This document shows positions 1 to 64,000 of a DNA stretch of 64,000 nucleotides, piece after piece (positions within the stretch are counted from its first letter, which is position 1; each line of letters begins with the position of its first letter). The stretch is taken from the NCBI GenBank assembly GCA_903813345.2, contig CAIIXF020000011.1, positions 9,894,842-9,958,841 of the forward strand, written 5' to 3'. Position numbers and translations under genes: made by a program. This DNA comes from Owenia fusiformis (Eukaryota > Annelida > Polychaeta > Sabellida > Oweniidae). A model generated the notes under the pieces. It was not told the origin of the DNA. It did no database searches and worked only from the letters and a program-made list of their open reading frames with translations.

Positions 1-901
1 TATCAATTCTGAAGATTTGAAGACAAGATATATAATACATATTGATATATCCTTATTTCCGTGAAGGAGGTACAGGTACCCCGGGACCGACATTTACGTC
101 ACATATTCAGATTTTAGCCAGTTTGGTAAATTTCAGTTAGATTTGAACGTTTTATATGCAACAAGTGTTGTGTTGTTTAAATTTTTTTTGCTGACTGGTA
201 ACACATAAACAGAAAGTATTGTAATGTCAGAGTGTTGTATGGAAGGGGTTTGCAGGTCAATTTGAGAAAGCATTCAGTGGAAGAAAGGGGTGGTGAGAGA
301 AGGGAACACCCTACTCCATATGGACAATGCACCTGCCCACAGATCTCAAAATGTTCAGAAAACAATATCCCTGGACCTCAAAATTGAGCCCTTGGCCAAT
401 GCACCATACTGTCCAGATCTGCTCATATGTGACTTGTTTATTTCTATACTACTTATTTCTATAGAAAAAGGACGCAGGTTAATTGACATTGATGAAATAA
501 AACAACCCGTGCAACTGCATCTTGCTACCATGTCAGAGAATGGATTCAGCCTTGTCTCACAATCTTGAGTTAAGAGGATGAGGAATTATGTACATGTAGC
601 ACTTGATGGAAACTATTTAGAAGTCCCTGTGGGATGAATGTGGCTTGAATACCACATACTGATGATAAAATATTCAAAATTATTATATTATTACTATGGC
701 ATAACAAAATGGGGTAATTCATGACCATAATGGTTTGTTTTGTTCAGCCTGCATTCAACTGCATTGCATGTTAAACAATCTAAAATAGCTTCAGAATATG
801 TGACGTAAATGTCGGTCCCGGGGTACCTGTACCTCCTTCACGGAAATAAAGATATATCAACATGTAATACATATATTGTCTTCAAATCTTCAGAGTTGAT
901 A
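1..901. mobile_element. Mariner-like element with ~107-bp terminal inverted repeats
   Basis: Bases 1-107 are repeated in inverted orientation at about 793-901 with few differences; both ends read inward from TATCAA(C/T)TCTGAAG. The inner part of the TIR contains the unusual GC-rich block GGTACCCCGGGACCG. Between the TIRs lies a mariner transposase fragment. The left end coincides with the window edge, so the left target duplication cannot be checked. Such long TIRs around a broken transposase suggest a non-autonomous derivative. Confidence 0.8.
290..568 (+). pseudogene. Mariner-type transposase fragment (catalytic part)
   Basis: The 92-codon frame contains LLHMDNAPAHRS near its start and APYCPDLLICDLF about 35 residues later. 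These match the second and third catalytic acidic residues of the DDE/D domain of mariner-type (IS630-Tc1-mariner) transposases, which cut and join transposon ends in the nucleus. The family protein is about 340 residues, so only the second half of the catalytic domain survives. The first catalytic Asp and the N-terminal DNA-binding region are not visible upstream in frame. The segment after CDLF (about residues 55-92) is poorly conserved and ends early. It lies inside the 107-bp TIRs of the surrounding element, which supports the assignment. It is certainly inactive. Confidence 0.75.
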
Positions 902-1009
902 GATAATTGAATGATGTATCACTGGTGAGAAAATCGAAGGGATTGGTCTATAAAAAGCATCTGTGTAAAAAAGCGTCCATTACTTATTGATCACCCCTCG
1001 TATATAGAG

Positions 1010-1220
1010 GAAATGGAATGCAATGGGAATATATATGCAAGTCGTACACACTAGTATTGTACCTATATAGAGGTGCAATGGAAATATATATGCAATATAA
1101 CCAAACATACAATAAGTATATGCAAATGCAATTGGATTTGCCTACCGTGCCACGCAGTAATATTATACTCAAGTTATACTCACTAGTATTGTACCTATAT
1201 AGAGGTGCAATGGAAATATA
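1010..1220. repeat. Decayed satellite, left part (~130-140 bp period)
   Basis: Phrases such as CACTAGTATTGTACCTATAT, AGAGGTGCAATGGAAATATA and ACAATAAGTATATGCAA recur about every 130-140 bp. The same unit resumes at 2346 on the far side of a LINE fragment, so the satellite was interrupted by the LINE. Reading frames here are repeats, not genes. Confidence 0.7.
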
Positions 1221-2198
1221 TACACTAGTGGTAAGCGAAAATTCTGCTCACTTTTGGGACTGGGGCACAAAACAGGTGGTTTGTCACCCTTAACAGCATC
1301 AAAACTGTACTGGGCCTTTTCTATTCCAACCATGCTGTTTGGGGCACCAGTTATAAATTACCAAGCGTCAGATGTTGAAAAGCTTGAATTGACTCATAGG
1401 GAGATTGGCAAACGTATCCAATTTTTCCCCAAAACCTCAGCCAATCCTAGTGCAACGATGCCGTTGGGATGGTTGTCAATAGACGGCTATATTACAGTGT
1501 TGCAGATGATGTATCTCTGGAGTTTACTTAGGTTTAATAATATTTACAGGGATATAACTATAACACGGTTAGTAAAGATGTTTCATGTCACTTATGACAA
1601 CCATGTCGATATTTTCTCTCCTATCCGGCGCATTTTCCTTAAGACCAAAATGCTAGGAATTGAAAATCTGGTTAAAAATGCGCTGGACTCTGGATATCTT
1701 CCGTCGAAGAGGTCATGGAGACTGCAAATTGTCAATGCTGTAAGATCCGTCGAGGTCAAACAATTTTTCTTGCAATGCTCATGTTATGGCAAACTTTTAT
1801 ACCTACGTGACTATGTCACAGACTTAAAACCTTGCATATGGTGGTTGATTTGTCAGAAATATCCTAAATGTCAAAGCCAGTGTAAAACTATGATGCAATT
1901 GATATGTAACGCCCATGTATTAAATACGAACAACTTCAATGGTTCAAAACGATGTATATTGTGTAACCTCTGTGAAACTGAAACAATTGAACATTTTATA
2001 TTAAGATGCCCTATGTATGAACCATATAGGCATAACATATTTGAAGCCCTTGGCTGTCGTGGTGACAGTATGGGTGTTATTATGAAGAAAGTTTTAGGTC
2101 TCTCAGATGTTTCATGTGAGACGTTAATAATTGTATCATCATGTGTACACAAAATGTACAATCACAGAGCCAACCTGTTGGCTCTGCTTGACACATAA
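1221..2198 (+). pseudogene. LINE ORF2 C-terminal region (reverse transcriptase thumb and zinc-binding tail)
   Basis: The open frame has no RT catalytic motifs but shows the typical C-terminal third of a non-LTR retrotransposon polymerase. A segment GGLSPLTASKLYW..PTMLFG at residues about 20-45 matches the region after the RT domain. A C-terminal metal-binding motif reads CILCNLCETETIEHFILRC (CxxC, then H and C). The frame stays open for more than 310 codons without stops, so the insertion is not very old. It would have acted with an upstream endonuclease and RT, both absent here because of 5' truncation. An in-frame ATG exists at 1254, but homology-like sequence begins upstream, so it is not a real start. 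The clade cannot be set without a search. Confidence 0.75.
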
Positions 2199-2345
2199 TT
2201 TCTCTATCACTTTATTTTTATGTTTTCCAAAACAACAACTTTTTTATCACATAATTTAATCTTATCCTTGTATTTTATATTTTATATGTAAACCATATGT
2301 ATACTAAAATGTATTCTCTCATATAAATGAGGCAATAAATATACA
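1221..2345 (+). mobile_element. 5'-truncated LINE (3' end)
   Basis: This contains the last ~325 codons of a LINE ORF2 (1221-2198) and a short 3' UTR ending in an AATAAA-like motif and an A-rich tail (about 2330-2345). The left boundary falls in the middle of a satellite unit (..GGAAATATATA) and the satellite continues on the right with TGCAATACAACC, as expected for insertion into the satellite. Confidence 0.7.
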
Positions 2346-3190
2346 ATACAATATGCAATACAACCAAACATACAATAAGTATGCAATTGGATTTGCCTAC
2401 CGTGCCACGCAATACTCAAGTTATACTCACTAGTATTATACCCATGTAGAGGCACAATGGCAATATATATGCAATACAACCAAAAGTACAATAAGTATAT
2501 GCAATGCTATTGGATTTGCCAACAATGCCACGCAATGATATTATACTCAAGTCATACTCACTGGTATTATACCTATGTAGAGGCACATCGTCAATAAATA
2601 TGCACTACACCTCCACACATACAATAAGTGAAGGCAATGCCAGTATATTGTCAACAATTGTATGCAATATTATTATACTCAAGATATACACACTAGAATT
2701 ATACCCAAATGGAGAGAAAAAATGGCAATATACACTACACTTCCACAAATATGTACAATGTGCTAGTTTATTTGTCAACAATGGTATGCGATATTATACT
2801 TCAGTTAGACATATTGATATTATAGCCATATGGAAACACGATGTTAATATATATGCAATACACCCCATACCATACAATAGGTATATGCAATGTTAGTGTG
2901 TTTGTCAACAATGCGATGCATTGCATTGATTAAGCAATCGTATAATACTCAAGTTATACACACTGATAGTATATCAAGTGGAAGCATAATGTCAATATAC
3001 ATCTAGTACATCTCGAAACAGTACTCACGTTATACAAACTAGTAGTACACCCATAAAGGAGCATAATGGCAATATATATTCACTTTATCCCCACACTTAC
3101 AATAAGCAGAAGCAATGCAAGTAGGCAATGCTAGAGTTTCCACATGTACTGTGAAAATATACAATGCTGGTATGATTGTCAACAAATACA
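2346..3190. repeat. Decayed satellite, right part (~130-140 bp period)
   Basis: At least six increasingly divergent copies of the unit seen at 1010-1220 follow one another. The unit carries ATACTCAAGTTATACACACT, an AGAGGCACAATGGCAATATA segment and TGTCAACAATG. Divergence rises away from the LINE, so the right side is older or less homogenised. There is no coding potential beyond repeat-derived frames. Confidence 0.7.
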
Positions 3191-3682
3191 ACTGGTCAGG
3201 ATCTAGCAATGCCACAAAATGAATTTTTGCAGAAATTTGTGTTATTAATGTATGCGTAGATACTAGAAATATAACACCAGCCCGACGTTCTAGGGTATAC
3301 AGTGTACTTGTATAAATGAGGAAAATTCGGAGATTGTTCTTAACAAAAATATGTGATATTTATGCATTGAAAGTGACTAAGTGCACATGGCTGCCAAAAA
3401 CTGTGAAACTAGTGAAACACTTCAAATATTAAATTGAGTATTTTAGTATGTTGTTAAGGCAGAAAATAAAAGTCCTTTTAGCCTGGATCTGGCACTCTAC
3501 TGAAATCAAAAAACAAAGTCCAAGAGTCCATAGCTTAAGTTTTTATAGCCTTGTTCCTATGTGGTTCCGTTTAGATTATCATTTTCAGAGTCATCAATTG
3601 ATTGATAATATTAGGCAATTACATTGCCTCAGCTTGTTCCACAGTCAAACTTGTACGTCAAATTTGAGATAGCTATTTAAAT
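3191..3682. other. Unassigned intergenic stretch
   Basis: AT-rich sequence. I see no repeats, RNA gene or supported coding frame. A 74-codon frame at 3448-3672 has no recognisable motif. Confidence 0.5.
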
Positions 3683-4354
3683 TTAACTGTCAAGCTTGTC
3701 CCTCAAACGTTTAAGAATATTGCCATTGATGTTCTTCCCTGGCCATTGGTCAGGTGTACCAGCAACCAAATCTGCTATCTTGCATCCCGTGCCATAGAAG
3801 TTATCGTAGGGGTTACACTCACCAATTTTGTCGGTCCCAGATGTAGATCTCAGGCAGGGGATTAACTCTGGGTTTTGTTCGAACTTTAGTGTATTGGCTT
3901 TCTCCAACACGGCTTCCACCCGCATCTTCCAAAGTGCGTCTGAGAATCCGTTTGCGTTTTTACCTATCTTTTCACAAGCGGATGGATTTTGTGATGCCAT
4001 CACGCGAGAGGCTGCATCGTGGTCCTCGAACATATCGGCCTGCGCGTATGCCACGTATTGTGCAACTGAGTGGAAAATCCGACCTTTATCAGAAAAACTA
4101 CAGGGGTAATTTCTTCCTAGTGGGGACGTGGCACTATTGAAGAGCGTTACGACATCTGCCACTTTTCGTTGTGAAGCTGCAAATCCGATCTTTTCGGGCA
4201 ATCTTTGAAGGTCATTGACTCGATATTTTCGGCCGTCTACTATTAGAGTATCTGCTGTCAAAGACGCACGCATGTTTTCTACCCGTGCTGCTTTGTATAT
4301 GGGGAGGAGTATTTTCCTATTCCGTTCAACAGGGGCAGGGAAACTTTCCTCCAT
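3683..4354 (-). CDS. NADAR (YbiA-like) domain protein, probably transposon-associated
   Basis: Intact 223-residue frame. Residues ~72-222 fit the NADAR/YbiA fold, a family of N-glycosidases acting on riboflavin-pathway intermediates or ADP-ribose-type substrates. Visible landmarks are FNSATSPLGRNYPCSF (72-87), SVAQYVAYAQADMF (96-109), W142, KFEQNPEL (157-164) and DNFYGTG (184-190), then GNILKRLRDKL at the end. Two positions look odd: the family usually has Glu in the SVEQ-type motif, here Ala (98), and WGxG is YGTG, so activity is doubtful. Residues 11-56 (RKILLPIYKAARVENMRA ... LIVDGRKYRVNDLQRLP) resemble, from memory, the C-terminal tail of LINE ORF1-like proteins. That suggests a transposon ORF1-NADAR fusion that has lost its front. 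It starts 4 bp from a divergently placed LINE fragment at 4358, so the LINE junction may have removed upstream codons. The start at 4354 is simply the first ATG in the frame. A host gene exon is an alternative. Confidence 0.65.
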   Translation of the reverse strand: MEESFPAPVERNRKILLPIYKAARVENMRASLTADTLIVDGRKYRVNDLQRLPEKIGFAASQRKVADVVTLFNSATSPLGRNYPCSFSDKGRIFHSVAQYVAYAQADMFEDHDAASRVMASQNPSACEKIGKNANGFSDALWKMRVEAVLEKANTLKFEQNPELIPCLRSTSGTDKIGECNPYDNFYGTGCKIADLVAGTPDQWPGKNINGNILKRLRDKLDS

Positions 4355-4357
4355 AAA

Positions 4358-4828
4358 GAACTATCTATTATTAATAAATGGTTTAAATGCAACAAACTCG
4401 CTCTCGATCCAAACAAGACCAACTTCATTATTTTCAAGACTGCTCAAAAAGAAATAGATTACAGCAAAGTCAATCTCACAATGAATAACGTCCCACTTGA
4501 AAGAAAATCAGTTTGTAATTTCCTCGGAACACTTATTGATGAACATTTATCATGGAAAGCCCACATTAACTATGTTGAAACGAAGATTTCAAAGACTTTG
4601 GGAGTTATTCACAGAGTCAAATACCTTTTAGACAAAAATAGTTTAAAACATATTTATTATTCCTTAATTTATTCATATTTAAACTATAACCTCATTGTGT
4701 GGGGGAACGTTCCCCCATCTTCTCTAAATAAAATTCACCGTTTGCAAAAACAATTTATAAGAATATACGATACAAATTGTAAATTAAGAGATCACACAGC
4801 ACCATTCTTCAACAAGGCATTAACATGA
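4358..4828 (+). pseudogene. LINE reverse transcriptase fragment, front part
   Basis: In-frame from GAA at 4358 this reads NKWFKCNKLALDPNKT, then KSVCNFLGTLIDEHLSWKAH, then KIHRLQKQFIRI. These are hallmarks of the end of the RT domain and thumb of Jockey/CR1/RTE-like LINEs. The catalytic YADD box should lie just upstream but is lost to 5' truncation against the NADAR ORF. An ATG at 4481 is internal and not a start. The frame ends at a TGA a few bases before the inserted element, and the missing C-terminus is found on the other side of the insertion at 6152. Confidence 0.8.
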
Positions 4829-4839
4829 CAAAATGTCAC

Positions 4840-5975
4840 CACCTAAAACAATTTGGTCAATTTAAAGCAAGTTGCATGGAAAATACCTTTTGACCTTAAG
4901 AAGGTTTGATTTGAAATTCTTAGAACATGTAGATGATTTTGAAAAAAAAATTTCGTCAATTTGAAGCAAGTTGAAAAAATACCTCTTTGACTTTTTTTGA
5001 CATTGAGAAGGTCATTGAAGGTCAAATGTCAAATGTAAAGTCAGATTTGAACTTCTGAGAACATGTAGATGATTTTGAAAAAAAAATTAGTCAATTTGAA
5101 GCAAGTTGAAAAAGACCTTTTTGACCTTGAGAAGGTCATTGAAGGTCAAAGGTCAAATCTAAAGTCAGATTTGAACTTCTGAGAACTTGTAAAGCCAAAT
5201 TTGAACTTCTGAAAAGATGTAGATGATTTTGAAAAAAAAATTGGTCAATTTGAAGCAAGTTGAAAACAGACCTTTTTGACCTTTTTTGACCTTGAGAAGG
5301 TCATTAAAGGTCAAATGTCAAATCTAAAGTCAGATTTGAATTTCTGAGAACATGTAGATGATTTTGAAAAAAAAATTAGTCAATTTGAAGCAAGTTGAAA
5401 AAATACCTTTTTGACCTTTTTTGACCTTGAGAAGGTCATTGAAGGTCAAATGTCAAATCTAAAGTCATATTTGAATTTCTGAGAACATGTAGATGATTTT
5501 GAAAAAAAAAATTAGTCAATTTGAAGCAAGTTGAAAAAGACCTTTTTGACCTTTTTTGACTTTGAGAAGGTCATTGAATGTCAAATGTCAAATCTTAAGT
5601 CAAATCTAAAGTCAGAATTGAATTTCTGAGAACACGTAGATGATTTTGAAAAAAAAAATTAGTCAATTTGAAGCAAGTTGAAAACAGACCTTTTTGACCT
5701 TTTTTGACCTTGCGAAGGTCATTGAAGTCAAATGTCAAATCTTAAGTCAAATCTTAAGTCAGATTTGAATTTCTGAGAACACGTACAGGTAGATGATTTT
5801 GAAAAAAAAATTTAGTCAATTTGAAGCAAGTTGAAAACAGACCTTTTTGACCTTTTTTGACCTTGAGAAGGTCATTGAAGGTCAAATGTCAAATCTAAAG
5901 TCAGATTTGAAGGTCAAATGTCAAATCTAAAGTCAGATTTGAACTTCTGAGAACATGTAGATGATTTAGAAAAAA
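4840..5975. repeat. Tandem core repeats, ~135-153 bp, about 8 units
   Basis: The phrase AGATGATTTTGAAAAAAAA starts units near 4931, 5067, 5221, 5355, 5487, 5639 and 5791, with a partial one near 5959. Each unit contains TTGACCTTGAGAAGGTCATT followed by GAAGGTCAAA, so it is rich in AGGTCA and TGACCT hexamers. Internal small duplications (TCAAATCTAAAGTCAGATTT) explain the period variation. Confidence 0.85.
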
Positions 5976-6029
5976 ATTGAAGTCAGTCTAAACAGTATTT
6001 GTTAAGTTATAGGAAGTTGTAAGAAATTG

Positions 6030-6105
6030 TTACAGACGCCGGACGCCAACCTCCAACCACCAACCGCCGGACGCCGGACGCCAACCTCCAACCGCCGTCG
6101 CAAAA
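6030..6105. repeat. GC-rich short repeat GCCGGACGCC / CCAACCTCCAACC
   Basis: The motifs CCGGACGCC and CAACCTCCAACCACC or CAACCGCC alternate several times just inside the right end of the hairpin-ended element. This is the only GC-rich stretch in the vicinity. Confidence 0.6.
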
Positions 6106-6151
6106 AACGGAGACCATAACAATATGTCACCACTTTTGGTGGTGACATAAA

Positions 6152-6466
6152 AATGCTAACATTCTTGATATATTTCAAATTTTTAAAGTCAGTATCTTGA
6201 CATATCTTTTCAAATGTATCAAAGGCACTGACCCAACATCCAAAAACCAATTCAGTTATTACTTCACTCCAAACAATATTATTCATAGACATGAGACTAG
6301 ACAACAATTCAAACTCAGATCAGCAACTTTTAGAACAAACATTGGCAAATATTCCATCAGTAAGCAGGGACCAGATTTATGGAATATATTACCTGATGAA
6401 GTTACTAAGTGCAACTCTATACCTCTTTTCAAGAAAAAAATCAAGTCATTTTTAATCAATCAATGA
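6152..6466 (+). pseudogene. LINE ORF2 C-terminus, rear part
   Basis: The frame reads NANILDIFQIFKVSILTYL, then LRSATFRTNIGKYSIS, then GPDLWNILPDEV and FKKKIKSFLINQ before the stop at 6466. The GPxLWNxLP and terminal FKKxLKxFL motifs are the usual end of LINE pol proteins. It continues the fragment ending at 4828; a small indel at the insertion point changes the frame. There is no proper start codon because it is an internal fragment. Confidence 0.8.
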
Positions 6467-6885
6467 TAACAATCTCCAATTAGCTATTCACTTATGCTGT
6501 CTACCTAGTAGCTATTGTTATCGTTCTTTCTTTTTTTGCTCATTGTTTTTAATCCATCGTTGTTTTTATTCCATCATCTAATTGGCAAAGCCAACATATA
6601 TCATCGCCTATCATTTTTCAAAGCACTTAACCTTATTCGAATATACTGCTCAGAGACTGTAACTGGCAACCCAGTTTACTTTCCATATTGTTAAGACCAT
6701 GCTGACGGGTGGGGGATGGAGGTGGGGAGTGCGAGGCTGGAGATACATAATTTACACAACACTGCTTGTCATGTTCATCTTCTCTGTGCGGATAATATGC
6801 CCATCAGGGTGTCATCCGCCTTATCTGTATGTTTCACCAGATGTTTGAAAATAAATAAATGAAATGAAAATGAAAATGAAAATAT

Positions 6886-7048
6886 TCGCCAAGGAGAAGC
6901 TGATGCCTGGAAGCCGCAAGAAACTCAATCAATTTAAGACAAAAAAATTACAATAATGACACAACTAATATCGAAGAAAAATGCACGCCTATTAAAGTAC
7001 GAAAATAATACCAATGGAGATTTGGAAAAAAGTATATGACACCGAAAA
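6886..7048. other. Unassigned spacer
   Basis: Short AT-rich sequence between the LINE tail and the stray tRNA-like monomer; nothing recognised. Confidence 0.4.
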
Positions 7049-7208
7049 CGCCATGGGTCGATTCCTGGTCAGCGCAAGGTTTTTCATTTAAATACTGATA
7101 TGAAGAGAAATTACATTTATAATGAATTATATTTTACATACAACATGAAAGCACTGATGGTTCAGTGGTAGAATGCTCGCCTGTCATCCAGCTGGCCATG
7201 GTTCGATT
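7049..7208 (+). repeat. Isolated, permuted copy of the tRNA-like monomer, opposite orientation
   Basis: The block begins inside the T arm (GCCATGGGTCGATTCCTGG, 7050 on), passes through the acceptor 3' strand, the T5 run at 7080-7084, the spacer, and a new core starting GCACTGATGG at 7151. It ends again in the T arm (GGCCATGGTTCGATT, to 7208). It is therefore one whole monomer plus about 15 bases, circularly permuted. Every monomer of the large array lies on the minus strand; this is the only plus-strand copy. The A box TGGTTCAGTGG is at 7158-7168. The T-arm 3' half is lost to the minisatellite that follows. Confidence 0.85.
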
Positions 7209-7605
7209 TTTTCGATTTTTAAAAAAACGGTAGTTTTAGTGCTGTCGATTTTTAAAAAATACTGTAGTTTCAGAGGTTTGGGGTAGAATTTTGAAAAAAG
7301 TGTAATTTTGCGGTAGAAATTTGAAAAATCGGTAGATTTGCGGAAGATTCTGAAAAAATGCGGTAGTTTTACGGTAGATTTTGAAAAATGCGGTAGTTTT
7401 TACGGTAATTTTTTGAAAAACCGGTACTTTTGCGGAAGATTTGCAAAAATGCGTTTTTACGGTAGATTTTGAAAAAATGCGGTAGTTTTTGCGGTAGATT
7501 AAAAAAAACTAGTTTTGCACAAGAATTTGAAAAAATGCGGTAGTTTTGCGGTAGATTTTGTAAAAATGCTGAAAAATGCGGTAGTTTTTGCGGTAGATTT
7601 CTAAA
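7209..7605. repeat. Minisatellite of GCGGTAGTTTT / GCGGTAGATTTTGAAAAA units
   Basis: About 13-15 imperfect units of 25-33 bp built on TGCGGTAG(T/A)TTT and TTTTGAAAAA. It starts immediately where the permuted tRNA-like monomer stops (CGATTTTTTCGATTTTT). Non-coding. Confidence 0.8.
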
Positions 7606-9970
7606 AAACTAATGAATTAAACAGTATGTTAACGCAGCATTCATTGAACTCTCTCATAAACAGACCAACAATTTGAACACTTCAATGTTTTTATAACTAC
7701 AGTAGAACTCGATAAGTGGAACAACTCAAGCGGAACACCGAATAGGTGGAGCAGTGATTTTAAAGTCCCATTGCCCACTTACTCCTTTTGAATGAACCTC
7801 TGTAAGTGCAACACCTCAATACATTTTTGTAATGATAGACATAATGTTCATATAACATTGGAATCATATTGTATCAAATATTGATTTGTTCACTCGCAAG
7901 TCTCTAATATTATCAATGTGTTTGTCTGGCACAAATAGAAAATAAGTACAGATCAATTGTCTTCCAAAAATAATCTGTTATGAGCATTTGCTTTCGGAAA
8001 TCACAATACTTTTATAACGGGAGATTTTACAGTAGTTTGCAGGGATCCAGGATTTCAGGTTATGGGGTGCGCCTTGATTATTGAATTTTTCATGGCCTGT
8101 AGATGACGAAGGAGGTCGGAGAATGACTAACAGGGGGGTCCCCGGAAATTTCAAAATTTTGAATGCTTTTTGTTGCAATCTGAGCATGTTTCTTAGATAA
8201 CGACAAACATATTGTTTTTAGGTAAAATTATTTTCATCAACCTTCGGTAAAATCTACCATTTCTTAATTGAAATCTTGATTAAACTGAACATCCCAAACA
8301 CATATGATAACGTGTGATATACTTGTAATTGATAACTTTTTAAAATTTAAATCGACTGACCATACTTTTATCTCCATCCTCATTTGTACGATGTGATGTT
8401 AGTAATATCACATCGTCTGATTCCATCGAATACTTTTTGAATAACATTGTTACGCGTACGTATGTCCCGCATTTTTATGATCCAAAAAGTCTAAACAGAG
8501 CTTAATGATACCAATAATGGTTAAAAGGCTAATATTGCATAGTTATCTGAAATTAATTGTTTTACCAAAGTGAAAAGCGTCCGAGAAATATAACAATCTA
8601 TATATTTCATCAGGAAATGAGTGCGATGTCAAAGATCCCCAAAAGATCATCGTTTTCAAGCAGTGCGTTGATTTTTCATCAGAGGCTACATAATTTAAAA
8701 TGTTAACAACGTTTTAACATTGAAGCATGGGTACCAACTATTATAACTATCAAAACTGTCGTTTTGCAAATATTAAATTGGCGTTCTAACATCTTGATTT
8801 GAGTAGTTTTGATTTGAGACCAGTAATTGGTCATTATGACCCCAAAGTATAACAAAATAGGCCACAAAACAGACATGTTATCACATATCTATTTAGATAC
8901 TTTAGGATCAGTTTGTCAGAAAAGCATGAAAATAATCATGGTGTTACATATTCATATGAACTTCATATTTGGTGAGTGTCAGAATTCTAAGGTGTATACT
9001 TAGGAAGAAAAAAATTATTTCATTTTCATAGTTTTGCCCCGGCCACTATAGGGGAGACTATAGTTTTGATGATTAACTCCCACAATGCATCACAATTGTA
9101 TTAGAGTTGACATCTAAATCATTTATATAGGCTTGTCATCATCTAAAATACAAGTTTTGTGAAGGTTTATACCTTATTAGTATGAAAAATAGGAATTATT
9201 AGTTGCACCAGGTGAAATGTTAAGGTGACCTCACTTTTATTTGATGAATAATTACATATCACCACTCTGATATTAGGGTATTTGATAACTGCTCTATACT
9301 AGGCTTATATAAATAATGTTAGTTGTAGTTTTTGTGGAATTTTATTGTTTAAATTATTAATTACAATCCGCAATTACAAAATTTGCATATATTTAAATTC
9401 ATCAGATAAATAAATCATTACATAAGAGTACATTACTATGGAACTATCAATTGGATGTATAATGCTGTAGAAACGAATTATGGTTATTAAACGGAATTTA
9501 AACTGACAGAGAACATTAAAATCTCAGATATCTGGGGAGTCTTTCATTTATATAATTTCAGTGCATAGGAATGATGGTAATTCTGTCTGTCAGGTTGGAA
9601 AACATTGAGTGTACATGTGCTGCATTCAGAATCGGATGCAGATATTGTGATTGTGAAAACTGCAATCCAAAGTGTCCAAACCTCAAATACAGTACTCATA
9701 CAGATTTCCTTGTGCTTCTCATTTATCATGCACAAAACACATACTTCAATATTTTCTTCAAACCTGAACCAAAAGCAGCAACCCAAGAAACAAAATGTTG
9801 GAATATAAATGAAATAAGATTGTCTTTGGAAAAGTGGTCTGTGACAATATTTTGTTTCTTTTCTGGCGTGTGACATCGCATTCAGGTTATATATGGCATA
9901 GACAAAATGCTATCATTGAGGCAGATAAAAAAGAGTGAGTTCTTGAGAAAACAAGCGGTTGTTTTTAAAT
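7606..9970. other. Gene-poor stretch with degenerate transposon traces
   Basis: At 7700 a sequence CAGTAGAACTCGATAAGTGG resembles the end of pogo/Tigger-type elements; no matching second end is seen. At 8045-8160 the phrases GGGATCCAGGATTTC and AGGGGGGTCCCCGG resemble the GC-rich hAT-like MITE at 45478-45818. A hairpin with a perfect 10-bp stem (ACGATGTGAT..ATCACATCGT) lies at 8388-8416. Frames at 7978-8187 and 9544-9876 show no conserved motif. Nothing else is supported. Confidence 0.4.
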
Positions 9971-9974
9971 TACC

Positions 9975-10440
9975 AAAAGCACTGGTGATTCGCTCGATTA
10001 CGCTTGTCGTTTCGGTAACAAAATGTCTAAACGTCGAAAGTACGATATTTCTTTTTCCTTTTTTTCACGCGTTGTAGGCAGAATCCCCACGATGTTTTTT
10101 TCTCACAGAATTGTTGATTTAATTCCTTACTTAAGTTAAATAAACGGTTTGGGTTAAAAGTGCAGATCTTAATTGTTTATCGAAATACCACCGTTTATGT
10201 AACTTAAGTGAGGAATTAAATCGAAGATTCTGTTGTCTTCTGAACTATTTGCAATTGTTCGCAAATATGTACATTTTTTAAACATATAATACTGATACAT
10301 TTTTGTGATAACAATGTTGTGGGAATTCTGCCTACAATGTGTGAAATAAAGAAAAAAGAAAAATCAAACCTTCGATGTTCCGACATTTTGTTACAACGTA
10401 AACAAGTAGAAAACCAGTGAAATGCAAGCAACTCTGTCAT
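9975..10440. repeat. Imperfect foldback (inverted repeat arms)
   Basis: The segment from about 10014 to 10094 (GTAACAAAATGTC ... GTAGGCAGAATCCCCAC) recurs inverted at 10317-10396 (GTGGGAATTCTGCCTAC ... GACATTTTGTTAC). A second inner palindrome pairs 10108-10146 with 10190-10227 around ACTTAAGT and TAAACGGT. No transposase remains. Its right edge touches the decayed coding sequence beginning at 10442. Confidence 0.65.
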
Positions 10441-10441
10441 T

Positions 10442-11546
10442 GCAGAGGAACATGCTGTTTTGTCAATTTATGGTGGAAAAATGGTGAAATCCTAAATTAT
10501 CTCACCCTATGCAGACAGAGCCTGTGGGAAATATTGGGTGCGGCGCAAATGAGAGGGTGCGGAGCTAACGGTCATTTTTGAATTTAAAATTGGGATATTT
10601 CTGAAACTAAGCCGTTTTGGGACTTCAAATATACCAAGATATGTGTATTTGACACCAAATATCAATACAATTGTGAAAATAGTAACTGCAATTCATTTAA
10701 CAGCGACGCAGTATGCCTTTAACATTTCCCAGACCTATATATTTTGAGACTATCCTTTTAATACTGCGTCCCCAGCATTCATAAAAAATGGTGTTCAAGA
10801 TACACTACCCATGCAAATTATTTTTGCATCTTGGAAGCCAGGCAGTATCTGTGTGATTTTATAAAAATTCGGAAATGTTCTTCAGATATGAGCCCCCTTT
10901 AAATATTGGGTGCGGAGGTACGTTTATGGAGCTGCTCCGCACCCAATATTTAGAGGGGGCTCATATCTGAAAAACATTTCCGAATTTTTATAAAATAACA
11001 CAGATACTGCCTGGCTTCCAAGATGCAAAAATAATTTGTATAGATAGTGTACCTTGAACACCATTTTTTATGAATGCTGGGGACTCAGTATTAAAAGGAT
11101 AATTTCAAAAGATATAGGTCTGGGAAAGGTTTAAGGCACACTGCGTCGCTATAGAATGAATTGCGCTACTATTTTCACAATTGTATTGATATTTGGTGTC
11201 AAATACACATATCTTGGTATATTTGAAGTCCCAAAACGGCTTAGTTTCAGAAATATCCCAATTTTAAATTCAAAAATGACCGTTAGCTCCGCACCCTCCG
11301 CTCATTTGCGCCGCACCCAATATTTCCCACAGGCTCTGTCTGCATAGGGTGTATCTTAGGCTTCTAAAATTCTATTAAAAGAGAGCAGCAAGATCTGAAT
11401 TATTGCAGCCCCGTGTTCTACCTCCATTTTCTGATGCTGCGGAATACCACAGTTACAGAGTGTACCATCAGATCCAGGAGTGGGAGGGAAATAAACTGCC
11501 TCTGATGCCCCTGATGAGGGCTGGTGATAGACAAGGTTGTAACTGA
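10442..11546 (+). pseudogene. Decayed conserved coding sequence of unknown function, split by a foldback
   Basis: Left piece (10442-10502): AEEHAVLSIYGGK, then after a one-base frameshift NGEILNYL. Right piece (11352-11546): RLLKFY, a stop, then KRAARSELLQPRVL, then LPPFSDAAEYHSYRVYHQ, then IQEWEGNK before a stop at 11546. With the foldback (10503-11351) and one TATCT removed, the two pieces join in the same frame. The combination YGGK..LxxLR, LPPxSxAAxxHSxRVYxQxQxW is one I recognise from many predicted invertebrate proteins of unknown role, often repetitive, so it may itself come from a mobile element. It carries one frameshift and one in-frame stop and is not functional. The 5' part is missing beyond the upstream foldback. 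I assign no function. Confidence 0.55.
10503..11351. mobile_element. Foldback element, ~410-bp near-perfect arms, TATCT target duplication
   Basis: The whole segment is a palindrome: CACCCTATGCAGACAGAG at the left end recurs inverted at the right end, and homology continues to a centre of about 15-20 bp near 10920. TATCT flanks both ends (10498-10502 and 11352-11356). The arms contain the GC-richer motif GGGTGCGGAGCTAACGG and a second TTGGGTGCGGAG near the centre. No transposase is present. Arm identity is high, so it is either young or homogenised by conversion. Confidence 0.85.
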
Positions 11547-11885
11547 TTGTTGTTACAACATAATAGTATTAAGCTTATTTAATCAGCATTCTTTTTTGCT
11601 CTCTATAAGTAAGACGCATATATGAAGGTTAAGATTACAAAATTAAGGCAGCATTTTTGATAATGAATATAACATAATCGAACCAGGCCCTGTATAAAGA
11701 CCAGGTATTTACTTTGCGTTACACTAGTTAACTCAGGAGGATTTATTAATGTAGAAACCCTTTCCTCATTTTTTATTGAATTTCATCTTGAAATCGAACA
11801 TTCTTCAGTTGAACTTCTTCATTTCATTTCTCAATATCACTGTGTGGTTAAGAACACCTTAGTCAAAAGTAACAATTTTTCTTAA
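11547..11885. other. Unassigned stretch
   Basis: AT-rich, with no repeat structure or coding signal that I can support. Confidence 0.4.
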
Positions 11886-12374
11886 TACAGGGCGAGCCAA
11901 AAAGGTAACCCAAACAAATCTTAATAATCCAGTCCAATCATCCTGCATGGATGTAGTGTCATATTTGGCAGAATTGAGTCTTGGTCAATGTATTATCAAT
12001 CTACCCAGTCTCAGTGGTCTCTAGTGGTCACGATTTTATGGCCATTTTATACCATGCCATGAAATATGGGTGTCATGCCTGGAGGCCAACTTGAACGTAT
12101 CGTGCGTTGTAGTTCAAATCAGGAGCATAAAAATCATGTGTTATGACTCTCATCTTCATTCTTATCTCTTGTTTTAATGTTTCAAGTGTTGTTAGTATCG
12201 AAAAAAGGTCCACAGATAAAAAACAAAACTGGTGGTATTGATGTCCAGTCAGTTAGGCACATTTCGATATTTTGAGCACATTTTGTAAATGGCCATAAAA
12301 TCGTGACTATTAAGGATAGATCAATGACACTTAGTAGAATGAAAGAACATTGAACAAGGTAATTGTGCCAAATA

Positions 12375-13168
12375 CAGTGTGTCCCAAAAAAAGGAAACCA
12401 GCAATAGATTGCTTATTTCTCAAATATGAATAATGAAAGGAAAATTTAACAGCTAACATCTGATAGGTTATGATGTCCTCTTTCTTATGATACCAAAGTT
12501 GTCTATTTTCCTTCACGGATGACTGAGTTATAAGGGATTTAAGTGGCCATGTCAGAAATGAGTTTGTACCACTTTCAGCCAAGTCAATTTCCGACATAAC
12601 ATAGTGATAAGTAACAACAAACATCAGGATATCACTCTTTTACTCATTTATTCCAATTAAAATTACACATATCATATTTAACACCCCTTTTAAATCCCAA
12701 TGTCCATTCAAAGTTGTTTTAACCCCAGTGTCCTTCAACATGACCCCCATTCCTTTCAATGCAAATGTCTGCCCTTGATCTCATCGCACGTACTGCATCC
12801 CTGATGATGACACTGGGGTTAAAACAACTTTGAATGGACATTGGGATTTAAAAGGGGTGTTAAATATGATATGTGTAATTTTAATTGGAATAAATGAGTA
12901 TAAGAGTGATATCCTGATGTTTGTTGTTACTTATCACTTTGTTATGATGGTGAAATTGACTTGGCTGAAAGTGGTACAGACTCATTTCTGACATGGTCAC
13001 TTAAATCCCTTATAACTCAGTCATCCGTGAAGGAAAATATACAACTTTGGTATCATAAGAAAGAGGACATCATAATCTATCAGATGGTAGCTGTGAAATT
13101 TTCCTTTCATTATTCATATTTGAGAAATAAGCAATCTATTGCTGGTTTCCTTTTTTTGGGACACCCTG
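12375..13168. mobile_element. Mariner-like palindromic element with ~345-bp arms
   Basis: Ends are CAGTGTGTCCCAAAAAAA (left) and its near inverse ..GGGACACCCTG (right), flanked by TA on both sides. Arms 12375-12730 and 12812-13168 are nearly identical in inverted orientation, around an ~80-bp centre that encodes a transposase tail. Frames at 12331-12624 and 12961-13173 are the same arm read in both orientations, not genes. Confidence 0.8.
12719..12822 (-). pseudogene. Tc1/mariner transposase C-terminal tail in the palindrome centre
   Basis: The minus strand reads VIIRDAVRAMRSRADIC, then IERNGGHVEGHWG and a stop at 12719-12721. The pattern of a helix, a spaced Cys and a final GGHxE is the usual C-terminus of Tc1/mariner-type transposases. 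Only about 33 residues remain; the catalytic domain has been replaced by the inverted arm. This ties the palindrome to a mariner-type parent. Confidence 0.6.
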
Positions 13169-13239
13169 TATGATGTCAAACCCATGCTGAATGACTGGGT
13201 TATTAACAAACATTTGGTTGGGTTACCTTTTTTGGCTCA

Positions 13240-14116
13240 TATTAATAAACTGATGTCAGGGACAGGGATATTTAACATTTTGTTGCCTTTTCAAGGACAT
13301 TTTTTGACCACTGATTGTAACAAATCGTTTTCTGTTTTACCAGAAAAGGTATATTATATATCAAATTGAATTTAAAAGGAAACACATTTAATAATTTAAC
13401 AGTTATCAACTAAAAGTAGGGCTTCCCCTATATTTCACCTGGCATTTGCTGTTTTTCTACTTTTTTTTAAATAATCCTTTCCTGAAAACCTCAAAAAACT
13501 GTTTTCAGGACAAAATAAGCCTTTACAAATAATTTAATTGTGCTATTGAGTTCAAATATGACATATCTTGGAAGTAATTAAACAAAAGTAAGGTCATCTC
13601 AAAAGTGGGTGTGGTAAAATATTGAAATTTCAAATATTATTTTCACGCTCAATGTTCACTTAATGACCCTGATACTTATCAAAGACAATGTTCAGGTGTA
13701 CAATACCCTCCTTGATATTTTTCATGCAATTCTGATGAATTGATACAGAAATAAATACATTGTTATATTAAATTCGGGCAATTTGATGGCCTATTTTCAG
13801 ATATTTGGCGCTAGAAATGCCAATTATTGCACTCAAATAGTTGATTAACAATTTTTAGTTGCTCTTATGTCAGTAAACTATCATAATATTACTCGTTTAG
13901 TTGACAAGAGTATTCCATTTTGAAATAAAAAAATATTTACAATCCCATACTCAAATTTGGAGGGGGGTACCTGGAATGTGACATTTCATATTTGTCAACT
14001 GCATATATTTTTCTATATTTTTGATTTGTTTTTCAACTGGTATCAATATACAATATAAGCCTAATTTAAAAACTGTTGCAATATTTGGGATGTTAAACTT
14101 CCATTTGCCTAGCCTA
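13240..14116. other. Unassigned stretch before the array
   Basis: AT-rich sequence with no supported gene, RNA or repeat. The array begins abruptly at about 14117, within the T arm of a monomer. Confidence 0.5.
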
Positions 14117-15210
14117 CACTGCCAGCTTGATGACAGGCGAGCATTCTACCACTGTACCATCAGTGCCTTCATATTGTGAGTTATGTATAATTCATTAAAA
14201 AATGAAATTTCTCTTCATATCAGTATTTAAATAAAAAACATTGCACTGACCAGGAATCGAACCACTGCCAGCTGGATGATAGGTTAGCATTCTACCACTG
14301 AACCATCAGTGCTTTCATGTTAGAAGTAAAGTACAATTCATAAAAATAGTAATTTCTCTTCATATAAGTATTTAAATGAAAAACATTGCACCGACCAGGA
14401 ATCGACCCATGGCCAGCTGGATGACAGGTTAGCATTCTACCACTGAACCATCAGTTCTTTCATGTTGTCCCTAAAATATAATTCATAAAAATTGTAATTT
14501 TTCTTCTTATTAGTATTTAAATGAAAAACATTGCACTGACCAGGAATCGACCCATGGCGAGCTGGATGACAGGTTAGCATTCTACCACTACACCATCAGT
14601 GCTTTCATGTTGTAAGCAAAGTATAATTCATAAAAGATGTTGTTTCTCTTCATATCAGTATTTAAATGAAAAACATTGCACTGACCAGGAATCGAACCAC
14701 GGCCAGCTTGATGACAGGTTTATTTACTGTTAAATATAATGCATAAAACTAGTAATTTCTCTTCATATAAGTATTAGAATGAAAAACATTGAACTGACCA
14801 GGAATCGAACCATGGCCAGCTGGATAAAAGGCGAACATTCTACCACTGAACCATCAGTGCTTTCATGTTGTATGTAAAATATAATTCATTATCAAAGTAA
14901 TTTTTCTTCATATCAGTATTTAAATGAAAAACCTTGCGCTGACCAGGAATCGACCCATGGCAAGCTGGATGACAGGTTAGCATTCTACCACTGAACCATC
15001 AGTGCTTCCATACTAAAATATAATGCATAAAACTAGTAATTTCTCTTCATATCAGTATTTCAATGAAAAACATTGCACTGACCAGGAATCGAACCACTGC
15101 CGGCTTGATGACAGGCGAGCATTCTACCACTGTACCATCAGTGCCTTCATATTGTGAGTTATGTATAATTCATGAAAAAATGTAATTTCTCTTCATATCA
15201 GTATATAAAT

Positions 15211-15216
15211 AAAAAA
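15211..15216 (-). terminator. Pol III terminator-like T run (exemplar)
   Basis: On the minus strand the core is followed by AATG and TTTTTT. T runs of four or more terminate Pol III. Most monomers have TTTTT at this position. Confidence 0.65.
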
Positions 15217-15230
15217 CATTGCACTGACCA

Positions 15231-15241
15231 GGAATCGAACC
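15231..15241 (-). promoter_or_regulatory. Pol III B box (exemplar)
   Basis: Minus-strand GGTTCGATTCC matches the tRNA B-box consensus GGTTCGANTCC exactly. Across the array the main variants are GGTTCAATTCC and GGGTCGATTCC. Confidence 0.75.
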
Positions 15242-15272
15242 ACTGCCAGCTGGATGACAGGTTAGCATTCTA

Positions 15273-15283
15273 CCACTGAACCA
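15273..15283 (-). promoter_or_regulatory. Pol III A box (exemplar)
   Basis: Minus-strand TGGTTCAGTGG fits the A-box consensus TRGYNNAnnnGG and is spaced from the B box as in real tRNA genes. A second common version is TGGTGTAGTGG. Confidence 0.75.
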
Positions 15284-16000
15284 TCAGTGCTTTCATGTTA
15301 GAAGTAAAGTACAATTCATAAAAATAGTAATTTCTCTTCATATAAGTATTTAAATGAAAAACATTGCACCGACCAGGAATCGACCCATGGCCAGCTGGAT
15401 GACAGGTTAGCATTCTACCACTGAACCATCAGTTCTTCCATGTTGTCCCTAAAATATAATTCATAAAAATTGTAATTTTTCTTCTTATTAGTATTTAAAT
15501 GAAAAACCTTGCGCTGACCAGGAATCGACCCATGGAGAGCTTGATGACAGGTTAGCATACTACCACTACACCATCAGTGCTTTCATGTTGTAAGTAAAGT
15601 ATAATTCATAAGAGATGTTGTTTCTCTTCATATCAGTATTTAAATGAAAAACATTGCACTGACCAGGAATCGAAACACGGCCAGCTTGATGACAGTTAAG
15701 CATTCTACCACTGAACCATCAGTGCTTCCATACTGTAAAATATAATGCATAAAACTAGTAATTTCTCTTCATATAAGTATTTAAATGAAAACATTGAACT
15801 GACCAGGAATCGACCCATGGCCAGCTGGATGACAGGTGAGCATTCGACCACTGAACCATCAGTGCTTTCATGTTGTCCCAAAAATTTTATTAATGAAAAT
15901 TGTAATTTTTCTTCATATAAGTATTTAAATGAAAAACATTGCACTGACCAGGAATTGAGCCATGGTCAACTGGATTAATTTCTCTTCATATCAGTATTTT

Positions 16001-17048
16001 CAGGGCGTTCATAAAGTTCTTGCAAAAGTGCTCTAAAACTTTGGTATCTCAGTCAATCTGGCTGATATTTTCACTCAGTATACCTACACTATTCATACAT
16101 TGAGATCCAAAGTTATAATCAATAGGTCATTGAAGAATAAGAGTTATGGTAGCTACAGTCACATGAGTCGGGGGTAGGCGGAGCAGGGAAAAAGGATCTG
16201 TTTTGTTTGAATGTTCAAAATGTTTTTACCTTGTCCTGTTTACTTCAATAACAGTATCTCAAAGAGTATAAGTATTCACAATAGTGCCCACCACACCTCT
16301 GCTGTCTTACTAACCATTCCTCAAACAGATGGCGGGACTAATTTGGAAAGTTTCCTGCGATTGATCTTTGTATGGATGGCGTTTATCAACGTCATCTGAT
16401 CCTCACTGGATTTGTTCTTTGACGGCCTGATCTAGCATTGTCCTTACCATTTGTTCTATCATCAGTAAATGTCTTAGTCAAATGGTTTTTTGGCCATAGC
16501 CTCCTTCCCATACACCTTATGAATATCATCAAGAGTTTGTTTTCTTGTATTTCCCAGTAAAACATACATCCTGATGCTACTGAATATTTGTAATTGTAAA
16601 TCATCATTTTTTGCTAATTTTGCTGCCATTTTCACAAAAATAAAGTTGACGCTGCCTTTCACAAAGTCCGATGTCATCAACCAACATATGTCACTATGAT
16701 GCCATCGGTGATGTCATGAATCAAAGAAATTTCAACTATAATGTCATCATAGGCATCATCTAGTGCTGAAATGTCAACATTAGCTAGTTTTTTATTTTCG
16801 AGGATACTTTAAAGTATGTTAAAGTTACCTCTAACCCATATCTTTTGTCTAAATTTTTCTTTTTTTCAATGCTGCTCTGCCTACCGACTAGTGCTACTAT
16901 TGCAATCATAACTTTTTTTCTTCAAGGACCTATTCATTATAATTTAGGATTCTAATGTATGAATAGTGTAGGTATAGTGAGTGCGAATTTCAGCCAGATT
17001 AACTGAGAAATAGAAAAATTAGAGTACTTTTGCAAGAACTTTATGAAC
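16001..17048 (-). mobile_element. Mariner element with ~140-bp TIRs, copy A
   Basis: The left end is CAGGGCGTTCATAAAGTTC; the right end mirrors it through CTTTATGAAC but lacks the final GCCCTG that is still present in copy A' (29359). TIR homology runs about 140 bp inward. The element entered the spacer of a monomer at a TA within AGTATTTAAAT. It carries only the N-terminal DNA-binding part of a transposase. Confidence 0.85.
16392..16680 (-). pseudogene. Mariner transposase N-terminal helix-turn-helix region, frameshifted
   Basis: Two overlapping minus-strand frames give FSSIRMYVLLGNTRKQTLDD, IHKVYGKEAMAKK, then FTDDRTNGKDNARSGRQRTN. The pattern R..LG.T....DI..VYG..A and the later F..GR...D..R.GRP is the first half of the paired helix-turn-helix domain of mariner transposases, which binds the element ends. 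The catalytic DDE domain is absent, so this is a non-autonomous element. A frame change near 16490-16500 also breaks it. A signal of the second helix-turn-helix (MTLINAIHTKINRRKLSKLV) is read at the corresponding place in copies B and C. Confidence 0.65.
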
Positions 17049-20000
17049 AAAATAAAAAACCTTGCGCTGACCAGGAATCGACCCATGGCGAGAAGGATGA
17101 CAGGTTTGCATTCTACCACTACACCATCAGTGCTTTCATGTTGTAAGTAAAGTATAATTCATAAAAGATGTAGTTTCTCTTCATATCAGTATTTAAACTA
17201 AAAACATTGCACTGACCAGGAATCGAACCACTGCCAGGTGGATGACAGGTTAGCATTCTACCACTGAACCATCAGTGCTTTCATTTTAGAAGTAAAGTAC
17301 AATTCATCAAAATAGTAATTTCTCTTCATATAAGTATTTAAATGAAAAACATTGCACCGACCAGGAATCGACCCATGGCCAGCTGGATGACAGGTTAGCA
17401 TTCTACCACTGAACCATCAGTTCTTTCATGTTGTCCCTAAAATATAATTCATAAAAATTGTAATTTTTCTTCTTATTAGTATTTAAATGAAAAACCTTGC
17501 GCTGACCAGGAATCGACCCATGGCGAGCTGGATGACAGGTTAGCATTCTACCACTACACCATCAGTGCTTTCATGTTGTAAGTAAAGTATAATTCATAAA
17601 AGATGTTGTTTCTCTTCATATCAGTATTTAAATGAAAAACATTGCACTGACCAGGAATCGAACCACGGCCAGCTTGATGACAGGTTAGCATTCTACCACT
17701 GAACCATCAGTGCTTCCATACTGTAAAATATAATGCATAAAACTAGTAATTTCTCTTCATATAAGTATTAGAATGAAAAACATTGAACTGACCAGGAAGC
17801 GAACCATGGCCAGCTGGATGACAGGCGAGCATTCTACCACTGAACCATCAGTGCTTTCATGTTGTATGTAAAATATAATTCATTATAAATGTAATTACTC
17901 TTCATATCAGTATTTAAATTAAAAACCTTGCGCTGACCAGGAATCGACCGATGGCAAGCTGGATGACAGGTTAGCATTCTACCACTGAACCATCAGTGCT
18001 TCCATACTAAAATATAATGCATAAAACTAGTAATTTCTCTTCATATAAGTATTTAAATGAAAAACATTGAACTGACCAGGAATCGAACCATGGCCAGCTG
18101 GAAGACAGGCGAGCATTGTACCACTTAGCCATCAGTGCTTTCCTGTTGTCCCTAAAATATAATTCATAAAAATAGTAGTTTCTCTTCATATCAGTATTTA
18201 AATGAAAAACATTGCACCGACCAGGAATCGACCCATGGACAGCTGGATGACAGGCGAGCATTCTACCACTGAACCATCAGTGCTTTCATGTTGTAAGAAA
18301 AATATAATTCAACATATTGTAATTTCTCTTCATATCAGTATTTAAATCAAAAAAATTGCACTGACCAGGAATCGACCCATTGCCAGCTGGATGACAGGTA
18401 AGCATTCTACCACTGAACCATCAGTGCATTCATGTTGTTAATAAAGTATAATTCATAAAAGATGTAGTTTCTCTTCACATCAGTATTTAAATGAAAAACA
18501 TTGCACTGTCCATGAATCGACCCATGACCAGCTGGATGACAGGTTAGCATTCTACCACTAAACCATCAGTGCTTTCATGTTGTAAGTAAAATATAATTCA
18601 TTTAAAATGTAATTTCTCTTCATATCAGTATTTAAATGAAAAAAATTGCACTGACCAGGAATCGACCCATGGCCAGCTGGATGACAGGTAAGCATTCTAC
18701 CACTACACCATCAGTGCTTTCATGTTGTAGGTAAAGTATAATTCATAAAAGATGTAGTTTCTCTTCATATCAGTATTTAAATGAAAAACTTTGCACTGAC
18801 CAGGAATCGAACCACGGCCAGCTTGATGATAGGTTAGCATTCTACCTCTAGACCATCCATGCTCCAATGTTGTAAATAAAGTATAATTCATAAAATATGT
18901 TATTTCTCTTCATAACCTTATTTAAATGAAAAACATTGCACTAACCATGAATCTACCCATGGCCAGCTTGATGACAGGTTAGCATTCTACCACTGAACCA
19001 TCAGTGCTTCCATAATGTAAAATGTAATGCATAAAACTAGTAATTTCTCTTCATATAAGTATTTAAATGAAAAACATTGAACTGACCAGGAATCGAACCA
19101 TGGCCAACTGGCTGACAGGCGAGCATTCTACCACTGAACCATCAGTGCTTTCATGTTGTAAGTAAAATATAATTCATTTAATATGTAATTTCTCTTCATA
19201 TCAGTATTTAAATGAAAAAATTGCACTGACCATGAATCGACCCATGGCCAGCTTGATGACAGGTTAGCATTCTACCACTGAACCATCAGTGCTTCCATAC
19301 TGTAAAATGTAATGCATAAAACTAGTAATTTCTCTTCATATAAGTATTTAAATGAAAAACATTGAACTGACCAGGAATCGAACCATGGCCAGCTGGCTGA
19401 TAGGCGAGCATTCTACCACTGAACCATCAGTGCTTTCATGTTGTAAGTAAAGTATAATTCATAAAAGATGTAGTTTCTCTTCATATAAGTATTTAAATGC
19501 AAAACATTGCACTGACCAGGAATTGAACCATGGCCAGCTGGATGACAGGCGGGCATTCTACCACTGAACCATCAGTGCTTTCATGTTGTCACTAAAATAT
19601 AATTCATAAAAATTGTAATTTCTCTTCATATCAGTATTTAAATGAAAAACCTTGCGCTGACCAGGAATCGACCCATGGCGAGCTGGATGACAGATTATCA
19701 TTCTACCACTGAACCATCAGTGCTTCCATACTAAAATATAATGCATAAAACTAGTAATTTCTCTTCATGCTTGTATTTAAATGAAAAACATTGAACTGAC
19801 TAGGAATCGAACCATGGCCAGCTGGATGACAGGCGAGCATTGTACCGCAGAACCATCAGTGCTTCCATACTGTAAAATATAATGCATTAAACTAGTGATT
19901 TCTCTTCATATAAGTATTTAAATGAAAAACATTGAACTGACCAGGAATCGAACCATCGATCAATGCATAAAACTAGTAATTTCTCTTCATGCTTGTATTT

Positions 20001-21685
20001 AAATGAAAAACATTGCACTGACCAGGAATTGAACCATGGCCAGCTAGATGACAGGCGAGCATTCTACCACTGAACCATCAATGCTTTCATGTTGTAAGTA
20101 AAGTATAATTCATAAAAAATGTAGTTTCTCTTTATATAAGTATTTAAATAAAAACATTGCACTGACCAGGAATTGAACCATGGCCAGCTGGATGACAGGC
20201 GTGCATTCTACCACTGAACCATCAGTGCCTTCATGTTGTCCCTAAAATATAATTCATAAAAAATGTAATTTCTCTACATATCAGTATTTAAATGAAAAAC
20301 CTTGCGCTGACCAGGAATCGACCCATGTTGAGCTGGATGACAGGTTAGCATTCTACCACTACACCATCAGTGCTTTCATGTTGTAAGTAAAGTACAATTC
20401 ATAGAAATAGTAATTTCTCTTCATATAAGTATTTAAATGAAAAAGATTGCACTGACCAGGAATTGAACCATGGCCAGTTGGATGACAGGCGAGCATTCTA
20501 CCACTACACCCTCAGTGCTTTCATGTTGCAAGTAAATTATAATTCATAAAAGATGTAGTTTCTCTTCATATAAGTATTTAAATGAAAAAGATTGCACTGA
20601 CCAGGAATTGAACCATGGCCAGCTGGATGACAGGCGAGCATTCTACCACTACACCCTCAGTGCTTTCATGTTGCAAGTAAAGTATAATTCATAAAAGATG
20701 TAGTTTCTCTTCATATCAGAATTTAAATGAAAAACATTGCGCTGACAAGATTTCGAACCATTACCAGGTGGATGACAGGCGAGCATTCGCATGTCGTCCC
20801 TTAAATATTACTCATAAAAATTGTAGTTTCTCTTCATATCAGTATTTAAATGAAAAACATTGCACTGACAAGCAGGAATCGACCCATGGCCAGCTGGATG
20901 ACAGGCGAGCATTCTACCACTTAACCATCAGTGCTTTGATGTTGTAACTAAAGTATAATTCATAAAAGATGTAGTTTCTCTTCATATCAGTATTTAAATG
21001 AATTACATTGCACTGACCAGGAATCGAACCACTGCCAGCTTGATGACAGGTTAGCATTCTACCTCTGAACCATCCATGCTCCAATGTTGTAACTAAAGTA
21101 TAATTCAAAAAATATGTAATTTCTCTTCATAACCTTATTTAAATGAAAAACATTGCGCTGACAAGATTTCGAACCATTACCAGGTGGATGACAGGCGAGC
21201 ATTCGCATGTCGTCCCTTAAATATTATTCATAAAAATTGTAGTTTCTCTTCATATCAGTATTTAAATGAAAAACATTGCACTGACAAGCAGGAATCGACC
21301 CATGGCCAGCTGGATGACAGGCGAGCATTCTACCACTTAACCATCAGTGCTTTCATGTTGTAACTAAAGTATAATTCATAAAAGATGTAGTTTCTCTTCA
21401 TATCAGAATTTAAATGAAAAACATTGCGCTGACAAGATTTCGAACCATTACCAGGTGGATGACAGGCGAGCATTCGCATGTCGTCCCTTAAATATTATTC
21501 ATAAAAATTGTAGTTTCTCTTCATATCAGTATTTAAATGAAAAACATTGCACTGACAAGCAGGAATCGACCCATGGCCAGCTGGATGACAGGTTAGCATT
21601 CTACCACTGAACCATCCATGCTTTCATGTTGTAACTAAAGTATAATTCATAAAATAGGTAATTTCTCTTCATATAATTATTTTAA
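17049..21685 (-). repeat. tRNA-like satellite array, block 2 (~32 monomers)
   Basis: Continues the array right of mariner copy A, in the same orientation. Monomers with GCGCTGACC acceptors and TGTAGTGG A boxes alternate with GCACTGACC/TTCAGTGG types. From about 20735 a shorter variant appears (GCATTCGCATGTCGTCCC) that lacks the acceptor 5' strand and A box; it recurs at about 21152 and 21425. The segment 17053-18290 resembles 33110-34320 and 55192-56100. Confidence 0.95.
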
Positions 21686-22048
21686 GGGGCAATAAGGACT
21701 GTAGAGAAAATAGGAAAGTTTTTCATTTTTTCTGAGCTACCAAGGCAACATTTGGTTTAACATCTTCTTTGACATACCTATTTTCTTAAAATGTATGGAT
21801 AAATTATCAATTTCAGCATGAAGAAGTGTGAATTCAGTTCAAAGCTTCAAAAAGGGGACTTCCACTTTTATATTTTTAAGATCCACCATGTTTCAAGAGG
21901 AATATCAGCTAAAATAATGTTTATCTAGGGGGTTTCTTTGTAGATAATAAAAATAGATATGTTAGTCCTGATGAAATATCCAAGCTTAAATATATTTTGA
22001 CACTGGTCCATGATCGTTGAATGACCACTCTACACTAATTATTGCACC
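21686..22048. mobile_element. ~365-bp MITE with TTAA target duplication, copy 1
   Basis: Ends are AGGGGCAATAAGG and (inverted) AGGTGCAATAATT, flanked by TTAA from the monomer motif ATTTAAAT. There is no coding capacity. TTAA duplications are typical of piggyBac-type elements. It shares ATTATTTTAAGGGGC and TAGTCCTGATG with copy 3 (35971). Confidence 0.75.
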
Positions 22049-23041
22049 TTTAAATGAAAAACATTGCACTGACCAGGAATCGACCCATGGTCAGCTGGAT
22101 GACAGTTAGCAGTCTACCACTGAACCATCAGTGCTTCCATACTGTAAAATATAATGCATAAAACTAGTAATTTCTTTTCATATAAGTATTTAAATGAAAA
22201 ACATTGAACTGACCAGGAATCGAACCATGGCCAGCTGGATGACAGTCGTGCATTCTACCACTGAACCATCAGTGCTTTCATGTTGTATGTAAAGTACAAT
22301 TCATAGAAATAGTAATTTCTCTTCATATAAGTATTTAAATGAAAAAGATTGCACTGACCACGAATTGAACCATGGCCAGCTGGATGACAGGCGAGCATTC
22401 TACCACTACACCCTCAGTGCTTTCATGTTGCAAGTAAAGTATAATTCATAAAAGATGTACTTTCTCTTCATATAAGTATTTAAATGAAAAAGATTGCACT
22501 GACCAGGAATTGAACCATGGTCAGCTGGATGACAGGCGAGCATTCTACTACTACACCCTCAGTGCTTTCATGTTGCAAGTAAAGTATAATTCATAAAAGA
22601 TGTAGTTTCTCTTCATATCAGAATTTAAATGAAAAACATAGCGCTGACAAGAATTCGAACCATTACCAGGTGGATGACAGGCGAGCATTCGTATGTCGTC
22701 CCTAAAATATTATTCATAGAAATTGTAATTTCTCTTCATATAAGTATTTAAATGAAAAACATTGCACTGACAAGCAGGAATCGACCCATGGCCAGCTGGA
22801 TGACAGTAGAGCATTCTACCACTTAACCATCAGTGCTTTCATGTTGTAACTAAAGTATAATTCATAAAAGATGTAGTATCTCTTCATAGTATTTAAATGA
22901 ATTACATTGCACTGACCAGGAATCGAACCACTGCCAGCTTGATGACAGGTTAGCATTCTACCACTGAACCATCCATGCTTTCATGTTGTAACTAAAGTAT
23001 GATTCATAAAATATGTAATTTCTCTTCATATAAGTATTTAA
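22049..23041 (-). repeat. tRNA-like satellite array, block 3 (~7 monomers)
   Basis: Seven monomers between two copies of the TTAA MITE. Includes one A-box-less short variant near 22643 and variants with an extra CAAGC before the B box (GACAAGCAGGAATCG). Confidence 0.95.
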
Positions 23042-23406
23042 AGGGGCAATAAGGACTATAGAGAAAATAGGAAAGTTTTTTCATTTTTTCTGAGCTACCA
23101 AGGCAACATTTGGTTTAACATCTTCTTTGACATACCTATTTTCTTAAAATGTATGGATAAATTATCAATTTCAGCATGAAGAAGTGTGAATTCAGTTCAA
23201 AGCTTCAAAAAGGGGACTTCCACTTTTATATATTTAAGATCCACCATGTTTCAAGAGGAATATCAGCTAAAATAATGTTTATCTAGGGGGTTTCTTTGTA
23301 GATAATAAAGTAGATATGTTAGTCTTGATGAAATATCCAAGCTTAAATATATTTTGACACTGGTCCATGATCGTTGAATGACCCCTCTACACTAATTATT
23401 GCACCT
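23042..23406. mobile_element. ~365-bp TTAA MITE, copy 2
   Basis: Same ends and insertion site within the monomer as copy 1. It shares diagnostic differences (GGACTATAG, TAGTCTTGATG, flanking ATGAGAAACATTGCATTG) with copy 4 at 56205, so copies 2 and 4 are duplicates of one insertion. Confidence 0.75.
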
Positions 23407-26400
23407 TTAAATGAGAAACATTGCATTGACCAGGAATCGACCCATGGCCAGCTGGATGACAGGTTAGCAGTCTACCACTGAACCATCAGTGCTTCCATAC
23501 TGTAAAATATAATGCATAAAACTAGTAATTTCTTTTCATATAAGTATTTAAATGAAAAACATTGAACTGACCAGGAATCGAACCATGGCCAGCTAGATGA
23601 CAGTCGAGCATTCTACCACTGAACCATCAGTGCTTTCATGTTGTAAGTAAAGTACAATTCATAAAATAGTAATTTCTCTTCATATAAGTATTTAAATGAA
23701 AAAGATTGCACTGACCAGGAATTGAACCATGGCCAGCTGGATGACAGGCGAGCATTCTACCACTTCACCCTCAGTGCTTTCATGTTGCAAGTAAAGTATA
23801 ATTCATAAAAGATGTAGTTTCTCTTCATATAAGTATTTAAATGAAAAAGATTGCACTGACCAGGAATTGAACCATGGTCAGCTGGATGACTGGCGAACAT
23901 TCTACCACTACACCCTCAGTGCTTTCATGTTGCAAGTAAAGTATAATTCATAAAAGATGTAGTTTCTCTTCATATCAGAATTTAAATGAAAAACATAGCG
24001 CTGACAAGAATTCGAACCATTACCAGGTGGATGACAGGCGAGCATTCGTATGTCGTGCCTAAAATATTATTCATAAAATTTGTAATTTCTCTTCATATCA
24101 GTATTTAAATTAAAAACATTGCACTGACAAGCAGGAATCGACCCATGGCCAGCTGGATGACAGGCGAGCATTCTACCACTTAACCATCAGTGCTTTCATG
24201 TTGTAAGTAAAGTATAATTCATGAAAATGTAGTTTCTCTTAATATGAGTATTTAAATGAAAAACATTACACTGACCAGGAATCGACCCATGGCCAACTGG
24301 ATGACAGGCGAGCATTCTACAACTGAACCATCAGTGCTTTCATGTTGTAAGTGAAGTATAATTCATAAAAGATGTAGTTTCTCTTCATATCAGTATTTAA
24401 ATGAAAAACATTGCACTGACCGGGAATCGAACCACTGCCAGTTGGATGACAGGTTAGCATTCTACCTCTGAACCATCAGTGCTTTCATGTTGTAAGTAAA
24501 GTACAATACATAAAAATAGTAATTTCTCTTCATATCAGTATTTAAATGAAAAAGATTGCACTGACCAGGAATTGAACCATGGCCAGCTGGATGACAGGCG
24601 AGCATTCTACCACTACACCCTCAGTGCTTTCATGTTGCAAGTAAAGTATAATTCATAAAAGATGTAGTTTCTCTTCATATCAGAATTTAAATGAAAAACA
24701 TAGCGCTGACAAGAATTCGAACCATTACCAGGTGGATGACAGGCGAGCATTCGTATGTCGTGCCTAAAATATTATTCATAAAATTTGTAATTTCTCTTCA
24801 TATCAGTATTTAAATGAAAAACATTGCACTGACAAGCAGGAATCGACCCATGGCCAGCTGGATGACAGGCGAGCATTCTACCACTTAACCATCAGTGCTT
24901 TCATGTTGTAAGTAAAGTATAATTCATAAAAATGTAGTTTCTCTTAATATGAGTATTTAAATGAAAAACATTACACTGACCAGGAATCGACCCATGGCCA
25001 ACTGGATGACAGGCGAGCATTCTACAACTGAACCATCAGTGCTTTCATGTTGTAAGTGAAGAATAATTCATAAAAGATGTAGTTTCTCTTCATATCAGTA
25101 TTTAAATGAAAAACATTGCACTGACCGGGAATCGAACCACTGCCCGTTGGATGACAGGTTAGCATTCTACCTCTGAACCATCAGTGCTTTCATGTTGTAA
25201 GTAAAGTACAATACATAAAAATAGTAAATTCTCTTCATATCAGTATTTAAATGAAAAAGATTGCACTGACCAGGAATTGAACCATGGCCAGCTGGATGAC
25301 AGGCGAGCATTCTACCACTACACCCTCAGTGCTTTCATGTTGCAAGTAAAGTATAATTCATAAAAGATGTAGTTTCTCTTCATATCAGTATTTAAATGAA
25401 AAACATTGCACTGAAATATTATTCATAAAAGATGTAGTTTCCCTTCATATCAGTATATAAATGAAAAACATTGCGCTTACAAGAATTGGAACCACTACCA
25501 GGTGAATGACAGGCGAGCATTCTACCACTGAACCATCAGTGCTTTCATGTTGTCCATAAAATATTATTCATAAAAATTGTAATTTCTCTTCATATCAGTA
25601 TTTAAATGAAAAACATTGCACTGACCAGCAGGAATCGACCCATGGCCAGCTGGATGAAGGCGAGCATTCTACCACTGAACCATCAGTGCTTTCATGTTGT
25701 TACTAAAGTACAATTCATAAAAATAGTAATATCTCTTCATATAAGTATTTAAATGAAAAATATTGCAGTGACCAGGAATTGAACCATGGCCAGATTGATG
25801 ACAGGCGAGCATTCTACCACTGAACCATCAGCAAAACATTGCACTGACCAGGAATTGAACCATGGCCAGCTGGATGACAGGCGAGCATTCTACCACTGAA
25901 CCATCAGTGCTTTCATGTTGTAAGTAAAGTATTATTCATAAAAGATGTAGTTTCTCCTCATATAAGTATTTAAATGCAAAACATTGCACTGACCAGGAAT
26001 TGATCCACTGCCAGCAGGATGACAGGCGATCATTCTACCACTGAACCATCAGTGCTTTCATGTTGTCCCTAAAATATTATTCATAAAAGATGTAGTTTCC
26101 CTTCATATCAGTATTTAAATGAAAAACATTGCGCTGACAAGAATTCGAACCACTGCTAGCTGGATGACAGGCGAGCATTCTACCACTGAACCATCAGTGC
26201 TTCCATGTCGTCCCTAAAATATTATTCATAAAAATTGTAATTTCTCATCATATCATTATTTAAATGAAAAACATTGCACCGACCGGCAGGAATCGACCCA
26301 TGGCCAGCTGGATGACAGGCGAGCATTCTACCACTGAACCCTCATTGCTTTCATGTTGTAAGTAAAGTACAATTCATAAAAATAGTAATTTCTCTTCATA

Positions 26401-28710
26401 TAAGTATTTAAATGAAAAACATTGCACTGACCAGGAATTGAACCATGGCCAGCTGGATGACAGGCGAGCATTCTACCACTACACCATCAGTGCTTTCATG
26501 TTGCAAGTAAAGTATAATTCATAAAAGATGTAGTTTCTCTTCATATCAGTATTTAAATGAAAAACATTGCACTGACCAGAATTCGAACCACTGCCAGCTG
26601 GATGACAGGCGAGCATTCTACCACTGAACCATCAGTGCTTTCATGTTGTCCCTAAAATATTATTCATAAAATATGTAGTTTCCCTTCATATCAATATTTA
26701 AATGAAAAACATTGCGCTGACAAGAATTCGAACCACTGCCAGCTGGATGACAGGCGAGAATTCTACCACTGAACCATCAGTGCTTTCATGTCGTCCCTAA
26801 AATATTATTCATAAAAATTGTAATTTCTCTTCATATCAGTATTTAAATGAAAAACATTGCACTGACCAGCAGGAATCGACCCATGGCCAGCTGGATGACA
26901 GGCGAGCATTCTACCACTGAACCATCATTGCTTTCATGTTGTAAGTAAAGTACAATTCATAAAAATAGTAATTTCTCTTCAAATAAGTATTTAAATGAAA
27001 AACATTGCACTGACCAGGAATTGAACCATGGCCAGCTGGATGACAGGCGAGAATTCTACCACTGAACCATCAGTGCTTTCATGTCGTCCCTAAAATATTA
27101 TTTATAAAAATTGTAATTTCTCTTCATATCAGTATTTAAATGAAAAACATTGCACTGACCAGCAGGAATCGACCCATGGCCAGCTGGATGACAGGCGAGC
27201 ATTCTACCACTGAACCATCATTGCTTTCATGTTGTAAGTAAAGTACAATTCATAAAAATAGTAATTTCTCTTCAAATAAGTATTTAAATGAAAAACATTG
27301 CACTGACCAGGAATTGAACCATGGCCAGCTGGATGACAGGTGAGCATTCTACCAATGAACCATCATTGTTTTCATGTTGTAAGTAAAGTATAATTCATAA
27401 AAGATGTAGTTTCTCTTCATATAAGTATTTAAATGCAAAACATTGCACTGAGCAGGAATTGAACCATGGCCAGCTGGCTTACAGGGGGGCATTCTACCAA
27501 TGAACCATCAGTGCTTTCATGTTCCCCCGAAAATATAATTCATAAAAATTGTAATTTCTCTTCATATGAGTATTAAAATGAAAAACCTTGCGCTGACCAG
27601 GAATCGACCCATGGACAGCTGGATGACAGGTTAGCATTCTACCACTACACCATCAGTGCTCTCATGTTACAAGTAAAGTATAATTCATAAAATATGTAGT
27701 TTCTCTTCATATCAGTATTTAAATGTAAAACATTGCACTGACCAGAATTCGAACCACTGCCAGCTAGATGACAGGCGAGCATTCTACCATTGAACCACCA
27801 GTGCTTTCATGTTTTCCCTAAAATATTATTCATAAAAGATGTAGTTTCCCTTCATATCAGTATTTAAATGAAAAACATTGCACTGACAAGAATTCGAACC
27901 ACTGCCAGCTGGATGACAGGCGAGCATTCTACCACTGAACCATCAGTGCTTTCATGTCGTCCCTAAAACATTATTCATAAAAATTGTAAGTTTTCTTCAT
28001 ATCAGTATTTAAATAAAAAACATTGCACTGACCAGCAGGAATCGACCCATGGGCAGCTGGATGACAGGCGAGCATTCTACCACTGAACCATCAGTGCTTT
28101 CATGTTGTAAGTAAAATATAATTCATAAAAATGGTATTTTCTCTTCATATCAGTATTTAAATGAAAAACATTGCAGTGACCAGGAATTGAACCACTGCAA
28201 GCTGGATGACAGCTTAGCATTCTACCACTGAACCATCAGTGCTTTCATGTTGTAAGTGAAGTAGAATTTATAAAAATAGTAAATTCTCTTCATATAAGCA
28301 TTTAAACAAAAAACATTGCACTGACCAGGAATTGAACCATGGCCAGCTGGATGACAGGCGAGCATTCTACCACTGAACCATCCATACTTTCATGTTGTAA
28401 CTAAAGTATAATTCAAAAAATATGTTATTTCTCTTCATATCAGTATCTAAATGAAAAACATTGCACTGACCAGGAATCGAACCACGGCCAGCTTGATGAC
28501 AGTTTAGCATTCTACCACTGAACCATCAGTGCTACCATACTGTGAAATATAATGCATAAAACTAGTAATTTCTCTTCATATAAGTATTTAAATGAAAAAC
28601 ATTGTACTGACCAGGAATCGACCCATGGCCAGCTTGATGACAGGTGAGCATTCGACCACTGAACCATCAGTGCTTTCATGTTGTCCCAAAAATTTTATTC
28701 ATAAAAATTG
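23407..28710 (-). repeat. tRNA-like satellite array, block 4 (~37 monomers, longest block)
   Basis: Uninterrupted tandem monomers. A higher-order unit of about 0.7 kb (roughly five monomers, one of them the A-box-less variant) is present twice in succession between about 23940 and 25330; its marker TTAGCATTCTACCTCTGAAC occurs near 24450 and 25157. Later monomers include many with TGACCAGCAGGAATCGACC and TGACAAGAATTCGAACC. One partial monomer near 25400 (ACTGAAATATTATTC) and a junction at 25831 (CATCAGCAAAACATTG) are deletions; both also occur near 37180 and 37595 and near 57870 and 58285. Confidence 0.95.
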
Positions 28711-29359
28711 TGGATTTGTTCTTGGACGGCCTGATCTAGCATTGTCCTTACCATTTGTTCTACCATCAGTAAATGTCTTAGTCAAATGTTTTTTTGGCCA
28801 TAGCCTCCTTCCCATACACCTTATGAATATCATCAAGAGTTTGTTTTCTTGTATTTCCCAGTAAAACATACATCCTGATGCTACTGAATATTTGTAATTG
28901 TAAAGCATCATTTTTTGCTAATTTTGCTGCCATTTTCACAAAAATAAAGTTGACGCTGCCTTTCACAATGTCCGATGTCATCAACCAACATATGTCACTA
29001 TGATGCCATCGGTGATGTCATGAATCAAAGAAATTTCAACTATATTGTCATCATAGGCATCATTTAGTGCTGAATTGTCAACATTAGCTAGTTTTTTATT
29101 TTCGAGGACACTTTAAAGTATGTTAAAGTTACCTCTAACCCATATGTTTTGTCTAAATTTTTTCTTTTTTTCAATGAAGCTCTGCCTACCGACTAGTGTT
29201 ACTATAGCAATCATAACTTTTTTTCTTCAAGGACCTTTTCATTATAATTTAGGATTCTAATGTATGAATAGTGTAGGTATAGTGAGTGCGAATTTCACCC
29301 AGATTAACTGAGAAATAAAAAAATTAGAGTACTTTTGCAAGAACTTTATGAACGCCCTG
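28711..29359 (-). mobile_element. Mariner element, right-hand part only (copy A')
   Basis: Homologous to the right 60% of copies A-C but with the complete end GAACGCCCTG at 29359 followed by TA and AATAAAAAACC, which reconstitutes the monomer spacer. This copy proves the TA target duplication. Its left part is missing and joins the array at 28711. The minus-strand transposase N-terminal frame (28699-28984) reads the same LLGNTRKQTLDDIHKVYG motif, unbroken through GRTNGKDNARSGRPRTN in two frames. Confidence 0.8.
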
Positions 29360-30666
29360 TAAATAAAAAACCTTGCGCTGACCAGGAATCGACCCATGGC
29401 GAGCTGGATGACAGGTTTGCATTCTACTACTACACCGTCAGTGCTTTCATGTTGTAAGTAAAGTATAATTCATAAAAGATGTAGTTTCTCTTCATATCAG
29501 TATCTAAATGAAAAAAATTGCACTGACCAGGAATCGAGCCACTGCCAGCTGGATGACAGGTTAGCATTCAACCACTGAACCATCAGTGCTTTCATGTTAG
29601 AAGTAAAGTACAATTCATAAAAATAGTAATTTTTCTTCTTATTATTATTTAAATGAAAAACCTTGCGCTGACCAAGAATCGACCCATGGCAAGCTGGATG
29701 ACAGGTTAGCATTCTACCACTGAACCATCAGTGCTTCCATACTAAAATATAATGCATTAAACTAGTAATTTCTCTTCATATCAGTATTTAAATGAAAAAC
29801 ATTGCACTGACCAGGAATCGAACGACGGCTGGCTTGATGACAGGTTAGCATTCTACCACTGAACCATCAGTGCTTTCATGTTAGAAGTAAAGTACAATTC
29901 ATTAAAATAGTAATTTCTCTTCATATAAGTATTGAAATGAAAAACATTGCACCGACCAGGAATCGACCCATGGCCAGCTGGATGACAGGTTAGCATTCTA
30001 CCACTGAACCATCAGTTCTTTCATTTTGTCCCTAAAATATAATTCATAAAAATTGTAATTTTTCTTCTTATTAGTATTTAAATGAAAAACCTTGCGCTGA
30101 CCAGGAATCGACCCATGGCGAGCTGGATGACAGGTTAGCATTCTACCACTACACCATCAGTTCTTTCATGTTGTAAGTAAAGTATAATTCACAAAAGATG
30201 TTGTTTCTCTTCATATCAGTATTTAAATGAAAAACATTGCACTGACAGGAATCGAACCACGGCCAGCTTGATGACAGTTTAGCATTCTACCACTGAACCA
30301 TCAGTGCTTCCATACTGTAAAATATAATGCATAAAACTAGTAATTTCTCTTCATATAAGTATTAGAATGAAAAACAGTGAACTGACCAGGAATCGAACCA
30401 TGGCCAGCTGGATGACAAGCAAGCATTCTACCACTGAACCATCAGTACTTTCATGTTTTATGTAAAATATAATTCATTATAAATGTAATTTGTCTTCATA
30501 TCAGTATTTAAATGAAAAACATTTCGCTGACCAGGAATCGACCCTTGGCAAGCTTGATGACAGGTTAGCATTCTACCACTGAACCATCAGTGCTTCCATA
30601 CTAAGATATAATGCATAAAACTAGTAATTTCTCTTCATATAAGTATTTAAATGAAAAACATTGAAC
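29360..30666 (-). repeat. tRNA-like satellite array, block 5 (~9 monomers)
   Basis: Nine monomers, nearly identical in order and private variants (for example TCAGTTCTTTCAT and GAAAAACAGTGAACTGACC) to the stretch 40080-40870, so the two are segmental duplicates. Confidence 0.95.
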
Positions 30667-31398
30667 CTCACTTGTCCTCACTTGTCTATAACATCACAAC
30701 AAATCACAATAGCATTGTAGGACAGAATGGGCCAATTGACATTACATGTTATGAGACACACCAAAAATCAAATTGTCAGATGAGGTTAATGTGGCTGATG
30801 CAGAGTGTGACATTAACGGATATATTAGGGCATTCGATTTTTTTCTTTCAAGAATAAGAGGACACTGTCAGAGACATACCTGGACTCATTTAGTGCATGG
30901 GCAAGGTGTTATATCTGCATAAAGAATCTATAGGTAGTATTGTAAAGAGGAGGGCAAGGTCACTGTTGAAGATCATCCACAATCTGGTTGCAAGAGCTTG
31001 CGGACAGAGAATAACACTACGATAAATTGAGATGTTACTTATGAAAAGATAGCTATCCCACTGTATAAATTATCAAACAAGGGCAACAGGGGTATGGAAC
31101 AGATCAATGAATAATTGGCAATGAATGGAAGATGCGTTTGATCTGCTTAAAATAGGTACCGAGGAATGATTAAATTAACATATTTATCTATTTTAGACGT
31201 TATATTTTAACTGACCTGCCTACCCTAAATACAGGTTACCATGGCAACCTTATTTCAAGATTAATTTAAGATATATCTTAATTATTTTAGCATCGTATGT
31301 GTAACTACATAATCTACATGTTCTGAAAAAATGAAAGGGATATGTGAAAAAATCACAAAATGAGAGCATTTTTATCAGAATATATGGATCGCCCCTTG
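30667..31398 (+). mobile_element. Mariner-type element (GGGGCGATCC ends), left-truncated copy
   Basis: The right end ..GGATCGCCCCTTG is followed by TATAAGTATTTAAATG of the monomer. The left ~320 bp, including the left TIR, are missing relative to the full copy at 41109-42152; the junction reads TTGAACCTCACTTGTCC. A broken transposase segment is read near 30950-31030 (see the full copy). Confidence 0.75.
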
Positions 31399-31773
31399 TA
31401 TAAGTATTTAAATGAAAAACATTGGACTGACCAGGAATCGACCCATGGGCAGCTGGATGACAGGGGAGCATTCTACCACTGAACCATAAGTGCTTTCATG
31501 TTGTCCCTAAAATATAATTCATAAAAATTGTAATTTTTCTTCATATCAGTATTTAAATGAAAAACATTGCACTGACCAGGAATTGAACCATGGCCAGATG
31601 GATGACAGGCGAGCATTCTACCACTGAACCATCAGTGCATTCATGTTGTAAATAAAGTATAATTCATAAAAGATGTAGTTTCTCTTCATATAAGTATTTA
31701 AATGCAAAACATTGCACTGACCAGGAATTGAGCCATGGCCAGTTGGATTAATTTCTTTTCATATCAGTATTTA
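31399..31773 (-). repeat. tRNA-like satellite array, block 6 (~2.5 monomers)
   Basis: Short run of monomers between two mariner elements; the last spacer ends at the TA of mariner copy B. Confidence 0.9.
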
Positions 31774-33106
31774 CAGGGCGTTCATAAAGTTCTTGCAAAA
31801 GTGCTCTAAAATTTTGGTATCTCAGTCAATCTGGCTGATATTTTCACTCAGTATACCTACACTATTCATACATTGAGATCCAAAGTTATAATCAATAGGC
31901 CATTGAAGAATAAAAGTTATGGTAGCTATAGTCACATGAGTCGGGGGTAGGCGGAGCAGGGAAAAAGGATCTGTTTTGTTTGAATGTTCAAAATGTTTTT
32001 ACCTTGTCCTGTTTACTTCAATAACAGTATCTCAAAGAGTATAAGTATTCAAAATAGTGTCCACCATGGTTTATACACCTCTGCTGTCTTTCTAACCATT
32101 CCTCAAACAGATGGCGGGACTAATTTGGAAAGTTTCCTGCGATTGATCTTTGTATGGATGGCGTTTATCAACGTCATCTGATCCTCACTGGATTTGTTCT
32201 TGGACGGCCTGTCCTTAGCATTGTCCTTACCATTTGTTCTACCATCAGTTAATGTCTTAGTCAAATGGTTTTTGGCCATAGCCTCCTTCCCAACAGGGCT
32301 ATCTGTTTGACCCCGATGATACACCTTTGCACGGAATGAACTTATTTCCATTTCCTCTGCTGTCTTACTAACCATTCCTCAAACAGATGACGGGACTAAT
32401 TTGGAAAGTTTCCTGCGATTGATCTTTGTATGGATGGCGTTTATCAACGTCATCTGATCCTCACTGGATTTGTTCTTGGACGGCCTGTCCTTAGCATTGT
32501 CATTACCATTTGTTCTACCATCAGTTAATGTCTTAGTCAAATGGTTTTTTGGCCATAGCCTCCTTCCCATACACCTATGAATATCATCAAGAGTTTGTTT
32601 TCTTGTATTTCCCAGTAAAACATACATCCTGATGCTACTGAATATTTGTAATTGTAAATCATCATTTTTTGCTAATTTTGCTGCCATTTTCACAAAAATA
32701 AAGTTGACGCTGCCTTTCACAAAGTCCGATGTCATCAACCAACATATGTCACTATGATGCCATCGGTGATGTCATGAATCAAAGAAATTTCAACTATAAT
32801 GTCATCATAGGCATCATCTAGTGCTGAAATGTCAACATTAGCTAGTTTTTTATTTTCGAGGATACTTTAAAGTATGTTAAAGTTACCTCTAACCCATATC
32901 TTTTGTCTAAATTTTTCTTTTTTTCAATGCTGCTCTGCCTACCGACTAGTGTTACTATAGCAATCATAACTTTTTTTCTTCAAGGACCTATTCATTATAA
33001 TTTAGGATTCTAATGTATGAATAGTGTAGGTATAGTGAGTGCGAATTTCAGATAGATTAACTGAGAAATAAAAAAATTAGAGTACTTTTGCAAGAACTTT
33101 ATGAAC
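31774..33106 (-). mobile_element. Mariner element, chimeric copy B with LINE relic
   Basis: Starts TA-CAGGGCGTTCATAAAG and ends ..CTTTATGAAC like copy A but is about 285 bp longer. The internal part 32079-32287 is present a second time from 32354, and the two are separated by a 66-bp LINE ORF1 relic (32288-32353). Shared derived bases with copy C (GATAGATTAACTGAG near the right end) show that B and C are sister copies. Minus-strand frames at 32103-32375 and 32379-32738 are the two repeats of the transposase N-terminal region, the latter including MTLINAIHTKINRRKLSKLV. Confidence 0.85.
32288..32353 (-). pseudogene. 66-bp relic of LINE ORF1 (Tx1/L1-like)
   Basis: Essentially identical to 54373-54438, the 5' end of the LINE inserted in mariner copy C. 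On the minus strand it encodes EMEISSFRAKVYHRGQTDSP, the region just before the zinc knuckles of ORF1. It is followed by the LINE target-site sequence CCTCTGCTGTCT (32354-32365), exactly as at the filled site. The left junction shares TTCCCA with both parents. Confidence 0.85.
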
Positions 33107-35970
33107 AAAATAAAAAACCTTGCGCTGACCAGGAATCGACCCATGGCAGGCTGGATGACAGGTTTGCATTCTACCACTACACCATCAGTGATTTCATGGT
33201 GTAAGTAAAGTATAATTCATAAAAGATGTAGTTTCTCTTCATATCAGTATTTAAATAAAAAACATTGCACTGACCAGGAATCGAACCACTGCCAGCTGGA
33301 TGAAAGGTTAGCATTCTACCACTGAACCATCAGTGCTTTCATGTTAGAAGTCAAGTACAATTCATAAAAATAGTAATTTCTCTTCATATAAGTATTTAAA
33401 TGAAAAATATTGCACCGACCAGGAATCGACCCATGGCTAGCTGGATGACAGGTTAGCATTCTTCCACTGAACCATCAGTTATTTCATGGTGTCCCTAAAA
33501 TATAATTCATAAAAATTGTAATTTTTCTTCTTATTAGTATTTAAATGAAAAACCTTGCTCTGACCAGGTATCGACCCATGGCGAGCTGGTGACAGGTTAG
33601 CATTCTACCACTACACCATCAGTGCTTTCATGTTGTAAGTAAAGTATAATTCATAAAAGATGTTGTTTCTCTTCATATCAGTATTTAAATGAAAAACATT
33701 GCACTGACCAGGAATCGAACCATGGCCAGCTTGATGACAGGTTAGCATTCTACCACTGAACCATCAGTGCTTCCATACTGTAAAATATAATGCATAAAAC
33801 TAGTAATTTCTCTTCATATAAGTATTAGAATGAAAAACATTGAACTGACCAGAGTCGAACCATGGCCAGCTGGATGACAGGCGAGCATTCTACCACTGAA
33901 CCATCAGTGCTTTCATGTTGTATGTAAAATATAATTCATTATAAATATAATTTCTCTTCATATCAGTATTTAAATTAAAAACCTTGCGCTGACCAGGAAT
34001 CGACCCATGGCAAGCTGGATGACAGGTTAGCATTCTACCACTGAACCATTAGTGCTTCCATACTAAAATATAATGCATAAAACTTGTAATTTCTCTTCAT
34101 ATAAGTATTTAAATGAAAAACATTGAACTGACCAGGAATCGAACCATGGCCAGGTGGAAGACAGGCGAGCATTGTACCACTGAGCCATCAGTGCTTTCCT
34201 GTTATCCCTAAAATATAATTCATAGAAATAGTAGTTTCTCTTCATATCAGTATTTAAATGAAAAACATTGCACCGACCAGGAATCGACCCATGGACAGCT
34301 GGATGACAGGCGAGCATTCTACCACTGAACCATAAGTGCTTTCATGTTGTAAGAAAAATATAATTCATAAAAATTGTAATTTCTCTTCATATCAGTATTT
34401 AAATGAAAAAAATTGCACTGACCAGGAATCGACCCATGGCCAGCTTGATGACAGGTTAGCATTCTACCACTGAACCATCCATGCTCAAATGTTGTAACTA
34501 AAGAATAATTCATAAAATATGTAATTTCTCTTCATAACCTTATTTAAATGAAAAACATTGCACTGACCAGGACGACCCATGGCCAGCTGGATGACAGGTT
34601 AGCATTCTACCACTGAACCATCAGTGCTTTCATGTAATAGGTAAAATATAATTCATTAAAAATGTAATTTCTCTTCATATCAGTATTTAAATAAAAAATT
34701 GCACTGACCAGGAATCGACCCATGGCCAGCTGGATGACAGGGGAGCATTCTACCACTGAACCATCAGTGCTTTCATGTTGTAAGTAAAGTATAATTCATA
34801 AAAGATGTAGTTTCTCTATAACATTATTTAAATGAAAATTGCACTGACCAGGAATTGAACCATGGCCAGCTAGATGACAGGCGAGCATTCTACCACTGAA
34901 CCATCAATGCTTTCATGTTGTAAGTAAAGTATAATTCATAAAAAATGTAGTTTCTCTTTATATAAGTATTTAAATGAAAAACATTGCACTGACCAGGAAT
35001 TGAACCATGGCCAGCTGGATGACAGGCGAGCATTCTACCACTGAACCATCAGTGCTTTCATGTTGTCCCTAAAATATAATTCATGAAAAATGTAATTTCT
35101 CTACATATCAGTATTTAAATGAAAAACTTTGCGCTGACCAGAAATCGACCCATGTTGAGCTGGATGACAGGTTAGCATTCTACCACTACACCATCAGTGC
35201 TTTCATGTTGTAAGTAAAGTACAATTCATAGAAATAGTAATTTCTCTTCATATAAGTATTTAAATGAAAAAGATTGCACTGACCAGGAATTGAACCATGG
35301 CCAGCTGGATGACAGACGAGCATTCTACCACTACACCCTCAGTGCTTTCATGTTGCAAGTAAATTATAATTCATAAAAGATGTAGTTTCTCTTCATATAA
35401 GTATTTAAATGAAAAAGATTGCACTGACCAGGAATTGAACCATGGCCAGCTGGATGACAGGCGAGCATTCTACCGCTACACCCTCAGTGCTTTCATGTTG
35501 CAAGTAAAGTATAATTCATAAAAGATGTAGTTTCTCTTCATATCAGAATTTAAATGAAAAACATTGCGCTGACAAGATTTCGAACCATTACCAGGTGGAT
35601 GACAGGCGAGCATTCGCATGTCGTCCCTAAAATATTATTCATAAAAATTGTAGTTTCTCTTCATATCAGTATTTAAATGAAAAACATTGCACTGACAAGC
35701 AGGAATCGACCCATGGCCAGCTGGATGACAGGAGAGCATTCTACCACTTAACCATCAGTGCTTTCATGTTGTAACTAAAGTTTAATTCATAAAAGATGTA
35801 GTATCTCTTCATATCAGTATTTAAATGCATACCATTGCACTGACCAGGAATTGAACCACTGCCAGCTTGATGACAGGTTAGCATTCTACCACTGAACCAT
35901 CCATTCTTTCATGTTGTAACTAAAGTATGATTCATAAAATATGTAATTTCTCTTCATATAATTATTTTAA
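33107..35970 (-). repeat. tRNA-like satellite array, block 7 (~20 monomers)
   Basis: The first kilobase parallels 55192-56100 monomer by monomer (shared AGTGATTTCATG, TGGATGAAAGGTTAGC, TGGCTAGCTGG). An A-box-less short variant lies near 35567. The block ends at TTAA MITE copy 3. Confidence 0.95.
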
Positions 35971-36334
35971 GGGGCAATAAGGACTGTAGAGAAAATAGGA
36001 AAGTTTTTCTTTTTTTTTGAGCTACCAAGGCAACATTTGGTTTAACATCTTCTTTGACATACCTATTTTCTTAAAATGTATGGATAAATTATCAATTTCA
36101 GCATGAAGAAGTGTGAATTCAGTTCAAAGCTTCAAAAAGGGGACTTCCACTTTTATATTTTTAAGATCCACCATGTTTCAAGTGGAATATCAGCTAAAAT
36201 AATGTTTATCTAGGGGGTTTCTTTGTAGATAATAAAAATAGATATGTTAGTCCTGATGAAATATCCAAGCTTAAATATATTTTGACACTGGTCCATGATC
36301 GTTGAATGACCCCTCTACACTAATTATTGCACCT
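35971..36334. mobile_element. ~365-bp TTAA MITE, copy 3
   Basis: Same ends, insertion site and flanks as copy 1, and shares its diagnostic bases; a duplicate of that insertion. Confidence 0.75.
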
Positions 36335-39300
36335 TTAAATGAAAAACATTGCACTGACCAGGAATCGACCCATGGCCAGCTGGATGACAGTTAGCAGTCT
36401 ACCACAGAACCATCAGTGCTTCCATACTGTAAAATATAATGCATAAAACTAGTAATTTCTTTTCATATAAGTATTTAAATGAAAAACATTGAACTGACCA
36501 GGAATCGAACCATGGCCAGCTGGATGACAGTCGAGCATTCTACCACTGAACCATCAGTGCTTTCATGTTGTAGGTAAAGTACAATTCATGGAAATAGTAA
36601 TTTCTCTTCATATAAGTATTTAAATGAAAAAGATTGCACTGACAAGGAATTGAACCATGGCCAGCTGGATGACAGGCGAGCATTCTACCACTACACCCTC
36701 AGTGCTTTCATGTTGCAAGTAAAGTATAATTCATAAAAGATGAACTTTCATGTTGTTACTAAAGTACAATTCATAAAAATAGTAATTCTACCACTGAACC
36801 ATCAGTGCTTTCATGTTGTAAGTGAAGTATAATTCATAAAAGATGTTGTTTCTCTTCATATCAGTATTTAAATGAAAAACATTGCACTGACCGGGAATCG
36901 AACCACTGCCAGTTGGATGACAGGTTAGCATTCTACCTCTGAACCATCAGTGCTTTCATGTTGTAAGTAAAGTACAATACAAAAAAATAGTAATTTCTCT
37001 TCATATCAGTATTTAAATGAAAAAGATTGCACTGACCAGGAATTGAACCATGGCCAGCTGGATGACAGGCGAGCATTCTACCACTACACCCTCAGTGCTT
37101 TCATGTTGCAAGTAAAGTATAATTCATAAAAGATGTAGTTTCTCTTCATATCAGTATTTAAATGAAAAACATTGCACTGAAATATTATTCATAAAAGATG
37201 TAGTTTCCCTTCATATCAGTATATAAATGAAAAACATTGCGCTTACAAGAATTGGAACCACTACCAGGTGAATGACAGGCGAGCATTCTACCACTGAACC
37301 ATCAGTGCTTTCATGTTGTCCATAAAATATTATTCATAAAAATTGTAATTTCTCTTCATATCAGTATTTAAATGAAAAACATTGCACTGACCAGCAGGAA
37401 TCGACCCATGGCCAGCTGGATGAAGGCGAGCATTCTACCATTGAACCATCAGAACTTTCATGTTGTTACTAAAGTACAATTCATAAAAATAGTAATATCT
37501 CTTCATATAAGTATTCAAATGAAAAATATTGCAGTGACCAGGAATTGAACCATGGCCAGATTGATGACAGGCGAGCATTCTACCACTGAACCATCAGCAA
37601 AACATTGCACTGACCAGGAATTGAACCATGGCCAACTGGATGACAGGCGAGCATTCTACCACTGAACCATCAATGCTTTCGTGTTGTTACTAAAGTACAA
37701 TTCATAAAAACAGTAATTTCTCTTCATATAAGTATTTATATGAAAAATATTGCACTGACCAGGAATTGAACCATGGCCAGCTGGATGACAGGCGAGCATT
37801 CTACCACTGAACCATCAGTGCTTTCATGTTGTAAGTAAAGTATAATTCACAAAAGATGTAGTTTCTCCTCATATAAGTATTTAAATGCAAAACATTGCAC
37901 TGACCAGGAATTGATCCACTGCCAGCAGGATGACAGGCGATCATTCTACCACTGAACCATCAGTGCTTTCATGTTGTCCCTAAAATATTATTCATAAAAG
38001 ATGAAGTTTCCCTTCATATCAGTATTTAAATGAAAAACATTGCGCTGACAAGAATTCGAACCACTTCCAGCTGGATGACAGGCGAGCATTCTACCACTGA
38101 ACCATCATTGCTTTCATGTCGTCCCTAAAATATTATTCATAAAAATTGTAATTTCTCTTCATATCAGTATTTAAATGAAAAACATTGCACTGACCAGCAG
38201 GAATCGACCCATGGCCAGCTGGATGACAGGCGAGCATTCTACCACTGAACCATCATTGCTTTCATGAACCATCAGCAAAACATTGCACTGACCAGGAATT
38301 GAACCATGGCCAACTGGATGACAGGCGAGCATTCTACCACTGAACCATCAATGCTTTCGTGTTGTTACTAAAGTACAATTCATAAAAATAGTAATTTCTC
38401 TTCAAATAAGTATTTAAATGAAAAACATTGCACTGACCAGGAATTGAACCATGGCCAGCTGGATGACAGGCGAGCATTCTACCAATGAACCATCATTGTT
38501 TTCATGTTGTAAGTAAAGTATAATTCATAAAAGATGTAGTTTCTCTTCACATAAGTATTTAAATGCAAAACATTGCACTGACCAGGAATTGAACCATGGC
38601 CAGCTGGATTACAGGGGGCATTCTACCAATGAACCATCAGTGCTTTCATGTTCCCCCGAAAATATAATTCATAAAAATTGTAATTTCTCTTCATATGAGT
38701 ATTAAAATGAAAAACCTTGCGCTGACCAGGAATCGACCCATGGACAGCTGAATGACAGGTTAGCATTCTACCACTACACCATCAGTGCTCTCATGTTACA
38801 AGTAAAGTATAATTCATAAAATATGTAGTTTCTCTTCATATCAGTATTTAAATGTAAAACATTGCACTGACCAGAATTCGAACCACTGCCAGCTAGATGA
38901 CAGGCGAGCATTCTACCATTGAACCACCAGTGCTTTCATGTTGTCCCTAAAATATTATTCATAAAAGATGTAGTTTCCCTTCATATCAGTATTTAAACAA
39001 AAAACATTGCACTGACCAGGAATTGAACCATGGCCAGCTGGATGACAGGCGAGCATTCTACCACTGAACCATCCATACTTTCATGTTGTAACTAAAGTAT
39101 AATTCATAAAATATGTTATTTCTCTTCATATCAGTATCTAAATGAAAAACATTGCACTGACCAGGAATCGAACCACGGCCAGCTTGATGACAGTTTAGCA
39201 TTCTACCACTGAACCATCAGTGCTACTATACTGTGAAATATAATGCATAAAACTAGTAATTTCTCTTCATATAAGTATTTAAATGAAAAACATTGTACTG

Positions 39301-41108
39301 ACCAGGAATCGACCCATGGCCAGCTTGATGACAGGTGAGCATTCGACGACTGAACCATCAGTGCTTTCATGTTGTCCCAAAAATTTTATTCATGAAAATT
39401 GTAATTTCTCTTCATATAAGTATTTAAATGAAAAACATTGCACTGACCAGGAATCGACCCATGGGCAGCTGGATGACAGGCAAGCATTCTACCACTGAAC
39501 CATAAGTGCATTCATGTTGTCCCTAAAATATAATTCATAAAAATTGTAATTTCTCTTCATATAAGTATTTAAACGAAAAACATTGCACCGACCAGGAATC
39601 GACCCATGGCCAGCTGGAAGACAGGTTAGCATTCTACCACTGAACCATCAGTTCTTTCATGTTGTCCCTAAAATATAATTCATAAAAATTGTAATTTTTC
39701 TTCTTATTATTATTTAAATGAAAAACCTTGCGCTGACCAAGAATCGACCCATGGCAAGCTGGATGACAGGTTAGCATTCTACACTGAACCATCAGTGCTT
39801 CCATACTGTAAAATATAATGCATAAAACTAGTAATTTCTCTTCATATAAGTATTAGAATGAAAAACATTGAACTGACCAGGAATCGAACAATGGCCAGCT
39901 GGATGAGAGGCGAGCATTCTACCACTGTACCATCAGTGCCTTCATATTGTGAGTTGTGTATAATTCATAAAAAAATGTAATTTCTCTTCATATCAGTATA
40001 TAAATAAAAAACATTGCACTGACCAGGAATCGAACCACTGCCAGTTGGATGACAGGTTAGCATTCTACCACTGAACCATCAGTGCTTTCATGTTAGAAGT
40101 AAAGTACAATTCATTAAAATAGTAATTTCTCTTCATATAAGTATTGAAATGAAAAACATTGCACCGACCAGGAATCGACCCATGGCCAGCTGGATGACAG
40201 GTTAGCATTCTACCACTGAACCATCAGTTCTTTCATGTTGTCCCTAAAATATAATTCATAAAAATTGTAATTTTTCTTCTTATTAGTATTTAAATGAAAA
40301 ACCTTGCGCTGACCAGGAATCGACCCATGGCGAGCTGGATGACAGGTTAGCATTCTACCACTACACCATCAGTTCTTTCATGTTGTAAGTAAAGTATAAT
40401 TCACAAAAGATGTTGTTTCTCTTCATATCAGTATTTAAATGAAAAACATTGCACTGACAGGAATCGAACCACGGCCAGCTTGATTACAGTTTAGCATTCT
40501 ACCACTGAACCATCAGTGCTTCCATACTGTAAAATATAATGCATAAAACTAGTAATATCTCTTCATATAAGTATTAGAATGAAAAACAGTGAACTGACCA
40601 GGAATCGAACCATGGCCAGCTGGATAACAAGCAAGCATTCTACCACTGAACCATCAGTACTTTCATGTTTTATGTAAATTATAATTCATTATAAATGTAA
40701 TTTGTCTTCATATCAGTATTTAAATGAAAAACATTTCGCTGACCAGGAATCGACCCTTGGCAAGCTGGATGACAGGTTAGCATTCTACCACTGAACCATC
40801 AGTGCTTCCATACTAAAATATAATGCATAAAACTAGTAATTTCTCTTCATATAAGTATTTAAATGAAAAACATTGAACTGACCAGGAATCGAACCATGGC
40901 CAGCTGGATGACAGGCGAGCATTGTACCGCAGAACCATCAGTGGTTCCATACTGTAAAATATAATGCATAAAACTAGTAATTTCTCTTCATATAAGTATT
41001 TAAATGAAAAACATTGAACTGACCAGGAATCGACCCATGGCCAGCTGGATGACAGGTGAGCATTCGACCACTGAACCATCAGTGCTTTCATAGTAATTTC
41101 TCTTCATA
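36335..41108 (-). repeat. tRNA-like satellite array, block 8 (~33 monomers)
   Basis: Tandem monomers; near 36740-36800 two partial units are scrambled (GATGAACTTTCATG, AGTAATTCTACC). The stretch 36880-38700 parallels parts of 25080-27600 and 57540-58750. It ends at the TA where the GGGGCGATCC mariner entered (41107-41108). Confidence 0.95.
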
Positions 41109-42152
41109 CAAGGGGCGATCCATATATTCTGATAACAATGCTCTCATTTTGTGATTTTTTCACATATCCCTCTCATTTTTGCAGAAATTGTAGATTATGT
41201 AATTACACATACAATGCTAAAATATTATTGCTATATCTTAAATTATCAATGAGATAAGGTTGCCATGGTAACCTGTATTAAGGGTAGGCAGGTCAATTCA
41301 ATTATAACATATAAATATCATAATAACTTGTTATTTTAATTATTCTAAAGCATGCGGAAATCATGCATCTTTTCTTAAAAAGTTTGGTATTGTTACTCGT
41401 TGTTTCTTGCTTAACAAATGTTAATATGTCCTCACTTGTCTATAACATCACAACAAATCACAATAGCATTGTAGGACAGAATGGGCCAATTGACATTACA
41501 TGTTATGAGACACACCAAAAATCAAATTGTCAGATGAGGTTAATGTGGCTGATGCAGAGTGTGACATTAACGGATATATTAGGGCATTCGATTTTTTTCT
41601 TTCAAGAATAAGAGGACACTGTCAGAGACATACCTGGACTCATTTAGTGCATGGGCAAGGTGTTATATCTGCATAAAGAATCTATAGGTAGTATTGTAAA
41701 GAGGAGGGCAAGGTCACTGTTGAAGATCATCCACAATCTGGTTGCAAGAGCTTGCGGACAGAGAATAACACTACGATAAATTGAGATGTTACTTATGAAA
41801 AGATAGCTATCCCACTGTATAAATTATCAAACAAGGGCAACAGGGGTATGGAACAGATCAATGAATAATTGGCAATGAATGGAAGATGCGTTTGATCTGC
41901 TTAAAATAGGTACCGAGGAATGATTAAATTAACATATTTATCTATTTTAGACGTTATATTTTAACTGACCTGCCTACCCTAAATACAGGTTACCATGGCA
42001 ACCTTATTTCAAGATTAATTTAAGATATAGCTAAATTATTTTAGCATCGTATGTGTAACTACATAATCTACATGTTCTGAAAAAATGAAAGGGATATGTG
42101 AAAAAATCACAAAATGAGAGCATTTTTATCAGAATATATGGATCGCCCCTTG
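41109..42152 (+). mobile_element. Mariner-type element with ~230-bp TIRs (CAAGGGGCGATCC ends)
   Basis: Ends CAAGGGGCGATCCATATATT and its inverse, flanked by TA on both sides (41107-41108, 42153-42154). TIRs extend about 230 bp and include GGTTGCCATGGTAACCTGTA. The centre carries a decayed transposase. A left-truncated duplicate is at 30667-31398. Confidence 0.85.
41363..41800 (+). pseudogene. Mariner transposase N-terminal remnant with leader-like ORF
   Basis: The only open frame (41363-41611, 82 residues) starts MHLFLKSLVLLLVVSCL, which resembles a signal peptide, and has no family match that I recognise. About 80 bp further on, at about 41698-41770, the plus strand reads EEGKVTVEDHPQSGCKSLRT, matching the mariner pattern G..TVEDxPRSGRPxTSRTEEN between the DNA-binding and catalytic domains. 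The remainder is full of stops. The signal-peptide look is probably chance within an AT-rich decayed element, because the second copy at 30651-30857 lacks this beginning. Confidence 0.45.
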
Positions 42153-42160
42153 TATAAGTA

Positions 42161-42736
42161 CAGGGTGGTCAAAAAAAATGGAAACCCTTACACCATTTTC
42201 CTCATATATTTGTCATTTTAAGAAATAACTTCCTGATATTTTGTACATTTGTACACCATTCAATTTCCTACCAGCCTACTTCATTTATATGACCATCGGA
42301 TTGATATTAACAATGTTACAGCACTTTACAGAACAGCCCTAATGGCCACTATTGTGCTGTCAGGCCACCTGCACTCCCTGTCCAAAATGTCCCTACCTGT
42401 AGGGATATGGCAAGGAAAAAGTGTATGAGAATGACCTCAGGACAATCACAAATCTAAAAAGTGAGATCATCCGTATCATTCAGGCCATACCTGCTGAGGA
42501 ATGCATTCGGCCCATTGACAACTGTGCAGGTTTGCCTACAGCGCAATGATGGCCAAAATTGAAGCATGTTATTCAAAGTGCTGTAAAATTGTGACTATCA
42601 GTTTGATTGTCATGAAATTTGGTAGGGTGGTAGGAAATTGAATCATGTACAAATGTGTGAAATATCAGGGAGTAATTTCTTAAAATGATAAAGATATTAG
42701 GAAAATGCAGGGTTTCCATTTTTTTTGACCACCCTG
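42161..42736 (+). mobile_element. Short mariner (CAGGGTGGTCAAAAAA ends), 576 bp
   Basis: Ends CAGGGTGGTCAAAAAAAATG and its inverse, flanked by TA. The removed site reconstructs AAGTATTTAAATG, the normal monomer spacer. The left part of the centre resembles a mariner transposase tail on the plus strand (NDLRTITNLKSEIIRIIQAI, PAEECIRPIDNCAG near 42430-42540). This is a deletion derivative, inserted 8 bp from the preceding mariner. Confidence 0.8.
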
Positions 42737-42960
42737 TATTTAAATGAAAAACATTGGACTGACCAGGAATCGACCCATGGGCAGCTGGATGACAGGGGAG
42801 CATTCTACCACTGAACCATCAGTGCATTCATGTTGTAAATAAAGTATAATTCATAAAAGATGTAGTTTCTCTTCATATAAGTATTTAAATGCAAAACATT
42901 GCACTTACCAGGAATTGAGCCATGGCCAGTTGGATTAATTTCTCTTCATATCAGTATTTA
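42737..42960 (-). repeat. tRNA-like satellite array, block 9 (~1.5 monomers)
   Basis: One complete and one partial monomer between mariners; ends at the TA of mariner copy C. Confidence 0.9.
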
Positions 42961-43276
42961 CAGGGCGTTCATAAAGTTCTTGCAAAAGTGCTCTAAAATT
43001 TTGGTATCTCAGTCAATCTGGCTGATATTTTCACTCAGTATACCTACACTATTCATACATTGAGATCCAAAGTTATAATCAATAGGCCATTGAAGAATAA
43101 AAGTTATGGTAGCTATAGTCACATGAGTCGGGGGTAGGCGGAGCAGGGAAAAAGGATCTGTTTTGTTTGAATGTTCAAAATGTTTTTACCTTGTCCTGTT
43201 TACTTCAATAACAGTATCTCAAAGAGTATAAGTATTCAAAATAGTGTCCACCATGGTTTATACACCTCTGCTGTCT
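42961..43276 (-). mobile_element. Mariner copy C, left part (before LINE insertion)
   Basis: Identical in layout to the first ~315 bp of copy B. It stops at CCTCTGCTGTCT (43265-43276), the LINE target duplication; the element resumes at 54439. Confidence 0.85.
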
Positions 43277-43354
43277 TTTTTTTCTTTTTTAAATCATGTA
43301 TATATTTCTCATTTTATAACTTTGTATACAAGTGCATCAGGTCATTTTACAATA

Positions 43355-43432
43355 TTACAATATTTGTGAAAAATGATATAATTTCAATTCTTGAACATTA
43401 TTACAATAGTTTACAAATATAACGTCCCTTAA
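43355..43432 (-). pseudogene. LINE ORF2 last ~26 codons
   Basis: After removing the foldback and one TTAA, ORF2 reads on from WYPLR into DVIFVNYCNNVQELKLYHFS, QIL and a TAA at 43355-43357. The continuous frame across the insertion confirms both the insertion point and the TTAA duplication. Confidence 0.85.
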
Positions 43433-43700
43433 GAAAAAAGCCATGGTAACCATGGTATTCCATGGTGCGTCCATGGTAATCCATGGTTTTCCATGGAAAT
43501 TCATGGTTTTTCATGGTATTTTCCATGGAAATTCATGGATACCCATGGTAATCTTCCATGGATATTTACCATGATTTTCCGTGGTAATTGGTGGTTTGGT
43601 AATTGTTTTTTCATGAACATGCCATGTTTTTACCATGACACTTGACACTTGGCAGGTTTTGTTTTTACCAAAATCTTCAAAATTGAATCAATATTTTAAC
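43433..43700 (+). repeat. Foldback left terminal inverted repeat, CCATGG-rich
   Basis: Contains about ten CCATGG or near-CCATGG palindromes every 12-25 bp (for example TTCCATGGAAATTCATGG). Pairs with 49955-50223. Confidence 0.85.
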
Positions 43701-43740
43701 GAATGAATCCAAGCTGGATTAAGAATTAGTCTCATTAATC

Positions 43741-44529
43741 ATAGATAAAAGAATATGACACCCCCCCCCACCCCAAAATCTTTGAGAAAGTCAACCTTCT
43801 TGACAAAAGCTGGTTTCAGGCCTGAAATACAACCATGTTTTTACAATCTGAATATATGTTTAGTACATTCTGTACATAGTGTCATATGACAAAGAACTGT
43901 TTACTTAATATTTTTTTAATTGATGATTTGACCCCACAATTAAAAGTAATAATTTGTTTGCTGGGATTTGCTATCATTTAACTTTGGCACTTATGTAAAA
44001 AAAGACAAAATAAGTGATAAAATCAGCTCACTGGATTCCCTTATTGCAGACTGAATAAACATTTTTACTTGGAGTAAATCCTATTTGGTTTTATTTGATC
44101 AACAATGAGTTTTTGACTTGCACTGTCTACACTCACAGACAATAATAATTACTGAAGAGGGAGCATTAGAAAGAGTAAGATTATCATATAGAATAACAAT
44201 TAAGATCAGAATATTTAAGAATTATGCAAATGAACTCTTATAATCTGTTGTAAAGAGATTAATCGTTTGACATTAATTTGAGAGTTAAGACACCTAATTA
44301 ACATAGAATAATGGCAACCAAATATTTAAAAATTATGCAAATGATTATTTATTCCTATTCAAAGACAAATCAATTTTAATTACTTATACTATGTTTCATG
44401 TTTTAAGCCAAATGGTATTAGTGTGTGCCAAATTGCTTTCTAAGTGGCTTAGTTAGGCTAAACCTATGTTGTGGTAGCTTACTATGAATTGACCCATAGT
44501 CATTTTAGATTGATCTATTATCTATTCTT
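43741..44529. other. Foldback interior, unassigned
   Basis: AT-rich, with a C9 run near 43762. I see no gene. Confidence 0.4.
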
Positions 44530-44834
44530 TTTTACTTGTCTGCAGTCAAAATAGTGACACGAAAGGGCTAAACGGCTTGCACCAAGGTGCGACCGTCAAA
44601 AAGATGAGTTTGAAAAATATACATTTTTTTTTAATAATACTTGTTAGTATACAAAATAAGATGCAAATTTGATATTGATGTGTAATGATAGTCCATTCGG
44701 GTGTGGTAATTTTATGAACAACAATTATGGTAAAAAATTGGATATTTATGACCTTAAAATGCATTTTCAATTAAAAAGTTACTGTTGTCAAGCATATTAT
44801 TGCTTTTTTATATAGTCAGTGTTTTTTAAATATA

Positions 44835-45130
44835 CCAATAAACATTTCATTAGTTTTTGACAAAGTAAATAATTATAGGGCTCACACAAGGATCAACTTT
44901 GTTCATAGCATTTTCAGTGATTAAGTGATGTTTTGAAAAAATACGAAGGTAAACTCAATTTTATTTTTTATTTGTTGAAGAAAAAAACAATTATATGTTT
45001 GTTTTCTTGATTCGACTGAAAAATCTCAATTCATCGCCCTTGCTTCGCAAGCAGGAGAGTCTACACCAGTACGAAAAAGTCTTCAAAAAGTTGATCCTTG
45101 TGTGAGCCCTACAATTATTTACTTTGTCAA
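44835..45130. repeat. Inner palindrome with AGGGCTCACACAAGGATCAA arms
   Basis: TTTGACAAAGTAAATAATTA then AGGGCTCACACAAGGATCAA at the left recur inverted at 45090-45135 around a ~200-bp loop. A second copy of the palindrome lies at about 48500-48775, in the other half of the foldback. Confidence 0.75.
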
Positions 45131-45477
45131 AAACTTATATAATGGTTATTCGGATATATAAAAATCATTTAATAGGTAAAATAGGAATAGTATCATTTGA
45201 TTTTGAATAAAAAGTATTACGAGCATATAGTGCATCACTTAGTTTATAGCTTGCAGACAGTGATCTAAGAGACATCATCTTGTAGTAATGGGTGTGACAG
45301 TGATGAGACGGGAATTGATTTTATTTATGCAAGTTTTGACAATCCTAGTATTGATGGTTTATCTTACGGACGTCATATTAAAAGATACCAGTTTGCATTA
45401 CATCAACATCAAAGAAGTTTGATTTGTTCACAGATATGTGTCAGCAGTTGCACTAGATTGATATACAACAAGATATG

Positions 45478-45818
45478 CAGGGGCGGATCCAGGAACCAAC
45501 AAGGGGGGGGGGGGCCAAATTCCAGGTCAGAGAAAAAAACGTCCGCGCTTGCGCGGAAAAAATTTTTGGGCCCCTAAAATCCAAAAGTGGGCCCAAATTT
45601 TGAAATTTTGAGGCCCATTTTCTTCAAAATTTGGCCTGAAATTAAAAAATAAGGCCTTCAAAGGCCCAGTAATGACCAAAAAGGCCCACTTTTTGGGGCC
45701 TGAAGGCCTTGTTTGGCCCAAAATCTTTTTTGGGCCCAATTTTTTTTTTCTGGGCCCACCCAAGGGGGGGGGCCCGGGCCCCCAGCCCCCCCCCCCCCCC
45801 CCCCCTAATCCGCCAGTG
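45478..45818. mobile_element. GC-rich hAT-like MITE
   Basis: Ends CAGGGGCGGATCCAGG and (inverted) CACTGGCGGATTAGGGG, with ATATG directly repeated on either side (45473-45477, 45819-45823). The interior is low complexity: homopolymer G and C runs and GGCCCAAAxTTTT-type phrases. Glycine/proline-rich frames here are not genes. Long G and C runs may be poorly assembled. Confidence 0.65.
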
Positions 45819-46039
45819 ATATGTGTGAGCATTCATTGCAACATTTACTTAAGAGTTATAATTTTACTAAATCTGATGGAAGATTAGATAATTAAAGTCT
45901 ATCTCTTTTGGTTTATTCAATTTGAATATTACTTTTGCAATAAAGATACCTTAGTTTTGAAACATTAGCAGCAATTTCATTTCAAAAAGATCAGTTTTCA
46001 ACTTTGTATGTTTTGTTCATAAAATGTGTATTCAACATA

Positions 46040-46745
46040 GGTCAAAAGTCAGGGTAATTTCTAGTTTAAAATATCAATATCTAGGATAGTTGGCATTTTA
46101 AGACATTTTGCCGATGGTGTGACCCTACACAACCGATGATTATGTGACCTGAGGTAAAGATCAACTGAATGGGTGTAGGTAATTTCAAGGTCAATATCTA
46201 GCAATTTGGTGTTTTAAGGCAATTGAGAACAATTCTGACCCTTGGCAATTATCACCGATTATTAGGTGACCTGTTGTCAGGGTCAAGGTCTATAGGTCAA
46301 GATCATTTCAAGATCATCAATATCTAAATATTTGGCTTTTTTGGGCTGAGGTTACCCTTTGTGAATCATGAATGTGTGACCTGAGGTCAAGGTTATTTTA
46401 AGGTCAAATATCAGTATCTAAGTATTTGGTGTATTAAGGCCCTGGTATCTGCTGTGGCCCCTAGCGACTCATGATAGGGTGACTTCCAAGGTCAATATCT
46501 AGCAATTTGGAGTTTAAAGGCAATTGAGAACAATTGTGACCTTTGGCGACCAATGATTGTGACCTGGTGTCAAGGTCATTTCAAGGTCAATATCTAGGTA
46601 GTTGGCAAATGTGGGGCTACAGTCCTATTTAATGACCAATGATAAAGTGACCAGAGATCTATAAGTCAATGTTTATGGATCAAGATCATTTCAAGGTCAT
46701 AGCTCAATATCTAATTAGTATTTGGCGTTTTGGGGCTGAACGTGT
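46040..46745. repeat. AGGTCA-rich tandem repeat (~110-125 bp period)
   Basis: Phrases AAGGTCAATATCTAGCAATT, GACCTGAGGTCAAGGT and TTTGGCxTTTxGGGCTGAxG recur about five to six times. It is rich in AGGTCA and TGACCT but is different sequence from the 4.84-5.98 kb repeat. Confidence 0.75.
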
Positions 46746-48480
46746 TTTTGTGAAAACAATATGATTTTTCTTATGTAAATTCCCTGTGATAAAAATCATC
46801 CAACTTCTTCACTTGAAAAGAAAAAACATCATGAATCCCCCTCAACCTTTATTTTTCAACTTATTTTTTATGATTTCATTCTGGTTTGATTCCTTGACAA
46901 CTTAATGATACACTACATGATTTTACTACTATATGTACGGGTATAAGCATCAAATGTGGTGCCACCTGTTATTAATAACATTCGTAAACATAATGCTTGA
47001 ATGTATCAATAAATTGAAATTGAAAATATAAATATTTAAAAATATATCTGAAATATTATTGATAAGATCCCCACCTTGTCACTTTTTGAAAAATATTAGG
47101 CTTATTTTCTAAAGTATTTTTTCTTAATTCGATAATATCAAAAGTTCTTCTACGCTAATGAATTAACAAATTCTGAAAAGGGGACGGGTATTGAAATGCG
47201 ATAAAGTTAAAAACCACAAATTCCATGTTATTTTCCATTGGAAAAACTCAAACTATCAATTGTTTTCAACATAATTTTGGTCATTGAAAATTGATATCTC
47301 CAAAACTAGGCTTTCATTACAATTCTACTAATGAAAAAGTTTTAGACCACTTGTTGAATAATATTTTCATGCAATTCAAATAAAAAAGAAGAACCTCTGT
47401 TGAGTAAATAATTTCAAAAAAAGTGTTGAGATGGGTTCCCCATTTTCTTGAAAGATAACATATTATATATGACGACCAGATATCACTTGCCATACTATAC
47501 CTGGTCCTTTGCCAATTTGAAGTGAATTGTAAAATCATATCAGAAGAGAGGACATCCAAATATGAGGTCATTAGCTTAATGACTGCAATCAGTAATCATC
47601 AGCCACGAGAGTTACTCTTTCTAGTAATTCTGAACTGAATTGGATCAGTATTGTATTGTATTGTATAATATGACCATTAAATTCACACTAGTTTCTTCAA
47701 ATGCCTGGACTAAAAAATCCCGAATCTGTTTGGGTGAAATAACCAATTGTGACCAATAATATGAGTATATTTGAGTATTGTCTCTTCACTTTCCAGTCAA
47801 AAATGTAAGATTTAAAAATATTTTTACAAATAATTGCAGTAAAACATGCAAAATATAATGCACATTGGTTATTGAAATGTAAAGATAGTCCATGAGGGTA
47901 TGGTTATATTATTAAAAACAATTATGGTAAAAATTGGGTATTTCTAACCATATAATGCTTTTTATTCCAAGTTCAATGACATTCTTCCAATTTTACCTTT
48001 GAAATGATTTTCATACCGACGAATAACCATCATATCAGTTTCTGGTAAGGTAGAAAGCAACTTACTTTTTCACCCATTGGAATACATGTAAAATTGGCAA
48101 AGTTCAAATCATAATTTCTCAAATCCCAGCCCATCGAATCCTCGCATCCATTCAGATCATGTAGTCCTATTCAAAAACTTCCCGTTCGGTTATATGGTGA
48201 AAAAAATATCCCACGAACGAAAAAAGATTTTGCTACATTTATATGCGAGCATTGATTTCTGGGCCTGTAAAAAGCACGTAGGAACTGATTACCGCCAAAA
48301 ATATAATTCAATTTTTTGGTTCAAAATTATAATCTGTCAGTGGTCCCTGACACTCCTACTAGCTATTACCAAACATTAATTGTCAATACATGTACACATA
48401 TACGTGCCATACATCTACAAAGTAGCAAACTAGTGTTTTAAGTACTACTTTTCCTATACCATGACCAAAACAAATCCCAC
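46746..48480. other. Foldback interior, unassigned
   Basis: A segment at about 47850-47965 repeats 44650-44780 in direct orientation (AATTATGGTAAAAA(A)TTGG). Otherwise I see no gene; the 84-codon frame at 47317-47571 has no recognisable feature. Confidence 0.4.
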
Positions 48481-48489
48481 GTGGGTTGT

Positions 48490-48775
48490 ATTGACCCTAA
48501 AGTAAATAAGTGTAGGGCTTACACAAGGATCACCGTTTTTTAAGACTGTTTATGTACTTGTATATCCCCTGCCGTTCTAAGAGGAAGAGCAATGAATTGC
48601 GATTTTTCAGTCAAAACAATGAAATAAACACACTCTGTTTATTTTGTTAAACATTTAACAAATAAAATTGTGTTTAACCTTATATTTTTCAAAACATCAC
48701 AAAATATGAAAATATTGCAAATAAAGTTGATCCTTGTGTGAGCCCTATATTTATTTACTTTGTCAAAAAATGAAT
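48490..48775. repeat. Second copy of the inner palindrome
   Basis: Arms AAGTAAATAAGTGTAGGGCT and AGTTGATCCTTGTGTGAGCC pair with each other and with the copy at 44835-45130. Confidence 0.7.
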
Positions 48776-49439
48776 ATAATGGTAATTAAAATATTTTGAA
48801 AACATTGAATAGGTGAAATAGGAATATTATCATTAACAACCATGACTTTTGAATTAAGATGGTATTTTCAGGTCAGAAATATATAATTCTTCACAATTAT
48901 TGTTTTTTATAAAAATGGCCACACGCAAATGGACTATCATACTTATCAATATCAAATTTGCCTCCTATATTGTATACCCATTGCTATTATTTGAAAAAAA
49001 TAATTTTTATCGAACTCATCTTTTTGATGGTTGCACCTTGGTGCAAGCCGTTTAGCCCTTTCGTGTCACCTTTTTGAGTGCAGACAAGTAAAAATGAATA
49101 GTTGATGGACCAATCTATAATGATAATGGGTCACTTCATAGTAAGCTACCACAACATAGGTTTTTGTGATTTTCTGGAGTTTTGGCACACACTATATTGT
49201 TAACCCCCTCCCCTTCCTTCATGCAACTTCTTTTTAAATATAATATTCTTACATAGACAAATTGAATTTTTATCACTTAGGTATAACATTTCAGTTTGCA
49301 GCCATAGGCTTGTGTTTAATCCCCCATCTCAATTTCAAGTCAAAATTCTGTAAAAGTATATACTTTTCTGTGGATTTTTTCAGATAATATGCTTATAAAA
49401 GTTGAATGGGACTTAATTTGGAGAAGTTCATTTAGAAAC

Positions 49440-49680
49440 ATAATGTATTATTCATTTTTCTGCTTCCAAAAGACCAAACAAATAGCCCATGGAAAACCAT
49501 GGACTTTCAAAAGATCAAAAGAATAATCATGGAAAACCATGGCTTTTGATTGCACTTTCCAAAACATCAAAGAAATAAGCATGGAAAAGCATGGCTTTCG
49601 ATTGCAATCAACCGTCTTCCATGGCTTTTGATTGCAGTTTTCCAACTTCAAAGAAAGAAACCATGGTTTTTGATTGTATT
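49440..49680. repeat. CCATGG minisatellite
   Basis: Four to five imperfect units of roughly 50-60 bp with AAAACCATGG(A/C)TTT(T/C)(G/C) and CAAA(A/G)(A/G)AATAA phrases, near the right arm of the foldback. Confidence 0.65.
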
Positions 49681-49954
49681 CTCAAATGTATGAAATGTAA
49701 TTTAAGAAAATGAGTTATTTATTTCTTAAATTACTTCATATTGATTTTTAAAACTGAAAATCTATCTAGTCTTGATCTACACAAAAGACCCTTGCACAAT
49801 TGTTTTTGAAATCTTGTGGCCTTCTCTCTGCTCTGCTGTTTCACATATTTTCTCATTTGTAAGCTGAGTCTAACATTCGATGAATGTTCTTGCTATACCT
49901 TCAAAATGAAATGTCCACCCTTTTTTCTCAATGATAAGTCTCAGTCTAACTGGG

Positions 49955-50223
49955 ATATATCATCAAAACATTCATTTTGGAGATTTTGGTAAATACAAAT
50001 CCTACCAAAATTGTTGATTTTACATCTCCATGACACATCCATTAAAAACCAATTACCAAACCAACAATTACCACGGAAAATCATGGTAAATATCCATGGA
50101 AGATTACCATGGGCGTTCAATGAATTTCCATGGAAAATAACATGGAAAACCATGAATTTCCATGGAAAACCATGGATTACCATGGGCGCACCATGGAATA
50201 CCATGGTTACCATGGCTTTTTTC
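49955..50223 (-). repeat. Foldback right terminal inverted repeat, CCATGG-rich
   Basis: Inverse of 43433-43700, with about 90% agreement by eye and several small differences. Confidence 0.85.
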
Positions 50224-50227
50224 TTAA

Positions 50228-53200
50228 GGGGTACCATAAGTTGTTTAACCATTCATTAAAATAAGTATAGTTAGTGTCTTGTACCTTATAGCCAAAGACA
50301 AGAGTTTTATACTTTTTCAAGCTTAATTCAATTTTAAAATGATCTAAAATATAATTTTCAAGTTGGTCTATTACATTAAGTACTCTATGACATTGAAAGA
50401 ACAAATGTTTATAGTCTTCTACTTGTCCGCAAATATCACACTTGTCGTTAACACTTATTTTCCATCTTAGAAGTAATTGTTTGCATGGTAAAATATAATG
50501 TAAAAGTTTGTATTTAAAACTGGCCACTTTTTTATTTTTGGATTGCTTTAAAAGTATCCAAGTCTGTTGAAACAGCATTTGACTATTTTGAATTTCACAA
50601 AGATTAATCCAAAATGATTCCAAATATGTTTTAGTTGCTATATGTTCCAACAAGATTGAATATATGTCTCTAGAACTTGCATGTTTATCCAAAAATCTAT
50701 AATGCTTCAATTTACTGTCATAAAATCTTAAACTTACATTTGTATTAACATATGTACATCTGCTTGCCTCACCAAATATTTTAACTCTATATTGAAATGG
50801 CAAAGATTGCTTAACAGTTATATATTCTGCCATCCAATTGACCCTAGATTTAAGCTTATGAAGAATTTCATCTTGGGTACACATAAGATCATTAACATAT
50901 AATATATTTGAATTTATCCAGTTTTCAAAATACAAACACTTGTTATTGAAAGTTATGTCTTTATTGTGCCATATCACCATTTGTCTAATTTCTGCAAATG
51001 TTATGTTATCAATTTCTGAGCCTCCAAGAATACTCCAAGCATGGAGTAAATCTTTGTAAAATTGAGGCAAGTTATTAGAATTACAAATATTCTCTGGTTT
51101 TCCATAAGTAGATTTAAATATCAAAGTATCTGGGAGTCCAGTTTTACTTAATATCTCTCTTGCTAGAATATTCCAACTTGCATGTTTATTCCCATACTCA
51201 ATGTCTAATATCCATTTAATTTTAAAGGCCCTGAATTTAGATTTTAAGTAAGGCATTGAGAGTCCACCTTTAGACAAAGTATTAATTAAGACAGATCTTT
51301 TAATTTTATCTCTTTTTCCATCCCACAAAAATGAATAAAGTTCTGAAGTAATTTCTTTCAAAAAAGTTTCATTTGGTGTGTCAATGCTTTTTGCTAAATA
51401 CATCAGTTTAGATAATGCAAGTGTTTTAATGATAACTATTTTCCCATAAAGAGTAATCTTGCGTTTTTTCCACAAAGACAATGACTTTCTCATTTTATCT
51501 GCTATGCTATTCCAATTAAGATCATGCAATTTAGTTTGATCTATTCCAAAGAAGACACCTAATGATTTTACTTCCTGTTTCCAGGAAATATTACAAAATG
51601 TAGTATTATTATCATTTTTAAAGTTACCAAGTTTTATACCTTCTGTTTTTTCTAAGTTAAGCTCTAAACCAGAAACAGTTCCGAAACGCTGTATTTCTTT
51701 AATAGCTATATTAATAGAGTTTTTTCCATGAACAAAGAGAGTGGTGTCATCTGCAAGTTGACATATTTTGACTTCTTTGTTTCTTACTTTAATACCTTTG
51801 ATTCTAGAATTATTTCTAATATTGATTGCCATTGTTTCTGCTGCAATGAGATAAATCAAAGCAGAAATGGGACATCCCTGCCGAATGCCCCGAGATACAT
51901 CAAAATATGGTGATAAGTAACCATTATTAGCTACACAGCTTTGTATTCCATTATACAAGGTTTTAATCCACTGGATAAAACTAGTGCCAAAATTAAATTT
52001 CTTTAATGCTTCTAGAGTGAAGTCAACTTCCAAACAATCAAAACATTTTGAAAAATCTGCAAAAATAATAGCAGAATCTAATGTTTTTCTATATTTATTA
52101 GCATAATTGATTACGTCATTTATTAGCCTTATATTATATCCAATAAATCTTCCTTTAATATAGCCCTGTTGATCTTGATTTATAATAAGTGGTAATATTT
52201 TATGAAGTCTCTGAGCTAAAATGTGGGCACATAATTTGTAATCTACATTAAGCATGGTTAAGGGTCTCCAGTTACTTAATATTTGGTTATCATTTTTCTT
52301 ATGTCACAACTTTATAATGCCTAATCTCTGAGAGAAAATTAATTGTCCTTTACTGTAACCATAATTTAAAACATCAGTTACCATTTTACCAATTAATGGC
52401 CAAAATGTTTGATAGAATTCGACAGTTAATCCATCTTGCCCTGGAGATTTATTAAGCTTCATGCTAAAAATAGAATTTTTTGCTTCATCATAAGTAAGCT
52501 CTCCTTCACAGAGATCTGCTTCCTCTTTAGTTAATGCTCGTTTAATATTAGTATTGTCTAAATAATTTTTGATTTTATCCTTTTGTATATTTTTTGAAGT
52601 ATAAAGGGTTTTATAGAAATTCTCCTGCATTTGTAATATTTCATTCTGATTACTGACTACAGTTCCATTGGGACGTTTTAAATTATATATTGTTTGATTC
52701 TTCTGTTGGTGTTTTTCAAGGCCAAGAAAAAAATTTGTGTTACGTTCACCTTCCTCTATCCACTGTACACGTGACCGTATTTGGGCAGCTTTCGCTTCAT
52801 ACTCAAGTAAAGTATTATAACGAAGTTGATATATATCATTATCATTACAATTACTAATCTTATTAAGTAAAAATTGTTTCAGTTTTTTACGTGTTTTTGC
52901 TTTATGCTTAGCATACTTGATAGATTCCTCCCTTATTTTTACCTTAAATAACTCCCATTGATCTCCACAGTCAAGAGAAACATCTGGCTGAGAAAATATA
53001 TTAGTTATCAAGAATTTGAAATTATTGTCTTTAAGTAGACTATTGTTTAGTTTCCAAATACCACTACCCTTAGCAGGGCAAGATGACAGTTTTAAGCATA
53101 TTGCCTGGTGGTCACTTTTATAGCTAGGTCTGATATCACATAATTTAACTTGTGACATAAAAGAATCAGATATCAAAAACATGTCTAATCTACTTTTCAT

Positions 53201-53817
53201 AAAAGGAGTTTTTGTCTATATGTAAAATGTTTTAGATGAGGATGTAAATCTCTCCATACATCCTTTAAATTGTTGTTTTTCATTAATTTATGAATTTTGT
53301 TATTTTTGATAACTGAGTTAGGTAGTTTTTTAAGACTTTGTCTATCCATTTCGGGATTGACAACTGTATTAAAATCACCACCTATGATTATTTCACCAAG
53401 TGCATGTTCATTAATAACTTTGTCAAGTTTAGTTAAAAATAAATTGCGGTCTTTTTCCCCATTTGAGGCATATACATTTATAAGAGTGAAAATTTCTTTT
53501 GAAATTTCAATATTAGTCAAAATGACTCTTCCATCATGAAATGAAAATGCATCTATAACCTCTAATTGAGCACCATTTTTAATAAATATACTAATACCAC
53601 ATGATTTATTGTCCTTAAATGAGTGTAAAATAGAATGTCCACTCCATTCATTTTCAATTGTGGGAACTAAATCTAAAGTAAAATGAGTCTCTTGAAGAAA
53701 TAAGATTGAGCAATGCTGTTGATTGGCCCAGTGAAATAAAGTTTTTCGCTTTGTAGCGTCTCTCAAGCCATTGGCATTTAAAGAGAGAATATTAAGCTCA
53801 GGTTTGTTAGTAGTCAT
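50228..53817 (-). pseudogene. LINE ORF2: AP endonuclease plus reverse transcriptase (one frameshift, one stop)
   Basis: About 1,200 codons, close to the normal length for L1/Tx1 ORF2. The start MTTNKPELNILSLNANGLRD opens the AP endonuclease domain (53817 to ~53100), with FLQETHF, NVYASNG, GGDFN and SYKSDHQAI marking catalytic and metal-binding sites that nick target DNA. The frame shifts at an A run near 53205 (one base lost, so RQKTPF becomes RQKLLL) and resumes at MKSRLDMFL. An in-frame TGA lies near 52304 (GIIKL*HKKND). The RT follows: NWRPLTMLNVDYK, GYIKGRF, FADFSKCFD (motif A), RGIRQGCPISALIYLIAAE (motif B) and CQLADDTTLF (motif C, LADD where FADD is usual). The C-terminal zinc motif is KCDICGQVEDYKHLFFQC. 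The last 26 codons lie beyond the foldback. With only two lesions the copy is fairly recent. Confidence 0.9.
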
Positions 53818-53897
53818 TTTTTATTTGTTTTTTGTTGTTAATTTTATTTAAAAAACATTATCCACACATGTTGATAAAAATCATGATGATCAAAAAT

Positions 53898-54438
53898 TTA
53901 AGGTGGTTGATCATCTCCATGATGCACTTTTGATTTAAGGTTAAGTTCCTCTGCTGGTGTAGGGGGTGATCTCTGCACCACAGATGTGCGAGAACTTGTA
54001 CTCTGGGGTGTTGATTGTGTTGTTTCTTTTGTTTTGTCGTCTTTCTTTGACTTTGTGTTGTTTTGTTTCTTGGTTTCCAGTTGTTGTGCAGGTAGTTGTG
54101 ATTTTGCTGGCTGTTTTGTAGATAAGGGCTTTGCCTGGGTCTCCTCTGTGTTAGATGGTGAGGGATCAATATTTGAAGGCGGAGGCTTGGAGGGCTGTGG
54201 TATGCTGGAAGTATCCATTGCCTCTTTAAGCCAAGCTGCCTCAATGGAATTGTCCTCCTTCAAACTATCAGGGCAGTCCTTACGTTGGTGCCCTATTAAA
54301 TTCGCCATCCCACTATGCAGTTAGGTTTGAGATGACCCCTGGATTTACATTTTGTACAGTATGCTTCAGAATTCCCAACAGGGCTATCTGTTTGACCCCG
54401 ATGATACACCTTTGCACGGAATGAACTTATTTCCATTT
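53898..54438 (-). pseudogene. LINE ORF1 C-terminal half with CCHC zinc knuckles
   Basis: The 5'-truncated minus-strand frame begins EMEISSFRAKVYHRGQTDSP and continues to CTKCKSRGHLKPNC (CX2CX4HX4C zinc knuckle). After a one-base frameshift the next frame gives GHQRKDC, the second half of another knuckle. A Pro/Ser/Gln/Lys-rich tail follows (SIPQPSKPPPS, KSKKDDKTKETTQSTPQ) and ends ..HHGDDQPP at 53898. ORF1 proteins of Tx1/L1-like elements bind the RNA in the ribonucleoprotein. It lies 80 bp upstream of ORF2, the expected order. The N-terminal half is absent because of 5' truncation. Confidence 0.75.
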
Positions 54439-55191
54439 CCTCTGCTGTCTTACTAACCATTCCTCAAACAGATGGCGGGACTAATTTGGAAAGTTTCCTG
54501 CGATTGATCTTTGTATGGATGGCGTTTATCAACGTCATCTGATCCTCACTGGATTTGTTCTTGGACGGCCTGTCCTTAGCATTGTCATTACCATTTGTTC
54601 TACCATCAGTTAATGTCTTAGTCAAATGGTTTTTTGGCCATAGCCTCCTTCCCATACACCTATGAATATCATCAAGAGTTTGTTTTCTTGTATTTCCCAG
54701 TAAAACATACATCCTGATGCTACTGAATATTTGTAATTGTAAATCATCATTTTTTGCTAATTTTGCTGCCATTTTCACAAAAATAAAGTTGACGCTGCCT
54801 TTCACAAAGTCCGATGTCATCAACCAACATATGTCACTATGATGCCATCGGTGATGTCATGAATCAAAGAAATTTCAACTATAATGTCATCATAGGCATC
54901 ATCTAGTGCTGAAATGTCAACATTAGCTAGTTTTTTATTTTCGAGGATACTTTAAAGTATGTTAAAGTTACCTCTAACCCATATCTTTTGTCTAAATTTT
55001 TCTTTTTTTCAATGCTGCTCTGCCTACCGACTAGTGTTACTATAGCAATCATAACTTTTTTTCTTCAAGGACCTATTCATTATAATTTAGGATTCTAATG
55101 TACGAATAGTGTAGGTATAGTGAGTGCGAATTTCAGATAGATTAACTGAGAAATAAAAAAATTAGAGTACTTTTGCAAGAACTTTATGAAC
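54439..55191 (-). mobile_element. Mariner copy C, right part (after LINE insertion)
   Basis: Continues copy C from the LINE target duplication to ..CTTTATGAAC. The minus-strand frame 54464-54823 (119 codons) is the transposase N-terminal region with a shifted middle (DDIHRCMGRRLW instead of DDIHKVYGKEAM), then GRTNGNDNAKDRPSKN and MTLINAIHTKINRRKLSKLV. It is nearly identical to the frame at 32379-32738. Confidence 0.85.
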
Positions 55192-56204
55192 AAAATAAAA
55201 AACCTTGCGCTGACCAGGAATCGACCCATGGCAGGCTGGATGACAGGTTTGCATTCTACCACTACACCATCAGTGATTTCATGTTGTAAGTAAAGTATAA
55301 TTCATAAAAGATGTAGTTTCTCTTCATATCAGTATTTAAATAAAAAACATTGCACTGACCAGGAATCGAACCACTGCCAGCTGGATGAAAGGTTAGCATT
55401 CTACCACTGAACCATCAGTGCTTTCATGTTAGAAGTAAAGTACAATTCATTGAAGTAGTAATTTCTCTTCATATAAGTATTTAAATGAAAAATATTGCAC
55501 CGACCAGGAATCGACCCATGGCTAGCTGGATGACAGGTTAGCATTCTTCCACTGAACCATCAGTTCTTTCATGGTGTCCCTAAAATATAATTCATAAAAA
55601 TTGTAATTTTTCTTCTTATTAGTATTTAAATGAAAAACCTTGCTCTGACCAGGAATCGACCCATGGCAAGCTGGTGACAGGTTAGCATTCTACCACTACA
55701 CCATCAGTGCTTTCATGTTGTAAGTAAAGTATAATTCATAAAAGATGTTGTTTCTCTTCATATCAGTATTTAAATGAAAAACATTGCACTGACCAGGAAT
55801 CGAACCACGGCCAGCTTGATGACAGGTTAGCATTCTACCACTGAACCATCAGTGCTTCCATACTGTAAAATATAATGCATAAAACTAGTAATTTCTCTTC
55901 ATATAAGTATTAGAATGAAAAACATTGAACTGACCACAGTCGAACCATGGCCAGCTGGATGACAGGCGAGCATTCTACCACTGAACCATCAGTGCTTTCA
56001 TGTTGTATGTAAAATATAATTCATTATAAATATAATTTCTCTTCATATCAGTATTTAAATTAAAAACCTTGCGCTGACCAGGAATCGACCCATGGCAAGC
56101 TGGATGACAGGTTAGCATTCTACCACTGAACCATCCATGCTTTCATGTTGTAACTAAAGTATGATTCATAAAATATGTAATTTCTCTTCATATAAGTATT
56201 TAAA
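55192..56204 (-). repeat. tRNA-like satellite array, block 10 (~7 monomers)
   Basis: Parallels 33107-34100 until about 56100, then switches to sequence like 22950-23041 (CATCCATGCTTTCATG, AAAGTATGATTCAT). This is a recombination joint between two array regions. Confidence 0.95.
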
Positions 56205-56568
56205 GGGGCAATAAGGACTATAGAGAAAATAGGAAAGTTTTTTCATTTTTTCTGAGCTACCAAGGCAACATTTGGTTTAACATCTTCTTTGACATACCTA
56301 TTTTCTTAAAATGTATGGATAAATTATCAATTTCAGCATGAAGAAGTGTGAATTCAGTTCAAAGCTTCAAAAAGGGGACTTCCACTTTTATATATTTAAG
56401 ATCCACCATGTTTCAAGAGGAATATCAGCTAAAATAATGTTTATCTAGGGGGTTTCTTTGTAGATAATAAAAATAGATATGTTAGTCTTGATGAAATATC
56501 CAAGCTTAAATATATTTTGACACTGGTCAATGATCGTTGAATGACCCCTCTACACTAATTATTGCACC
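56205..56568. mobile_element. ~365-bp TTAA MITE, copy 4
   Basis: Shares diagnostic variants and flanks with copy 2 (23042-23406). Confidence 0.75.
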
Positions 56569-58965
56569 TTTAAATGAGAAACATTGCATTGACCAGGAAT
56601 CGACCCATGGCCAGCTGGATGACAGGTTAGCAGTCTCCCACTGAACCATCAGTGCTTCCATACTGTAAAATATAATGCATAAAACTAGTAATTTCTTTTC
56701 ATATAAGTATTTAAATGAAAAACATTGAACTGACCAGGAATCGAACCATGGCCAGCTAGATGACAGTCGAGCATTCTACCACTGAACCATCAGTGCTTTC
56801 ATGTTGTAAGTAAAGTACAATTCATAAAATAGTAATTTCTCTTCATATAAGTATTTAAATGAAAAAGATTGCACTGACCAGGAATTGAACCATGGCCAGC
56901 TGGATGACAGGCGAGCATTCTACCACTTCACCCTCAGTGCTTTCATGTTGCAAGTAAAGTATAATTCATAAAAGATGTAGTTTCTCTTCATATAAGTATT
57001 TAAATGAAAAAGATTGCACTGACCAGGAATTGAACCATGGTCAGCTGGATGACAGGCGAACATTCTACCACTACACCCTCAGTGCTTTCATGTTGCAAGT
57101 AAAGTATAATTCATAAAAGATGTAGTTTCTCTTCATATCAGAATTTAAATGAAAAACATAGCGCTGACAAGAATTCGAACCATTACCAGGTGGATGACAG
57201 GCGAGCATTCGTATGTCGTGCCTAAAATATTATTCATAAAATTTGTAATTTCTCTTCATATCAGTATTTAAATGAAAAACATTGCACCGACAAGCAGGAA
57301 TCGACCCATGGCCAGCTGGATGACAGGCGAGCATTCTACCACTTAACCATCAGTGCTTTCATGTTGTAAGTAAAGTATAATTCATAAAAATGTAGTTTCT
57401 CTTAATATGAGTATTTAAATGAAAAACATTACACTGACCAGGAATCGACCCATGGCCAACTGGATGACAGGCGAGCATTCTACAACTGAACCATCAGTGC
57501 TTTCATGTTGTAAGTGAAGTATAATTCATAAAAGATGTAGTTTCTCTTCATATCAGTATTTAAATGAAAAACATTGCACTGACTGGGAATCGAACCACTG
57601 CCAGTTGGATGACAGGTTAGCATTCTACCTCTGAACCATCAGTGCTTTCATGTTGTAAGTAAAGTACAATACATAAAAATAGTAATTTCTCTTCATATCA
57701 GTATTTAAATGAAAAAGATTGCACTGACCAGGAATTGAACCATGGCCAGCTGGATGACAGGCGAGCATTCTACCACTACACCCTCAGTGCTTTCATGTTG
57801 CAAGTAAAGTATAATTCATAAAATATGTAGTTTCTCTTCATATCAGTATTTAAATGAAAAACATTGCACTGAAATATTATTCATAAAAGATGTAGTTTCC
57901 CTTCATATCAGTATATAAATGAAAAACATTGCGCTTACAAGAATTGGAACCACTACCAGGTGAATGACAGGCGAGCATTCTACCACTGAACCATCAGTGC
58001 TTTCATGTTGTCCATAAAATATTATTCATAAAAATTGTAATTTCTCTTCATATCAGTATTTAAATGAAAAACATTGCACTGACCAGCAGGAATCGACCCA
58101 TGGCCAGCTGGATGAAGGCGAGCATTCTACCACTGAACCATCAGTGCTTTCATGTTGTTACTAAAGTACAATTCATAAAAATAGTAATATCTCTTCATAT
58201 AAGTATTTAAATGAAAAATATTGCAGTGACCAGGAATTGAACCATGGCCAGATTGATGACAGGCGAGCATTCTACCACTGAACCATCAGCAAAACATAGC
58301 ACTGACCAGGAATTGAACCATGGCCAACTGGATGACAGGCGAGCATTCTACCACTGAACCATCAATGCTTTCGTGTTGTTACTAAAGTACAATTCATAAA
58401 AACAGTAATTTCTCTTCATATAAGTATTTATATGAAAAATATTGCACTGACCAGGAATTGAACCATGGCCAGCTGGATGACAGGCGAGCATTCTACCACT
58501 GAACCATCAGTGCTGTCATGTTGTAAGTAAAGTATAATTCATAAAAGATGTAGTTTCTCCTCATATAAGTATTTAAATGCAAAACATTGCACTGACCAGG
58601 AATTGATCCACTGCCAGCAGGATGACAGGCGATCATTCTACCACTGAACCATCAGTGCTTTCATGTTGTCCCTAAAATATTATTCATAAAAGATGTAGTT
58701 TCCCTTCATATCAGTATATAAATGAAAAACATTGCGCTGACAAGAATTCGAACCACTACCATCTGCATGACAGGCGAGCATTGTTCCACTGAACCATCAG
58801 TGCTTTCATGTTGTCCCTAAAAAAAATAATTCATAAAAATTGTAAATTATCTTCATATCAGTATTTAAATGAAAAACATTGCACTGTCCATGAATCGACC
58901 CATGGCCAGCTGGATGACAGGTTAGCATTCTACCAATGAACCATCAGTGGTTTCATGTTGTAATA
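56569..58965 (-). repeat. tRNA-like satellite array, block 11 (~17 monomers)
   Basis: Closely follows 23407-26150, but the ~0.7-kb higher-order unit present twice there occurs once here. A short A-box-less variant lies near 57155. It ends in a spacer at the TA used by the long-TIR element. Confidence 0.95.
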
Positions 58966-61900
58966 CTGGATGAGCGTGGTGTAAAAGTGGTTTTGAAAAA
59001 TAGCAAATTTCTCTTTATGTAGGTATTTTGTAGTTTATGATTTTACATTGATTCTGAAAATACTGGTGTTTAGTTTTTCAGCATTTTGGAAATATTCAGA
59101 TTTATACTCCCCTTGTTTGATTTTGAGGGGGATACTAGGAAGGCCATGTAAAATTCCTAGAATTTACAACCAATCATTTTGATATTTACAGGTAATCATA
59201 TACTTATCATATCCTACAAAAGTCATAAGTTTCATCAAAGTTAGTCAACTGGTTGGTATGGAAACGGAGATCATATGTCAAAAAGTACACAATTTCGTCA
59301 AAATGTAAGACACCCCATGAGACAAAACACATATTATTTTCATGAAATGAGGGAAGAAACACCATAAAAACATTTTAGAAAACTTATTCAGAGTATGTTT
59401 GATAATATTAAATCAACTGCTGTTTTATCTTATCCACACAGTGAAATCTATTGCTCATGATTATATGGCAATGCAAATTAATTTAGAAAAAGGATGTGGC
59501 ACTTTTCCAAAGAATTGTTAACTTGTGTCGAAATTTTTGAAGAAAATAAATAACCAATTGTCCTGTTATTCACAGATATTATTCACATCATTATGTTTGA
59601 CTATCATGGAGAGTTTCATTAGTGTTGGTTTACTGGTTACTATAGTATGCAGATTTATACCCCCTTGGTATGATTTTAATGGGGGTACAATGAAAGCCAT
59701 CTATAATTCCTAGAATATACAGCCAATCATCTTGATATTTACAGGTAATCGTCTACATATCATGTCTTACAACCATGACAATTTTCATCAATGTGTAACA
59801 ATTGGTTACTTTGGAAACATAAATCATTTTTTCAAAAGTACACATTAAGGGAGGTACTATGAAAGCCATATATAATTCCTAGAATATCTAACCAATCATC
59901 TTGTTATTGACAGGTAGTTATCTACTCACCATGTTCTTACACTATTACAAATTTCATAAATGCGGGGCAAATGGTTGCTATGGTAACATAAATTATTTGT
60001 TAAGAAGTACACATTAGGGTGTACTATGAAAGCCATTTATAATTCCTTAAATATCAAAACAATCATCATGATATTTACGGACAATCTACTACTAATCATG
60101 TCCTACCATGATGACAAGTTTCATCAATGTGGGTCAAATGTGGGTAGAAATCTATTTGTTAAAAAAGTACACATTTCGTAAAATGTTAAGACACACCCCA
60201 AGACATTGAAAATTTTCATTAAATTGGGAGGAATTAGCATGAAAACATTTTAGAAAACCTATTTTGAGTATGTCTGATAATATACAGTATAATCAATGGA
60301 TATTTCATCTGGGCCATTTGATGCATTGTATTTGCTTATGATAATAAAACTATGCAGAATGCGGCTGTCACATTATGCGTAGGGACATAGTAAATTATGA
60401 GCTGATCTTACTTAGTCATCTTTTATATCATTTGCATCAAAATCCTCATTCATAGATCTTTCAATGTCTACTTCTGTCAAAGCATCCGTTGCAATCTTTA
60501 TGTGACTTTATGTCTACGAGATCATCAGGTGGAATGGGTTGGTCTGGCCAATTTGGCTCTATTTTGCCATCAATTAGTTACCACGTCACTTGTGATAAAC
60601 AAACTAAGAGATATATACAACTATTACACCCAATTAAAAATACTGGAAATGCTTCTTAATGAATTCTAAAAACGATGAACAGTTGAAAAAAAACAGCAGA
60701 CATAAAAAAGTTGAGAACAACAGCATGTATTACTCTGAGTGTAAAACATGTCCGTTGATGACCAGTGATGGCAATAAAACGTCCACTGTTGTGATTGATG
60801 AGATGTGATAAGTTTTATGAAATGTTCCCATGCTTATTTCTCCCAAAATGATGAACATATTATGTGCTTAATGTCAAAGGTTGCATGAGTCTTAGATTTT
60901 TACGAAAATGTGTACTCTTTTAACAAACGATTTCTGTTACCATAGCAACCAATTTACCAATATTGAAAGCACTTGTTATACTGGTAGGACATGTAGACGG
61001 ATGATTACCCGTAAATATCAAGATGATGGATTGAATATTCTAGGAATTATACATGGCTTTTATAGTACCCCTTAATGTGCACTTTTTAACAAATTATTTC
61101 TGTTACCAGAGCAACCAATTGACCAACATTGATGGCACTTGTCATACTGGTAGGACATGATAAGCAGATGATTACCTGTAAATATAAAGATGATTGATTA
61201 AATATTATGGGAATTATACATAGTACCCCTTAATGTGCACTTTTTAACAAATGATTTCTGTTACCATAACAACCAATTGTTCAACATTGATGGCACTTGT
61301 CATACTGGTAAGACATGATAAGCAGATGATTACCCATAAATATCAAGATGATTAATTGAATATTCTAAGAATTATACATACACTCCCCTCCATAAGTTTG
61401 GCAACCTTTTTTCCCCATCGAACTACGTGTTAAAGCCTCTGTACGTTTGAATTTTTATTTACTTAACCGGCGATGCAATAACTTATAATATTAATGGAAA
61501 CGTAACTTGACTTTATTTCCAATACCTCCAAATTTTCTCAATTTTTTTCCTCAATTACAATAGGTCGAAAATTGATGATAAATTTGATGAATTTTTGAAA
61601 ATCGTCATTCCCATGTATTCCAATGGGAAATGGAGGGTTCGGGGCAAATCAGAAATCAGGATATCTTTTCAGTAAACGATTCAGCAAAAAATATTTGTAT
61701 ATAGAAAATTGAATTGTATAACTTTTTTTAACACTATGTGTTTAGTTTATTTGATGAATATTAAAGTTACAGCGCTTCAAAGTCATTTTTGAAAATAATT
61801 TTTCGCCTCCTGTGTTATTTCAATGGGAGAGGTCTTTTGGAAAACAATTTTGACTTTAAAGCCCTATAACTTTGTTGAACCTGAAGAAACATATCAATTT

Positions 61901-63146
61901 TTTGTTAAATAAAGTTAGCAAATTCAATTGCCTGCCTAACTCGTATTTTTGCAAGGACTCGGATGGATCGATATTCTCTCATATGACTTGCGGCAAACCT
62001 ACTATTTCCCATTGGTTAACATGGGAATGTCGATTTTCAAAAATTCATCAAATTCATCATCAATTTTCGACCTATTGTAATTGAGGAAAAAAAATTAGAA
62101 AATTTGGAGGTATTGGAATTAAAGTCAAATTACGTTTCCATCAATAGTATAAGTATTTTCATCGCAGGTTAAGTAAATAAAAATTCAAAGGTAAAGAGGC
62201 GTTAACACGTAGTTCAATAGGGGGAAAAAGGTTGCCAAACTTATGGAGGGGAGTGTAGTATCTCCTTAATGTGTACTTTTTAATAAATTATTTCTGTTAC
62301 CATAGCTACCAAGTGTAAAACATTAATGAAACTTGTCATAGTGGTAGTGCATTATAAGTAGCTGATTATCAAGATGAATGGCTGTATATTATAGGAATTA
62401 TAGATGGCTTTCATTGTACCCCCCCCCTTAAAATCATATCAATGGGGTATAAATCTGTTTACCATAGTAACCAGTAATCCAACACTAATGTAATTTTCCA
62501 TGGTAGTCAAACATAATGATGTGAATAAAATCTGTTAATTTCAGGACAAATGGTTACTTATTTCCTTCAAAAAATTGAACACAAATAAAGAATTCTTTGG
62601 AAAAGTGCCACGTCCCCTTTTTAAATTTACTTGCATTGCCATATAATCATCAGCAATAGATTCCACTATGTGGATAAGATAAAACAGCAGTTGAATTAAT
62701 ATTATCAAATATACTTTGAATAAGTTTTCTAAAATGGTTTCATGGTGTATCCTTCCAATTTCATGAAAGTAATTTGTGTTTTGTCTCATGGGATATCTTA
62801 CATTTTGACGAAAATGTGTACTTTTTAACATATGATCTCCATTTTCACAGCAACCAGTTGATTAACTTTAATGAAACTTATCATACTGGTAGGACATGAT
62901 AAGTACAAGATTACCTGGAAAAATCAAGATGATTGGCTTGATATTCTAGGAATTATATATGTCTTTCCTAGTACCCCCCCCCCCCTTAAAATTACAGCAG
63001 GTGGGTATAAATCTGAATGTTTCCAAAACGCTGAAAAACTAGACACCAATGATTTCAGAATCAATGTATAATAATAAACCACAAATAACCTACATGAAGA
63101 GAAATTTGCTTCTTTTCAAATCCACTTTTACACCACGCTCATCCAG
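58966..63146. mobile_element. 4.2-kb long-TIR foldback element
   Basis: Ends CTGGATGAGCGTGGTGTAAA and its inverse, flanked by TA. The two halves are inverted relatives over most of their length. Each half holds several ~165-180-bp tandem units (GTACACATT..., TTCCTAGAATAT, CAATCATCTTGATATTTACA, GGTTACTATGGTAACATAAA) at about 59100-60180 and, inverted, 60880-63000. The middle (about 60300-60850) shows nothing that I recognise. No transposase is visible. Confidence 0.75.
61381..62255. mobile_element. Tc1-like palindromic element nested in the long-TIR element
   Basis: Ends CACTCCCCTCCATAAGTTTG and its inverse, flanked by TA. Arms of about 285 bp surround a ~300-bp centre. A 70-codon frame at 61872-62084 is arm sequence. 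It is inserted in the right half of the 4.2-kb element and is absent from the left half. Confidence 0.8.
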
Positions 63147-64000
63147 TATAAGTCATAAAAGATGTAGTTTCTTTTCATATCAGTATCTAAATGAAAAACA
63201 TTGCACTGACAAGGAATCGAACAACTGCCAGTTGGATGACAGGTTAGCATTCTACCACTGACCATCAGTGCTTTCATGTTGTAAGTAAAGTACAATTCAT
63301 AAAAATAGTAATTTCTCTTCATATAAGTATTTAAATGAAAAACATTGCACTGACCAGGAATTGAACCATGGCCAGCTGGATGACAGGCGAGCATTCTACC
63401 ACTTCACCATCAGTGCTATCATGTTGCAAGTAAAGTTTAATTCATAAAAGATGTAGTTTCTCTTCATATCAGTATTTAAATGAAAAACATTGCACTGACC
63501 AGAATTCGAACCACTGCCAGCTGGATGACAGGCGAGCATTCTACCACTGAACCATCAGTGCTTTCATGTTGTCCCTAAAATATTATTCATAAAAGATGTA
63601 GTTTCCCTTCATATCCGTATTTAAATCAAAAACATTGCGCTGACAAGAATTCGAACCACTGCCAGCTGGATGACAGGCGAGCATTCTACCACTGAAAAAT
63701 CAGTCCTTTCATGTTGTCCCTAAAATATAATTCATAAAAATTGTAATTTCTCTTCATATCAGTATTTAAATGAAAAACATTGCACTGACCAGGAATTGAA
63801 CCATGGCCAGCTGGATGACAGGCGAGCATTCTACCACTACACCATCAGTGCTTTCATGTTGCAAGTAAAGTATAATTCATAAAACATGTTGTTTCTCTTC
63901 ATATCAGTATTTAAATGAAAAACATTGCACTGACCAGGAATGACAGGTGAGCATTCTACCACTACACCATCAGTGCTCTCATGTTACAAGTAAAGTATAA
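63147..64000 (-). repeat. tRNA-like satellite array, block 12 (~6 monomers, runs off the window)
   Basis: The array resumes in the spacer right of the 4.2-kb element in the same orientation (cores at about 63202, 63346, 63492, ...) and continues past the window edge, so the full array is larger than seen here. Confidence 0.95.

Follow-up and report, generated by a model that had tools for sequence, protein, structure and literature searches.

A satellite probably grown from a tandem tRNA-Gly(GCC) gene cluster and arranged in two opposed arms around a 70-bp-repeat core in Owenia fusiformis

Introduction

Tandem repeats built on RNA polymerase III (Pol III) units are known from amphibians, where PolIII/TAN of Cynops, Rana/polIII, OAX/satellite 1 of Xenopus and Hy/polIII of Hydromantes have been described (PMC10702118, PMC9659126). 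Like the repeat reported here, they combine a tandem monomer with a tRNA-like Pol III unit. Their units exceed the present one in length (about 200-360 nt, and more for OAX), some show a tRNA likeness that is faint or contested, and the accessible part of the source names no parental tRNA-gene array (PMC10702118), whereas here likely parents are found in the same genome. The head-to-tail tRNA-derived array, called unusual in a preliminary description of this locus, is therefore unusual in a relative sense, as Pol III-unit tandem repeats are known in amphibians.

Squamate sSats and PcH-sat of the limpet Patella are likewise tandem arrays tied to tRNA-related elements, and one sSat unit is also 145 nt long. 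According to the accessible text, these units are pieces of SINEs and PcH-sat lacks both promoter boxes (PMC10702118, PMC11121367); the unit described here corresponds to an entire tRNA gene, terminator included. Multiplication of tRNA genes in tandem has also been described for the human 1q23.3 tRNA VNTR, with a 7.3-kb unit, and for the Arabidopsis SYY cluster, which overlaps with heterochromatin and stays silent in most tissues. As far as these sources are accessible, both clusters carry tRNA genes, in contrast to the present unit, which is 145 bp long and structurally no longer a tRNA gene.

Finally, the fission-yeast centromere has a core flanked by inverted repeats within a tRNA-gene-rich region, as the accessible part of the source describes it (PMC10085805). 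Our locus resembles it in having a core between inverted arms that carry tRNA sequences, its centromere role being putative, and differs in that the arms consist of hundreds of copies of one decayed tRNA unit and the core is itself a satellite.

Here we document the origin, decay, block duplication and opposed-arm layout of this satellite. Pol III-unit satellites as such have been described before; the novelty lies in the parental arrays and the opposed-arm layout. In the papers covered, mostly those available without subscription, no satellite was derived from tRNA genes in tandem, which is weak evidence of absence. With intact arrays, intermediates and end product of similar unit length in one genome, the likely parents of a satellite are in view, so that the emergence of a satellite from a multicopy gene, and the role of tRNA sequences around animal centromere-like cores, become directly testable.

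Results

The window analysed here is a stretch of 64,000 nt on contig C11 (37.3 Mb, in a genome of 498 Mb). TRF, nhmmer and Infernal agree on a tandem repeat of about 145 bp with a tRNA-like core on the minus strand. Using a monomer profile, nhmmer found 194 plus-strand matches, full or partial, between 14117 and 64000, and two further minus-strand matches that make up one permuted copy at about 7049-7208. All 196 matches together cover 26,354 bp. The earlier estimate of about 185 units of about 145 bp over some 26.6 kb is right for the window. The distance from one unit start to the next is exactly 145 in 111 of 193 steps.

The array is discontinuous: 12 blocks, all with the tRNA-like sense on the minus strand, are separated by 11 gaps of 376 bp to 12.3 kb which hold transposons and other inserts. 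The first block, found by nhmmer and TRF, spans 14117-16018 (14 units). The nhmmer matches place the following blocks at 17064-21688 (33 units), 22066-23046 (7), 23423-28716 (38), 29375-30661 (9), 31426-31791 (3), 33122-35974 (20), 36351-41111 (36), 42758-42937 (2), 55207-56207 (7), 56586-59028 (18) and 63137-64000 (7 units within the window). The satellite continues past the window end, this arm extending to window coordinate 81355. Mean pairwise identity is 87% among 152 distinct full units, and adjacent units are no more similar than units up to 12 steps apart.

The lone permuted unit (7049-7208, tRNA-like sense on the plus strand, opposite to the array) has both of its breaks in the T-arm region. 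It therefore looks like a piece excised from an array, perhaps as a circle, and not like a SINE insertion. It adjoins GATTTTT-rich repeats.

Several of the gaps contain copies of the same elements. A Tc1/mariner-like element lies within the satellite at 16001-17049, with inverted ends 81% identical over 180 bp. Related inserts at 31792-33121 and 42938-55206 have the same left satellite junction, the latter being 12.3 kb long with a LINE inside, and a truncated copy occupies 28717-29374. The left flank of the 31792 copy and the right flank of the 28717 copy point to TA as the target of this element. A MITE of about 365 bp at 21686-22049 has TTAA on both sides; its insertion is repeated in the gaps 23047-23422, 35975-36350 and 56208-56585, the copies being 97-99% identical including their 40-base flanks. 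At thresholds of 450 bases and 94% identity, the window contains 15 matching pairs of stretches, the longest measuring 1.8 kb. As the four MITE copies and several of the Tc1/mariner-like copies recur together with their satellite flanks, duplication took in blocks of the array along with the transposons inserted there.

Two of the inserts have further features of their own. The LINE, at 50207-54320 within the mariner-ended 12.3-kb insert, carries endonuclease, reverse transcriptase and zf-RVT domains over several open frames. At 59029-63136, a 4.1-kb insert has inverted ends of about 870 bp (84% identical), internal tandem and inverted repeats, and ends that merge into satellite-like sequence.

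Judged by its sequence, the satellite unit is a tRNA-Gly(GCC) pseudogene on the minus strand, with a predicted Pol III-type promoter and terminator. On that strand the consensus reads leader, 71-nt tRNA-like core (last base A73), ATG, T5 and spacer. The preliminary description had proposed scoring the consensus for tRNA likeness; run on the window copies, cmscan bears the likeness out with 48 matches at or above the gathering score of RF00005 (tRNA), all on the minus strand, the best being 41.1 bits for the core at 19508-19578. Complete cores are present in 182 window units, therefore most single copies fall below the gathering cut-off.

The consensus keeps all base pairs of the acceptor stem (7/7) and the D stem (4/4), but both the anticodon stem (2/5) and the T stem (3/5) are broken. 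The unit is thus no intact tRNA gene, and of the tRNA-like fold claimed for it the acceptor stem and D arm stand. The earlier assignment to tRNA-Gly/Asp can be narrowed to Gly: the core is tRNA-Gly(GCC) with its anticodon changed to GTC. It matches the host gene at 60 of 71 positions, with both the A and the B box unchanged in the consensus. Two compensatory acceptor-stem changes had been read from a comparison with human tRNA-Gly (57/71); the host gene shows one, from G7-C66 to A7-T66 in the satellite consensus.

Among the 182 complete window cores, 133 have a strict A box (TRGYNNARYGG) and 73 a strict B box (GGTTCRANYCC), the loose B box being present in 150. A run of four or more T is found within 30 nt in 177 of the 182 units, and in 170 it begins 4 nt past position 72, the tRNA 3' end. 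Over both arms (see below), strict A boxes occur in 387, strict B boxes in 189 and T4+ in 503 of 511 complete units. Strict A box, loose B box and terminator are found together in 312 of these 511, and TFIIIC recruitment by the units is therefore plausible.

Beyond the window, the array proves to be one of two opposed arms. In window coordinates, the left arm (14117-81355) has 271 plus units and no minus unit, and the right arm (121068-183530) has 281 minus units and no plus unit, 552 units in all, in head-to-tail arrays. The 214 kb spanning arms and core contain no N. Since the array continues outside the window with an inverted right arm, the single orientation noted earlier applies to the window and the left arm, not to the whole array. 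The tRNA-like units of both arms read outward from the core.

Between the arms lies a core of about 35 kb made of a GC-rich 70-bp repeat (84347-119701, with a shorter stretch from 81783). Its GC content is 51%, against about 32-38% in the arms. All 34 of the 1-kb windows of the core have another copy in the locus, with a median identity of 100%, compared with 41 of 66 in the left arm (95.5%), 43 of 61 in the right arm (95.3%), and 3 of 24 and 0 of 20 in the flanks. One 10-kb piece of the core contains no open frame of 80 aa or more.

A segment of 5 kb in the left arm, with the mariner-like insertion in it, has an inverted counterpart in the right arm (89%), so that the arms share ancestry. A block-by-block mirror order between the arms was not found. 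Among the matches listed, pieces of the tRNA satellite occur on C11 from 8.28 to 13.52 Mb, and those at 11.86-13.52 Mb are all in plus orientation, at odds with a plain mirror symmetry on the megabase scale. On C2, again among the matches listed, plus arrays (11.23-11.29 Mb) and minus arrays (14.03-14.10 Mb) read apart from each other, 2.7 Mb apart. The known loci of the tRNA satellite are a lower bound, the query's own locus being absent among the matches listed.

Host tRNA-Gly genes were located by a genome search with the human tRNA-Gly sequence, and 40 of 430 candidates were scored. Intact tRNA-Gly(GCC) genes, at 66.7 bits, are found at loci on C2, C7 and C6. Those at 29.32 Mb on C2 stand in tandem with steps of 146-154 in the main stretch, and those at 34.70 Mb on C7 stand in tandem with steps of mostly 146-147, also 133 and 249. 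Intact copies on C6 form a looser cluster, and some copies within these arrays are damaged. The tRNA core consensus of C2 is identical to that of C7 (71/71), and the satellite core agrees with both at 60 of 71 positions.

The likeness to the C7 array extends beyond the tRNA. Its spacer matches the satellite spacer at 53 of 73 positions in the left arm (z 7.1) and 52 of 73 in the right arm (z 7.2) against shuffles, and the C7 array and the satellite have a similar leader end and a similar AATGTTTTT trailer. As the C2 spacer is only weakly like the arm spacers (z 2.7 and 1.8), the spacer link rests on C7.

Two degenerate tRNA-Gly-like arrays are located on C11 itself, at 8.28 Mb and 11.86 Mb. 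Eight changes from the gene, affecting the anticodon arm, the T stem and position 44, are common to these two arrays and both arms; of the acceptor-stem change, the 11.86-Mb consensus has T66 alone. The two arrays look like intermediates between the genes and the satellite. In a tree of 30 of 221 left-arm and 30 of 233 right-arm units (60 of 454) and 20 of the 36 units at 8.28 Mb, midpoint-rooted and with few columns relative to rows, the intact-gene arrays fall on one side (100/100) and the 8.28-Mb array forms a clade (99/94). The 11.86-Mb units form a grade below the units of the left and right arms, which intermix. The fork that unites all 11.86-Mb units with the arms is weak (90/28), rising to 99/95 without one unit.

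Core variation relative to spacer variation is about half in the intact arrays (C2 0.53, CI 0.24-1.15; C7 0.48, CI 0.22-0.99) and about equal in the arms (left 0.93, CI 0.67-1.28; right 0.88, CI 0.63-1.22), with confidence intervals of 0.42-1.05 at 8.28 Mb and 0.71-2.04 at 11.86 Mb, the intervals overlapping across all arrays. Exact and degenerate core patterns were found at 0 places in collections of viral contigs and genome contigs.

We also asked how the promoter fared. Within the array, core and remaining sites carry 3.79 and 3.76 changes per site, not significantly different (P 0.33). Constrained box positions are not significantly more conserved within the array, either together (A+B P 0.15, base-matched 0.18) or singly (A box P 0.08, B box P 0.47). 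Private variants give the same picture for the boxes (P 0.51 for both, 0.47 and 0.66 singly), with P 0.057 for 60 core sites. Of the 11 changes that separate the satellite consensus from the gene, none falls in the A or B box where 3.4 are expected (P 0.011, in a test chosen after the changes were seen); for the 8.28-Mb array it is 1 of 11 (P 0.08). This gives a hint that the promoter was of importance to the founder, and speaks against a history that was passive throughout: the boxes may have been under selection at that time, with no sign of it visible today. The T-run (A4+ on the plus strand) is kept in 145 of 152 distinct units, but another A-run is kept nearly as often (135/152), and terminator retention carries little weight as a sign of selection. 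A further control (112/170) was discarded as biased, as it additionally required an intact neighbouring motif.

Next, we looked for the 70-bp repeat elsewhere. A 28-base pattern of it, one mismatch being allowed, occurs genome-wide at 1321 forward and 643 reverse places, compared with 0 for the reversed control pattern. The 100 of these 1964 places that were listed, all exact matches, form one cluster each on four large contigs, C1 (33.96-33.99 Mb), C4 (19.39-19.43 Mb), C7 (33.27-33.28 Mb) and C10 (at least 25.02-25.04 Mb); with the core on C11, five large contigs carry the repeat. None of the listed places lies on C2, C3, C5, C6, C8 or C9; if the list is ordered by contig, as it seems to be, these six contigs lack exact copies of the pattern. 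The repeat also occurs on the smaller contigs C15 and C36, of which six stretches contain no match to the tRNA satellite or tRNA-Gly. On C7, the repeat at 33.27 Mb is 1.4 Mb away from the intact tandem tRNA-Gly array at 34.70 Mb.

Discussion

Intact tandem genes, a related spacer on C7 and intermediate arrays together argue for an expanded and decayed tRNA-gene cluster. The array is thus probably a satellite that grew from a tandem tRNA-Gly(GCC) gene cluster and now forms two arms outward from a 70-bp-repeat core. Its unit corresponds to a complete tRNA gene, running from the leader through the tRNA body with its A and B boxes, a 4-nt trailer and the T-run terminator to the spacer. Multiplication would have started from a founder unit in which the anticodon and T stems were lost, presumably by way of unequal exchange, and blocks on the kilobase scale were duplicated along with the transposons inserted in them. 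An inversion or an inverted duplication may have caused the two arms. The persistence of the array was probably mainly passive, though more than half of the complete units look recognisable to TFIIIC and Pol III. The proposal that a tRNA pseudogene had been captured as a satellite is thus kept as regards the amplification of a tRNA pseudogene unit, but in place of a capture, an array of genes already in tandem appears to have expanded.

Descent from a tRNA-derived SINE turned tandem has precedents in the tandem SINE pieces of squamates and the SINE-containing satellite of a limpet, as given in the accessible parts of the sources (PMC10702118, PMC11121367). The genome also holds dispersed tRNA-like repeats, whose tRNA part is matched by the satellite profile at 12-17 bits. 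The 74-base flanks of all 8 dispersed copies compared are nevertheless unlike the satellite spacer (z -0.4 to 2.5), and the C7 spacer reaches z 6.9 to 7.8 in the same comparison. No dispersed SINE matched the unit beyond its tRNA part (0 of 8 copies), in a search that scored part of the candidates and leaves room for another family. In 170 of 182 units the T-run follows the tRNA 3' end at a distance of 4 nt, as in a gene, the lone copy is permuted and without 5' anchoring, and the intact tandem genes share spacer and period with the satellite. The related spacer of the intact C7 array largely refutes a SINE origin, which we consider very unlikely. It is equally hard to credit that the units still encode a tRNA or a new small RNA. 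Promoter and terminator survive in the 312 units and the consensus acceptor stem is complete even after the G7-C66 to A7-T66 change, but the anticodon and T stems are broken, 48 matches reach the Rfam cut-off as against 182 complete cores in the window, and the folding of two consensus forms is not better than that of shuffled sequences (z -0.84 and -0.62). The link between the 145-bp period and the nucleosome made in the preliminary description is likewise not supported. Selection of the period for nucleosome phasing has its closeness to the nucleosome core length as the sole point in favour, and is highly improbable, given that AA/TT autocorrelation has no 10-11-base peak in one 4.6-kb block of the left arm and that the intact tRNA-Gly arrays have nearly the same period (about 145-150 bp). 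As these arrays have a similar period, the 145 bp would simply be inherited with the tandem genes.

What the arms do is a separate question. One cluster per chromosome together with strong homogenisation would suit a centromeric satellite; the 70-bp repeat may therefore be centromeric, and we infer a centromeric or pericentromeric position for the locus. By analogy with fission yeast, whose cores are flanked by inverted repeats and where tRNA genes or LTRs mark the transition (PMC10085805, in its accessible part), TFIIIC or Pol III bound to hundreds of units could separate centromere-type core chromatin from the rest. The opposed arms reading outward around a homogenised core would suit such a boundary, as would the frequency of strict A boxes (387/511), T4+ (503/511) and combined promoter and terminator, and changes since the gene that avoid the A and B boxes. 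Yet the boxes are not significantly more conserved within the array (P 0.08 to 0.66), the strict B box is present in just 189 of 511 units, and further members of the satellite family are located on C2 and, at a distance of megabases, on C11, so that we regard a boundary function as unlikely. The arrangement of a core between inverted arms carrying tRNA sequences is present at one locus, on C11. It would be tempting, but quite a long shot, to see in it an animal centromere with a fission-yeast-like layout, in which a young 70-bp core would carry the kinetochore and decayed tRNA-Gly arms pointing outward would bind TFIIIC as boundaries, the arms having been recruited from tRNA-gene arrays through stages that can still be seen in one genome.

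Two minor observations concern other sequences. A dispersed repeat of about 290 bp with a tRNA-like gene has copies on C12, C10, C9, C6, C5, C4, C8 and C1; in all 8 copies the flanks are nearly invariant and the acceptor stem and anticodon region vary, and the right end reads GCAGGTTTAA. In the window, at 3683-4360, a 225-aa open frame has a NADAR domain (E 2.9e-26) and is overlapped by a 193-aa frame on the opposite strand.
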